From Bacteroidales bacterium (GTDB lineage Bacteria > Bacteroidota > Bacteroidia > Bacteroidales > GCA-2748055): 44,272 nucleotides of DNA. Below the pieces are notes generated by a model that saw only the letters and a program-made list of their open reading frames with translations, was not told the origin of the DNA and did no database searches. How positions within the stretch are numbered: the stretch's first letter is position 1; each line of letters begins with the position of its first letter. Where the stretch lies: positions 1 to 44,272 of the forward strand of contig JAOZQY010000029.1 in assembly GCA_029931975.1 (NCBI GenBank). The letters run 5' to 3'. Shown one piece after another: positions 1 to 44,272 of this stretch. The translations under genes were made by a program, and so were the position numbers.

Positions 1-91
1 TCTTTTTTCGCTTACAGATATTTTTACCATAGTGCAACTTTGATTTATAACTAATACAGTTATGATTAATACTTTTAAGATTTTTATATTT

Positions 92-631
92 TTAAAATTT
101 ATAGCCAAGAAAAAACATTGGAATAGGAGATAAATACAAAGAACTACCGTCAACTTCTTTGAAACTGTCGGGTTTGGGATTGATTATATGATATCCGCCG
201 AAAAACTGAAGATTTATAAAGAACTCGGATTTGAAATCGAATTTATATCCAAATCTCATTTCGGCAGTTAGCCCAAAATCATTATAATCCTTTCTTTCAA
301 CTTCTTCATAACACAAAAAATACTGTGGGTCTATTTGCATTTCAATATTCAGGCCTTTCAATAAGTATTTTCTGTATCCCAACTCAACAGTATAAATCTG
401 CTCTTTGCCGGGATATTTTATCATATTCAATATTCCGGGATTTGTATAGCTGGCCCCTGCCACAAATTCATTGCTATTGCCGAATTGTCGAGCATATTGT
501 AGAATAAATATATCGCCCATAGGCCCCAATGCTAATGAATTAAGCTTCGTGCTGTTTTGTGCTTCACATGTCATATATCCGATTTGCAGCACACTCAAAA
601 ATAAAAAGACTTTAATTGTATCCATTTGCAT
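92..631 (-). CDS. Small outer-membrane beta-barrel-like protein
   Basis: A 179-residue protein of unknown function. The N-terminus (about residues 3-24) is a Sec signal peptide ending near CEAQ. The rest is rich in alternating aromatic/polar strands (ELGYRKYLLKGLNIEMQI, MRFGYKFDFKSEFFINLQF) and ends in a C-terminal Phe after FFLGYK, as small outer-membrane barrels do. ATG codons at 631 and 625 are both possible starts. A good TAnnTTTG promoter box lies just upstream, so it can be transcribed separately from the Crp-like gene 67 bp away. The gene is visibly more AT-rich than the chromosomal genes from 3 kb on, which suggests acquisition. Barrel assignment is inference from pattern only. Confidence 0.6.
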   Translation of the reverse strand: MQMDTIKVFLFLSVLQIGYMTCEAQNSTKLNSLALGPMGDIFILQYARQFGNSNEFVAGASYTNPGILNMIKYPGKEQIYTVELGYRKYLLKGLNIEMQIDPQYFLCYEEVERKDYNDFGLTAEMRFGYKFDFKSEFFINLQFFGGYHIINPKPDSFKEVDGSSLYLSPIPMFFLGYKF

Positions 632-649
632 AAAATTTTAATTTCGATG

Positions 650-657
650 CAAACTTA
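650..657 (-). promoter_or_regulatory. Bacteroidota -7 box upstream of the small barrel gene
   Basis: On the minus strand this reads TAAGTTTG followed by C, an exact match to the Bacteroidota TAnnTTTG element, about 20 bases from the ATG at 631. No convincing -33 TTTG is visible upstream. Confidence 0.5.
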
Positions 658-698
658 AGGAAGAAAAAGTATGGAAAAATTCACCTATGTTAACTTCT

Positions 699-1274
699 TT
701 ATTTTCGATGAATTTCTTTTCTAATCCGGCTTAAAGACTGGGGGGCTATTCCTAAAAAGGAGGATAAATATTTAAGGGGTATTTTTTGAACTATACTCGG
801 GTGATACCTCTCACAAAACCTTTTGTATCTTATATCAGCTGTTTCTGTTTTTGATTGCAGATGGAACTCTTCAGCAAACTCTTGAATTTCGCTCAGTAGC
901 TTTTGTATAAAAATTCTCCATGAATTCAATAATTCTAATTCCTTGTATTTGGAATAAGTTGTCTCCCATATTATTGCCTTGTCAATTATCTGAATATTCT
1001 CCGGGGCAGCAATTTGTTTAAGAAAACTGTTTTTTGAGGTAAAGCAATAAGGAGCAACCGTAAATACTTTGGTGATTTCATTTCCGTCAATATTGTAAAA
1101 AAACCTGACTATACCGGTTTCAATAAAATAAAACTTTCGACAAATGCTTCCTTCTGTAAGCAAAATGCTATCTTTTTTATATTCATTTTTGTGAAAAGCG
1201 TTTTCAATAATTTGCCATTCTGATAATGGTAATTCTGTATATTTCTTTATTAAACCTTTTAACTGTTTACACAT
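699..1274 (-). CDS. Crp/Fnr-family transcriptional regulator
   Basis: A 191-residue cytoplasmic regulator. Residues about 15-115 form a cyclic-nucleotide-binding-type beta roll (ILLTEGSICRKFYFIETGIVRFFY). It lacks a recognisable cAMP phosphate-binding cassette, as is usual in the short Bacteroidota Crp-like proteins, so a cAMP ligand should not be assumed. A winged-helix HTH lies at the C-terminus (IPLKYLSSFLGIAPQSLSRIR, about 166-187). It is AT-rich like its neighbour at 92-631 and sits between that gene and the integrase on the same strand. Its target is unknown; the neighbouring barrel gene is the simplest candidate. Confidence 0.85.
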   Translation of the reverse strand: MCKQLKGLIKKYTELPLSEWQIIENAFHKNEYKKDSILLTEGSICRKFYFIETGIVRFFYNIDGNEITKVFTVAPYCFTSKNSFLKQIAAPENIQIIDKAIIWETTYSKYKELELLNSWRIFIQKLLSEIQEFAEEFHLQSKTETADIRYKRFCERYHPSIVQKIPLKYLSSFLGIAPQSLSRIRKEIHRK

Positions 1275-1601
1275 TTTTTCTTTTTATTGTCAAATGATGA
1301 TTTTGTAGTAGAGAGTTGTATATTAGGCTTGCATACAACGTATGTGTATAGTTATATGGTGTTTATAACATATGTATTATCAGTGGGGATATTGGTGGTA
1401 TGCTATTGAAAACGAATGTGGTAGGAGAGTGGTTTGCAGTTTGTGGTCTTGCAAAACGTGGACCAGTGATAGTAGTGGCTAAAGAAAAACTGTACATGGT
1501 CTGTACTAGTATTATAGAGAGCTGTTGTGGGTGCAACATTTGGACCTGCTTGTACGCTACAAGTTAGGAAAATTCTGTGATAAGATTTATGGAGAAGTAT
1601 A
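1275..1601. other. Non-coding spacer with nested inverted repeats next to integrase
   Basis: No credible gene is seen in these 327 bases between the Crp-like start and the integrase stop. Four dyads are visible: GTTGTAT/ATACAAC (1315-1321 with 1333-1339), CATAC/GTATG (1332-1336 with 1340-1344), GTTATA/TATAAC (1351-1356 with 1364-1369), and GTACA/TGTAC (1492-1496 with 1502-1506, extendable to ACT/AGT across one bulged base). Such clustered imperfect dyads beside a tyrosine recombinase could be a recombination site. They do not fit the canonical integron attC end sequences, so this is only a candidate. Confidence 0.45.
1315..1369. repeat. Cluster of overlapping inverted repeats (candidate recombination site)
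   Basis: Three perfect 5-7 bp dyads overlap within 55 bases, so the stretch can fold in alternative hairpins. It lies immediately upstream of the Crp-like gene and downstream of the integrase gene. Another dyad, ATAACT/AGTTAT (47-63), lies beyond the barrel gene, so dyads bracket the two AT-rich genes. Confidence 0.4.
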
Positions 1602-2816
1602 TTATTCCCAGGGTTTATTGTTGCTATTGGACTTTAGATTTTTTTTGGCATTTTGCTTTTTATCAAGGATCACATCTAGTGGGCTTTTGATGTGGGTAAT
1701 AGATTTCCTGCTTATGTGGGTGTATATTTCAGTAGTTTTGCTGGATTCATGGCCGAGCATGGATTGGATATGGAGGGTGCTGATCCCCTGCTCAACAAGG
1801 TGAGTAGCAAAAGAATGACGAAGCATGTGGGGTTTAACGTCTCTTCCGATTGCTGCCAGTTTTGCTGCTTTTCTAACGACTTTGGCTATGCTGGTTGCGC
1901 TATACCGTTTTCTGCCCTGGCCCTCGAAAAGCCAGTAGTTTGGTTTCTCGGCTTCCATGTATTGTCGTAGAATTTCGGCCAGGTAATCAGATAGCATTGT
2001 GGTGCGGTCCTTATTTCCTTTGGCGTCTTTAACTATAATCATTTTCCTGTCAAACTGTATGTCGTATTTGCGAAGGTTGATTAGTTCTCCTCTCCTTAGA
2101 CCTGCCGAATACAGCGTACAGATTATTGCTTTGTGTTTCAGGTTTTTGATTGCAATTATCATGGAAAGTATTTCCTCTTCGGAGAGGACTTGGGGGAGTT
2201 TCCTGCTTTTTCTTGGACGTTCGATTGTATAATATTCCTTTATACGTCCACGTACTTTTTCATAGTAGAATTTGATTGCATTAATTCGTTGGTTCTGTTG
2301 AGAGGCAGAAATAGCATTAATTTCTATGAGTTCAAGGATATAACCATTAATCTGCCTGACAGATATGTCTTCAAGATTATAGTTCCGGAACGCTATCTGA
2401 AATTCTTTCATATAACAAACGTATGTTTTAATGGTATGATCGCTGTATCTTTTTCTTTTAAGAGTCTCCAGGTACCCTTCCGGTAACTTTACCTCATCCT
2501 TTTGTTTTTTTGTTTGTTGGTGTTTCTCAGGAATTTTTTTTTGAACGGTATGCCCGGGAGAGTCGCAAATCGGACGTGTTTCCTTAATAATTTTGTATTT
2601 GTCACCGCAATTCAGAGTCGTTATCAGCCTATCTAAATGATGATGAGTATATGGCATCACCCAACACTGCCTGTCCGGGTTCCAGTATGCACCCTTGATA
2701 CATCGTAGAATCTCAATGATATCCTTGCTGTAGGGAAAATTGATCAGGCAGACTTCATTCCCATCCAGCCTGGTTCTGTTGAGAGTAATGGTGATTTTAG
2801 GTTTTTCGAATATCAT
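1602..2816 (-). CDS. Tyrosine recombinase/integrase with N-terminal accessory domain
   Basis: A 404-residue XerC/D-like site-specific recombinase. Residues about 110-195 are a SAM-like core-binding domain (HTIKTYVCYMKEF). The catalytic domain starts near 207 and shows R241 (GLRRGEL), K266 (DAKGNKDR), H330 and R333 (HMLRHSF), H356 (LGHES) and the Y365 nucleophile (EIYTH), so it looks active. It ends in IKSPLD, a tail reminiscent of integron integrases, but the IntI-specific insertion near the third motif is absent. Residues 1-75 form an extra N-terminal module (GAYWNPDRQCWVMP) found on some Bacteroidota integrases. Cargo on the same strand (Crp-like, barrel protein) suggests a small mobile block. 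Confidence 0.9.
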   Translation of the reverse strand: MIFEKPKITITLNRTRLDGNEVCLINFPYSKDIIEILRCIKGAYWNPDRQCWVMPYTHHHLDRLITTLNCGDKYKIIKETRPICDSPGHTVQKKIPEKHQQTKKQKDEVKLPEGYLETLKRKRYSDHTIKTYVCYMKEFQIAFRNYNLEDISVRQINGYILELIEINAISASQQNQRINAIKFYYEKVRGRIKEYYTIERPRKSRKLPQVLSEEEILSMIIAIKNLKHKAIICTLYSAGLRRGELINLRKYDIQFDRKMIIVKDAKGNKDRTTMLSDYLAEILRQYMEAEKPNYWLFEGQGRKRYSATSIAKVVRKAAKLAAIGRDVKPHMLRHSFATHLVEQGISTLHIQSMLGHESSKTTEIYTHISRKSITHIKSPLDVILDKKQNAKKNLKSNSNNKPWE

Positions 2817-2988
2817 ATTATTCTCTTAAATAGACCAACTACTTACATTAAACAGGTGTCTCAGGTTTATTGTCTGGGAATTAAAATATCTGCCAGCAAT
2901 GCATGGAAATTCGTAATAAAAAGTTGATATCTCTGGGGTGGGAGGAGAAGCTCGGGGAGACATATTTATATATCTTACAAATATCAAT

Positions 2989-2996
2989 TATCTTTA
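2989..2996 (+). promoter_or_regulatory. Possible -7 box for the TPR/aroE operon
   Basis: TATCTTTA matches TAnnTTTG except the last base and ends 22 bases before the ATG at 3019. No good -33 element is visible, so the call is weak. Confidence 0.3.
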
Positions 2997-3018
2997 CACC
3001 TTCAAATTGTGGAAATAG

Positions 3019-4428
3019 ATGAGCGAGAATAGGGAACAAGTGTTTGAGAATGAGGAGTTCCAGGTGCTATTAAGGAAGTATGAGGATATGAAGGGTGGCG
3101 CGCGTCCTATCTTCTTTGATGTGGAGGAGTTTGAGCAGATCATTGATTATTATCTGGACGATTTTCAGTACGATGAGGCCAGGAATGCCGCAAACCTTGG
3201 TAAGAGGCAGCATCCGACTTCTGTGGAGATCAAATACAAGTTTGTTCATATTCATATCGAGCAGGGGAGACCAAAAAAGGCACTTGCTTTGTTGGAGGAG
3301 ATTCCTGTATGGGAGGAGAACAATCCGGAGCGCCTTTTTCTGAAGGGAACTGCCTTATGTCTTACCGGAAAACTGAAGGAGTCTGAGGCACAGTTTGACA
3401 GGGGACTTGAATTATCGGGTGAGGAAACTTTTGAGGCTTTGATCAATATCTCCATAGCCTTTGAGAATGTGCGTCATTTTGAGCAGGCCCTTAAGTACCT
3501 GATACAGGCATACCGCCAGCAACCCGAGAATCTTTCGGTGCTTTACGACCTGGGTTACTTCTACGACCGCCTGCACAAGTTTGATGAGAGCCTGAAGTAT
3601 TATCACCAGTATCTTGACCTGGATCCCTATTCTGACAATGTGTGGTTCAACATGGGAATTGTTTACCATAAACTGGAGCAGTTTGAAGAGGCGGTCGATG
3701 CCTATGAATTTTCCATTGCCCTTAATCCCGATTACGCCTCGGCCTATTTCAACAAGGCCAGTGTCTGGGTGAATGCAGGTAATTTTGATAAAGCAATTGC
3801 GTCCTACAGGGAATTCCTTGATGTGGAACCGGAAAGCACACAGGCTTATTGTTATATGGGTGACTGCTATGAGCAGATGAACAAGCTGGATAATGCTTTG
3901 GATTCATTCAGGAAGGTGATTGAGCTGGACAATAGTGATCCCGAAGGATGGTTTGGTGCTGGGTTGATTTACCATCGTAAAGGGGAACAGCAGGAGGCCA
4001 TCACTTATATTCTGAAGGCCATTGAATTTGATAATAAAAACCTTGATTACTGGATCAACCTGGGTTATGCCAACGAAGATGCAGGACTTGTCGATGAGGC
4101 GATCAAATGCTACACGTATGTGACCCGCACCGATGCAAGGGACATGGATGGATGGAGCGCGCTCACAGGGCTGCTCATGAAAGAGGGCGATTATGAGAAG
4201 TCTCTTGGGGCTCTGCGTGAAGCATTTGTATACCATTCCGGCGATGCCGGTATTAAACTCAAGATGGCTGTCTGCCATCTGAAACAGGGGGAAAAGAAGC
4301 TCGCTGTTAAATTTCTTGAAGAGGCACTTAAGGCGAATAGTGATTTGGAATCCGAATTTGCCTACTTTTTTCCTGAAGACGCCAGGGAGCCTGAAATCGA
4401 GCGTATAATTAAACAATACAAAAAGTAA
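3019..4428 (+). CDS. Tetratricopeptide repeat protein
   Basis: A 469-residue soluble protein with no signal peptide, built almost entirely of TPR units from about residue 60 to 440. Typical helix pairs are visible, for example LYDLGYFYDRLHKFDESLKY, VWFNMGIVYHKLEQFEEAV and AYFNKASVWVNAGNFDKAI, spaced about 34 residues apart. The acidic N-terminus (FENEEFQVLLRKYEDM) is not TPR. It heads a four-gene operon with gaps of 6, 3 and 37 bases. Presumably a protein-protein interaction scaffold; its partner is unknown. Confidence 0.9.
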   Translation: MSENREQVFENEEFQVLLRKYEDMKGGARPIFFDVEEFEQIIDYYLDDFQYDEARNAANLGKRQHPTSVEIKYKFVHIHIEQGRPKKALALLEEIPVWEENNPERLFLKGTALCLTGKLKESEAQFDRGLELSGEETFEALINISIAFENVRHFEQALKYLIQAYRQQPENLSVLYDLGYFYDRLHKFDESLKYYHQYLDLDPYSDNVWFNMGIVYHKLEQFEEAVDAYEFSIALNPDYASAYFNKASVWVNAGNFDKAIASYREFLDVEPESTQAYCYMGDCYEQMNKLDNALDSFRKVIELDNSDPEGWFGAGLIYHRKGEQQEAITYILKAIEFDNKNLDYWINLGYANEDAGLVDEAIKCYTYVTRTDARDMDGWSALTGLLMKEGDYEKSLGALREAFVYHSGDAGIKLKMAVCHLKQGEKKLAVKFLEEALKANSDLESEFAYFFPEDAREPEIERIIKQYKK

Positions 4429-4434
4429 GATAAA

Positions 4435-5217
4435 ATGAACTTTCCACTTACACATCTTCCTGAAAGAACTTCAGGTAAACGCGATTTTGGCCTGACCATG
4501 ATGATGGACAAAGGTTTGAGTCTGAAGGAGTCCGAACACTATATTGAATCCAGCGCACCCTATACCGATCTGGTAAAATTCGGATTTGGAACGGCCCTGA
4601 TAACCCGTGATCTGAAGGAAAAAGTGAAGTTATACAAGTCGGCCGGACTCAAGCCATATTTCGGTGGAACCCTGTTTGAAATGTTCTATGTGCGGGGTGA
4701 ATTTGATGCCTATAGAAGGTTTGTTTCTGAATCGGGACTCGGCAATGTGGAGGTTTCGGACGGTACCATCAAGATGGACCATGAGGAGAAACTGGAGTGT
4801 ATTGCCATACTTGCCAAAGACTTTGAGGTGCTTTCCGAAATCGGAAGTAAGGTGAAAGGGGTGGAGCTATCTAACGATGTTTGGGTATCCCAGATGAAAA
4901 CTGAACTCGAATCCGGTGCATGGAAGGTGATTGCTGAAGCACGGGAGAGTGGTACCATCGGAATTTACCAGTCCGACGGATCGGCAAACCGTGAGCTAAT
5001 CGATGCGATCATGAAAGAGATCTCTGTGAATGATGTCCTTTGGGAGGCTCCCAATAAGGCACAGCAGACCATGTTTATTCAGATGGTGGGTGCCAATGTA
5101 AATCTGGGTAATATTGCTCCCAACGAAGTGGTTTCACTGGAAGCGCTTCGTTGTGGCATGCGTGGAGATACTTTTTTTGATGTGTTACCGGAGGAGTTTC
5201 ATTCCAGAAAACAGTAG
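4435..5217 (+). CDS. Phosphosulfolactate synthase (ComA)-like protein
   Basis: A 260-residue protein matching the ComA family (TIM barrel). The archaeal enzyme adds sulfite to phosphoenolpyruvate to make phosphosulfolactate. Family features are the N-terminal KRDFGLTMMMDKGLSL segment, YTDLVKFGFGTALI, KPYFGGTLFEMFYVRGEF and FEVSDGTI-like VEVSDGTIKM. No comB, comC or comDE homologue is nearby, so the coenzyme M pathway is not supported. The product in Bacteroidota is unclear, and a link to sulfonate metabolism is only inference. The start 6 bases after the TPR stop implies translational coupling. Confidence 0.85.
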   Translation: MNFPLTHLPERTSGKRDFGLTMMMDKGLSLKESEHYIESSAPYTDLVKFGFGTALITRDLKEKVKLYKSAGLKPYFGGTLFEMFYVRGEFDAYRRFVSESGLGNVEVSDGTIKMDHEEKLECIAILAKDFEVLSEIGSKVKGVELSNDVWVSQMKTELESGAWKVIAEARESGTIGIYQSDGSANRELIDAIMKEISVNDVLWEAPNKAQQTMFIQMVGANVNLGNIAPNEVVSLEALRCGMRGDTFFDVLPEEFHSRKQ

Positions 5218-5220
5218 ATA

Positions 5221-6156
5221 TTGAAGAAAGGCTCATTAAGGTATGTCTTCCTTGTAATCAGGGGAATGGGTATGGGGGCAGCAGATGTGGTACCTGGAGT
5301 ATCCGGAGGAACCATCGCTTTTATTACGGGGATTTACGAGGAACTTATTAACTCCATTAAGGGAATCAATCTTGAAGCATTCAAGTTATTTTTTTCGGGC
5401 CGCTGGAAATCGTTCTGGACACAAATCAACGGTAATTTCCTGCTGGCCGTATTTGGCGGAATCTTTATTTCGGTACTTTCTCTGGCCAGAGTGCTGGAAT
5501 ATTTACTGGAGCACCATCCTGTTTTGATCTGGTCCTTCTTTTTCGGACTGGTTCTGGCTTCATCTTATGTGGTATCGCGTAAGATCACCAAATGGGAGTA
5601 TCCCAAAATTGTTGCTATTGTGGGTGGTATCGGAATCGCTTTCTACATCACCAGTGTGACCCCGACAACAACCTCCGATGCATCCTGGTTTGTGATCTTC
5701 TCAGGAGCATTGGCCAGTTGTGCGATGATCCTGCCCGGGATATCAGGAAGTTTCATCTTGCTTTTGCTGGGGAAATACTCTTTTGCCCTTCATGCAGTGA
5801 ACGAAAGGATTATTCCGGATCTTCTGCTGCTTGGTGTGGGGGCAGTAAGCGGGCTCATTCTTTTTGCAAACCTGCTCTCCTGGTTGCTCAGAAAGTATCA
5901 CGATATCACCATCTCCGTACTTGTGGGTTTTATGATAGGTTCACTAAATAAGATCTGGCCCTGGAAAAAGACTTTAGAGACCATTCTGGTTGAAGGCGAA
6001 CTCAAACCACTGGTGGAAAAGAATATCCTTCCCTCTGTAGGGAACCCCGGCGATCAGTTCATACTGGCTCTGTTGATGGCGATAGCCGGCATTGCGCTGA
6101 TTCTTTTCATAGAGATTGGTCTTACCAGGAATAAAAAATCGGGTGGTGATTTTTAA
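5221..6156 (+). CDS. DUF368 polytopic membrane protein
   Basis: A 311-residue inner-membrane protein of the DUF368 family, some members of which have been implicated in undecaprenyl-phosphate recycling. The family signature GMGAADVVPGVSGGTIAFITG lies near residues 15-35, and a second glycine-rich reentrant-like segment, MILPGISGSFILLLLGKYS, near 173-191. About eight hydrophobic segments are visible. I take the TTG at 5221, 3 bases after the previous stop, because it restores the basic N-terminus before the signature. ATG codons at 5266 and 5272 would start inside the signature. The small gap suggests coupling with the ComA-like gene. Confidence 0.85.
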   Translation: MKKGSLRYVFLVIRGMGMGAADVVPGVSGGTIAFITGIYEELINSIKGINLEAFKLFFSGRWKSFWTQINGNFLLAVFGGIFISVLSLARVLEYLLEHHPVLIWSFFFGLVLASSYVVSRKITKWEYPKIVAIVGGIGIAFYITSVTPTTTSDASWFVIFSGALASCAMILPGISGSFILLLLGKYSFALHAVNERIIPDLLLLGVGAVSGLILFANLLSWLLRKYHDITISVLVGFMIGSLNKIWPWKKTLETILVEGELKPLVEKNILPSVGNPGDQFILALLMAIAGIALILFIEIGLTRNKKSGGDF

Positions 6157-6193
6157 CTACCTTTCGACTTCGCAATATTAATTTTCGACAAGC

Positions 6194-6934
6194 ATGCCTT
6201 TGTATGGACTAATCGGATATCCGCTGGGACACAGTTTCTCGGCCTCCTTTTTTGGTGAAAAATTTAAGGAGGAGCGAATAGAGGCTGTATACAGGAATTT
6301 TCCGCTGGAGCATATTGAAGAGTTTAAGGGCCTTGTGGCTGGAGAGCCTGATCTCTTGGGATTGAATGTTACAGTACCCTATAAGCAGGAGATCATTCCC
6401 TATCTTGATTCACTTAGTAAAACCGCAGAGGCCATCGGGGCGGTGAACACTATCTCCTTTAGAAGAAGTGAGGGTGGGCTGGAGTTGTTGGGCGACAATA
6501 CCGATGTGATTGGCTTCAGGCGCTCCCTGAAGCAACACCTGAAGCCCCACCATAACAAGGCTCTTGTGCTGGGAACCGGAGGATCCTCAATGGCAGTTCT
6601 GCATGTACTTACAGATTTGGGTATCGACTACATCATGGTGAGCCGTAATGCAGGTAGCAATAAGATTACTTACGAGCAGCTTGATGGAAAGGTGGTGGGG
6701 GATAAGCCTTTGATCATCAATACAACGCCACTGGGTATGTATCCGAAGCTTGAAACTTTTCCGCCGATTCCTTATGAAGCACTTACATCCGCGCATTTGC
6801 TTTTCGATCTGGTCTATAATCCGGGTAAAACAGAGTTTCTGAGAAGGGGGGAGCAAATGGGGGCTGCTATAGCCAACGGATATGATATGCTGGTTTTTCA
6901 GGCTGAAGCATCATGGAAGATCTGGAATGGGTAA
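6194..6934 (+). CDS. aroE: Shikimate dehydrogenase
   Basis: A 246-residue cytoplasmic NADP-dependent enzyme reducing 3-dehydroshikimate to shikimate in the chorismate pathway. Substrate-binding serines are seen in GYPLGHSFSASFF (S14/S16). The catalytic Lys is K64 in NVTVPYKQE, and the Asp of the shikimate site is D104 in GDNTDVIGF. The nucleotide-binding loop is GTGGSS (127-132), and the C-terminal GYDMLVFQAEASWKIW helix is complete. It is the last gene of the operon. Its stop lies right beside the truncated end of the opposing glycosidase remnant. Confidence 0.95.
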   Translation: MPLYGLIGYPLGHSFSASFFGEKFKEERIEAVYRNFPLEHIEEFKGLVAGEPDLLGLNVTVPYKQEIIPYLDSLSKTAEAIGAVNTISFRRSEGGLELLGDNTDVIGFRRSLKQHLKPHHNKALVLGTGGSSMAVLHVLTDLGIDYIMVSRNAGSNKITYEQLDGKVVGDKPLIINTTPLGMYPKLETFPPIPYEALTSAHLLFDLVYNPGKTEFLRRGEQMGAAIANGYDMLVFQAEASWKIWNG

Positions 6935-6939
6935 TATTT

Positions 6940-7221
6940 CAGGCGAAGACAATCTGCACCTGCCTGTCCCGGGTTGGCTATCTCTGTGACCCACCCAAAA
7001 AACCACATGCGATAGGGGAATTCCGAATCTGGCACTTCGACCACACAGGGCTGGTAGGCATGCATAAATCCTTTGAAGGCAGGCCGGTGGAAATTCTCCC
7101 ATCCATCCAGGGGGAATTCTGCACATTCTACATTGCTTTCGCTTGCTCCACATTGTGTAAGCGCAAGTGCGAAGCTAAGGAGAAGAAAAAGTGATGCAAA
7201 TTTCTGGTACATGATTTTCAT
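6940..7221 (-). pseudogene. Truncated glycosidase lipoprotein remnant
   Basis: The frame starts with a lipoprotein signal (FALALTQC). It continues with FKGFMHAYQPCVVEV and FPYRMWFFGWVTEIANPGQAG, which look like the beginning of a five-bladed propeller glycosidase of the GH43/GH32-like type. Similarity fades at about residue 92, and the frame then runs a few codons antisense to aroE, stopping at 6898. The full-length family exceeds 300 residues, so only the first blade remains. It lies 36 bases after the SDR gene on the same strand, as if once the last gene of the GH106 operon. ATG at 7212 is an alternative start. Confidence 0.6.
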
Positions 7222-7257
7222 GGTGGTTTTGTTTGGTGATGGTGTGAATTAGTTTGC

Positions 7258-7968
7258 TCAGTCGAAAGCCAGGCCACTTTGGCGCCTGATATAGAAATGG
7301 TCGATGGTGCCTTTCCCTTTTCGAGTGACTAAAAACTCGACAATTTCCGCAACTTCGTGAGGCTGAATCAGTTCTTCGGTATTGATATCCGGTCTCATTT
7401 CCTGTACCATTTCTGTATTAACCCCTCCCGGAGAGATCAGATGAACTTTAATTCCTTCCTCCTGGACCTCTTTGGCCAGGACCTTTGTAAAACCTGTCAG
7501 GGCATGTTTTGAGGAAGCATAGGCAGCCTGATGAATATATCCTTTAAATCCAACCACTGAAGCGATGTTAATGATCACCGGATTAGAGCTTTCTTTGAGG
7601 TAGGGGATGGCAGCCTTGCTCAAGAAGAAAGGGGCACGGGCATTTATTGCATGGACCCGGTCCCAGGTTTCCATGTCCGTCTCCAGGATGGGGCCTGAAT
7701 GAGACATGCCGGCATTATTAATCAGCACATCGATCTGCCCAAAGTGCGAAACAGCTTCCTTTACGATGTCAGCAGGCGTATTTTCCCTGCTAAGATCCGC
7801 CTCAATAGCAAGGCATTTCCCTCCATTTTCTTCAATTTCGCTTTTCAGTTGATCAAGAAGCTGAACATCTCTACCAACAAGCACCAGAGAATAGTGGAGT
7901 TCAACAAGCCTTAATGCGATGGCTTTGCCAATTCCTCTGCTTGCACCTGTGACAATTGCTGTTTGCAT
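7258..7968 (-). CDS. Short-chain dehydrogenase/reductase
   Basis: A 236-residue classical SDR, cytoplasmic, NAD(P)-dependent. The cofactor motif TGASRGIG is at residues 7-14, the NNAG motif follows in DVLINNAGMS, and the catalytic Ser lies in IINIASVVG with YASSK as the Tyr-Lys pair. The segment LISPGGVNTEM closes the fold. It starts 4 bases after the sugar-isomerase stop, so the two are co-translated. In this setting it probably oxidises or reduces a sugar or sugar acid released by the glycosidases, but the substrate cannot be read from sequence. Confidence 0.9.
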   Translation of the reverse strand: MQTAIVTGASRGIGKAIALRLVELHYSLVLVGRDVQLLDQLKSEIEENGGKCLAIEADLSRENTPADIVKEAVSHFGQIDVLINNAGMSHSGPILETDMETWDRVHAINARAPFFLSKAAIPYLKESSNPVIINIASVVGFKGYIHQAAYASSKHALTGFTKVLAKEVQEEGIKVHLISPGGVNTEMVQEMRPDINTEELIQPHEVAEIVEFLVTRKGKGTIDHFYIRRQSGLAFD

Positions 7969-7972
7969 ATGG

Positions 7973-9385
7973 TCAACAAATTTTCACTACCTCCAAATTT
8001 AATACTTTTCCGAGTTTCTCCAGTTTATGGGTGATATGTCCGATTCCAATGGCACAGTGGTGAGAAGGTCCCTGTTCAGACCATCTGTTCATGAATTCCT
8101 TTGCACCTATGGAGAAGCGATAGCGGCTGTTGGTGTTTCCGATCTGAAGGACCGGTCCTGGAACAGATTCTCCTTCAGCCACCAGCAGGAAGACACCTTC
8201 GGGATCCTCCACAACAGACAGAAGAGTAATCGGACCATGTTTCACAGTCATCTGGATGGACAGGCCTTTACCGGGTTTCCCATGATATATGGGAAGGGGA
8301 ACCAGCTTCACAGGTCCCTCGGCAATGGCAGGATGGGCAGGGCCGTCATGTCCCAGCATCACAATATCATCTTTGAAATCCATCATGTAGAACTCCGAGA
8401 AGGAACCTCCGCATCCAAATTCAGCCATGATCTTCATGGCCTGGGCGTTCTTGACCTCACACTCGCCGGCAATGGGAATATTTTTACCTGTTAGAATCGT
8501 ATTTCCAGCAATCACAGAGGTAACGATATTTTCGTATTCGTTCCCGGATTCGCCTTCATAATAGTAGGCCAGTGATCCCAGATGGTGGTTTTCAATCAAC
8601 TTATCCAGTGCCACTGAAGTCCGGGCGGCCCGTTCAATTTCTTCTTCTTCACATTCCGGGACCACTTCAAAGGTCCTGTTAAACTCGTCTATCTTCTGGC
8701 TGACTTCCTCCTCAGTCGTTTCCTTTCGGTGCCTGTTCAGCTCACACATTTCCACCAGTTCGATATGGTTGCCAAAGCTGGCCGATTGTTTGGTCAGATC
8801 GGTATAGACATCCAGCATTCCTCCGTAGTAGTGACCCAGTACGCCCAGTCGGTTTTCCCGCATGATCCCGGCCACTCTGGCTGCTTCTGTCCAGGCTTCA
8901 ATCTCTCGCCAGGCTTCAGGGTCTTCCAGGTATCCGGTTACAAAATCGTAGCCAATTCCAGACCTGTTAAATACCGATGCAATTTCAGGTAAGGAACATG
9001 CCTGGCAATGCTCCAGCCAAACCCCGGTCATTTTACCCCGGTCCCTGAGGCTGTTAAATGCTTCATAATCCAGTTGAGGTACGGGCTGCAGGTTGAGTAT
9101 GATCATGGGTACCTTCACCTTCTGGGCCACAGGCAGTACGGTTGATGAAAGTGCATAGGTGGAGATGAAAAGAAATACGATCTCCACATCATTGCTGTGT
9201 AGCAGGCTGGCAGCCTCCCTGGCTTTAACCGGATTGTCTGCCATGCCGGCGTCGATGACCTCCACTTCAAATCCCTCTATTTTCTCCTTTATACGCTTCT
9301 GGTATCCCAAAAGGTTCTCCAGCAATCCATCGAACTGGTCCCAGTAAGTATCCAGTCCAATCCCAAATAATCCAACTTTTGTCAT
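7973..9385 (-). CDS. L-arabinose/L-fucose isomerase-like protein
   Basis: A 470-residue cytoplasmic protein of the AraA/FucI fold superfamily. The N-terminal Rossmann-like part (MTKVGLFGIGLDTYWDQF) and the segment GVLGHYYGGMLDVYTD are characteristic. Candidate metal and catalytic residues, by spacing against AraA, are E308, E331 (GSFSEFYMMDF), H346 or H351 (LGHDGPAHPAI) and H442/H443 (GPSHHCAIG). It would interconvert an aldose and a ketose. L-rhamnose or L-fucose is plausible because the gene lies directly behind a GH106 rhamnosidase, but the exact sugar is not shown. It is 30 bases after GH106 and 4 bases before the SDR. Confidence 0.8.
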   Translation of the reverse strand: MTKVGLFGIGLDTYWDQFDGLLENLLGYQKRIKEKIEGFEVEVIDAGMADNPVKAREAASLLHSNDVEIVFLFISTYALSSTVLPVAQKVKVPMIILNLQPVPQLDYEAFNSLRDRGKMTGVWLEHCQACSLPEIASVFNRSGIGYDFVTGYLEDPEAWREIEAWTEAARVAGIMRENRLGVLGHYYGGMLDVYTDLTKQSASFGNHIELVEMCELNRHRKETTEEEVSQKIDEFNRTFEVVPECEEEEIERAARTSVALDKLIENHHLGSLAYYYEGESGNEYENIVTSVIAGNTILTGKNIPIAGECEVKNAQAMKIMAEFGCGGSFSEFYMMDFKDDIVMLGHDGPAHPAIAEGPVKLVPLPIYHGKPGKGLSIQMTVKHGPITLLSVVEDPEGVFLLVAEGESVPGPVLQIGNTNSRYRFSIGAKEFMNRWSEQGPSHHCAIGIGHITHKLEKLGKVLNLEVVKIC

Positions 9386-9415
9386 CTATCTTTATTTCGA
9401 TTAATGATTAAACTA

Positions 9416-12400
9416 TTATTGTTTTAAAATACTGACCGGCCCCAGTAAGCCTGAACTCAAGAGGGGAGAGTCTACGGTGTAGTGTTTCCATGTGGTAAAG
9501 GTGTATCGTTTGCCTGGTATCGGCTTTTTGTTCAGCACCCACTCAGGCCATTTGCCATCCACAATGCCATCCTCTGAATAAGCTTCATCACCAATCAGGC
9601 GATTGGGCCAAAGGTTGACTACCTCAACTTCCAGTTCATTATTTTTCTCTTCTACCGCATCGGTGATCTCCACCTGCCAGGGAGTCGTCCAGATGATCCC
9701 CAGATCTTTCCCGTTCAGTTTTACCCTGGCCATATAATTTACAATGCCAAAATCCATGAAAAGTTTGCCGTCTTTCCCGGCCATATCGCAATCAAAGGTT
9801 TTATGGTAGACAGCGGTTCCCGAATAGTACTTAATTCCTTCTTCGGGTCTGTTGATCCAATCCTCCAGCTGGTCAAACCTTACCATTCCGGGTCCGCCCC
9901 ATTTCGGGTCAAAGCTTACATCCCAAGAACCTTCAATGGTGCCTGCCTCGATTTTTGGATAAAAGTTCCTTTCCTCTTTACTCAGGCTGGAGTTTTCCTC
10001 CTTATTGAAAATGATGAAGTAACTCTCATAGGCCTCAAACTGAAGGGGAATACTTATGACCCCATCGGAGACTGAGTATTCGGGCAAAGCGCGCCTTTCA
10101 CCGTTCATGGGATTCCAGAGTTCCGGATACCCTTCTTCTACGCGAAATTCACAATTCACGCGGGTATTATTATTTGTTCGGTTAGATACAAAATAGAGCT
10201 CGTTTCCGGACATTTTTCTATGGATGTAGCGTACCGTTCCATCTGCGGTAAAGTCAGGTCGAATCCCAATACTGCTTAGATATTTAGACGTGGTGGAATA
10301 ATTGGGGTACAACTCCTCTCCGTCGGGATTGGAATAGCCTCCTCCCCACAGAATCTTACCCTTCCCGTAAGCAATTTCAGACTCCTCCAGGGGCACAGGT
10401 AAGCCTCCCCATAATTTTTCGCTTATAGCCTTAACTTCATCATCGCAGTCGGGGTAGTTAGCCAGTCCGGGTGATTGATCCACCGGATTACCAATTATGG
10501 TCGCTCCCTGTTTTACAAGTGATTCTATTTTCGAAATAAGTTGAGGTGTCATGGACCGGACTTTGGGTAGTACCAGGATATGATAAGAAGCACCTCCTTC
10601 AAATACGATCTTCCCGTCTTTTACCTCAGCACGCTCCAGGAGGATGCGTGGACTGCAGCCGTCAAAATTATATCCTTTCCGGTCGGGCATAAATTCCTTG
10701 GCACTCTTGTCTTTCAGAGCAACTATCTGATCTGTGGCAGCATCAAAACCAAATTCAGTATTTCCTTCCAGGTATTCATTCCCATCCACTGCAGAGGATG
10801 GAGGGAGGAAGACGTGCGGAGCACCTTCGGGAATCAGGTAGAGGACATCACTTACTCCTTTTCCCTGCTGCAGGAGGGCCTGGCTTCGTGCCACGTAGCT
10901 ATGATATGCTCCTGACATTTCCCACCAGGTTTGTCCCCTGTCCCAATGCACCCCATAGGGACCCATGGTCATCCCGGGCCGGTATTGCTCACCCACAGCC
11001 TTGTGGGCAAAAGTATGATATACCAGTCTGTTAATACCGGAGCAAAAGGCCCAGTCGTTCTGGTTTTTGATGGAACCCGGGAAAGATCTCCATGCCACCA
11101 GGTGGGAAGTGAAAGCCTCAGCTGCAACCACCGGACGGCCATATAAATTGGCTATGGACGTTCCTTCAAAGGTGCTGAAACCCGTACTGAAGCCATAGCC
11201 CTTGTTCCAAAATTCGCACATGGGTACGTCTGCGTAGGATCCCAGGTCCAGGTCCGTATTGGGATTCATATCATAGGGTTCAATGGATAGACCCATGCCG
11301 TATTTTCTTCCGAAATTCTTAAAATACTCCACATGGTTCCTCAGAATAAGTTCCTGTGACACTACACGTAAATCCCATAAGAAACGTTCACTTTCTTCCA
11401 CTGTTCCCACAACCATACCGGTATAGACAGGCAAATAGGGTAGTGGATCGTAGCCCTTAAGTTCCTCGAATTTTTTCCTGAATCCATCGCTCCAGTTCTG
11501 AGCCCCCATTTCCCAGCTATCCATATGAATCATCTTCCAGCCGCCTGCTTTAGTGGAGTCCGGTCTGATCTTTTCAATCAATGGAACCATGAATTTTTCC
11601 AGGTGATTCTTCATGGCTTCCGCACTCATCTTATCACATTCAAAGCCCAGTCCGGGCATGGGCGCAGGACGTGTGATAGCTCCATTGTTTCGCCTTCCGA
11701 AGCGCATGATGGTCCAATTGCCTTCAGGAACCTCCCACTTTATGGTGCCATCGCTCTGCATATATGCTGTAATGTCGATCACATCTTTGCTGGGAATACC
11801 CAAAGGATTCCCATCAGAATTTTCAACGTAGACAGCAGGTTCAGGAATATATTGTTTTACTCCTTTCATAGAACTGTAAGGGGAACGATAATAGAGTGCT
11901 TTCTCATCCACATCCATAATCACTGTGGAATTTTCAGTTGTGGGGAAGGCAATAACAGCTACATCCTGGTAATAATTCTCCCAGCGTTCTTTCAATTCGG
12001 GTGTAAACTGACCCAGTCCAAAAAATGGATTCCGGCCCTGGGGAATTTTTAGTTTTTGCTCCAGCTTAAGAGGTCCGCTCACCTCCGTTTTACTGGCCAC
12101 CAGGTGTTGCATGCTTTCTTCCATTTTCACCCAGGGACCACCGCTTCCTGTCCAACCCGGACCAGAACCAAGGGTAAGAACAATTCCCAGGCGTTCGCAC
12201 TCTTTCACCGCATATGTAAAGCTTTCCTGCCACTCTTCACTTAGGAATTTCACAGGGCCCTGTGGTATTCCCACATTCACTTCCAGAAAAAGCACATGAC
12301 CAATCCCTACTTTTTTCATGGATTCCAGATCGGCTGTCATTTCTTCTCTGGAAAGATTCCCGTCCATGAAATACCAGTAAACACCGGGTCGGGCCGAGTT

Positions 12401-12550
12401 TGGTGGTTGGAGAAAGGCTTCAGTCAGCTTCTTATAGTCTGCCACTTCTTTTGTTGTTCTCTCCTGGACATCGACTGAACAATTTATCAGTAAAGGGAGA
12501 AGGAAAAGCAATATCCAACGGGGTTTAAAAAATTGTGCGATCTGTCTCAT
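9416..12550 (-). CDS. GH106 family alpha-L-rhamnosidase lipoprotein
   Basis: A 1044-residue surface or periplasmic lipoprotein (signal with lipobox LLINC at residues 20-24). The family start RPGVYWYFMDGNLSREEMTADLESMKKVGIGHVLF and GSGPGWTGSGGPWVK are hallmarks of GH106. These Ca-dependent enzymes release L-rhamnose from complex pectins and related glycans. Acidic active-site candidates lie in SWEMGAQNW and VVAAEAFTSH. The C-terminal beta-sandwich ends in FTTWKHYTVDSPLLSSGLLGPVSI, so length is normal. It is the first gene of the isomerase/SDR operon and divergent from the AraC regulator. Confidence 0.92.
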   Translation of the reverse strand: MRQIAQFFKPRWILLFLLPLLINCSVDVQERTTKEVADYKKLTEAFLQPPNSARPGVYWYFMDGNLSREEMTADLESMKKVGIGHVLFLEVNVGIPQGPVKFLSEEWQESFTYAVKECERLGIVLTLGSGPGWTGSGGPWVKMEESMQHLVASKTEVSGPLKLEQKLKIPQGRNPFFGLGQFTPELKERWENYYQDVAVIAFPTTENSTVIMDVDEKALYYRSPYSSMKGVKQYIPEPAVYVENSDGNPLGIPSKDVIDITAYMQSDGTIKWEVPEGNWTIMRFGRRNNGAITRPAPMPGLGFECDKMSAEAMKNHLEKFMVPLIEKIRPDSTKAGGWKMIHMDSWEMGAQNWSDGFRKKFEELKGYDPLPYLPVYTGMVVGTVEESERFLWDLRVVSQELILRNHVEYFKNFGRKYGMGLSIEPYDMNPNTDLDLGSYADVPMCEFWNKGYGFSTGFSTFEGTSIANLYGRPVVAAEAFTSHLVAWRSFPGSIKNQNDWAFCSGINRLVYHTFAHKAVGEQYRPGMTMGPYGVHWDRGQTWWEMSGAYHSYVARSQALLQQGKGVSDVLYLIPEGAPHVFLPPSSAVDGNEYLEGNTEFGFDAATDQIVALKDKSAKEFMPDRKGYNFDGCSPRILLERAEVKDGKIVFEGGASYHILVLPKVRSMTPQLISKIESLVKQGATIIGNPVDQSPGLANYPDCDDEVKAISEKLWGGLPVPLEESEIAYGKGKILWGGGYSNPDGEELYPNYSTTSKYLSSIGIRPDFTADGTVRYIHRKMSGNELYFVSNRTNNNTRVNCEFRVEEGYPELWNPMNGERRALPEYSVSDGVISIPLQFEAYESYFIIFNKEENSSLSKEERNFYPKIEAGTIEGSWDVSFDPKWGGPGMVRFDQLEDWINRPEEGIKYYSGTAVYHKTFDCDMAGKDGKLFMDFGIVNYMARVKLNGKDLGIIWTTPWQVEITDAVEEKNNELEVEVVNLWPNRLIGDEAYSEDGIVDGKWPEWVLNKKPIPGKRYTFTTWKHYTVDSPLLSSGLLGPVSILKQ

Positions 12551-12610
12551 TTTGTTATTATTGCAGTGATATTAGTAGTTATGTTTGTTATGCAGCAGTT
12601 TTGTAATGAT

Positions 12611-12643
12611 CAAAAATACATATATTTACATGCACAAATCAAG
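12611..12643 (-). promoter_or_regulatory. Promoter for the GH106 operon in the shared intergenic region
   Basis: On the minus strand TATTTTTG (12618-12611) is an exact TAnnTTTG box. A TTG at 12643-12641 lies about 21 bases upstream of it and an alternative TTTG at 12638-12635 lies 16 upstream. The 134-base gap separates GH106 from the divergent AraC gene, so the regulator could act on both directions here. Confidence 0.5.
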
Positions 12644-12684
12644 ACCAGATCTGTTATTTGCTTTGTGCTTTATGATACTGACTT

Positions 12685-13557
12685 ATGGAAGATTTCTATA
12701 AATATCTCCAGGCAAGACAGGATTATTCTTTTATGGACCTGGTAGTGGTCAATGCGGGTCACACCCATATTGAAGCCGATGCTTCCTATCCGCCAGCCCA
12801 TCATCCCTCTCACCACCATTTTAATTTCTCGCTGGGACGTGTTATTGATGAGTATCAGCTGGTTTATATAACCTCGGGCAAGGGGATTCTGGAAACCCGA
12901 GCCGGTGGAAGATTTGTGATTGAGGCAGGGGATGGATTCTTTTTGTTCCCGGGTGAATGGCATCGTTTCAGGCCTGATGCAGAAGTTGGTTGGACGGAAA
13001 ACTGGGTAGGGTTTAAATGTTCAGTTTCCCCACTTAATTGTGCTGAGCAGCTTCTGAGCAAAGAACATCCTGTTTTCAGGTTTGGACTGGATGATCAGGT
13101 TGTTTCCATGATGAACCATCTGTTTAATACGGTAAAGTCAGATTATGTGGGGGCTGAGTATGTATTGTCCGGAAGCGTGGTCCACCTGATGGGCTACATC
13201 CTGACCCTTTTAAAGAGACAGGAGCTAAAGATCAGTGGCAGGACCGATGAGATCATTATGACTGCAAAATCGCTTATGGAGAGCCGGTTTTCAGAAAAGG
13301 TGTCCCTGGAAGATATTGCCAGTCATCTCCATATCTCCTATGCATGGTTTAGAAAATATTTCCGTAAGAATACAGGATTCTCCCCTTACGACTACCTGAT
13401 CAATATCCGGATCAATTATGGGAAGATCATGCTGAAGAACTCGAGCAGATCGGTAAAAGAAATCAGTCAGGCCTCGGGCTTTGAATCACAGCAGCAATTC
13501 AGCAGAACCTTTAAGAAGAAGACAGGTCTGACTCCGGTTCAATTCAGGAATACTTAG
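12685..13557 (+). CDS. AraC-family transcriptional regulator
   Basis: A 290-residue cytoplasmic regulator. Residues about 20-150 form a cupin-type sensor with HTHIEADASYPPAHHPSHHH and the loop FLFPGEWHRFRP. Residues about 185-288 carry two HTH motifs (VSLEDIASHLHISYAWFRKYFRKNTG and VKEISQASGFESQQQFSRTFKKKTG). The architecture matches sugar-responsive AraC proteins such as RhaS/RhaR-like activators. It sits between the divergent GH106 operon and the plus-strand glycosidase genes, so it is the likely local switch for both. The inducer is not known. Confidence 0.9.
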   Translation: MEDFYKYLQARQDYSFMDLVVVNAGHTHIEADASYPPAHHPSHHHFNFSLGRVIDEYQLVYITSGKGILETRAGGRFVIEAGDGFFLFPGEWHRFRPDAEVGWTENWVGFKCSVSPLNCAEQLLSKEHPVFRFGLDDQVVSMMNHLFNTVKSDYVGAEYVLSGSVVHLMGYILTLLKRQELKISGRTDEIIMTAKSLMESRFSEKVSLEDIASHLHISYAWFRKYFRKNTGFSPYDYLINIRINYGKIMLKNSSRSVKEISQASGFESQQQFSRTFKKKTGLTPVQFRNT

Positions 13558-13704
13558 CCATCTTGCTCGCTTCTTCAGAGGGGAATCTACTTGATTCAGA
13601 TCATTTTGTGCAACAGAACTGCCAATTCCTACATTGATTTTAAAGGCGTGATGGCCTATTTTTATTGGGCCTAATTGCAACACAAACTTTTCAAACTCAT
13701 TAAT

Positions 13705-14979
13705 ATGAAATATTTTGCTCAGTTACTTACTGTAATTCTGGCTATTGTCCTTGCCTCATGTGGAGAAGGATCCGGGACCGTATCACAAATGGTTTTAAAG
13801 AACCAGTCAAGCATCGACACAGTAAACTATGAGGATGTTGTCCTATTGAAAAGGATTGCCTCCCTCCGGAACGAACTTATCAGGGTGGGACGTCTCCATC
13901 TGGATAACATCAGTTTGGCCGACCAAAAGAAAACTGCCGGCATTGCCGGTGAGTTGCTGGATCGTGCCGAACAGAAGATCCTGGGGGAACTTCCCGAAGG
14001 AAGGTTTTTTTGGAGCTATACAGGTTTTGATGAGCCCGAAGGGATGGTAAAGATGGCAGAAGGTTTCCTGGAGGATCTGGCTTCAGGTCGGGATCCCCTG
14101 GAAGGGAAGTATGCAGAACCGGGAGGTTATGTGGTGGACCATGCCATTATCAAGAAAGATGATCTTTGGCACCTGATCTATATCCGGGGAATTGCGGGTA
14201 CAAACTGGCCCGAGTATCCACTCACCAATTTCGGTCACGCTGTGAGTCATGACCTGAAACACTGGCACACAGAAAAGCCGGTACTGGAAACTCCGGAGGA
14301 GGGTTTTGATACCTACCAGGTATGGGCCCCTCATATTATTAAACACCAGGATAAGTACTGGATCTATTATACAGGAGTAAATGATTCCGTCACGCAGGCC
14401 ATCTGCATGGCCAGTTCTGAAGATCTCTACCATTGGGAGCGTCATGAATCAAATCCATTGATTACCAGCCTCCCCTGGGGATACTGGGATGAGAGTCATT
14501 GGTCCGATTGTCGCGACCCCATGGTCCTGAAGGAGGGGGATACTTTTTACTGCTATTATACCGGCGGGAGAATGGTGGCCGATACAGATTCTTTTGAGTA
14601 TTGCCTGGGGATTGCCAGCTCAAAGGACCTGATAAGCTGGAAGGATGAGGGCTTCAGACGACTAGTGCACACACTGGGAACTCCCCCGGAGTCACCCTTT
14701 TTGGTAAAGAAGAATGGGATGTTTTACCTCTTCTATACCAACTACAAGCATGGGATTGTATATTTGACCAGTCCGGATCCCCTCAAGGGATGGAAAGAGA
14801 ACCCCGATGATCCTCAGAGTATTATGGAAGGGGTATCGGCCACAGAGATTATACAGGAAAACGGACACTGGTATATCACCTATATCTCTCATATGAACAA
14901 CGGACTCCATTTCTTTCAGATCAAGGAGCTGATATGGAATAATGATGGAAGTGTTTCAGTAAAGGATGCAGAATTATAA
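13705..14979 (+). CDS. GH32/GH43-like beta-propeller glycosidase lipoprotein
   Basis: A 424-residue lipoprotein. I start at ATG 13705 because it gives a clean signal MKYFAQLLTVILAIVLASC; the longer TTG frame from 13675 disrupts it. An N-terminal helical part (about 45-120) precedes a five-bladed propeller. Candidate acidic residues are the Asp of YVVDHAIIKKDD, the RDP motif in SDCRDPMVLKEGD, and the Glu in PPESPFLVKKNG, matching the Asp/Asp/Glu layout of clans GH-F and GH-J. The substrate is unknown; arabinofuranose or a similar furanoside fits the locus. The next gene begins 11 bases downstream. Confidence 0.75.
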   Translation: MKYFAQLLTVILAIVLASCGEGSGTVSQMVLKNQSSIDTVNYEDVVLLKRIASLRNELIRVGRLHLDNISLADQKKTAGIAGELLDRAEQKILGELPEGRFFWSYTGFDEPEGMVKMAEGFLEDLASGRDPLEGKYAEPGGYVVDHAIIKKDDLWHLIYIRGIAGTNWPEYPLTNFGHAVSHDLKHWHTEKPVLETPEEGFDTYQVWAPHIIKHQDKYWIYYTGVNDSVTQAICMASSEDLYHWERHESNPLITSLPWGYWDESHWSDCRDPMVLKEGDTFYCYYTGGRMVADTDSFEYCLGIASSKDLISWKDEGFRRLVHTLGTPPESPFLVKKNGMFYLFYTNYKHGIVYLTSPDPLKGWKENPDDPQSIMEGVSATEIIQENGHWYITYISHMNNGLHFFQIKELIWNNDGSVSVKDAEL

Positions 14980-14990
14980 ATAGAGATCCA

Positions 14991-17900
14991 ATGAAAAATA
15001 TAAACATAAGTTTCTGCCAGTATTCACTTTTAATCTTGCTGCTATTCTCAGTTTCATATAACCAGTTACGGGCCCAGGGATCTTTAAGCGACTGGAGTTC
15101 TGAGGGAGATGGCGTTTTCGAATTACTGCAGAATGAAGCGCAGTCTGGTCTGCGGGGAATTGCTCCCTCGCTCAGGCTTTACTGGAAACCAACAAGGGAT
15201 AGTTCAGCAGGAAGGTATAAATCCCGTCCTTTTACCATTGAAAAAGCCATTCAGCTCTTTGATATCGCAGGTGTACCTGGCTTTAATATGAAAAAGCAGT
15301 CTGAGTTTTTTCGTGTCCGACTCAGAGCAAAGAAAGGAAATACCCTCCTTCGTGAGACAACTACCAATGGCTATGGGAGTTTGACTACCGAAAGATGGTT
15401 TACACCGGATCTGCTTGGGAAGGAAGTGTACCTGGAGATTTATGCTCCGGCATTAAAATCATTCTTTGGTGTTCAGGATGTCTGGATGTCTTTTGAGAAT
15501 TATAAACAGTCGGATTCCCCGGCTTTGGATGATCCAGTCTCTGTCAGCTTACAGGCCGTCCAGATCGATGAAAAAGCGGCTCTGACATTTTGCAGGAGTA
15601 TTCCTTTCCTTAGCTGCGATCCGGGATCCCGAGGAGAGTCGACCCGCGTGATGAATGGTACAAGCGAGTTCATTCCTGTCAACGCCAGTGCTGATGAACT
15701 TTTTCTGCTTGGAATGATTAATCATGGTTGGGAGAATGGAGTGGCTCACTGGAGTGAACATACTGAAACCCTTTGGGAAAGAGAGGATCAGGTTTATGTG
15801 GGAAAGCAACTGGGGACCTTGGTAATACAATATGAGGAAGGATTAACCGACAGCATACCGCTTATTTTTGGGTCAAATATGTGGTTTTCCTCTCATTGGA
15901 CCCATGGAGGGAGCCATGAGGTTTCGGTTCCCACAAGAGAACCCTTTGCATCACGCCCCGACTATATGACCCTGCTCCGGAATACTCTCCTTGTAAAGGA
16001 AGATAGATATGAAGGATCAGTGGCTTCTGATTACAGACATTACTATCTGGCAATCGAACCACGTCCCTTGAAAATCTCCGGCCTTGAAATTGTTAATGAT
16101 GCCGGAACCAGGGGAAGGCCCACAATCTCAGCAATTACCCTGAAAGGAAAAAAGGAGAAAGGTTTGTATGGGTTTAAAAAGATGGATGTGGCTGCTTCCG
16201 ATCTGGAGGCAGGTATTGACGTGAGTGTTCCGCCTGACTACCAGTCGGATGCAGCAAAGATTGCAGCTATTCTTTACACGCATGATAATGAGCTGCCTGA
16301 GCACCCTGAAGAAATTAGCCTTCCCGAATCATTGGATGCCACAAGTATCAGATTTCTGGGTGGAAAAGAGGCGATTTGGCTCACTAACATCTGGGCAGCC
16401 AATCTGGCACAGATTCATGAGAAGTTTGATCCCGAAACGGGCTATTTTATGGAGACCGGAGTGGATTGTCCCTTCTACGGGGGCTACTCCGGACTGGGTA
16501 CCTGGTGTACCCAGGGCATTTACCCGGCGGCCTACTCCCGCACCAGCGATCATTTTGCCACCCTGGCCATGCGGCATATTAATCTGCCCCAACGCGAGAC
16601 CTCCTTTGTTGACTTCTGCGATACCTGGCTTTATTTCTATCGCAACAATCGTGATCCGAAGCAGGGGCCACCCAACGATTTGCTAGACTTGGACCGCTAT
16701 CCTGATGATGCGCCTCCCCACTGGTCCATGGAGCTGAGTCGCCCGCCCACAACAGGAGGTGCACTGAACGTAAATGAAATCCATGGGGATGAAGAGATGG
16801 ATGGTCATGCCTCCACCATTGTGGGACGATGGTATGCCTGGCGCCTGCAGGGTGGAGGAAACAGTGAATGGTTGACTCAGGCCCGGGAAGATGTCTATGG
16901 TAAGAGTCGCTGGGAGAGTACCAGGGATGCAGCTGAGTTTATTTGCTGGTTGATGGATTACACAGGGCGCGACCTGGTCTATTCGGAAGGAGAATTTACC
17001 GGATGGGGTGGTGTTGTGAGAGATTTTTGCCTGGTGCCCAAAGGTATGTCGCAGGAGACCGATCCAAAGAAAATCAGGGAGAACTATGCCAATGCTAATA
17101 TGTATGAGCCCTATCCAAATTTCGCCTGTTTAACCGCATTGAAATGTGCTGCTGAAATGGCTGATGCAACCGGGGAGAGGGAAATCGCAGAAAAATGGAG
17201 GAACTATTCGCAGACCATTCGGGATGGCATGGTACGTCAACTGGTGGCAGGTGATTTTAATAAGTTTACCTGGAGAATTTCTCCTTATTCTATTCTAACC
17301 ACCTTTCAGGACAGACTGGTTCAGACCTGGTTTTCGCTCTACCTGGACGGGCTGGATCCGGCGCGCTGGGACCAGGAGATGCTAGCCATTACAAGAAATA
17401 CCTTTCAAGAGCATATGCTTATGCCCTATGGTCATGCTCCTGTTCTGGCCATGGGATATGGACAGGGATGGCTGACCCATGCCTCCCTGCTGCTCGATGA
17501 AATGGATCATGCTGGAAAGTTGCTTGTAAATACGGCCATGTATACATACGATAAGAACATGGACTATGTGAATTCGGAAACCGGAGTGGACTGGCGCAAA
17601 TGGACGTGGATCGTACCCGAAGGGGTCAACCTCCTGCCCGATGGCAGCTGGCACCGAATTAATGACCTCTCCAACGGGGCCAACCAGGGTCCGGTCATGC
17701 ATGCCATTGAGGCAAGTGCAGGTGTGGATGATATAGATCCCGACCACATCCGGATTATGCCACGCATTCCCGATCCCCTGGAGGGAATTGAGGTCAGCAA
17801 TCATAAGGTTCTGATCCCCGAAGGAAAAGGATTGAAGAAGATAAGGATCGATTATCGCTTCGAGAAAGAAGGTCTCTTCTCACTCACAAGTTCTGAGCCT

Positions 17901-18104
17901 ATTCCGAAACTTTCCATTCGATTAGGTCCATGGTCAGATAAACACGAGGCAGAAAAGAGCATGGAATCAATGGGTCCTGAAGCAGGAAATACCCGTCTGG
18001 AGTCCTCAGGCGAATATAGGAATCAGCCTGGCTGGTGGATATGGATCGAAAATCTGAAAAACACAGAGAAGCTAAGTATTAACTATATAAACAAGATGAT
18101 GTAG
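14991..18104 (+). CDS. Large secreted (alpha/alpha)6-type protein, unassigned family
   Basis: A 1037-residue secreted protein with a Sec signal ending near QLRAQ (residue 29). The N-terminal third looks like beta-sandwich. From about residue 490 a helical region with conserved-looking aromatic/acidic stretches follows (TGVDCPFYGGYSGLGTWC, ETGVDWRKWTWIVPEG). It ends in a short beta-rich tail (IRIDYRFEKEGLFSL). This layout resembles six-hairpin glycosidases and DUF5695-like proteins, but I cannot name the family with confidence. Its place between propeller and six-hairpin enzymes supports a role in the same glycan breakdown. Confidence 0.6.
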   Translation: MKNINISFCQYSLLILLLFSVSYNQLRAQGSLSDWSSEGDGVFELLQNEAQSGLRGIAPSLRLYWKPTRDSSAGRYKSRPFTIEKAIQLFDIAGVPGFNMKKQSEFFRVRLRAKKGNTLLRETTTNGYGSLTTERWFTPDLLGKEVYLEIYAPALKSFFGVQDVWMSFENYKQSDSPALDDPVSVSLQAVQIDEKAALTFCRSIPFLSCDPGSRGESTRVMNGTSEFIPVNASADELFLLGMINHGWENGVAHWSEHTETLWEREDQVYVGKQLGTLVIQYEEGLTDSIPLIFGSNMWFSSHWTHGGSHEVSVPTREPFASRPDYMTLLRNTLLVKEDRYEGSVASDYRHYYLAIEPRPLKISGLEIVNDAGTRGRPTISAITLKGKKEKGLYGFKKMDVAASDLEAGIDVSVPPDYQSDAAKIAAILYTHDNELPEHPEEISLPESLDATSIRFLGGKEAIWLTNIWAANLAQIHEKFDPETGYFMETGVDCPFYGGYSGLGTWCTQGIYPAAYSRTSDHFATLAMRHINLPQRETSFVDFCDTWLYFYRNNRDPKQGPPNDLLDLDRYPDDAPPHWSMELSRPPTTGGALNVNEIHGDEEMDGHASTIVGRWYAWRLQGGGNSEWLTQAREDVYGKSRWESTRDAAEFICWLMDYTGRDLVYSEGEFTGWGGVVRDFCLVPKGMSQETDPKKIRENYANANMYEPYPNFACLTALKCAAEMADATGEREIAEKWRNYSQTIRDGMVRQLVAGDFNKFTWRISPYSILTTFQDRLVQTWFSLYLDGLDPARWDQEMLAITRNTFQEHMLMPYGHAPVLAMGYGQGWLTHASLLLDEMDHAGKLLVNTAMYTYDKNMDYVNSETGVDWRKWTWIVPEGVNLLPDGSWHRINDLSNGANQGPVMHAIEASAGVDDIDPDHIRIMPRIPDPLEGIEVSNHKVLIPEGKGLKKIRIDYRFEKEGLFSLTSSEPIPKLSIRLGPWSDKHEAEKSMESMGPEAGNTRLESSGEYRNQPGWWIWIENLKNTEKLSINYINKMM

Positions 18105-18153
18105 ACAAGGTAAACCTGTCCAAATTATTTTATTCAGAAAAAACCAAGCAAGC

Positions 18154-20163
18154 ATGAGGATAACTATTCAGGGTCTGATAATAATAAGTTTCCTACTCTT
18201 TTCATTGTGTAATGAAGGAAGTGCGGAGGACCGATTCTGGTCCAATAGGGGTGAAGACAATGGAGCCGTTCATGCCCTGGGAAACGGGAAGATGGTGGTC
18301 TATGAGACAGGTCCCCAGATTACCACCATCTATCCGGGTCCTTATACCACCCCTTCGTTGTACAAATTATTACTGGAGGATGAGCAGACATTGCATGTTC
18401 AATCTGTAAGAGAGCCGGGAACTGCCATCTGGACTCATGCCCTTACATCGGATAAGGGTGCGATAGGTAGTATGACCGATTTCGTGGATGCGGATATGCC
18501 CTGCATGGTCAGGCAACTGGACCTGGAGGAAGGAATTTGCTTCCGCCTTGAGCTCCTTCCCGGCTTGCAAATTCTTCAACAGAAGTCAGAAACGGGTGGA
18601 AGCCTGATGATCCGGATGGATCCGGGTGAGATCATCTACCAGTATTATGTTTATCCGCGCCCTCTCTACCATCAGATTTCTTGGGAGGGTCATGCCAGTG
18701 TGGAGCTTTCCGAAGAAAACCCGGACGTTCTGTATATCCATGTCCAGCCGGGTAAAACTGATCTGTTTTTTGTCGGTGGACCTGAATATGCGGATGTTGT
18801 GGAGAATGCTTCTAAAGCTGAAGAGCTTGGATACTCCGGACTTATCGGGCAGACCAGGAAATGGTGGACGGAGTTTACTGCATCGCGCCATGATTTTGAA
18901 TCTGTTTTTCCGGCAGACCTGCCCGAACGGGATAAATTGCTCCAGACCATTGATGAGGTAAGTGTGATGATCAGAACCCAGCAAGCAGAGGAGGGTGCAG
19001 TCATGGCAGGTTATCCCTATCCCCTGGGCTATGTGCGTGACCAGTATGGAGTAAGCCGCGGTTACCTGGCTCTCGGGTATTATCAGGAGGCCAGGAATAT
19101 CCTGAAGTTTTACTGGGATATCTGGGAAAAAACCGGCGAACTGCATTGTGCCCAGGGCATTGGGGTGGACGGGATCTTTCATATACATGAGAATGATGAA
19201 GTGGAGAGTCCGGGCTACCTGATTTTACAGGCCTTTGATTTGCTGGAAAAAACGGGAGACCAGGCATTCATACGATCCATCTTTCCCATGCTGGAGTGGT
19301 GCTGGGAGGTACAAAAAAGACACCTGGCCGGGAATATGTTACCCTTCAATGGGGATGAAACTTATGTGGCAGGCGGAATATTGCCCCGGTCAGCACTGAA
19401 CGATGGATCGTCTGAGGCGACTATGTTGTTTATTGACGGCGGCGAGCAGCTCCTGGACTGGATTAAGAAGGAAAATCTATGGAAGGCTTCACGAGTGAAA
19501 TCGGAGCAAGCCCTGCTTAAGGAAGTAAGAAACACATTCAGGGATAATTTCTGGACGCACGAGGGACTAATTACCAACAATCCCCGGAGAACTGAACACC
19601 TGGAACTTCCCATGTTCCGTCATGGGGTGTGTGAACGAGGAGGGTCAAATTGCCTGGTATACCGTACCTCCGGATTTGGAGGCATCGACTGGACTCAAAG
19701 GGATGAGAACGGGCGTTATCAGTGCATGAATTGTCTGGCCGAAGGCCCCCTTCCTCCGGCTGAGACAAAAATATACCGTCTGGTTTCCGTGAGTCTGACC
19801 CCACTCTATTTCCATTCTTTACTTTTTGAAGCAGCTGAACTGAAACCAGTGGTGGAGGGTATCTATGCATCCTTTAAGAAAAGCGGTGTACTTACTTCTC
19901 GGACCACTACAACGGAAACAGATGTGAGTCAACGTTCGGTGGGCTATGATTATGGCCTGGTGCTCTATGGGATGATCCGGACGCGAACAAAGGGCCAGCA
20001 GGAGATCTATCAGCTTACCCTTGATATTGTGGATGAGACCGGTGCCTGGAGTGAGTATTACCTGGGCGAAACGCCCAGTGGTACCCGCTGTCGACCCTGG
20101 GAGAGCGCCATCAACCTGGAGGCTTTGATTGAATTTGCTAAAAACTATAAATCAGAACTTTAA
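18154..20163 (+). CDS. Six-hairpin glycosidase-like secreted protein, family unassigned
   Basis: A 669-residue exported protein; the signal MRITIQGLIIISFLLFSLC may be a lipobox (C19). Residues about 25-230 are beta-rich, followed by an (alpha/alpha)6 region carrying YPYPLGYVRDQYGVSRGYLALG, a W/Y-x-RD-like motif shared by several six-hairpin glycosidase families, then GIGVDGIFHIHENDE and LPFNGDETYVAGG with acidic candidates. It is 49 bases after the 1037-residue gene, and the next start lies 1 base after its stop. A GH63/GH78/GH95-like fold is likely, but no family can be named. Confidence 0.6.
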   Translation: MRITIQGLIIISFLLFSLCNEGSAEDRFWSNRGEDNGAVHALGNGKMVVYETGPQITTIYPGPYTTPSLYKLLLEDEQTLHVQSVREPGTAIWTHALTSDKGAIGSMTDFVDADMPCMVRQLDLEEGICFRLELLPGLQILQQKSETGGSLMIRMDPGEIIYQYYVYPRPLYHQISWEGHASVELSEENPDVLYIHVQPGKTDLFFVGGPEYADVVENASKAEELGYSGLIGQTRKWWTEFTASRHDFESVFPADLPERDKLLQTIDEVSVMIRTQQAEEGAVMAGYPYPLGYVRDQYGVSRGYLALGYYQEARNILKFYWDIWEKTGELHCAQGIGVDGIFHIHENDEVESPGYLILQAFDLLEKTGDQAFIRSIFPMLEWCWEVQKRHLAGNMLPFNGDETYVAGGILPRSALNDGSSEATMLFIDGGEQLLDWIKKENLWKASRVKSEQALLKEVRNTFRDNFWTHEGLITNNPRRTEHLELPMFRHGVCERGGSNCLVYRTSGFGGIDWTQRDENGRYQCMNCLAEGPLPPAETKIYRLVSVSLTPLYFHSLLFEAAELKPVVEGIYASFKKSGVLTSRTTTTETDVSQRSVGYDYGLVLYGMIRTRTKGQQEIYQLTLDIVDETGAWSEYYLGETPSGTRCRPWESAINLEALIEFAKNYKSEL

Positions 20164-20164
20164 A

Positions 20165-21100
20165 ATGATTAGAATACCCTGCTTTATTCTAATGCTTCCT
20201 TTCCTGCTTAGTGCCTGTAGTGAACGTAAGGTCCTGGAGGCCGGGGAGGCCGGACCTGTGCCTGACTCCCTGGAGATGGCCGGACTCTATGAGGAGATTA
20301 ATACCCCTTTTAAGTACGGGGTGGTATTGAAGGAGGAAGGCAAGAAAGTGGATTGTCCAAGCGTGTTCCGCCATAAGGATCGCTGGTACATGAGCTACAT
20401 CATTTTTGACGGGACAGGTTATGAAACGGCCCTGGCAGTGAGTGATGACCTGCTACACTGGGAGAAACTGGGTAAAACCCTGACCTACAACAAAGGGCGG
20501 TGGGATGACCTGCAGAAGGCAGGATACATTGCCCTCCAGGATTATAAGTGGGGAGGATCCTATGAAGTGGAATCCTTTAATGGAAGGTACTGGTTCTCCT
20601 ACCTGGGTGGGAAATTAAGCGGCTATGAGACCGATCCTATGTCCATTGGAATGGCCTGGACCAAAGACCCCTCCAGGCCCGAGGAGTGGAACAAGCTGGA
20701 AGATCCTGTGCTGACCGCGGATCAGCCCGATGCCCGCTACTTTGAAAAGCTTACCCTTTACAAGAGTAACGTAATCAGGGATCCGGAACGGCGTTTCGGC
20801 TACCCCTTTATCATGTACTACAATGCCAAGACCGAGGATGGGTATGAGCGGATCACCATGGCCCTTTCAAAAAATATGACAGACTGGGTTCGTTATGGAG
20901 AGGATCCCCAGATCGCAAAAATTGGAGATCTCTATGTGATGTTCTATTTCGGCGCCTTCTACAGGCCCGGGGCCTTTGATACCTTTGCCCACAAGCCGTG
21001 GGTAATTATGCATGAAGGCGTGGTGTATCACTATTACTGTGCGGTGGGAGATCAGGGACGGGTGATTGCTCTGGCCACATCTTCACCTCCGAGAGATTAG
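20165..21100 (+). CDS. GH43/GH130-like propeller lipoprotein, internally shortened
   Basis: A 311-residue lipoprotein starting at ATG 20165, with signal and lipobox LLSAC. Propeller motifs are VDCPSVFRHKDRWYMSYI, GGSYEVESFNGRYWFSYLGG, SIGMAWTKDP and GYPFIMYYNAKTEDG. Near the end YGEDP joins straight to QIAKIGDLYVMFYFGAF, and GAFDTFA joins straight to HKPWVIMHEGVVYHYYCAVGDQG. In relatives, as I recall them, about 10 residues and then about 30 residues (a strand with a W and the next loop) lie at these two points. The frame is intact, so two in-frame losses are inferred. It may be impaired. Confidence 0.7.
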   Translation: MIRIPCFILMLPFLLSACSERKVLEAGEAGPVPDSLEMAGLYEEINTPFKYGVVLKEEGKKVDCPSVFRHKDRWYMSYIIFDGTGYETALAVSDDLLHWEKLGKTLTYNKGRWDDLQKAGYIALQDYKWGGSYEVESFNGRYWFSYLGGKLSGYETDPMSIGMAWTKDPSRPEEWNKLEDPVLTADQPDARYFEKLTLYKSNVIRDPERRFGYPFIMYYNAKTEDGYERITMALSKNMTDWVRYGEDPQIAKIGDLYVMFYFGAFYRPGAFDTFAHKPWVIMHEGVVYHYYCAVGDQGRVIALATSSPPRD

Positions 21101-21130
21101 ACTTTGTATTTAACCATTATACACCATCCT

Positions 21131-23653
21131 ATGATTTTACAGCTTCGTAATTCTGCAATCCTTTTAATAGTCTGGCTAAGTTTTAATGCCTGTCAAAATC
21201 AGGAAACTGTTTTTGCAGATCCTTCATCGGCAAAGCAGCCCTACTCAACTATTACGGCTGAAAATTCAGGGCCTGATGTGACTGCTTCACCCGATCCGCT
21301 GGTGGCCTGGAGGTGGGAGGACCCCAGGGCAACTGACGAGCTTGAAGTCTATACCCTGAAACCGGTCAACATCACCACAGATCAGCCTGATTCCTTTGAG
21401 GGTCTGGCTTCCATAGAGGATGGAAAGGGCCCCATTCTGGTGAAAGGCACAGGTGATCTGATGATCGATTTTGGTCAGGTGAATGCCGCCTGGCTGGAGT
21501 TTGATTCGGAAGATTTCAATGGCAGGGTGGAGATGAGCATCAGCGAGTACAGGGAACCAGCCATTCTTAATGCAGGTGCCCAGCATCGAATTAAAACCCT
21601 GGAACCGGTCAGGTATGGCAACACCTACAGGCTCGAATTAAATGATAAGCTTTATGAAGGGGTACGCTATGGATGGATCCATGTACGATCGCAGGACGCT
21701 CCCTGGCATATAGATAAGATCCGCCTGGTGTGTCAGATAAAGCCGACCAACTACAATGGAAGTTTCCAGAGCAATAATGCCGATCTGAACCGTATCTGGT
21801 ATACAGGCGCCTATGGGGTGAAGCTTAATTTGCTGGAAGACTTCTTCGGGGCCATACTGATGGAGCGCAGTGACCGTTTCTCCTGGACCGGGGATGCCTA
21901 TACCTCCCAGGCTGCATCGCTGGTGGCCTTCGGAAATTATGATTTTGTGCTGACCAACCTCCATCATACGGCTGAACAGGACAATGGCATATTCAGTTAT
22001 TCCATGTATTGGATCCAGAGCCTGATGGACTATTATCAATACACCGGAGATACGGCCACCTTGAATCAGTACATCGAAAATGCCCGTTTTAAGCTTGACC
22101 GGGCCTATAAGCATTACGGGACCGATCCTACGCTGTCCTTTTACGGATGGGACGAGCGCCTGGGTGCCGGTTTTGAAAACAGCAGTTGCAGGGAATCCCA
22201 GAATGCCTATAAAATGCTCTGTATTGATTCCTGGCTGGATTTTGCCTGGATGATGGAGTCCGTTGGCCGCACCAAACTGGCCGCAGTCTATGAGGATTAT
22301 GCGAAGGAAAAGATTGAAGAACTTAGAATGAATCCGAAGTGGTATATGGACTTTGGAATACATGCTGCTTCTGATGCCATTAATGCAGGCTTTACCACAG
22401 AAGAGGAACAGAAAGCCATGTACGAACTTGTGTTTACGGATAGACTGAACCGGATCTCATATTCTCCTTTTAACCAGTATTTTATTATTTGTGCATTGGC
22501 AAGAATGGGGCGTTTCGATGAGGCCATGGAGACCATCAACGATTGCTGGGGCGGACAGCTGAAATACGGGGCCACCACCTTTTTCGAGGTATTTCGGCCT
22601 TCATGGAACCAGGCCCTGGAACCCAATGCGGCTCCTCCTAATAACCAGTGCGGCTATACCAGCTTGTGCCATCCCTGGGGTGGGGGGGTGGTCCACTGGC
22701 TCACCGAGGAGGTCCTGGGGGTCAAACCGGTCAAACCGGGTTTTCTTGAATTTGATTTCAAGCCCCATCCCGGATCCGGAATCAATCAGCTTGAAGGGGA
22801 GGTGCCAACACCTGCTGGAAACATACAGGTTTCTTACAACATCGGGGAGGGAGATTTTAAGATAGAAATACCTGAAGGATTGAAAGGCGACATTTGGATT
22901 CCTGAAACAAAGCGAAGCATTATTGAGATTACGATGGATGGGAAACTGGTGTACAATCTGGATCTGAAGGAAAATGGATGGTCTGAAACCATCAGGGAGT
23001 ATGGTGAATACATTTGCTTCCAGAATGTGGAAGAAGGAAGCCATAGCTTCCATGTGATATACGAGGGAGAAAGACCTGTGTATGGAGGAAGTGCTATGGT
23101 TTATCCCACCGGGGAAGTAGTTGTAGATACTGAAAGCTCAGGGAACTGGGGCGGAAAATATGGTTCGGATGGTTATTTGTTATGTGCCAATCAAAACGCC
23201 GGAGATACAATCGTGGATCTTCGCAGCCTTCCTCCCTACGTGAAAGAAATAAGCTATTCCATGCAACTTGGCATGCAGTGGATTGCGGATACAGATGACC
23301 CCAGGGCCCCTTCGGCCGGACCCGGAAATGAATTTCCAAGGAATGCCGGGGCCATCTATACCCAGGATCCGCTGGCCACGCTGCAGACCATGACTGTGGA
23401 TATTCAATTGTTGCAGGGCGTACAGCACCAGATTGCCCTCTATTTTGTGGACTGGGACGATGCAGGGCGCAGGCTGGCTGTTGAGATGTTTGACCTGGAA
23501 AATAAGCGGCTGATTGCGCCGGTACAGGTGGTCAGCGATTACGCAGATGGGAAATACCTGGTATTTCAGTTTGATGGTCCGGTCCGCTTTCGAATCAACC
23601 ACGTTCGAGGTCCCAATGCCACCCTGAGTGGAATCTTCTTCGATACACCATAA
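21131..23653 (+). CDS. GH78-like alpha-L-rhamnosidase family lipoprotein (variant active site)
   Basis: An 840-residue lipoprotein (start ATG 21131; lipobox LSFNAC). Beta-sandwich domains precede an (alpha/alpha)6 barrel at about residues 210-560. The motif ERSDRFSWTGDAYTSQ corresponds to the GH78 catalytic segment RDERLGWTGD, but the general-acid Glu appears as Asp here (RSDR versus RDER). YGWDERLGAGFENSSCRESQNAY and CHPWGGGVVHWLTEEVLGVKP follow as in GH78. After about residue 580 there is extra beta-rich sequence to the end (residue 840). L-rhamnoside or a related sugar is the probable substrate. Last gene of the plus-strand block; it stops beside the Rhs remnant. Confidence 0.8.
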   Translation: MILQLRNSAILLIVWLSFNACQNQETVFADPSSAKQPYSTITAENSGPDVTASPDPLVAWRWEDPRATDELEVYTLKPVNITTDQPDSFEGLASIEDGKGPILVKGTGDLMIDFGQVNAAWLEFDSEDFNGRVEMSISEYREPAILNAGAQHRIKTLEPVRYGNTYRLELNDKLYEGVRYGWIHVRSQDAPWHIDKIRLVCQIKPTNYNGSFQSNNADLNRIWYTGAYGVKLNLLEDFFGAILMERSDRFSWTGDAYTSQAASLVAFGNYDFVLTNLHHTAEQDNGIFSYSMYWIQSLMDYYQYTGDTATLNQYIENARFKLDRAYKHYGTDPTLSFYGWDERLGAGFENSSCRESQNAYKMLCIDSWLDFAWMMESVGRTKLAAVYEDYAKEKIEELRMNPKWYMDFGIHAASDAINAGFTTEEEQKAMYELVFTDRLNRISYSPFNQYFIICALARMGRFDEAMETINDCWGGQLKYGATTFFEVFRPSWNQALEPNAAPPNNQCGYTSLCHPWGGGVVHWLTEEVLGVKPVKPGFLEFDFKPHPGSGINQLEGEVPTPAGNIQVSYNIGEGDFKIEIPEGLKGDIWIPETKRSIIEITMDGKLVYNLDLKENGWSETIREYGEYICFQNVEEGSHSFHVIYEGERPVYGGSAMVYPTGEVVVDTESSGNWGGKYGSDGYLLCANQNAGDTIVDLRSLPPYVKEISYSMQLGMQWIADTDDPRAPSAGPGNEFPRNAGAIYTQDPLATLQTMTVDIQLLQGVQHQIALYFVDWDDAGRRLAVEMFDLENKRLIAPVQVVSDYADGKYLVFQFDGPVRFRINHVRGPNATLSGIFFDTP

Positions 23654-23763
23654 TTACTGTTCCATAGTTCCCTAATAATGCCATCATATTCTGCCTGGGT
23701 CATGTATCCTGATGCATCGGTATAGATAAGTGGATTATTGAGAACATAGGTATAGCGGTAAAG
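23654..23763 (-). pseudogene. C-terminal fragment of an Rhs/YD-repeat protein
   Basis: The minus strand reads LYRYTYVLNNPLIYTDASG, the conserved closing motif of the Rhs core (NLYxYxxNNPxxxxDPxG), followed by YMTQAEYDGIIRELWNSNYG, which resembles the start of a Bacteroidota Rhs C-terminal region. A stop codon precedes it at 23766-23764, and the frame then runs into the antisense of the GH78-like gene. No other part of an Rhs gene is present, so this is a scar. Confidence 0.65.
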
Positions 23764-23876
23764 TTAGTTATGCCAACTATTTTCCAACTTTCAAAGACCA
23801 CCAACAGGGTCCTTTTTAAAGAACGCTTATTATCTCTAAGATAATGACTTTCCAGGATTCTGTTTGTATATTTCAC

Positions 23877-23884
23877 TATCTTTG
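23877..23884 (+). promoter_or_regulatory. -7 box upstream of the toxin-antitoxin remnant
   Basis: TATCTTTG followed by C is an exact TAnnTTTG element. It lies only 12 bases before the GTG at 23897, too close for a normal leader. That supports loss of the original antitoxin 5' end. No proper -33 element is seen 19-21 bases upstream. Confidence 0.4.
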
Positions 23885-23896
23885 CAATACAGAAAG

Positions 23897-24067
23897 GTGC
23901 AAGCCTATTTCAACACCTTAAAAGGTAAAAACATCGATTGGTGGGATACAATATCCGACCAGGAGAAAGATGCCATTAACCTCGGCTTACGACAGCTGAA
24001 AAATGGCGAGGGGATACCTCATGAAGAAGTCAGAAAGAAGGCTGACAAAATCCTGGGTAGAAAATGA
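23897..24067 (+). CDS. Small antitoxin-like protein, probably N-terminally truncated
   Basis: About 56 residues if started at GTG 23897 (preceded by AGAAAG). The frame is open upstream to a TTG at 23864, but that codon precedes the -7 box. The sequence IDWWDTISDQEKDAINLGLRQLKNGEGIPHEEVRKKADKILGRK matches the C-terminal half of Bacteroidota antitoxins that pair with RelE/ParE toxins, the toxin-wrapping part. The N-terminal regulatory half is missing. The stop overlaps the toxin start (ATGA at 24064-24067), a normal toxin-antitoxin layout. Confidence 0.6.
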   Translation: MQAYFNTLKGKNIDWWDTISDQEKDAINLGLRQLKNGEGIPHEEVRKKADKILGRK

Positions 24068-24294
24068 GGCAATACCGGATCTCCTGGTCCCCGCTGGCCG
24101 AAGATTTTGAAGCAAAAATTGAAAGCCTCCTGGAGAAACTAAAAACCCAAAAGTATCTTTGCCCGCCCTCTGGTAAACAATCCAGTCTGAGGCGCTGCGT
24201 GATTGCTCCCCAGACTTCCCTGGTCTATCAAATCAAAAGCGATGTCATAGAGCTTGTTGCCTTCTTTGACAACAGAAGTGACCACCAGTATTGA
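24064..24294 (+). CDS. RelE/ParE-family toxin, shortened
   Basis: 76 residues; the family is usually about 90-100. The start RQYRISWSPLAED and the end VIAPQTSLVYQIKSDVIELVAFFDNRSDHQY are typical of the RelE/ParE fold. PLAEDFEAKIESLLEKLKTQK seems to splice the first strand directly to the second helix, dropping about 20 residues. The basic/aromatic C-terminal strands are retained. Whether it still poisons ribosomes or gyrase is doubtful. It overlaps the antitoxin-like gene by 4 bases. Confidence 0.65.
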   Translation: MRQYRISWSPLAEDFEAKIESLLEKLKTQKYLCPPSGKQSSLRRCVIAPQTSLVYQIKSDVIELVAFFDNRSDHQY

Positions 24295-24661
24295 AAATGC
24301 ACCGAAGGATCCATTGGCGATTGGTAACCTACCTAGCCAAGAGCCCCAGGTATAGCTGGAATTTGTTAGAATAAATTGCACATGCCTGGATTATCATGAA
24401 AAATCCTAAGAAATCCAACCAATTCTGAGTTTTCGCATTGGCTCGGTTTGATTTCTATTTTCAATTTGTTAAGAGTTGAATGTTTCATCTTGGTTTTTAG
24501 TGCCAAGGAAGTCTCATTCTCTGCATATTTCTACCCAACCCTCCTTTATAAGGATATCAGAATCTTCGTAGGGATTCTGTAGTAGGACCTTCCAATAATT
24601 TGATCTATCTGAGCACCCCTTGAAGAGGAAATAGAAATCAAAGAAATAGTCACAATAACTC
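24295..24661. other. Gene-free stretch between toxin and sulfatase
   Basis: Neither strand holds a convincing gene in these 367 bases. A minus-strand frame (24514-24765) continues past the sulfatase stop in another register, so this could be decayed coding DNA from a longer sulfatase 3' end, but no family motif is recognisable. No tRNA or strong terminator hairpin was seen. Confidence 0.4.
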
Positions 24662-25528
24662 CTACTTCCACCGTTGGGGTTCAGCGGAAGCCAGGTCCAA
24701 GGCTTCACCCTCGTCAGCAGCCAGGTTGTAGAGTTCATACCGGTCGCTTTGATCGGCATTATCACACCACCATCTGATCAGTTTCCAATCGCCCTGTCGC
24801 AATGATGTGGAAGGACTGCCGTGAGGATAGTGACAGAAGATTTCATCCCGGACTGTTTTGTTATTTTCCAGGCTTGGCTTCATACTTACCCCATCAAATG
24901 TAAGACCTGCCGGATCTTCCCATCCAAGCATATCCACAAAGGTGGGAAAGAAGTCGGTGGACTGTTGAAGGGCATCGGCTTTGGCCCGGTACTTGTCTAT
25001 CTGGTGTTCCTTGGCCTGCCAGGGAGCATGTACTTCCCAGGTCCAGTAGTTCAGGAAGAAGGGTTCATTTTTATGTTCATGGATGTATTTGACAGCCTCG
25101 TCGCACATCAGATCCTCCAGGTTAGATCCGGGCTTTCCATGACTATCGTAAATTGGGAAAGGGTAGAAGAATCCCGCAGCCAGAGTCTTATTTCTCGGGG
25201 GAGCCGATTCTGCCAGGTGTTTCTCAAGGACCAGCTTATTCAGGTGGCAAACAGGCACGGTGATTCCGATCCGGGATGGATATAAGCCGGTCATTATGCT
25301 TGCCCGGGTAGGGGAGCACAGGGGATTGGCAGAATAGGCCTGCGTAAATATCATCCCTTTGTTTGCAAGGGCATCAATGTTAGGCGTTTCATGAAAGGTG
25401 CTTCCATAAAGCGACAGATCGTTTACCCCCAGGTCATCAGCCAGGATAAAGACCACATTGGGTGGATCAGTGGCTGTAAGCGTAAAGAAAATGAAGGTGC
25501 CCAGTAGCAAATTGAATAGTTTTTTCAT
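24662..25528 (-). CDS. Internally deleted sulfatase (S1 family)
   Basis: 288 residues, whereas S1 sulfatases are about 450-550. The signal peptide is residues 1-20; metal aspartates lie in ILADDLG (D31, D32), and the formylglycine motif C71-S-P-T-R with GLYPSRIG is intact, as are H167 (VHAPW) and K249 (DWKLI). Between NKTLAAG and FFYPFPIY the usual block containing GKWHLG is missing. At KAD/ALQQSTDFFPT the block with the SDNG metal ligands is missing. The C-terminus ends early at EPQRWK. Two essential parts are gone, so it is probably inactive. Last gene of the long minus-strand block, 20 bases after the GH127 fusion. Confidence 0.8.
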   Translation of the reverse strand: MKKLFNLLLGTFIFFTLTATDPPNVVFILADDLGVNDLSLYGSTFHETPNIDALANKGMIFTQAYSANPLCSPTRASIMTGLYPSRIGITVPVCHLNKLVLEKHLAESAPPRNKTLAAGFFYPFPIYDSHGKPGSNLEDLMCDEAVKYIHEHKNEPFFLNYWTWEVHAPWQAKEHQIDKYRAKADALQQSTDFFPTFVDMLGWEDPAGLTFDGVSMKPSLENNKTVRDEIFCHYPHGSPSTSLRQGDWKLIRWWCDNADQSDRYELYNLAADEGEALDLASAEPQRWK

Positions 25529-25548
25529 GTTTTGTCTTTTTTTTAGAT

Positions 25549-28251
25549 CTAGTTATTGGGAACCTCCATCAGTATTTCCTGATAGATATCAGGTCTGCGT
25601 TGCTGGCTATTCCTGTTGTAGGCACGTGCATTGCGTAATCTTTTCAGATCCAGTGTGGCTTTCATGTAATGTTCCCCGGTTTCTGCACTGGAAGCCTTGA
25701 TGATACCCGGCCAGTCAGCAATCATGGTCCCGCTGCCGTAAGCCTGGTTGGTACAGATCATGGATACGGTATTGTGCCAGATGGCGGTTTTTACAATATA
25801 GTCCTCCACGGCTCCAAAACGGCTGTTTGCCCAGACAAGTATTTCGGCACCCTTGAGTGAAAGAATGCGGAAAGGTTCCGGGAACCATCCGTCGTAGCAG
25901 GTCAGGATTCCAATCTTCGCAAAATCCAGATCGAAGACCGGAAACTTATTGCCTCTTTTCATGATCCATTCCGGATCATTTTCAAGAAACCATTGTTCAT
26001 CTTTTCCTGAGGGGGGCTTGCTATAGGCCGGTTGTCCTTCGTATTTGTCTATCGCGGCATGGGTCTTATAGTATTTCCCCATAAGTTCCCCGTCTTTTCC
26101 AAACAGGAAGATGGCATTGGAGAAACTTCCGTCCTCAAATACTTCCCAGCCTCCTATAATTACATAGATGTTATTTCGCGCAGCTGCCCTGGCCAGAGCC
26201 TCTGTCTCTTTCCCTGGAACCTTGATCCTGCCCAGGCAATACTCGGGGAACACCACCAGCCTGGCACTGTCCTTCGATGCTCTTTCGATATAGGGGATCA
26301 CTTTCCCGCATACATCTAACTCCAGACCCGGAGTTACCGTTTTATCGTATCCTGATAACTGAACTGCTGCCACTTTAACCTGGTCGGCCTTTACCGTGGG
26401 GAGCCAGGTAGTGATATGAGTTCCATTCCAGTTATTTACAGAGGCATAATCAACCATGGAAATTCTTCCTTCTGAGCTTGGTACCTGGAACTGCATCCGG
26501 GTCCCTGGCAGAGTGGGTTGCTCCGGAACAATATCCACATAGCCATCCTCAGAAATGATGGAAACAGCCTCGTTGTATTCCGGATCCATATTCTCATCTC
26601 TGGAGAGTACTATGGGCCCCCTTACCAGGGCCTTGAAATAGTCGCCGGAACGATTGCTTCCGTAGGGAGCATCCAGGATCCGGCAGCTCATATCCAGTTC
26701 CAATTCTATCAGATCATCCGGGCTCCATGTACGGTCAATCGCTGCATAGGTTCCGGGTCTGACATCCATGGTCTGGTCGTTAACTTTAAGGAGGGTATTG
26801 CTGCTCCACTCCGGAATGCGGATGCGCAGGGTAAATCTTTCTTTTTTTGGAGAGTCAACCCGGATAACTACCTGACCACTTAAGGGAAAATCAGTCTCAA
26901 TGGTCAGCTCGAGTGGATTGTCCCGGGGACTGGCCAGGCTGGCTTCACAGGCGTTAAAGAGATTAATGACCGGTCCCTCATTGGAGTTCATAACGGCCAC
27001 ATAGGGCAGATAGGCCAGTCCCATGGGACCATTCAGGTTACAACAGCTTACATGCACATCATTGATAATTCCTCCCCATCCGGTGGTGATGGTCTTCGAT
27101 CCATTCAGGCGGTTCACATAACTAAAACCATCTCCTCCCGGTTTCATGGCTCCTATCAGCCCATTATATGCATACTTCTCAATCATATCCATGGCAGATG
27201 GATCGCCAGTGAGTCTCAGAATCTGGCTACAGAGTTTCAACCAGGTAACTCCCACACAGGTTTCCATCATACGGTTCATATCCGGATTGGTTTGTTCCAG
27301 GGCGGTATTTCCCCAGCCTTCACCCATTACTGCTGGATGGTGGACATCTCCACCGGCGTTTCCAATAATGGTAATTTCCTTTTCCTTGATCTTTTCAAAG
27401 AGGTTCAATGCTGCGGTTTTCCAGTGCTCGTTCCCGGTAACGCGGTAGTATTCCACCAGGCCTTCAAAGAGAGACATCATTTCATAGGCCTTGGGGTACG
27501 CGCCCCCGATGTCGATGGGATCTGTATTGTTAAAGGCATCTTCTATCACATTATGTCCCAGGGCACCCCCTTCTTCCTCCACGATGTACCTGGCGAAATC
27601 CAGGTAGTCCTGCTTCCCGGTCAGATTGAAGAGTCGCATCATGGGTTCGAGCAGGGTGCTCGATTCGATATGATTGGGGCTCCATCCCTGGTCTACGATC
27701 CTGATTAGGGGAGCTGGCCCAATCTGTTCGACAATGCAATCGGCCTGTCGGATCATGGCCTGAAGAACTGATGGATCCTTCTCCACATGGGTATAGTAGC
27801 CAAGTAACCCAAGCAATACGTATTTTCTTTCCCAGAGATCCCCACCCTGGCTATCGGGCTGATCAGCCACTTCCGAGCAGCTGATACTTCCATTCTCCTT
27901 TACGGTACTTAGTAAATCTTCGACCGTTGCTTTCAGAACCTTTTTCAGTTCAGGATCCTGTGTATAGCGGTAGAACATACTTCCCGAGCGGACTGCTTTC
28001 CCCCACATTTCACCCTGGGCAAAGAATTTTCTACCGTTTCTGAATAAATCAACCAGGCTGTCATAGGGGACTACCCCTTTATTCCAGTTTTCAATGGAAC
28101 GCTGGATATCCTCTTCGAAGTAGCCGGTAAATTTGAGTGAATGTGCAGGAATAGGTATGAACGTATCCTCAGACTTGCTTGTTTTATTGCATGCACAAGT
28201 GATAAGTATCAGGCTTACAAGCAGTAATACGAATAGGGGATTTGATCTCAT
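25549..28251 (-). CDS. GH127 (DUF1680) glycosidase fused to a carbon-nitrogen hydrolase
   Basis: A 900-residue lipoprotein (signal 1-18, lipobox near C19/C21). Residues about 40-618 are GH127, the family of Zn-dependent beta-L-arabinofuranosidases using a Cys nucleophile. E330-T-C332 and C403-C404 match its Zn-binding and nucleophile motifs, and NAGGDVHHPAVMGEGWGN carries acid/base candidates. The GH127 end VDYASVNNWNG...TTWLP looks complete. With almost no linker, residues about 623-895 are a nitrilase-superfamily domain with the full Glu-Lys-Cys triad: E670 (VVFPEY), K729 (GKYYKT), C785 (ILTCYDGWF). Nitrilases cleave amide or nitrile C-N bonds. The fusion suggests removal of a furanose and an amide-type group from one exported substrate. 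Both halves look catalytically intact. Confidence 0.9.
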   Translation of the reverse strand: MRSNPLFVLLLVSLILITCACNKTSKSEDTFIPIPAHSLKFTGYFEEDIQRSIENWNKGVVPYDSLVDLFRNGRKFFAQGEMWGKAVRSGSMFYRYTQDPELKKVLKATVEDLLSTVKENGSISCSEVADQPDSQGGDLWERKYVLLGLLGYYTHVEKDPSVLQAMIRQADCIVEQIGPAPLIRIVDQGWSPNHIESSTLLEPMMRLFNLTGKQDYLDFARYIVEEEGGALGHNVIEDAFNNTDPIDIGGAYPKAYEMMSLFEGLVEYYRVTGNEHWKTAALNLFEKIKEKEITIIGNAGGDVHHPAVMGEGWGNTALEQTNPDMNRMMETCVGVTWLKLCSQILRLTGDPSAMDMIEKYAYNGLIGAMKPGGDGFSYVNRLNGSKTITTGWGGIINDVHVSCCNLNGPMGLAYLPYVAVMNSNEGPVINLFNACEASLASPRDNPLELTIETDFPLSGQVVIRVDSPKKERFTLRIRIPEWSSNTLLKVNDQTMDVRPGTYAAIDRTWSPDDLIELELDMSCRILDAPYGSNRSGDYFKALVRGPIVLSRDENMDPEYNEAVSIISEDGYVDIVPEQPTLPGTRMQFQVPSSEGRISMVDYASVNNWNGTHITTWLPTVKADQVKVAAVQLSGYDKTVTPGLELDVCGKVIPYIERASKDSARLVVFPEYCLGRIKVPGKETEALARAAARNNIYVIIGGWEVFEDGSFSNAIFLFGKDGELMGKYYKTHAAIDKYEGQPAYSKPPSGKDEQWFLENDPEWIMKRGNKFPVFDLDFAKIGILTCYDGWFPEPFRILSLKGAEILVWANSRFGAVEDYIVKTAIWHNTVSMICTNQAYGSGTMIADWPGIIKASSAETGEHYMKATLDLKRLRNARAYNRNSQQRRPDIYQEILMEVPNN

Positions 28252-28342
28252 AGTTTTATATTAATGTGTCTTACTTAGTTCGATAATTACTGAACCACCG
28301 GCTGTCCACTGATCGCTCGAAATAGTTTAGCTTATTCATTTC

Positions 28343-30328
28343 TCATTCAGTATTATCCAGGACCCTCAGGTTGATTCCGGCCCACATGGTATTTACATTT
28401 GGTGTATCTGATAATTTAATCAGAAGTCTGTTGCTTCCCTGTTTCAACTCAGCATCGATCAAATTGCTGACAAAACCATTATGTACCAGGGAATCTGAAT
28501 GAATCAAAGTTCCGTTGAGGAAGACCTGCAGCGGATCATCATAGGAGAGCTGCAGCCTGACTTTCTTATCCTCATCACTTGTAAGCTCCGTACTGGCCAT
28601 CATGGCCCGGGCATAGTATCCCATGTGGTGATTTCCTCCCAGATTATTCATCACATGTCCATAGGCATACATAAGGTTTAGAAAGGAGCCTGAAGCCTTT
28701 TGTTTCGCCCAGCCATCATAGGTGCCATACAGTTTTTTGCTGAATATGATGTGTTCGGCCTCTGCTGGCATTCCCTGATCCAGTTCAGATATATCCGGCA
28801 GGACCCCGAACAGCCTGTCCAGGTCCGAAACATCAGGGGTATTCCCATCTTTCAGGAGTTCTTTTACCGTAACGGGTCCGAAGACCAGCCATTCCCTGTC
28901 TTCAGCTTCAGTCTCGGTCATGGTCATGTCTTCCGGGGAATCCTGGTACCAGAAGGCCACAGAACGGGGTGATAATCCTTCTGTAACTCCCCAGTTTACT
29001 GCAATGGATTCGCTGAAAGGGTAGGGGTTCTCCAGGTGAATACGCATGCGCCCCTGGTCATTGTCAAAAGCCTCACTGTATGGAAAATTCTCTCCCTTAC
29101 CAAAGAAGGCAAAGGAGAAATAGTCCTCCCCATTGATACCATGCAGGAACAGGGGTTGCGAAGTTCCTGCATCGATCACGGTGAAATCCCCTCCACCATG
29201 GTCATGGTGGGTGTCGAAAATACTCATTCCCACCCAGTGACCCTTTCCACGTGTGGATAGGACCTGGAAGGGTAAATATCCGACCGAGCTGTCCACCCGG
29301 GTGTGTAGTGCATGGAAGTAGCCCCAGCCGGGTTCAAATTCCCCCACCTGTTCAAGATCAACTTCCAGGTTCCACTCTTCATTTGGACTGCTTCCTGTGA
29401 TTTCAATTTCTGCCGAAGAAGCAAAGGGCATGGGGAAATAGCACTGGTTATTATTCAGGGCCACCCCCCGGAAGGGCCCAAAGAAATCGGCCAGGTCCAC
29501 ATTCACAGCAGGAGAATCAGAATTATCAAAGCGGATTTGCATGGTGACTCCTTTACGTTTGGTGTTAAGTGCAAGACGCCTGATAATGGCCGGACCCTCA
29601 ATTCGGACCTTTTTATCTCCCGTGAAACGCCATTTCCTGGTTGTGGTTTCAGGAAGTATTGGTTCAGATGAGTCAGCGACCTTATCCTGAGATTCGTATT
29701 GCAGGTCGATGGAAGTGCCATCCGGATCGTTATTCTGCACCAATGAAATCCCTTCCATGGATTTATCCTCCAGGCGGTAGTCCAGCTGGAGAAACACCAA
29801 TCCAATAAGGGGATTTGCAACAAGCTCTACTCGCAGAGACTTTTCAAAGGGTACCGGGAGATAGAAATTATAAGAGTCATAATCCACCCTGCTTCCCCCC
29901 GGAAAAATGAATTCCTGCTCACACTTAGGGGCAGCATCAACCAGTTCATCAAAGGGACCGGTAATGGATGGATGCTGCTCACCATCCACATAAAACTCCA
30001 GGATAAAGGGGCTTTTACCGGGTCCGTGTGTTTCCCAGATATGCCTTAAGCTGCCACTTCCTTCCAGGTCAAGGATGGTCTTCCTTCCGTTCTCACCCAG
30101 CATGGCCGGTCGCAGACATATGGTCTCCAGTCCAAGTACAAAAGAGTTTTTCCCTGCTTTGTAAGTTTTTATATGATGAAGGTTGAGGAGTTCTTTTTGC
30201 AGGGCAGGAGGAAATGCCCGTTCCGCTATTTTGGGACCGGGAGATGAACTGCATGAGGACAAAATCAGTAGCAGTATTAAAATGACCCAATATCTGGTGT
30301 ATCCTGTATTAAGTGTTCTTGTATTCAT
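28343..30328 (-). CDS. GH172/DUF2961-type lipoprotein
   Basis: A 661-residue lipoprotein (lipobox ILSSC). DUF2961 features are GSGSLRHIWETHGPG, FILEFYVDGEQHPSITGPFDELV, PFEKSLRVELV, and the second jelly roll with VNVDLADFFGPFRG and NNNQCYFPMPFASSAEI. GH172 members hydrolyse alpha-furanosides such as D-fructofuranose or D-arabinofuranose and work as oligomers. This copy is divergent; the usual catalytic glutamates cannot be pinned with certainty. A C-terminal beta-domain (about 570-661, FLNGTLIHSDSLVHNG) is added. The 91-base gap to the GH127 fusion is among the larger ones in the block. Confidence 0.75.
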   Translation of the reverse strand: MNTRTLNTGYTRYWVILILLLILSSCSSSPGPKIAERAFPPALQKELLNLHHIKTYKAGKNSFVLGLETICLRPAMLGENGRKTILDLEGSGSLRHIWETHGPGKSPFILEFYVDGEQHPSITGPFDELVDAAPKCEQEFIFPGGSRVDYDSYNFYLPVPFEKSLRVELVANPLIGLVFLQLDYRLEDKSMEGISLVQNNDPDGTSIDLQYESQDKVADSSEPILPETTTRKWRFTGDKKVRIEGPAIIRRLALNTKRKGVTMQIRFDNSDSPAVNVDLADFFGPFRGVALNNNQCYFPMPFASSAEIEITGSSPNEEWNLEVDLEQVGEFEPGWGYFHALHTRVDSSVGYLPFQVLSTRGKGHWVGMSIFDTHHDHGGGDFTVIDAGTSQPLFLHGINGEDYFSFAFFGKGENFPYSEAFDNDQGRMRIHLENPYPFSESIAVNWGVTEGLSPRSVAFWYQDSPEDMTMTETEAEDREWLVFGPVTVKELLKDGNTPDVSDLDRLFGVLPDISELDQGMPAEAEHIIFSKKLYGTYDGWAKQKASGSFLNLMYAYGHVMNNLGGNHHMGYYARAMMASTELTSDEDKKVRLQLSYDDPLQVFLNGTLIHSDSLVHNGFVSNLIDAELKQGSNRLLIKLSDTPNVNTMWAGINLRVLDNTE

Positions 30329-30337
30329 CAGCTTGGC

Positions 30338-32104
30338 TTAGTTTAGTTTTATTAATCCCTCAAAACTCCTGTAATGCTCCTGGATGCCCAGTTCATCCAT
30401 TAGTTCCCTGACCTCAATGGTTTTCAGAGGTCCGGTATCGAATCCCTCTCCCTGGTCGTTATCATAGACCCAGGTGGGGGTTGGCCACAAACAGGCCCGG
30501 AATTTGATGGTGCGGTAAAACTCCAGGCTGACGCCCTGCTGACCATGGTGAGCCATCTGCAGGTAATCGCAATCCAGGTCGTCCCGGTAAGGGCCGTTCA
30601 ACAGACGATCTCCGCCTTCCTTACCCATATCTCCCAGGAAAACCATGGACTTTTTTGCATCCCATACCCGGATGGCCATGGATGAATTATTGTAGGGGTT
30701 GACTGTGATATCGGGATTTGACACGCTTAGTATTTTAAATTTTGTCTGGTCAATTACTATGGTCGTTCCCGGCTCTGTGAAATTCACCACATGGATTCCG
30801 GAACTATCCAGGTTCCTGTAAAAATCCTCTGTCAGGGACGTAAACCCGGTTTCATAGGCCTGGTAAAACGATGGGAGCAAGGCTGAATGATAAATGGTTT
30901 TTATCCTGATGTCATCCGGATCCATTAATATCTGATTTAAGGCACTCATATGGTCGTTGTGCGGGTGACTGATAAACCAGGCTTCCACTTCATTGCCCAG
31001 GGCAGCAAGAAAACCTTTCAGGTAGGCGGTTTCCTCCATCATGCCTCCGTCCATCACAGCAATTTTCCCATTACTCATTTGGAAAACATAGGAGTTACCG
31101 ATGGTATTGACCTGCGAGGGCAGCTGCCAAAGGGTAAAATTTGAATCCTTCTGTTTTTTCTCTGTCAGGGGAGTCTGTATCATCAATGATTCAATGATCC
31201 CGGCCAGTTCTTCATTTGAGATCCTGTTGTATAACCTGAGGTCCTTTCCTCCGGCCTTGCTTTTCCACTGAGCTCCCTGCTCCAAGGAAAATTCCAGGTT
31301 TCCCTTCTTGACCTTGAAGTAATCACTTTCTCCATTAATGGCATACAGGGTGGAAATCTGGTCCCAGCTGCTTCGGTCGATCTCACCGTAGTGCTTTTCC
31401 CACAGGCGATAGACTGTCTTTATAGGATTGTTGTCCTCTAAGTTCTGAGTTTGCTTTCCCGTTTTCACCTCCTGTCCGTCCACGGTAAAAACAATGGGAA
31501 CGGGACATTCATTTATGGCGATTTCAGAAGCAACCCGGTCCCATTTCATGTTCCAGTTCATGCCTTCACCCAGCATGGCTACCCACATCTTCACCTTCTT
31601 CTGAACCAATTCTTTGCCAGTTAAAGGGCTTAGCTCATCTGCTTTGGATTCCAGGAGCCCGGCTATATTGGTTAAATGTCCCACCGAAACCAGGGTGACA
31701 CTCCCATCTTCTTCAGAGGACAGAATTCGCCTGTAGAGATGTGTGGCTTCCTCAATGTCCTTGCTTGCTCCCAGGTCATTGGGAAATTCTTTAGCAATCG
31801 TTTCGGCATATACCGATCCTTTGTTCACACCTTCGATAAATGGTGCTCCAATGGGAATATCTGGTCGGCCCCGGAAGGTATTGACAGCATCCAGGGCAAA
31901 GGGGCTCCAGAAATGGGTGGTAGAGAGGATGGTTGCCAGGATTTGAACGTCGCCCCGGTCTGCAAAAGTATGTAGCATATAGAGGGCACCCACATCATCA
32001 ATATCGGAATCAAAATCGGTGTCAAAAATGATTTTTTCCTGGCTGTATATATTGAAGAAACAGGCACTAATCAGTATTAGTGAAACAAGGATGTTCTTTT
32101 TCAT
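30338..32104 (-). CDS. Nucleoside hydrolase-like domain fused to a metallo-beta-lactamase fold
   Basis: A 588-residue exported protein (signal 1-21). Residues about 24-312 belong to the inosine-uridine nucleoside hydrolase superfamily. The Ca-binding aspartate cluster is DTDFDSDIDDVGAL (D28, D30, D36, D37), with VSVGHLTNIAGLL and MWVAMLGEGMNWN following. Residues about 322-588 are a ComEC-like metallo-beta-lactamase fold: SHPHNDHMSAL (H380, H382, D384, H385), FLGDMGKEG (D492), QMAHHGQQG (H519/H520). The first half would cleave an N- or O-riboside-type bond and the second a phosphoester or ester; neither substrate is known. Both metal sites look complete. The gene is 9 bases upstream of the DUF2961 gene. 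Confidence 0.85.
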   Translation of the reverse strand: MKKNILVSLILISACFFNIYSQEKIIFDTDFDSDIDDVGALYMLHTFADRGDVQILATILSTTHFWSPFALDAVNTFRGRPDIPIGAPFIEGVNKGSVYAETIAKEFPNDLGASKDIEEATHLYRRILSSEEDGSVTLVSVGHLTNIAGLLESKADELSPLTGKELVQKKVKMWVAMLGEGMNWNMKWDRVASEIAINECPVPIVFTVDGQEVKTGKQTQNLEDNNPIKTVYRLWEKHYGEIDRSSWDQISTLYAINGESDYFKVKKGNLEFSLEQGAQWKSKAGGKDLRLYNRISNEELAGIIESLMIQTPLTEKKQKDSNFTLWQLPSQVNTIGNSYVFQMSNGKIAVMDGGMMEETAYLKGFLAALGNEVEAWFISHPHNDHMSALNQILMDPDDIRIKTIYHSALLPSFYQAYETGFTSLTEDFYRNLDSSGIHVVNFTEPGTTIVIDQTKFKILSVSNPDITVNPYNNSSMAIRVWDAKKSMVFLGDMGKEGGDRLLNGPYRDDLDCDYLQMAHHGQQGVSLEFYRTIKFRACLWPTPTWVYDNDQGEGFDTGPLKTIEVRELMDELGIQEHYRSFEGLIKLN

Positions 32105-32110
32105 GGTTGA

Positions 32111-34195
32111 TTATTTTTTCCATATCACACGATAGTTGAACCTTCGGTTGGGGGCGGTATCGCCTCCGGTACATAGGGAAATAGGATCTTTAAGTTCCCC
32201 GGGATTGTCGCTCCATTTGAAGTCAAAACTAACAGCTTTTCCTTCGAGGCCCAGCTGATCTCTTGGAATAAGCAGCTCCAGTTGATTTTTTGCATATCTG
32301 AATCTCAGGGTGCCCGCTTTGGTCCATTCTTCCTTTTCTTCATTATATTTCTGGAGAACGGTGTTTTTGTCATCTGTGATCTGACCGTTGACCAGGTAGT
32401 CATATCCATACCAGCCGGTCGATGCATCCTGATCCGCATCAATAAGCAGGAGCATCCAGTTCTCATCCTGGTGGGATGTCAGTGTCTGATCTGTTTCAAC
32501 GTAGAATGCAATATTCCTCTTGTCCACAGCCACCCTGGAGCTAATGATATCGTTTCGTCCCGATTCGTCCGTATAATACAGATTCCCGTATCCGGGATGG
32601 TCGCGGTGGAACACATCTCCCCTGGTGTCGCGGTACTCAACCCCAATTCCGGTCCAGTCTTCAAACTTTCCATCAATCTTCACCTTATGAAATTCCCTCA
32701 GCGCTGGAATGGGGCGCACCCCCTTATAGCGGCGGATATTCTGGGCCATCTGCATGTAATAGTTATCGGTGTACCCATCTTTCATGGGGTGGATGCAGCG
32801 GTTGAATTCTGCATTGTATTGATCCACAAAGATGAAAGGATTGTCTCTTCCAAGCCATGGCATGGTGTAGTCGCTTGGGGAAGGGGAGATGCCTCCTTCA
32901 GCAGTGGGTTGATATTTTCCGGCGGTCCACTCGTTCCAGTCATTGAGATATAGAAACTCCGGATCGGCCTCAAGAGCTTCATCCCAGCGCTCCTGGAAAT
33001 AGATGCCATATGCAGTTGGATTATCCACGGTATCACCCAACCATGGAACATAAGCAGGTGCCGGCATATCGTATTCATCCAGAGCAGGTTGTCCGTTTTC
33101 GCGGGACCAGGACTTGCCTACCCCCATGTTCTTATCTGTCATGGTAACCGGGTGCTGTGCAGCAGTGACTGCAGCCTCTTCCCGTTTTCCCTTGTGGGTT
33201 GAAAGGAGCTCTTCTGGCTTTAATGCTTTAACTTTTTCGTCGGCCAGACTATAACCGAAGCTCCAGTTGTCTTCCGTTCCTACAAAACGTTCTTCGCCCC
33301 ATTCATAGTAGCCCCACCACATGGTGCGAAGTGTGAAGAAGTTCTTGACTTCTTTGGTATAATCCGGGTAGAACTCCTCCGCATAGTCAGGATCCTGGTA
33401 ATGGGGATGATCGGGGTTTGTTTTTGCATCCGGATCGTAATTGGGGTTTGGGTGCCTGATTCCTCCCCGGTTGGCATCAAAAGCAGGTTTCCCATTATAT
33501 AGTAAAAGAGGCTTATCGTCCCAGTAAAACCAGAGATCGGTATATTTTTCTTCTTTGTAGATCTTTTCGTATAAATCCTGAACCACGGTAATAACCGGAC
33601 CATTAAAAGCCCAGAAACAAAATTTGGGTACAATATTTCCTTCTTCCTTCATCTGGTGCATGACCTTGAAAGTCTTTTCCCACTCATCCCAATAGCGCAC
33701 AGCATTGGTTACATCCATAACCAGTACGTCCACACCGGCATCGGTAAGCATGGACAGATCCTTGCGGATTACATACTCATCCTGACTGAGGAAATAGCCC
33801 ATTTCGGGTTCTCCCCAGTGATAGGAGTTGGTATACCAGAGTTCATGATTGGCATCCAGCCGGGCCCCCGGGTCTTTATTCAGGATTTTGCTTACGTCTG
33901 CCTGATAGTCTTCCCCCTCTCGATGTTTATCCTGGGTATGCCAGGTAATGTAGAAGATTCCGGTGATCCGCCTTTGATCCTCCTTCACAGGGCCGACTTC
34001 TTCGTAGGAAGGCATGGTGCGCCCAAGGGCATCGGATGCCACCCAGGTATCGGAATACAGGTCTCTATATGATTTATTCCCCTTGTCAGACTGGGAGCTC
34101 TGAACACTTTCATCCACTGTATTGCAGGCCAGAGGAAGGAACATCAGTATCAGGATAAATCTTGAAAAAATGGAGTTTAGACAGTTAGGTTTCAT
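32111..34195 (-). CDS. GH71/GH99-like TIM-barrel protein with C-terminal CBM9-like domain
   Basis: 694 residues starting at ATG 34195, which opens a clean lipoprotein signal (FLPLAC); the frame extends 11 codons further upstream. The catalytic-type barrel (about 70-530) shows GIFYITWHT, MLTDAGVDVLVMDVTNAV and LYLNDWNEWTAGKY, the NEW motif being shared by GH71/GH99-like and related proteins. The last 150 residues (VKIDGKFEDWTGIGVEYRDTRGD, WMLLLIDADQDASTGW) are a CBM9/DOMON-like beta-sandwich. It is 6 bases upstream of the nucleoside hydrolase fusion. Mannoside or glucan specificity is unproven. Confidence 0.7.
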   Translation of the reverse strand: MKPNCLNSIFSRFILILMFLPLACNTVDESVQSSQSDKGNKSYRDLYSDTWVASDALGRTMPSYEEVGPVKEDQRRITGIFYITWHTQDKHREGEDYQADVSKILNKDPGARLDANHELWYTNSYHWGEPEMGYFLSQDEYVIRKDLSMLTDAGVDVLVMDVTNAVRYWDEWEKTFKVMHQMKEEGNIVPKFCFWAFNGPVITVVQDLYEKIYKEEKYTDLWFYWDDKPLLLYNGKPAFDANRGGIRHPNPNYDPDAKTNPDHPHYQDPDYAEEFYPDYTKEVKNFFTLRTMWWGYYEWGEERFVGTEDNWSFGYSLADEKVKALKPEELLSTHKGKREEAAVTAAQHPVTMTDKNMGVGKSWSRENGQPALDEYDMPAPAYVPWLGDTVDNPTAYGIYFQERWDEALEADPEFLYLNDWNEWTAGKYQPTAEGGISPSPSDYTMPWLGRDNPFIFVDQYNAEFNRCIHPMKDGYTDNYYMQMAQNIRRYKGVRPIPALREFHKVKIDGKFEDWTGIGVEYRDTRGDVFHRDHPGYGNLYYTDESGRNDIISSRVAVDKRNIAFYVETDQTLTSHQDENWMLLLIDADQDASTGWYGYDYLVNGQITDDKNTVLQKYNEEKEEWTKAGTLRFRYAKNQLELLIPRDQLGLEGKAVSFDFKWSDNPGELKDPISLCTGGDTAPNRRFNYRVIWKK

Positions 34196-34265
34196 GTTGG
34201 AATTTATTAATTCGACGTTTAAATTCATACTTTAGAAAATAATGGATCCGGAAACCTTCTTTTGG

Positions 34266-34278
34266 ACTGCAATGCAGT
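34266..34278. promoter_or_regulatory. Perfect 13-bp palindrome in the 146-bp operon gap
   Basis: ACTGCAATGCAGT is a perfect dyad around a central A, lying between the amidohydrolase stop (34342) and the GH71/99-like start (34195). It could be a regulator operator or part of a processing hairpin. No poly-T tract follows. Confidence 0.35.
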
Positions 34279-34341
34279 GGAGGTGCTTAAGAAGGCAAGT
34301 ATCTGGAAAAAAAGTATTCGTTTCATTATCAAGGCTGGTTA

Positions 34342-35721
34342 CTATAATGGATAGTAAGATCCAATTCCATAGATGCCTACAGCATTGTTATTCAAGAGCT
34401 GAGCGGCGATCTCTCTTAATTCAGCATCACTGATGCCGGACTGTTTTTGTTTTTTGGACAGAGCCTCACCAAGTACTCTGCGGCTAATCATGGAAGCTCC
34501 AGTTGCCATTTCCACGGAAGTCGAATCATTGCTCATGGTCCATTTGCTGAGGGGGATGTAACCCAGCCAGGTATCCATGCTTTTTCTCAGGAAATCCGGA
34601 TTCAGAATCGGCTGCCAGCAGGTATCGATATATACATTTGGATGTGCCTGGGCGAGGAAACCGGCTTCATCCAGGTAGGGCCAGCAATGCAACATGATTA
34701 TTTTCTGGTTCGGGTATCTGCTTGCCAGTTTCTGCAGGGGCAGAGGATTGGAGTGGGGGTGGTTGTGTGTGCCCACATGGATCTGGTGGGGCCATTTTCG
34801 GTGATTGGCCAGCTCGCACAGGATATGCATCAGCCAGTCCTGGAATCGTTTTACCTCCTGCCCGGAAAGATCACCTCTGAAACGGACCCCGGATTCTTTG
34901 ACCTCTTCAAAATCCAGGGAACGGGTGTAAGCTTGTAGCTGTTTAATTCCCAGACAGTCCCGATCTGCGGCATGTGAGAACATTTTCTCCAGGAAACTGC
35001 GCCAGGTAGGGCCATCCACCGGGTCAATGCCCAACTTTTCGGCCAGGAAATCCCTTCTTGGATGTGATGTTTTCCAGAAATCCAGGAAGGGATCGATCCT
35101 GAGCAAGGTGGAGGTAAAAGACAATTCCTCCAGGGCGGGTCCGGTCTTGAAATCTGCAAAATAAAATTCAGGCTGCACCGGCCGGATCAGGTTGGTGAGT
35201 CCGGCTTTGGACATCAATTTCCTGTACCAGGAAAACAGGTTTCCGTATTGTTCTCCAATCATTCTGCTTGCATTTATGAACTGTTCCTGATCAAAAGATT
35301 GAAGGTCGTAGTTATAGGCAAAGAGAATTCCGAGGCGCAGCGCCTGGTAGGTGCCTTTCACTCGAAGATCTTGCAGGATTTCAGATAGTTCCCTGAATTC
35401 CTCGCCAGGCTCCAGGTTCTGTCGTAGCTTGAGCCCATTTCCGGCCAGACTGCCTGCCATATAAGGATCAATCAGCAAATCTGCCATAGTGGTCCTCCGG
35501 TCCGGGAGAGCACCGGGCTTCAGATCGGCCACGAAGCCGGCATCCACAAATCCTATGGGTGTCAGGGAGCCCCAGTGTTCATGACTGCAGCTTATGGGTA
35601 TTTCAGCCAGGTAATCGGGTACAGGAACGGGTAATTCATCCTTAACAAGAGGTGTGCATCCTTTCGATATTGCTGCAGCTCCAAAAATAATACCGGTATT
35701 TAAAAATTCTTTCCTATCCAT
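34342..35721 (-). CDS. Amidohydrolase-superfamily protein, exported
   Basis: 459 residues, with an N-terminal RKEFLNTGIIFGAAAISKGC leader resembling Tat/lipoprotein signals. The amidohydrolase fold shows HEH in ISCSHEHWGSL, HVGTHNHPHSNP, IIMLHCWPYL and the late Asp in SNDSTSVEMA, giving a plausible metal site. It is reminiscent of amidohydrolase-2 and uronate-isomerase relatives, but an exported lipoprotein-like leader argues against a cytoplasmic isomerase. It probably hydrolyses a lactone, ester or amide of a sugar. It is 12 bases after the serine hydrolase gene. Confidence 0.75.
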   Translation of the reverse strand: MDRKEFLNTGIIFGAAAISKGCTPLVKDELPVPVPDYLAEIPISCSHEHWGSLTPIGFVDAGFVADLKPGALPDRRTTMADLLIDPYMAGSLAGNGLKLRQNLEPGEEFRELSEILQDLRVKGTYQALRLGILFAYNYDLQSFDQEQFINASRMIGEQYGNLFSWYRKLMSKAGLTNLIRPVQPEFYFADFKTGPALEELSFTSTLLRIDPFLDFWKTSHPRRDFLAEKLGIDPVDGPTWRSFLEKMFSHAADRDCLGIKQLQAYTRSLDFEEVKESGVRFRGDLSGQEVKRFQDWLMHILCELANHRKWPHQIHVGTHNHPHSNPLPLQKLASRYPNQKIIMLHCWPYLDEAGFLAQAHPNVYIDTCWQPILNPDFLRKSMDTWLGYIPLSKWTMSNDSTSVEMATGASMISRRVLGEALSKKQKQSGISDAELREIAAQLLNNNAVGIYGIGSYYPL

Positions 35722-35733
35722 TGATTTCTGTTT

Positions 35734-37035
35734 TTAGTTCTCCATGGCCCTGTAAACGGTGTTGACAAATTCATGACGCAGTTCTGCGTATTCACCGGCC
35801 TTCTGGATGGTCAACTGTACAATCATCTCTTTTTGCGGATCGATCCAGTAGAGCGAACCGAAGGCTCCTCCCCATCCATAGGCTCCTTCTGAGATCAGGG
35901 TTGAATCTTCAGGAGAAGGATAGATCACTTCAAACCCAAATCCGAATTTATCCGGGGAAGCAGGCAGAAACAGGGACCCGGCTCCCAGATCACCGATATG
36001 GTTGGTTCTCATGAGTTCAACGCTTTCAGGTTTGAGTATCCTGGTTCCATTGTATTCCCCCTGGTTAAGCAGCATCTGGATAAATATGGCATAGTCCAGG
36101 GTGGTTGAGGAGAGACCACCTCCAGCGGAACAGTACAGGTCCTTATTTTTTGGATAGTCCAGGTATGGTCCGATGGCTTTGATCACAGCTTCTCCTTGAG
36201 GCTTATCCTGGTACAGGTTCATTAGGCGATGGTGCTTTGAGGCCGGAAGGTGAAAGTAGGTATCCTGAATGCCCAGCGGTTCAAAGATCCTGATCATAAA
36301 GAAATCTTCCAGTGATTGTCCGGATAGTTCTTCTATAAGGTAACCCAGGATATCGGTACTTAAGCCATAGGTGAATTTTTCTCCTGGCTCATGTATAAGG
36401 GGAAGCCTGGCAATCTTTTGCATTTCATCCTTTAAGGTGGCGGTTTTGGAAGGAACTCCGTTCATAATGTGTGCCTTCGCATAAATGGCATTACCGGCAT
36501 CGCCCCCGTTCCCGGGATAACTGTAACCTGAAGTGTGGGTAAGCAGGTCCTGAATGGTGATTTCGCGTTTGGCTGGCCGGGTAGTATAGCTCGAGTCTTC
36601 CGGGTTAAACTTGTCAATTAGCTCCGGGTATCCGAATTCTGGAAGATGCATGGAGATGGGATCGCTCAATTTAATCTGACCCTCTTCGTATAAGATCATG
36701 ATTGCCACACTGCATACCCCCTTGCTTTGGGAAGCAATCCTGAAAATGGCATCTTTTTTCAGTGCGGTCCTGTTTTCCAGGTCATCATAACCGGTGGACT
36801 TATAATAGACTATCTTTCCTCTTCTGGCCACAAGAGCGGTTGCTCCGGCAATATTACCCTGATCAATATTGGATTGAAAGAGCTGGTCTATTTCCATGAG
36901 TTTTTCTTCTGAAAAGCCCTGGGTTTCAGGACGGGCTGGCCGGAGGGCCCGGGTGCGCCAGACATAGGGGTCTTCCTCTGTTTTGCAGGATATGACTAAT
37001 ACTCCAAGAATTAACAGCAGGATCAGTTTTTTCAT
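35734..37035 (-). CDS. Class C beta-lactamase-like serine hydrolase lipoprotein
   Basis: A 433-residue lipoprotein (lipobox VISC). The SxxK motif is S102-Q-S-K105 in FRIASQSKGVC, the Tyr motif is in KFTYGLSTDILGYLIE, and the closing GWGGAFGSLYWIDP segment is present. This fold includes beta-lactamases, D-Ala carboxypeptidases and many carbohydrate esterases. In this operon an esterase acting on acylated sugars is more likely than antibiotic resistance. The ATG overlaps the previous stop by 4 bases, so translation is coupled to the deacetylase fusion. Confidence 0.88.
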   Translation of the reverse strand: MKKLILLLILGVLVISCKTEEDPYVWRTRALRPARPETQGFSEEKLMEIDQLFQSNIDQGNIAGATALVARRGKIVYYKSTGYDDLENRTALKKDAIFRIASQSKGVCSVAIMILYEEGQIKLSDPISMHLPEFGYPELIDKFNPEDSSYTTRPAKREITIQDLLTHTSGYSYPGNGGDAGNAIYAKAHIMNGVPSKTATLKDEMQKIARLPLIHEPGEKFTYGLSTDILGYLIEELSGQSLEDFFMIRIFEPLGIQDTYFHLPASKHHRLMNLYQDKPQGEAVIKAIGPYLDYPKNKDLYCSAGGGLSSTTLDYAIFIQMLLNQGEYNGTRILKPESVELMRTNHIGDLGAGSLFLPASPDKFGFGFEVIYPSPEDSTLISEGAYGWGGAFGSLYWIDPQKEMIVQLTIQKAGEYAELRHEFVNTVYRAMEN

Positions 37036-39080
37036 TGATCAAGAATTAGTGTAGCATTCTTCAATGATTTAATATCGATATTAAGCGGACCAAAGGCCAG
37101 CAGGGGCATGTCCAGGGAATCTGTAATATTCAGGTTGGGATTGAGACCCGGGCCATAATAGAGCTGTGCAGGTTTATCGGGTATGGCTGAAAGGTATAGT
37201 TTTAGGCCTGCCGGATCGAGTGGATCTTTCTCGATTCTTGAGATTACATAGGGAATACTGGTCTCGTTTCCAATACGAAGTTCGAACCCGCTTAGCTTTC
37301 CATTTCCTTTAAGAGATCCGCTTACTGCGCGGTAATGAAGCTTTAGATAGGGGGACCCTGAGGAAGGATCTTTATCCAGTTTAATACTGTGCAGTTGTGG
37401 TTGATCGGCATGGCCTTCCAGGTCGTAAGCATACCTGAGCGCGATCTCTCCGATACGGGCGCCAATGCGCTTATTGGATTCAGTGGAGAGGTGGGCCACA
37501 TCATCCAGTTCAAGATCGATTCCTGTGGTGATATATAGATTTGGCCGCGATTTTACCACCTTTTTCTGGATATGACGGATGGCTTCCCAGTCCCTTCCCA
37601 TCTTTGGATTACGGGAGTTCAGCCTGCCAATTTGAATGATGATGATGGGCAGGTCTGGCCGCATGAGATCCACACGGACCGCATCTATGAATCGAAGTAG
37701 TTTTTCTTCATAGGTATCAGGTTCCCCGATAATTCCTTCCGATTCACCCTGGTACCAGATCATTCCTTTTATATTCTCTATGCCGGCCGAGCTAGCCCGG
37801 TTCAGCATAGCTCCATAGAGCGAACTGTCCCCGTGTACTTTTCCCTCCGGGTTCCATTGTTGAATGGTCGATCCGCCCAGGGCACAGGGAATGAGGCCGA
37901 TGGGTTTCCCGGAATTGCTCTGCAGGTGCCTGGCAAAGAAGAGTCCCGGTCCTGTCCCACCAATGGGTTCGTACCTGCTTTTTTCTCCCCTTTCCCTGAA
38001 TAGTGCAAGGGTCTTTTCCACACTCTTTTCCGGATCGCCTGAGAGTTCATAAAATGCAAGGGGATAGGCTGGTGCCCTGGCTTCAAAGATCCGGTGGACC
38101 GGACTTTGGGCAATGCTCCACTTATCATCCATATTCATCATCCAGATATGTGGATTTCTGAGGGTATCGGGTGTACGTCCCGCTCCCTGCATATTGGATT
38201 GCCCGGCCAGGATCCAGACATCTGCTTCTTCCGGACAGGGATTTATTTGTCCAGGGACTCCATTTGTGTAGTGGAGGGCCGGATCTTCTACTTCCCGGAT
38301 GGGGAGGTACTGGTCCAGATTCTTCATGGCAATAACCGTGGCTCCAATTTCTTCCAGGTAGTCCATGAATTGTTTAAACATGACGGGATCGGTATGAACC
38401 CAGGGGTGGGCAATATCTGGCACCCCGTGGAACTGAAGGATGATAGCTTTCCCGGGGATCCCCCGTTCTATAATGCTCTTAAAGTATTCCAGGGTCCACT
38501 GTGGATAGGCATCTGCAGTGGTGGGGATCACCAGGGGGTGATTTATGTTGGGATCGTACAGCGGTCCCTTTGCAATTTTCCCATATGGAATTTCAGGCTG
38601 CATACCACGACGGGCATATTTGTACCCCAGCTTACGAACCAGCGCGATGGTGCCTGGTGCAAAGTGGTTTCCAGGGTATCCAAAACTAATCGGTTTTGGA
38701 ACACCATTGGCCAGGAGGGCAGAGTCAATCATGGCCAGGTTCCACTCCATGTTAGCAAGGGCATTTGCAGTATGAAGAGGCATATGGGTCCAGCTGTGGT
38801 TCCCGATCTCAAATCCCATCCGGTAGAGTTCCCCGATCTCGGCCCATTGCATAAAATTGGCAGTATCATTCATCCATGCATGGGATACAAAGAAGGTGGC
38901 TCCAAATCCTTTTTCCTTCAGGAGGGGTGCCACATATTCCAGGTGGGATCTGACTGCATCATCAAAGGTCAATACCACCAGCTTTTGGACCGGTTTCTCC
39001 TGCTTGCAGCCAGGAAGGAGGCTGATTGCCAGGATGAGGGCAATTATCCAGGGCAGTCCTTTAGATTGGAGTTTCATCAT
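37032..39080 (-). CDS. NodB polysaccharide deacetylase fused to SASA-type acetylesterase
   Basis: A 682-residue lipoprotein (lipobox LLPGC). Residues about 33-255 are a NodB deacetylase: D40/D41 in LTFDDAV, H95 and H99 in GNHSWTHM, and ISFGYPGNHFAPG; these metal enzymes remove N- or O-acetyl groups. Residues about 285-555 are a SASA/SGNH-like carbohydrate esterase: S295 in LAGQSNMQG, ALGGSTIQQW, MIWYQGESEG, with a His candidate in DVAHLSTESN. A beta tail (about 575-670) follows. Two unrelated deacylases on one chain suggest a heavily acylated glycan. It is 2 bases downstream of the GH78 stop. Confidence 0.92.
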   Translation of the reverse strand: MMKLQSKGLPWIIALILAISLLPGCKQEKPVQKLVVLTFDDAVRSHLEYVAPLLKEKGFGATFFVSHAWMNDTANFMQWAEIGELYRMGFEIGNHSWTHMPLHTANALANMEWNLAMIDSALLANGVPKPISFGYPGNHFAPGTIALVRKLGYKYARRGMQPEIPYGKIAKGPLYDPNINHPLVIPTTADAYPQWTLEYFKSIIERGIPGKAIILQFHGVPDIAHPWVHTDPVMFKQFMDYLEEIGATVIAMKNLDQYLPIREVEDPALHYTNGVPGQINPCPEEADVWILAGQSNMQGAGRTPDTLRNPHIWMMNMDDKWSIAQSPVHRIFEARAPAYPLAFYELSGDPEKSVEKTLALFRERGEKSRYEPIGGTGPGLFFARHLQSNSGKPIGLIPCALGGSTIQQWNPEGKVHGDSSLYGAMLNRASSAGIENIKGMIWYQGESEGIIGEPDTYEEKLLRFIDAVRVDLMRPDLPIIIIQIGRLNSRNPKMGRDWEAIRHIQKKVVKSRPNLYITTGIDLELDDVAHLSTESNKRIGARIGEIALRYAYDLEGHADQPQLHSIKLDKDPSSGSPYLKLHYRAVSGSLKGNGKLSGFELRIGNETSIPYVISRIEKDPLDPAGLKLYLSAIPDKPAQLYYGPGLNPNLNITDSLDMPLLAFGPLNIDIKSLKNATLILDQ

Positions 39081-39082
39081 CT

Positions 39083-41776
39083 TTATTTAGTTAACTGACT
39101 TGTAAAATGGTAGGTGCCGGACCCTATTTCCACAGGTTCATCGTTGCCGGGAATGAACACAGTTGCCCGACTGTTGGGCGGAATGCTTACATGCCAGTCG
39201 AAAAGGTCTCCTGAGCGTTCCCATTCACTCTTGATCCATCCCAATGGAGATTTGTGACTGGCCTTCACATGATTCAGTCCCTCCGCCAATACAGGCTTCA
39301 TAATGATGTTTTTGAAACCGGGATCCATCGAATCGGGTTTAATTCCTGCAAGATCTTCATACAACCAGATCAGGAAATCGCCCAGCAACATCACGTGGTT
39401 ACCCGAGTTCATGGCCGGATCAGCAGTGTTCCCGTTCCATAATTCCCAGATGGTAGTGGCACCATTTTCGATCATATAACCATAGCTTGGATAGTCGGTT
39501 TGTGTATTGACCCTTAAAGCCAGATCGGCCCTCCCGTATTTGGTGAGGATCCGGTTGAAGTATTGCTGTCCGATGAGGCCTGTGGTGATGTGGGAGTGAT
39601 GTTCTACTTCGATTTTCTCGACCAGGTTATCGAAGATGTGCTGCTCATATTCGCCTGGAACCATATCGAAAGCGAGAGCCAGTACATTCACGGTGGCTGA
39701 GTTGTTGCTGTATGTCCCTGTTTCGGAATCATAGAATTCATTAGTAAATGCTTCTTTCACCCGCTTGGCCAGTCCACTGAAATAACTGGCGTCATCTGAT
39801 TTATCCAGCAATTCTGCATAGCCCTGCATAAGTCTCAGGTTATGGTAGAAAAAGGAGGTGCCCAGGTAGGTGCCATTGGTCAGACGCGCAGGATCTTTGG
39901 TATGGATGAGTTGCGGATCGATGGGTGGGACACACCAGTCACCATAAACATCCCTGGGCATCAGATCATTTTCCAAATAGTTTTCAGTCATGTAGTCCAC
40001 CCAAAGCTTTAAATGCGCATAACTCTCCACGACCACATCCTTGTCCCCATACTGATCATAAAGCATCTTTACCAATTGGATGGGTGTTCCTGCCCAGGTA
40101 ATATTGTCACTGTAAAAAGGCCAGTAGGCCGGGCATACATCAGAGATACTGCCACTTTCTTTTTGTCCATCAAAGATATCGACCAGCCATTTTTTATACA
40201 GATTCTGAATGTCGAACATATAAGATTCCCCCCTGGATCCGGCAGCACGGTCGCCCAGCCATCCCTGACGCTCGTCACGTTGCGGGCAGTCGGTGGGGAT
40301 GCTCCGATAATTCCCACGGATGCCCCAGACGGCATTTTTATAGATCTGATTAATCAAGGGATCCGAGCATTCGAAGTGGCCGGTCATTGTCAGGTCATCA
40401 TGGATCACTTTTCCTTCAAGGACAGAAAGCTCAGGAGTTCCAGGGTATCCTGTTACTTCCACATACCTGAAGCCGTGAAATACAAAGCGGGGTTCCCATG
40501 TTTCTGTGCCTTCTCCTTTTGCCACATAGATATCTGTTACCCGGGCTCCCCGGATATTGGCCAGGTAGAGGGTGCCGTCCTCATTCACGGTCTCTCCGAA
40601 GCGTTGTTTGAGAATGGTTCCCTCATCGGCCTCGATCGAAAGCTTTGTCCAACCCACCATGTTTTGTCCCATGTCGAATATATATACACCTGGTTCAGGA
40701 TTTGAAACAGAGATGGGGTTGATGGTCTCTGTGACCCTCATTGGCTCGATCATCTGGGAAGAAAGAGAGGGAGAGGAAGGATCCACTTTCTCAGCTTTCA
40801 TCCAGCCTGAATCATCAAATCCCGTTTCATTCCATCCAGATAGCTCCATACGAGCATCATAGAATTCTCCATCGTATTCGTTATTCTTTCTGATGGGGCC
40901 GCTGGCTGAGAGTTTCCAGGTCTCATCGCTGACTACCAATGATTTGCTACCATCCGCATATTCGATTTCCAGCTGCATCAACAGTTTGGGAAAACCATAA
41001 GTAAAGGTCGGGGTGGGAGCATTAATGCGGGGTGAGAAGTAGCGACCATTGCCCAGGATAACCCCCACTGCGTTCTGGCCTTTCCTGAGCTGATCTGTTA
41101 CATCATAGGTGACGTAATAGGAGCGTTTGGGATATTCCGAAAGGGCAGGGGAGAGCACATGATCACCCACTTTGCTTCCATTGAGGTATAGTTCATAAGT
41201 GCCCATGCCCACGATATATGCCATGGCTCTTTTTACGGGCCTTTCTGCGCTAAAATCCTTTCTTAGATAGCGGGCCGAGAGTAGCCTGTTTTCAATTTCC
41301 GGATGGTCATTTCCTACAGCACGATCAAGCCCGATCCAGGAGGCTTTCCAATCCTCCGGTGCCAGCATTCCCATGCTAAATGATGCCGTTTTGCTCCAGG
41401 GAGAATCCTGATCTGAGGCATCCCATATCTTCACTTTCCAGTAGACTCCCATGCCTGAAGAAAGAGGAACCCCTTCATAAGGGGTCATATTCGATTGAGC
41501 AGAGATAGTTTTTCCAGAATCCCAGAGATCTGCGCTTCCTTCTTCCAGGAGTGACGGATCGGTAGCGACAAGGATCTGGTAAGCGGTCTGCTCTACATCT
41601 TGCCCCGTTGTATTTATCTTCCACGTTAACCTGGGTTGTATCCTGTCAACCCCAAGCGGGGACTCTCTTCCCTCGGTCTGTAGATCAACTACTTCTGTGG
41701 TAGAAATGGAAGTACATGCGGTGATAATTGCGAATAGGACAAGGAGTGATTTGAGTTGATTCTTTTTTGCAAACAT
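39083..41776 (-). CDS. GH78 alpha-L-rhamnosidase lipoprotein
   Basis: An 897-residue lipoprotein (lipobox IITAC). The canonical GH78 order is visible: N-terminal Ig-like domain (SPLGVDRIQPRLTWKI), beta-sandwich domains (APEDWKASWIGLD, GMGTYELYLNGSKVGDHVLSPALSEY, ILGNGRYF), and the (alpha/alpha)6 barrel with the catalytic segment TDCPQRDERQGWLGD, then VYGDWCVPP, GLIGQQYF and GATTIWELWNG. It releases non-reducing L-rhamnose. Active-site residues are all in place, unlike the variant GH78-like enzyme at 21131. It is the first gene of the nine-gene minus-strand block. Confidence 0.95.
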   Translation of the reverse strand: MFAKKNQLKSLLVLFAIITACTSISTTEVVDLQTEGRESPLGVDRIQPRLTWKINTTGQDVEQTAYQILVATDPSLLEEGSADLWDSGKTISAQSNMTPYEGVPLSSGMGVYWKVKIWDASDQDSPWSKTASFSMGMLAPEDWKASWIGLDRAVGNDHPEIENRLLSARYLRKDFSAERPVKRAMAYIVGMGTYELYLNGSKVGDHVLSPALSEYPKRSYYVTYDVTDQLRKGQNAVGVILGNGRYFSPRINAPTPTFTYGFPKLLMQLEIEYADGSKSLVVSDETWKLSASGPIRKNNEYDGEFYDARMELSGWNETGFDDSGWMKAEKVDPSSPSLSSQMIEPMRVTETINPISVSNPEPGVYIFDMGQNMVGWTKLSIEADEGTILKQRFGETVNEDGTLYLANIRGARVTDIYVAKGEGTETWEPRFVFHGFRYVEVTGYPGTPELSVLEGKVIHDDLTMTGHFECSDPLINQIYKNAVWGIRGNYRSIPTDCPQRDERQGWLGDRAAGSRGESYMFDIQNLYKKWLVDIFDGQKESGSISDVCPAYWPFYSDNITWAGTPIQLVKMLYDQYGDKDVVVESYAHLKLWVDYMTENYLENDLMPRDVYGDWCVPPIDPQLIHTKDPARLTNGTYLGTSFFYHNLRLMQGYAELLDKSDDASYFSGLAKRVKEAFTNEFYDSETGTYSNNSATVNVLALAFDMVPGEYEQHIFDNLVEKIEVEHHSHITTGLIGQQYFNRILTKYGRADLALRVNTQTDYPSYGYMIENGATTIWELWNGNTADPAMNSGNHVMLLGDFLIWLYEDLAGIKPDSMDPGFKNIIMKPVLAEGLNHVKASHKSPLGWIKSEWERSGDLFDWHVSIPPNSRATVFIPGNDEPVEIGSGTYHFTSQLTK

Positions 41777-41809
41777 TTAGTAGAGAGTTTTAGTCGTTTG
41801 TTATCCCAC

Positions 41810-41817
41810 TAAAGATA
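41810..41817 (-). promoter_or_regulatory. Possible -7 box for the nine-gene minus-strand block
   Basis: The minus strand reads TATCTTTA, one base off TAnnTTTG, 34 bases before the GH78 ATG. No clear -33 element is visible, so the evidence is limited. Confidence 0.3.
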
Positions 41818-41961
41818 GGAATCGAAGCAATTCAGATAAATACCCAATACGGGCTTTCGTTTGCATTATTTGATCCAGTTCAATGCACCGGTCCGCTTCC
41901 AGGTCAATCATTTATGTGGACTCAATCCAGGCTTGGGTGCCTTATACAGCCAGAAATGAGC

Positions 41962-41991
41962 TTGCTCTTGCTAAGAATATATTTAACTTTG
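41962..41991 (+). promoter_or_regulatory. Bacteroidota-type promoter for the TIM-barrel gene
   Basis: TTG at 41962-41964 and TAACTTTG at 41984-41991 are separated by 19 bases, a good fit to the Bacteroidota TTTG-N19-21-TAnnTTTG layout, 28 bases ahead of the ATG at 42020. It drives the gene divergently from the large operon. Confidence 0.55.
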
Positions 41992-42019
41992 AGAGAAGGA
42001 AACCAAACTGTTATCGTAG

Positions 42020-43492
42020 ATGAAGTCGCTTGTCATAACTGTCATTTCTGGTCTAGCTATCGTTTTATTATCGGCTTCCGGACATATGAAGGCTCCTGCT
42101 TTTGAAAACCAGGTTGAATCTCATTCTCCAACCCTAAAAGGAGAAAGAGGGAGTATCCGGCCCTGGAAGGAGAATCCGTCTTACTGGCAATACAGGGGAA
42201 ATCCGGTTTTGCTGCTGGGTGCATCCAATAACGATAACCTTTTCCAGGAAAAGGATTGTCTGGAACAATTGGAGCAATTGGCCGCTGCAGGAGGTAATTA
42301 TATTCGTAACACCATGAGCGACAGGGATTCAGGCAATGTCAGGGCTTTTGCAATGAATCCGGACGGGAAATACGATTTGGAAACGTGGAACGAAACTTAC
42401 TGGAACAGGTTTGAAGGCATGTTGAAGCGTGCCAGTAAACTTGGCATTATCGTACAGATAGAAATATGGGATCGTTTCGACCATACGGATAATTACACTT
42501 ATAACAAAGCCGGTGATAGACGTGACCTGTGGCAGGAAGATCCCTACAATCCCCGGAATAACATCAATTATACAAATGAGGAGACAAATTTTGCTGAAAG
42601 GTATGATGCGCACCCCGGATCCAACAAGCACAGTTTCTTTCTCAGCGTGCCTGAGCTCCAGAACTGCGAACCGGTGTTGAACTACCAGCAGTCCTTTGTG
42701 CTGAAGCTCCTGTCCATTACTCTGAAGTATGACAATGTATTGTATTGTCTGGACAATGAAACCAGTAGTAAGGAAGAATGGGCGACCTACTGGGCAAAAT
42801 TTCTCAGGGAGCATGCTGAAGGGAAAACCATATGCATCACAGAAATGTGGGACGATTGGAATGTGACTTCGGATATGCATAAAAGGACCATCGACCACCC
42901 GGAACTGTACGATTTTGTGGATCTGTCCCAGAACAGCCACAATACCGACCACAGGAACTGGACTACAGTACAGGCTGTACTGGAGGACATAAGGCATTCT
43001 CCACGACCGGTAAACAGTACAAAGGTCTATGGCTGTGACAAAGGAAAATGGAATGAGCGGGGGATCAATACGGATCATGCCATTCACACAGTTTGCAGGA
43101 ATATCATGGGTGGATTTGCTTCCAGCCGCTTTCACCGGCCCTACGAGGGCCTGGGATTAAGTGAGCCTTCATTGAATTGTATCCGTGCCCTAAGGGAAAT
43201 TGAGGCCCATGTGAAGATCTGGGAATTGGATGAGGTCTCAGACTTAAGTCAGGATACGGGCAGGGAAGCCTATTTGAGAAGCAGCGAAGGGAAAACCTAC
43301 CTCCTCTACCTGCCAATGGGAGGGAAGGTAGAACTTGAGCTTAGTGATCCCCGGGCTTCCTATACCCTCAGATGGATCGATACGGACCATGCACAATGGC
43401 GGGACCTGAGCACGGTTGAAGCCAAGAACAAGATTGAGCTGGATTCCCGGAGCAACAGGAGTTGTTTTGCCCTATTGGTCATGAAGGATTGA
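42020..43492 (+). CDS. Secreted clan-A-like TIM-barrel glycosidase candidate
   Basis: A 490-residue protein with signal peptide (1-20). After WKENPSYWQYRGNPVLLLG, a start typical of GH5-like/DUF4038-like proteins, the barrel shows LAAAGGNYIRNTMS, FEGMLKRASKLGIIVQIEIW, N246-E247 in LYCLDNETSS (the Asn-Glu acid/base motif of clan GH-A) and E275 in ICITEMWDDW (candidate nucleophile). A C-terminal beta-domain (about 405-490) ends the chain. The exact family and substrate cannot be stated. It is transcribed divergently from the big enzyme block, and its 3' end overlaps the converging pseudogene by 14 bases. Confidence 0.7.
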   Translation: MKSLVITVISGLAIVLLSASGHMKAPAFENQVESHSPTLKGERGSIRPWKENPSYWQYRGNPVLLLGASNNDNLFQEKDCLEQLEQLAAAGGNYIRNTMSDRDSGNVRAFAMNPDGKYDLETWNETYWNRFEGMLKRASKLGIIVQIEIWDRFDHTDNYTYNKAGDRRDLWQEDPYNPRNNINYTNEETNFAERYDAHPGSNKHSFFLSVPELQNCEPVLNYQQSFVLKLLSITLKYDNVLYCLDNETSSKEEWATYWAKFLREHAEGKTICITEMWDDWNVTSDMHKRTIDHPELYDFVDLSQNSHNTDHRNWTTVQAVLEDIRHSPRPVNSTKVYGCDKGKWNERGINTDHAIHTVCRNIMGGFASSRFHRPYEGLGLSEPSLNCIRALREIEAHVKIWELDEVSDLSQDTGREAYLRSSEGKTYLLYLPMGGKVELELSDPRASYTLRWIDTDHAQWRDLSTVEAKNKIELDSRSNRSCFALLVMKD

Positions 43493-44272
43493 AAGCTTCA
43501 CTTACCTCAAGAAAATCAAATAAATAGTAAATCACCCCTATGTGGCAGCTGTACCACCACTGGTTGTATTCAAATCCCACCACGATCCGCTTGTCGGGCT
43601 GAAGGTAGTAGGTGACATAATTGGCGGTCTCCAGGTAGCCATTGCTGTCTGTCCGATTGGCCAGCAGGTAGCGGATCACATCCAGACAATCGTAATTGGT
43701 ACGTCCCTCTGTGCTTTCCGGGATGTCTTCATAGAAGCCCCGGAATTCTTTGGTCTTGATGGGGCCATTGAGTCACCATTCCCAGGTCTGGTCACGATTG
43801 GCACGGTATTGAGTATTCTGGTTAATTTCATCCAGGGCCTCAAACAATTTAATGGCAAAGATGACGCTGCTGGTATATTCTTCGACCACCTCCTCTGTTT
43901 CCGGATCCACCCGGAAAGGCCAGGTGCCGTTGGCCCTCTGATTTCTGACCAGTGTTTGGGCGATGGCTTCAGCTGCCTGCAGAAACCTGGGCTTCCCGCT
44001 GGCTTTGTACAGCTCAATAAAAGCCAGAGCCATAATCGCCCCCTTATCAGGCATGATCCCGCTCTTATCCCGGAATCCCCCGGGTTTCTTCTCTTCAAAG
44101 GTAGAGTAGGGCATGTTTCCGTAGGCCCAGTTGTCCGGCGTGCTGTGTGCGATGTTCCAGTCACCCAGCTTTACGGCCTCTGTAAGCGCCTGCTTATTCC
44201 CCGAGTATTCCCATCCCCTGAACCACTTCAGGTGATCCTCCAGCAGGAAGGACATGCCGCGAAGGATGGTCT
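43479..44272 (-). pseudogene. (alpha/alpha)6-type enzyme broken by in-frame TGA; 5' end outside window
   Basis: The minus frame is open from the window edge (TILRGMSFLLEDHLKWFRGW) to a TGA at 43775-43773 after RDQTWEW. It then continues in the same frame (LNGPIKTKEFRGFYEDIPES) to the true end FNPS at 43479. The protein carries helical repeats typical of (alpha/alpha)6 sugar enzymes (MALAFIELYKASGKPRFLQAAEAIAQ, NQRANGTWPF, NYDCLDVIRYLLAN). Read-through sequence on both sides of the stop looks coherent, so a single substitution (for example TGG or CGA to TGA) is the simplest cause. The start is beyond 44272. Confidence 0.65.

Follow-up and report, generated by a model that had tools for sequence, protein, structure and literature searches.

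Nine tightly packed minus-strand genes of a Bacteroidales bacterium (24662-41776) probably form the exported-enzyme operon of a larger Bacteroidota CAZyme gene cluster without SusCD, which would dismantle an acylated, probably sulfated, alpha-L-rhamnose-containing glycan. The window analyzed was a whole contig of 44,272 nt. The locus is a variant of a familiar type of sugar-degrading gene cluster; no paper on the combination was found in searches of one open-access library. The original prediction, a rhamno-furanoglycan degradation system lacking SusCD, was supported in part.

Organization of the operon and the surrounding locus

All nine genes were present in the ORF list, with intergenic gaps of -4, 2, 6, 9, 12, 20, 91, and 113 bases, and their Pfam domains agreed with the predicted set of about twelve catalytic domains, that is, 11 plus a broken sulfatase (Table 1). 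Three products are fusions of two unrelated enzymes, as Pfam confirmed: NodB with SASA, nucleoside hydrolase (NH) with metallo-beta-lactamase (MBL), and GH127 with a nitrilase. Two of these joins recur in G017, a genome of the same genus. Nearly all of the products had been called lipoproteins; the strict lipobox pattern was satisfied by six of the nine. In the GH71/99-like protein (GH99L) and the amidohydrolase (AMH) the Cys is less canonical, and the sulfatase lacks one altogether. At the N-terminus of NH-MBL, cleavage by signal peptidase I is as plausible as lipoprotein processing. Alignment to the intact G017 copy (478 aa) verified that two in-frame deletions have disrupted the sulfatase, and its Pfam matches are to sulfatase at residues 23-91 only and to SGSH_C at residues 180-278. 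The other ORFs are intact, and the catalytic motifs tested are kept, except in DUF2961.

The operon was found as predicted, but the locus extends beyond it: the operon makes up the right half of a larger locus at about 7258-44272 (about 37 kb in the window). This locus is conserved in G017, where the sulfatase is intact and two of the three fusions occur, and in part in G040, a genome of another family. Pieces of the protein encoded at the right edge, next to the operon, are 91% and 87% identical in G017:C191; there, other genes occupying about 8 kb lie between GH78 and the homologs of the right-edge genes. No homolog of the exported protein with the sub-cut-off GH130 match was seen in the G017 loci. 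Of the enzymes that would mark an ulvan PUL, neither ulvan lyase nor a GH88/GH105 unsaturated uronyl hydrolase was detected in the 27 window proteins scanned, but the G017 ortholog of the gene cut by the contig end has a sub-cut-off GH88 match. A WbsX-family neighbor matched repeat proteins only and was set aside.

Table 1. Genes of the operon and of the surrounding locus, with the basis of each assignment and, where given, the identity in G017 and G040.
Feature	Position	Strand	Basis and identity
GH78 alpha-L-rhamnosidase, lipoprotein (operon gene 1)	39083..41776	-	Pfam GH78 domains, PF17389 343.9 bits
NodB (CE4-type) deacetylase + SASA-type acetylesterase fusion, lipoprotein	37032..39080	-	Pfam Polysacc_deac_1+SASA
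Serine hydrolase/esterase (SerH), beta-lactamase fold, lipoprotein	35734..37035	-	Pfam PF00144 217.7 bits
Amidohydrolase-superfamily metal hydrolase (AMH)	34342..35721	-	Pfam Amidohydro_2 42.1 bits
GH71/99-like TIM barrel + C-terminal beta domain (GH99L)	32111..34228	-	Predicted fold
Nucleoside hydrolase + metallo-beta-lactamase fusion (NH-MBL)	30338..32104	-	Pfam IU_nuc_hydro+Lactamase_B; NCBIfam
DUF2961 (GH172-fold), without acid/base Glu, lipoprotein	28343..30328	-	Pfam PF11175 103.7 bits
GH127 + carbon-nitrogen hydrolase (nitrilase superfamily, CN_hydrolase), lipoprotein	25549..28251	-	Pfam
Broken sulfatase, two in-frame internal deletions, short C terminus	24662..25528	-	Alignment to G017 copy
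Exported protein, conserved, no Pfam family over cut-off (beyond operon)	42020..43492	+	
Second GH78-like protein	21104..23653	+	Pfam PF17390/PF17389; 69% G017:C242, 59% G040
Exported protein, sub-cut-off GH130 match	20129..21100	+	
Conserved exported protein without Pfam or NCBIfam match	18154..20163	+	72-74% G017:C242, 61% G040
Large exported protein, sub-cut-off MGH1-like GH match	14991..18104	+	75% G017:C242, 62-68% G040
GH43/GH32/GH130-like beta-propeller	13675..14979	+	Pfam; 72% G017:C242
AraC-family regulator with cupin-type sensor	12685..13557	+	Pfam; 70% G017
GH106 alpha-L-rhamnosidase	9416..12550	-	Pfam PF17132 575.7 bits; 79% G017
Arabinose/fucose-isomerase-like enzyme, no signal peptide	7973..9385	-	PF11762 just over, PF02952 just under cut-off; 91% G017
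Short-chain dehydrogenase	7258..7968	-	Pfam; 82% G017

Catalytic sites of the operon enzymes

The motifs GH127 CC, SxxK, and SASA were judged by alignment, as strict patterns missed them. In GH127, the E-x-C motif (E330/C332) is kept in 45 of 46 aligned sequences and the CC motif (C403/C404) in 44, the remainder being gaps; we take these residues to be the Zn/Cys site. The E/K/C motifs of the nitrilase half are present according to motif patterns. Locus assignment to rhamnogalacturonan-II, with GH127 acting as an aceric-acid hydrolase beside GH78 and GH106, is very improbable. Both rhamnosidase families are present, the PDB matches of the GH127 part include GH127 entries, and its best NCBIfam match is indeed aceric acid hydrolase (NF049879), but at 106.9 bits it falls short of the 950-bit cut-off. 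No further hallmark of this polymer's breakdown appeared in the Pfam/NCBIfam output of the scanned window proteins, in which not every family is modeled.

The DUF2961 protein had been predicted to be a GH172 enzyme, and the family assignment stood (PF11175, 103.7 bits against a cut-off of 27), but one of the two catalytic Glu residues is missing. In alphaFFase1, the pair consists of E270 (acid/base) and E291 (nucleophile), according to PMC8605356. E401 of the window protein aligns with E291, whereas the E270 column holds Gly in the window protein and its G040 ortholog and Glu in all four other homologs aligned. This ortholog, the only one found, is 69% identical and shares the loss, and a HHDHGGGD loop is kept in both. 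The "furano-" part of the prediction is thus weakly supported: GH127 retains its E-x-C/CC site, yet neither the GH172-type protein nor the single ortholog found has the acid/base Glu. As in the D-arabinan PUL42 of Dysgonomonas gadei (PMC10115798), DUF2961 and a fucose-isomerase-type enzyme lie in one locus; the window differs in the prominence of rhamnosidases, in the DUF2961 protein without the catalytic Glu, and in the lack of a DUF4185/GH183 endo-D-arabinanase match in the 27 proteins scanned, a set that excludes the gene truncated where the contig ends on the right. A D-arabinan locus was set aside on the latter two grounds.

Both metal motifs are present in NH-MBL, the MBL part gave a sub-cut-off ComEC-type match, and no PDB sequence match was obtained at E<=0.01. 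The join keeps the entire NH, whose last residues match those at the end of the free NH of G017 and G040, and a linker of about ten residues leads on to the mature MBL. In the MBL pattern search, which used patterns alone, LGD was missed in locus L107 and AHHG in L124. The SxxK motif of SerH, at residue 102, is retained in G017 and G040. The PDB sequence matches of NodB-SASA were to acetylxylan esterase and polysaccharide deacetylases, and AMH gave a single weak one (2qpx).

GH99L had no Pfam match at E<=1 and no PDB sequence match at E<=10. Its predicted model (pTM 0.72, mean pLDDT 67) matched GH99 structures (VIA, Z as high as 14.8, with 264 aligned residues at rmsd 4.9) and GH71 structures, which were nearly as close (Z 13.2-14.4); unrelated pyruvate-kinase barrels reached Z 11.2-11.9, a margin of about 3 below GH99. 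The model thus agrees with the predicted GH71/99-like assignment, and GH99L is predicted to have a GH99/GH71-type fold. The GH99 endo-alpha-mannosidase reference has two catalytic Glu residues three positions apart (E333/E336 in BxGH99, from variant names). In the alignment of 19 sequences, E433 of GH99L (WNE motif), presumably the equivalent of E333, is invariant, and position 436 is invariantly Ala.

Conservation of the gene set and distribution of SusC/SusD

The gene set recurs in G017 at 62-91% identity and in part in G040, in line with the co-occurrence proposed as a check. On G017:C191, GH78 (77%), NodB-SASA, SerH, AMH (62%), and GH99L have the same order and strand at 62-79% identity, while G017:C242 carries the left half of the window at 69-91% and GH127-nitrilase, MBL, and the intact sulfatase at 74-85%. 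The G017 locus is thus divided between two contigs, which are plausibly adjacent, the GH99L and sulfatase ends lying at contig ends. GH78 also has a 64% ortholog on G040:C233, and GH99L relatives were found at 60-79% identity. The relatives of AMH, SerH, and GH78 were seen on contigs picked for other genes. Because the GH127-nitrilase gene occurs in only one of 17 other genomes of the genus, the locus is regarded as accessory.

NodB-SASA is fused in G017 and split into two genes in G040, and GH127-nitrilase has a fused ortholog in G017. Since these two fusions are common to two species at 67-81% identity, they have been maintained, and assembly artefact was rejected for them. NH and MBL are separate genes in G017, as is NH in G040; the NH-MBL fusion was seen in one assembly only and may be an artefact of assembly. 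SerH of G017 is fused to a heparinase II/III-like domain. Other genomes show other joins of the same domains (GH20+MBL, SerH+heparinase-like, and GH127+GH99L), which suggests one shared substrate. L101, L110, L122, and L133 were rejected as nitrilase fusions: their tblastn ranges extend beyond residue 618, to 634-692, but ORF-level blastp stops at 618-622.

Neither the window nor the 76.6 kb of G017:C242 and G017:C191 gave a tblastn match to SusC or SusD. The SusC queries recovered six of the eight known TonB-receptor loci of the window's own genome (G000), so a divergent SusC could escape the search. One SusD family model, PF07980, gave no match on G000:C191, G017:C242, G017:C191, or G017:C631, and nine elsewhere in G000. 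By these searches, the window shows no SusC/SusD pair of a canonical Bacteroidota PUL and has the clustered CAZyme genes of a SusCD-less cluster, and no standard characterized PUL adjoins it in the sequence examined. Such clusters were defined for Verrucomicrobiota (PMC11980603); the window differs from these in that its genome is a Bacteroidota genome with SusD genes elsewhere and in its enzyme fusions.

The description "without SusCD" holds for this lineage (window and G017) but not for the pathway, as seven related loci carry GH127, GH99-like, SusC, and SusD genes on one strand: L096 (Prolixibacteraceae), L102, L104, and L106 (uncultured Bacteroidia), L126 (Proteiniphilum sp. X52), L128 (Bacteroidales), and L133 (Sphingobacteriales). 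In L096, L102, L104, L106, and L126, GH127 is of the same clade (58-67% identical to the window). GH99L relatives are present in L106 and L126 (64-68%) and paralogs in L096, L102, and L104 (32-37%); GH106 occurs in L104, L106, and L126, and MBL in L096. Unlike in the window, GH127 is unfused in these PULs, and NodB stands alone in L106. L107 of Parabacteroides sp. Marseille-P3160 resembles the window in having MBL, two GH99-like genes, GH78 (30%), and GH127 in a single stretch on one strand, but MBL and GH127 are unfused. A SusC-type receptor, whose link to them is unsure, follows some 4.5 kb downstream, past a minus-strand gene. SusD-cluster matches in L067 and L091 fall inside GH99-like ORFs and were read as a shared domain.

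The SusCD of these distant relatives, the broken sulfatase, the lost GH172 site, and the position of the NH-MBL join, at the very site of the lost MBL signal peptide, would fit a decaying remnant of a former SusCD locus, in which SusCD and sulfatase function were lost and the fusions are by-products of deletion. Such decay is quite unlikely, as the remaining ORFs are intact with their tested motifs kept save in DUF2961, two of the three fusions are common to two species, and the GH172 change is shared with G040 at 69% identity. It is likewise scarcely credible that the locus deglycosylates a small rhamnosylated molecule, be it a metabolite such as a saponin, flavonoid, or phenolic or a glycolipid of bacteria. 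Rhamnosidases, a serine esterase, amidase-type and nucleoside-hydrolase chemistry, and the failure to find SusCD would suit a small molecule, but the GH71/99-like barrel with its paralogs, NodB, the heparinase-like and GH28-like partners in the G017 locus, and the SusCD loci of relatives argue for a polymer.

Proposed substrate and mode of action

For the preferred reading, a rhamnose-containing glycan, we infer the substrate and the order of enzyme action as follows. SASA, NodB, and the serine hydrolase would take off O- and N-acyl groups, and the GH71/99-like barrel would cut or trim the chain. GH78, GH106, and the second GH78-like protein may release L-rhamnose, and GH127 may remove a furanosyl or related side residue, while its tethered carbon-nitrogen hydrolase would cleave an amide-type substituent in the same region of the substrate. 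The released rhamnose would then be imported by a symporter and catabolized by isomerase, kinase, and aldolase. The fusion partners would share a substrate, and the sulfatase was presumably functional in the ancestor.

The "rhamno-" element of the prediction is supported by the rhamnosidases and by catabolic genes. G017:C242 contains an SSF symporter gene and encodes L-rhamnose-isomerase-like (519.6 bits, cut-off 531.35) and rhamnulokinase-like (429.5 bits, cut-off 527.95) proteins, both under the cut-off. On contig C155 of the window's own genome, L-rhamnose isomerase and mutarotase exceed the cut-off and RhaT narrowly misses it; rhamnosidase-like and GH99-like genes lie nearby. The C155 kinase scored only 63 bits with the rhamnulokinase model, whose cut-off is 527.95.

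Verrucomicrobiota MAGs from diatom blooms pair GH78/GH106 with sulfatases and rhamnose catabolism genes (PMC8857213, in the part available), and sulfatase relatives lie on G017 and G040 contigs. The locus might accordingly be another version of the loci already described for polysaccharides of sulfated methyl-pentoses (algal rhamnose or fucose polymers), its joins lineage-specific and without special meaning. We regard this as somewhat unlikely. The partners named in that part of PMC8857213 are GH36, GH2, GH5, and GH108, not GH127, nitrilase, NH, MBL, or NodB, and the loci described there belong to another phylum. Furthermore, the window's own sulfatase is broken, and records named Alistipes, Parabacteroides, and Proteiniphilum also contain the GH127 clade.

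A bolder and unlikely extension of the rhamnose-glycan reading is an undescribed glycan in which an amide-linked substituent adjoins a GH127-sensitive residue and is taken off by the tethered GH127-amidase. MBL, whose glycosidase partner varies from genome to genome, would cleave a novel bond (e.g., a lactone, phosphodiester, or sulfate ester), and DUF2961, with its HHDHGGGD loop, would perform new, possibly metal-dependent, chemistry.

Members of the GH127 clade occur in several Bacteroidota families and in records labeled Planctomycetota, Verrucomicrobia, Lentisphaerae, and Hydrogenedentota, and 16 of 45 loci have GH99-like genes alongside; the substrate or bond may hence be widespread. Recurring fusions in which one partner is exchanged (nitrilase or GH99-like beside GH127, nucleoside hydrolase or GH20 beside MBL, and heparinase-like beside serine hydrolase) provide direct, testable hints as to which bonds neighbor each other in this unnamed glycan. 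A SusC-like match was also observed in L090, on contig C155 of the window's own genome.

The operon and the catalytic state of its members

The window is an entire contig of 44272 bases from a 366-contig genome (G000), the relatives of which are Bacteroidota records. ORF and Pfam analysis bore out the nine open reading frames of the original prediction together with their named domains, all on the minus strand and spaced by -4 to 113 bases.

The GH71/99-like gene was the only operon gene without a Pfam match. Its structure was predicted from a 19-sequence alignment (pTM 0.72, mean pLDDT 67), and residues ~57-504 of the model matched GH99 structures with Z up to 14.8 (rmsd 4.9, 264 aligned); the Z scores were 13.2-14.4 for GH71 structures and up to 11.9 for pyruvate-kinase barrels. 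The label originally given to this protein is right because the model matches both GH99 and GH71 structures. The GH71/99-like proteins form an expanded, unnamed enzyme family. In the alignment, the glutamate of a WNE motif was invariant and the +3 position was always Ala, which departs from the pair of glutamates typical of GH99 (variants at E333 and E336). Match pieces of this family, which has no Pfam model, numbered 11 in G017 (a genome of the same genus), 13 in G021, and 11 in G048, where one gene may yield two pieces; some matches sit in open frames of 1200-1500 aa.

The motifs sought, whose functional roles are those ascribed to the respective families, were kept in the window's GH78, NodB, SASA, serine hydrolase, nucleoside hydrolase, MBL, nitrilase, and GH127. 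Two proteins deviated in catalytic state, namely the DUF2961 protein and the sulfatase. Alignment of the DUF2961 protein revealed that the nucleophile-equivalent E401 is kept and that the acid/base Glu is replaced by Gly in an HGGGD loop. The same Gly occurs in the only ortholog found (69%), from G040, a genome of another family, and the Glu is kept in 4 of 4 other DUF2961 homologs aligned. In alphaFFase1 of GH172, the nucleophile and acid/base roles are assigned to E291 and E270 (PMC8605356), and a parallel pair, E254/E233, appears in PMC10115798. Among 100 genomes, DUF2961 matches at E<=1e-20 came from the window's own genome and G040. The DUF2961 protein seemingly carries an extra N-terminal copy of a jelly-roll motif (GSGSLRHIW at residue ~90, a similar stretch at ~245), and its THHDHGGGD loop is retained in the G040 ortholog. 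The sulfatase lacks ~177 and ~306 bp in frame, plus the C terminus, relative to the intact 478-aa copy of G017.

Coordinates of genes and loci referred to in the text
Feature	Sequence	Positions	Strand
Nine-gene operon	window	24662-41776	-
Sulfatase	window	24662-25528	-
GH127-nitrilase	window	25549-28251	-
DUF2961 (GH172-type) protein	window	28343-30328	-
Nucleoside hydrolase-MBL	window	30338-32104	-
GH71/99-like protein	window	32111-34228	-
Phage-type integrase	window	1602-2816	-
Gene cut by contig end	window	43773-44270	-
GH127, nitrilase, DUF2961-like locus	L045 (G040:C229)	1060-10883	
Serine hydrolase-heparinase II/III-like fusion	L085 (G017)	2924-6091	
GH20-MBL fusion	L124	11598-14000	
Possible GH20-MBL fusion	L125	8860-10608	
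GH127-GH99-like fusion	L133	9884-13564	

Conservation and extent of the locus

Co-occurrence of the gene set, proposed as a check with the original prediction, was examined, and the set was conserved in G017 and partly in G040. Contig C191 of G017 carries the GH71/99-like (cut by the contig end), amidohydrolase, serine hydrolase, NodB-SASA, and GH78 genes in the order and strand of the window, with homologs of the right-edge genes ~8 kb further on. Contig C242 matches the left half of the window (short-chain dehydrogenase, isomerase, GH106, AraC, GH43-like, 14991, 18154, and GH78-like), and then has GH127-nitrilase, MBL, and the complete copy of the sulfatase; for 20129-21100, the G017 loci showed no homolog. 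Because G017 holds the left half and right-edge genes too, the conserved unit is wider than nine genes and comprises most of 7258-44272. In G040, the GH71/99-like, SASA, serine hydrolase, DUF2961, and left-half genes lie on C130, and GH78, nucleoside hydrolase, and NodB on C233.

Of 17 further genomes from the genus, 1 carried the fused GH127-nitrilase. NodB-SASA gave matches in 4 of 17 genomes searched, with the window's own included. GH127 matches of >=60% identity were confined to G000, G017, G040, and G021 of 100 genomes. The integrase near the left contig end might have a part in the scattered occurrence of this locus among genomes. The G017 ortholog of the gene cut by the right contig end showed sub-cut-off GH47/GH76/GH88 matches. 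A separate G040 locus, L045, combines GH127 with a nitrilase that stands alone and with a DUF2961-like gene keeping its Glu, a hint that these functions travel together.

Gene fusions with changing partners

The strongest argument that these domains may act on a shared substrate is their recurrent joining with swapped partners. The GH127-nitrilase and NodB-SASA fusions are common to the window and G017. In G040, NodB and SASA are separate genes, GH127 (73%) is unfused, and a nitrilase piece (78%), which may or may not be fused, sits at one end of a different contig. Of 100 genomes, 14 gave a match to this fusion, but outside the window's own genome no single match covered both nucleoside hydrolase and MBL, and the halves are separate genes in G017. 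Scanning of genome contigs with GH127-nitrilase gave 55 loci, 45 (L095-L139) via the GH127 part and 10 (L140-L149) via the nitrilase part only; a nitrilase fusion was present in 1 of the 45 (L097, that of G017).

Other joins involve GH20 (beta-hexosaminidase) with an MBL of the window's family in a Proteiniphilum MAG (L124), GH127 with a GH99-like domain within a single ORF (1227 aa) of Sphingobacteriales bacterium 50-39 (L133), and, in G017, a serine hydrolase with a heparinase II/III C-domain-like part (1056 aa), whose heparinase II/III-like domain has a 44% relative in the GH127 locus L111. L125, cut by its contig end, perhaps encodes a further GH20-MBL protein.

SusC/SusD and the sugars indicated

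PF07980 gave no match on the window, on C242, C191, and C631 of G017, or on C130 and C233 of G040, and 9, 9, and 6 matches elsewhere in G000, G017, and G040, respectively. Likewise, tblastn with 23 SusC/SusD-cluster queries detected neither protein across the window or the full 76.6 kb that C242 and C191 of G017 make up; of 8 TonB loci in the window's genome that served as a control, SusC was picked up in 6. Counts of recovered clusters across L095-L139 (45 loci) were GH127 (42), GH71/99-like (16), SusC (10), SusD (8), nucleoside hydrolase/MBL (5), second GH78-like (5), GH78 (4), and GH106 (3), all lower bounds given flanks of <=10 kb and many short contigs. Pfam assigned the nine SusC/SusD-cluster proteins scanned (six SusC, three SusD) either to Plug-containing TonB receptors or to SusD. 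SusC, SusD, GH127, and the GH71/99-like gene lay on one strand in seven loci (L096, L102, L104, L106, L126, L128, and L133, GH127 being in the fused ORF of the last); in L107 a minus-strand gene stands between SusC and the rest, L130 has SusC on the opposite strand, and L131 has no GH71/99-like gene. The predicted absence of SusCD therefore holds for the window and G017 contigs but not as a general trait, and the SusCD-less state is lineage-specific because related GH127/GH71/99-like loci carry SusC and SusD.

A canonical PUL was set aside, as far as the contigs show, by the lack of a SusC/SusD match, an RG-II locus by the low score against the aceric-acid hydrolase model (106.9 bits, cut-off 950), and a D-arabinan locus since no DUF4185 was present in the proteins scanned and the GH172 site is incomplete. 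Sulfated methyl-pentose loci are alike in chemistry, but the partners named in an excerpt of PMC8857213 differ from those of the window. No paper on this gene combination was found in the open-access literature searched. The locus is thus genuine and conserved, a CAZyme cluster of the SusCD-less kind in a form rich in gene fusions.

Of the proposed rhamno-furanoglycan, the rhamnose part is well supported by isomerase, kinase-like, and mutarotase genes, and the furanose part rests mainly on GH127 family membership. The G017 locus encodes an L-rhamnose-isomerase-like protein just below cut-off (519.6 bits vs 531.35), a rhamnulokinase-like kinase (429.5 vs 527.95), and a symporter of the SSF type; its C191 part adds a class II aldolase. 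In the window's genome, contig C155 carries L-rhamnose isomerase (670.9, cut-off 572), mutarotase (123.8, cut-off 99.6), RhaT just below cut-off (366.1 vs 369), and a kinase with a weak rhamnulokinase match (63 vs 527.95); these rhamnose genes lie near GH99-like and rhamnosidase-like genes.
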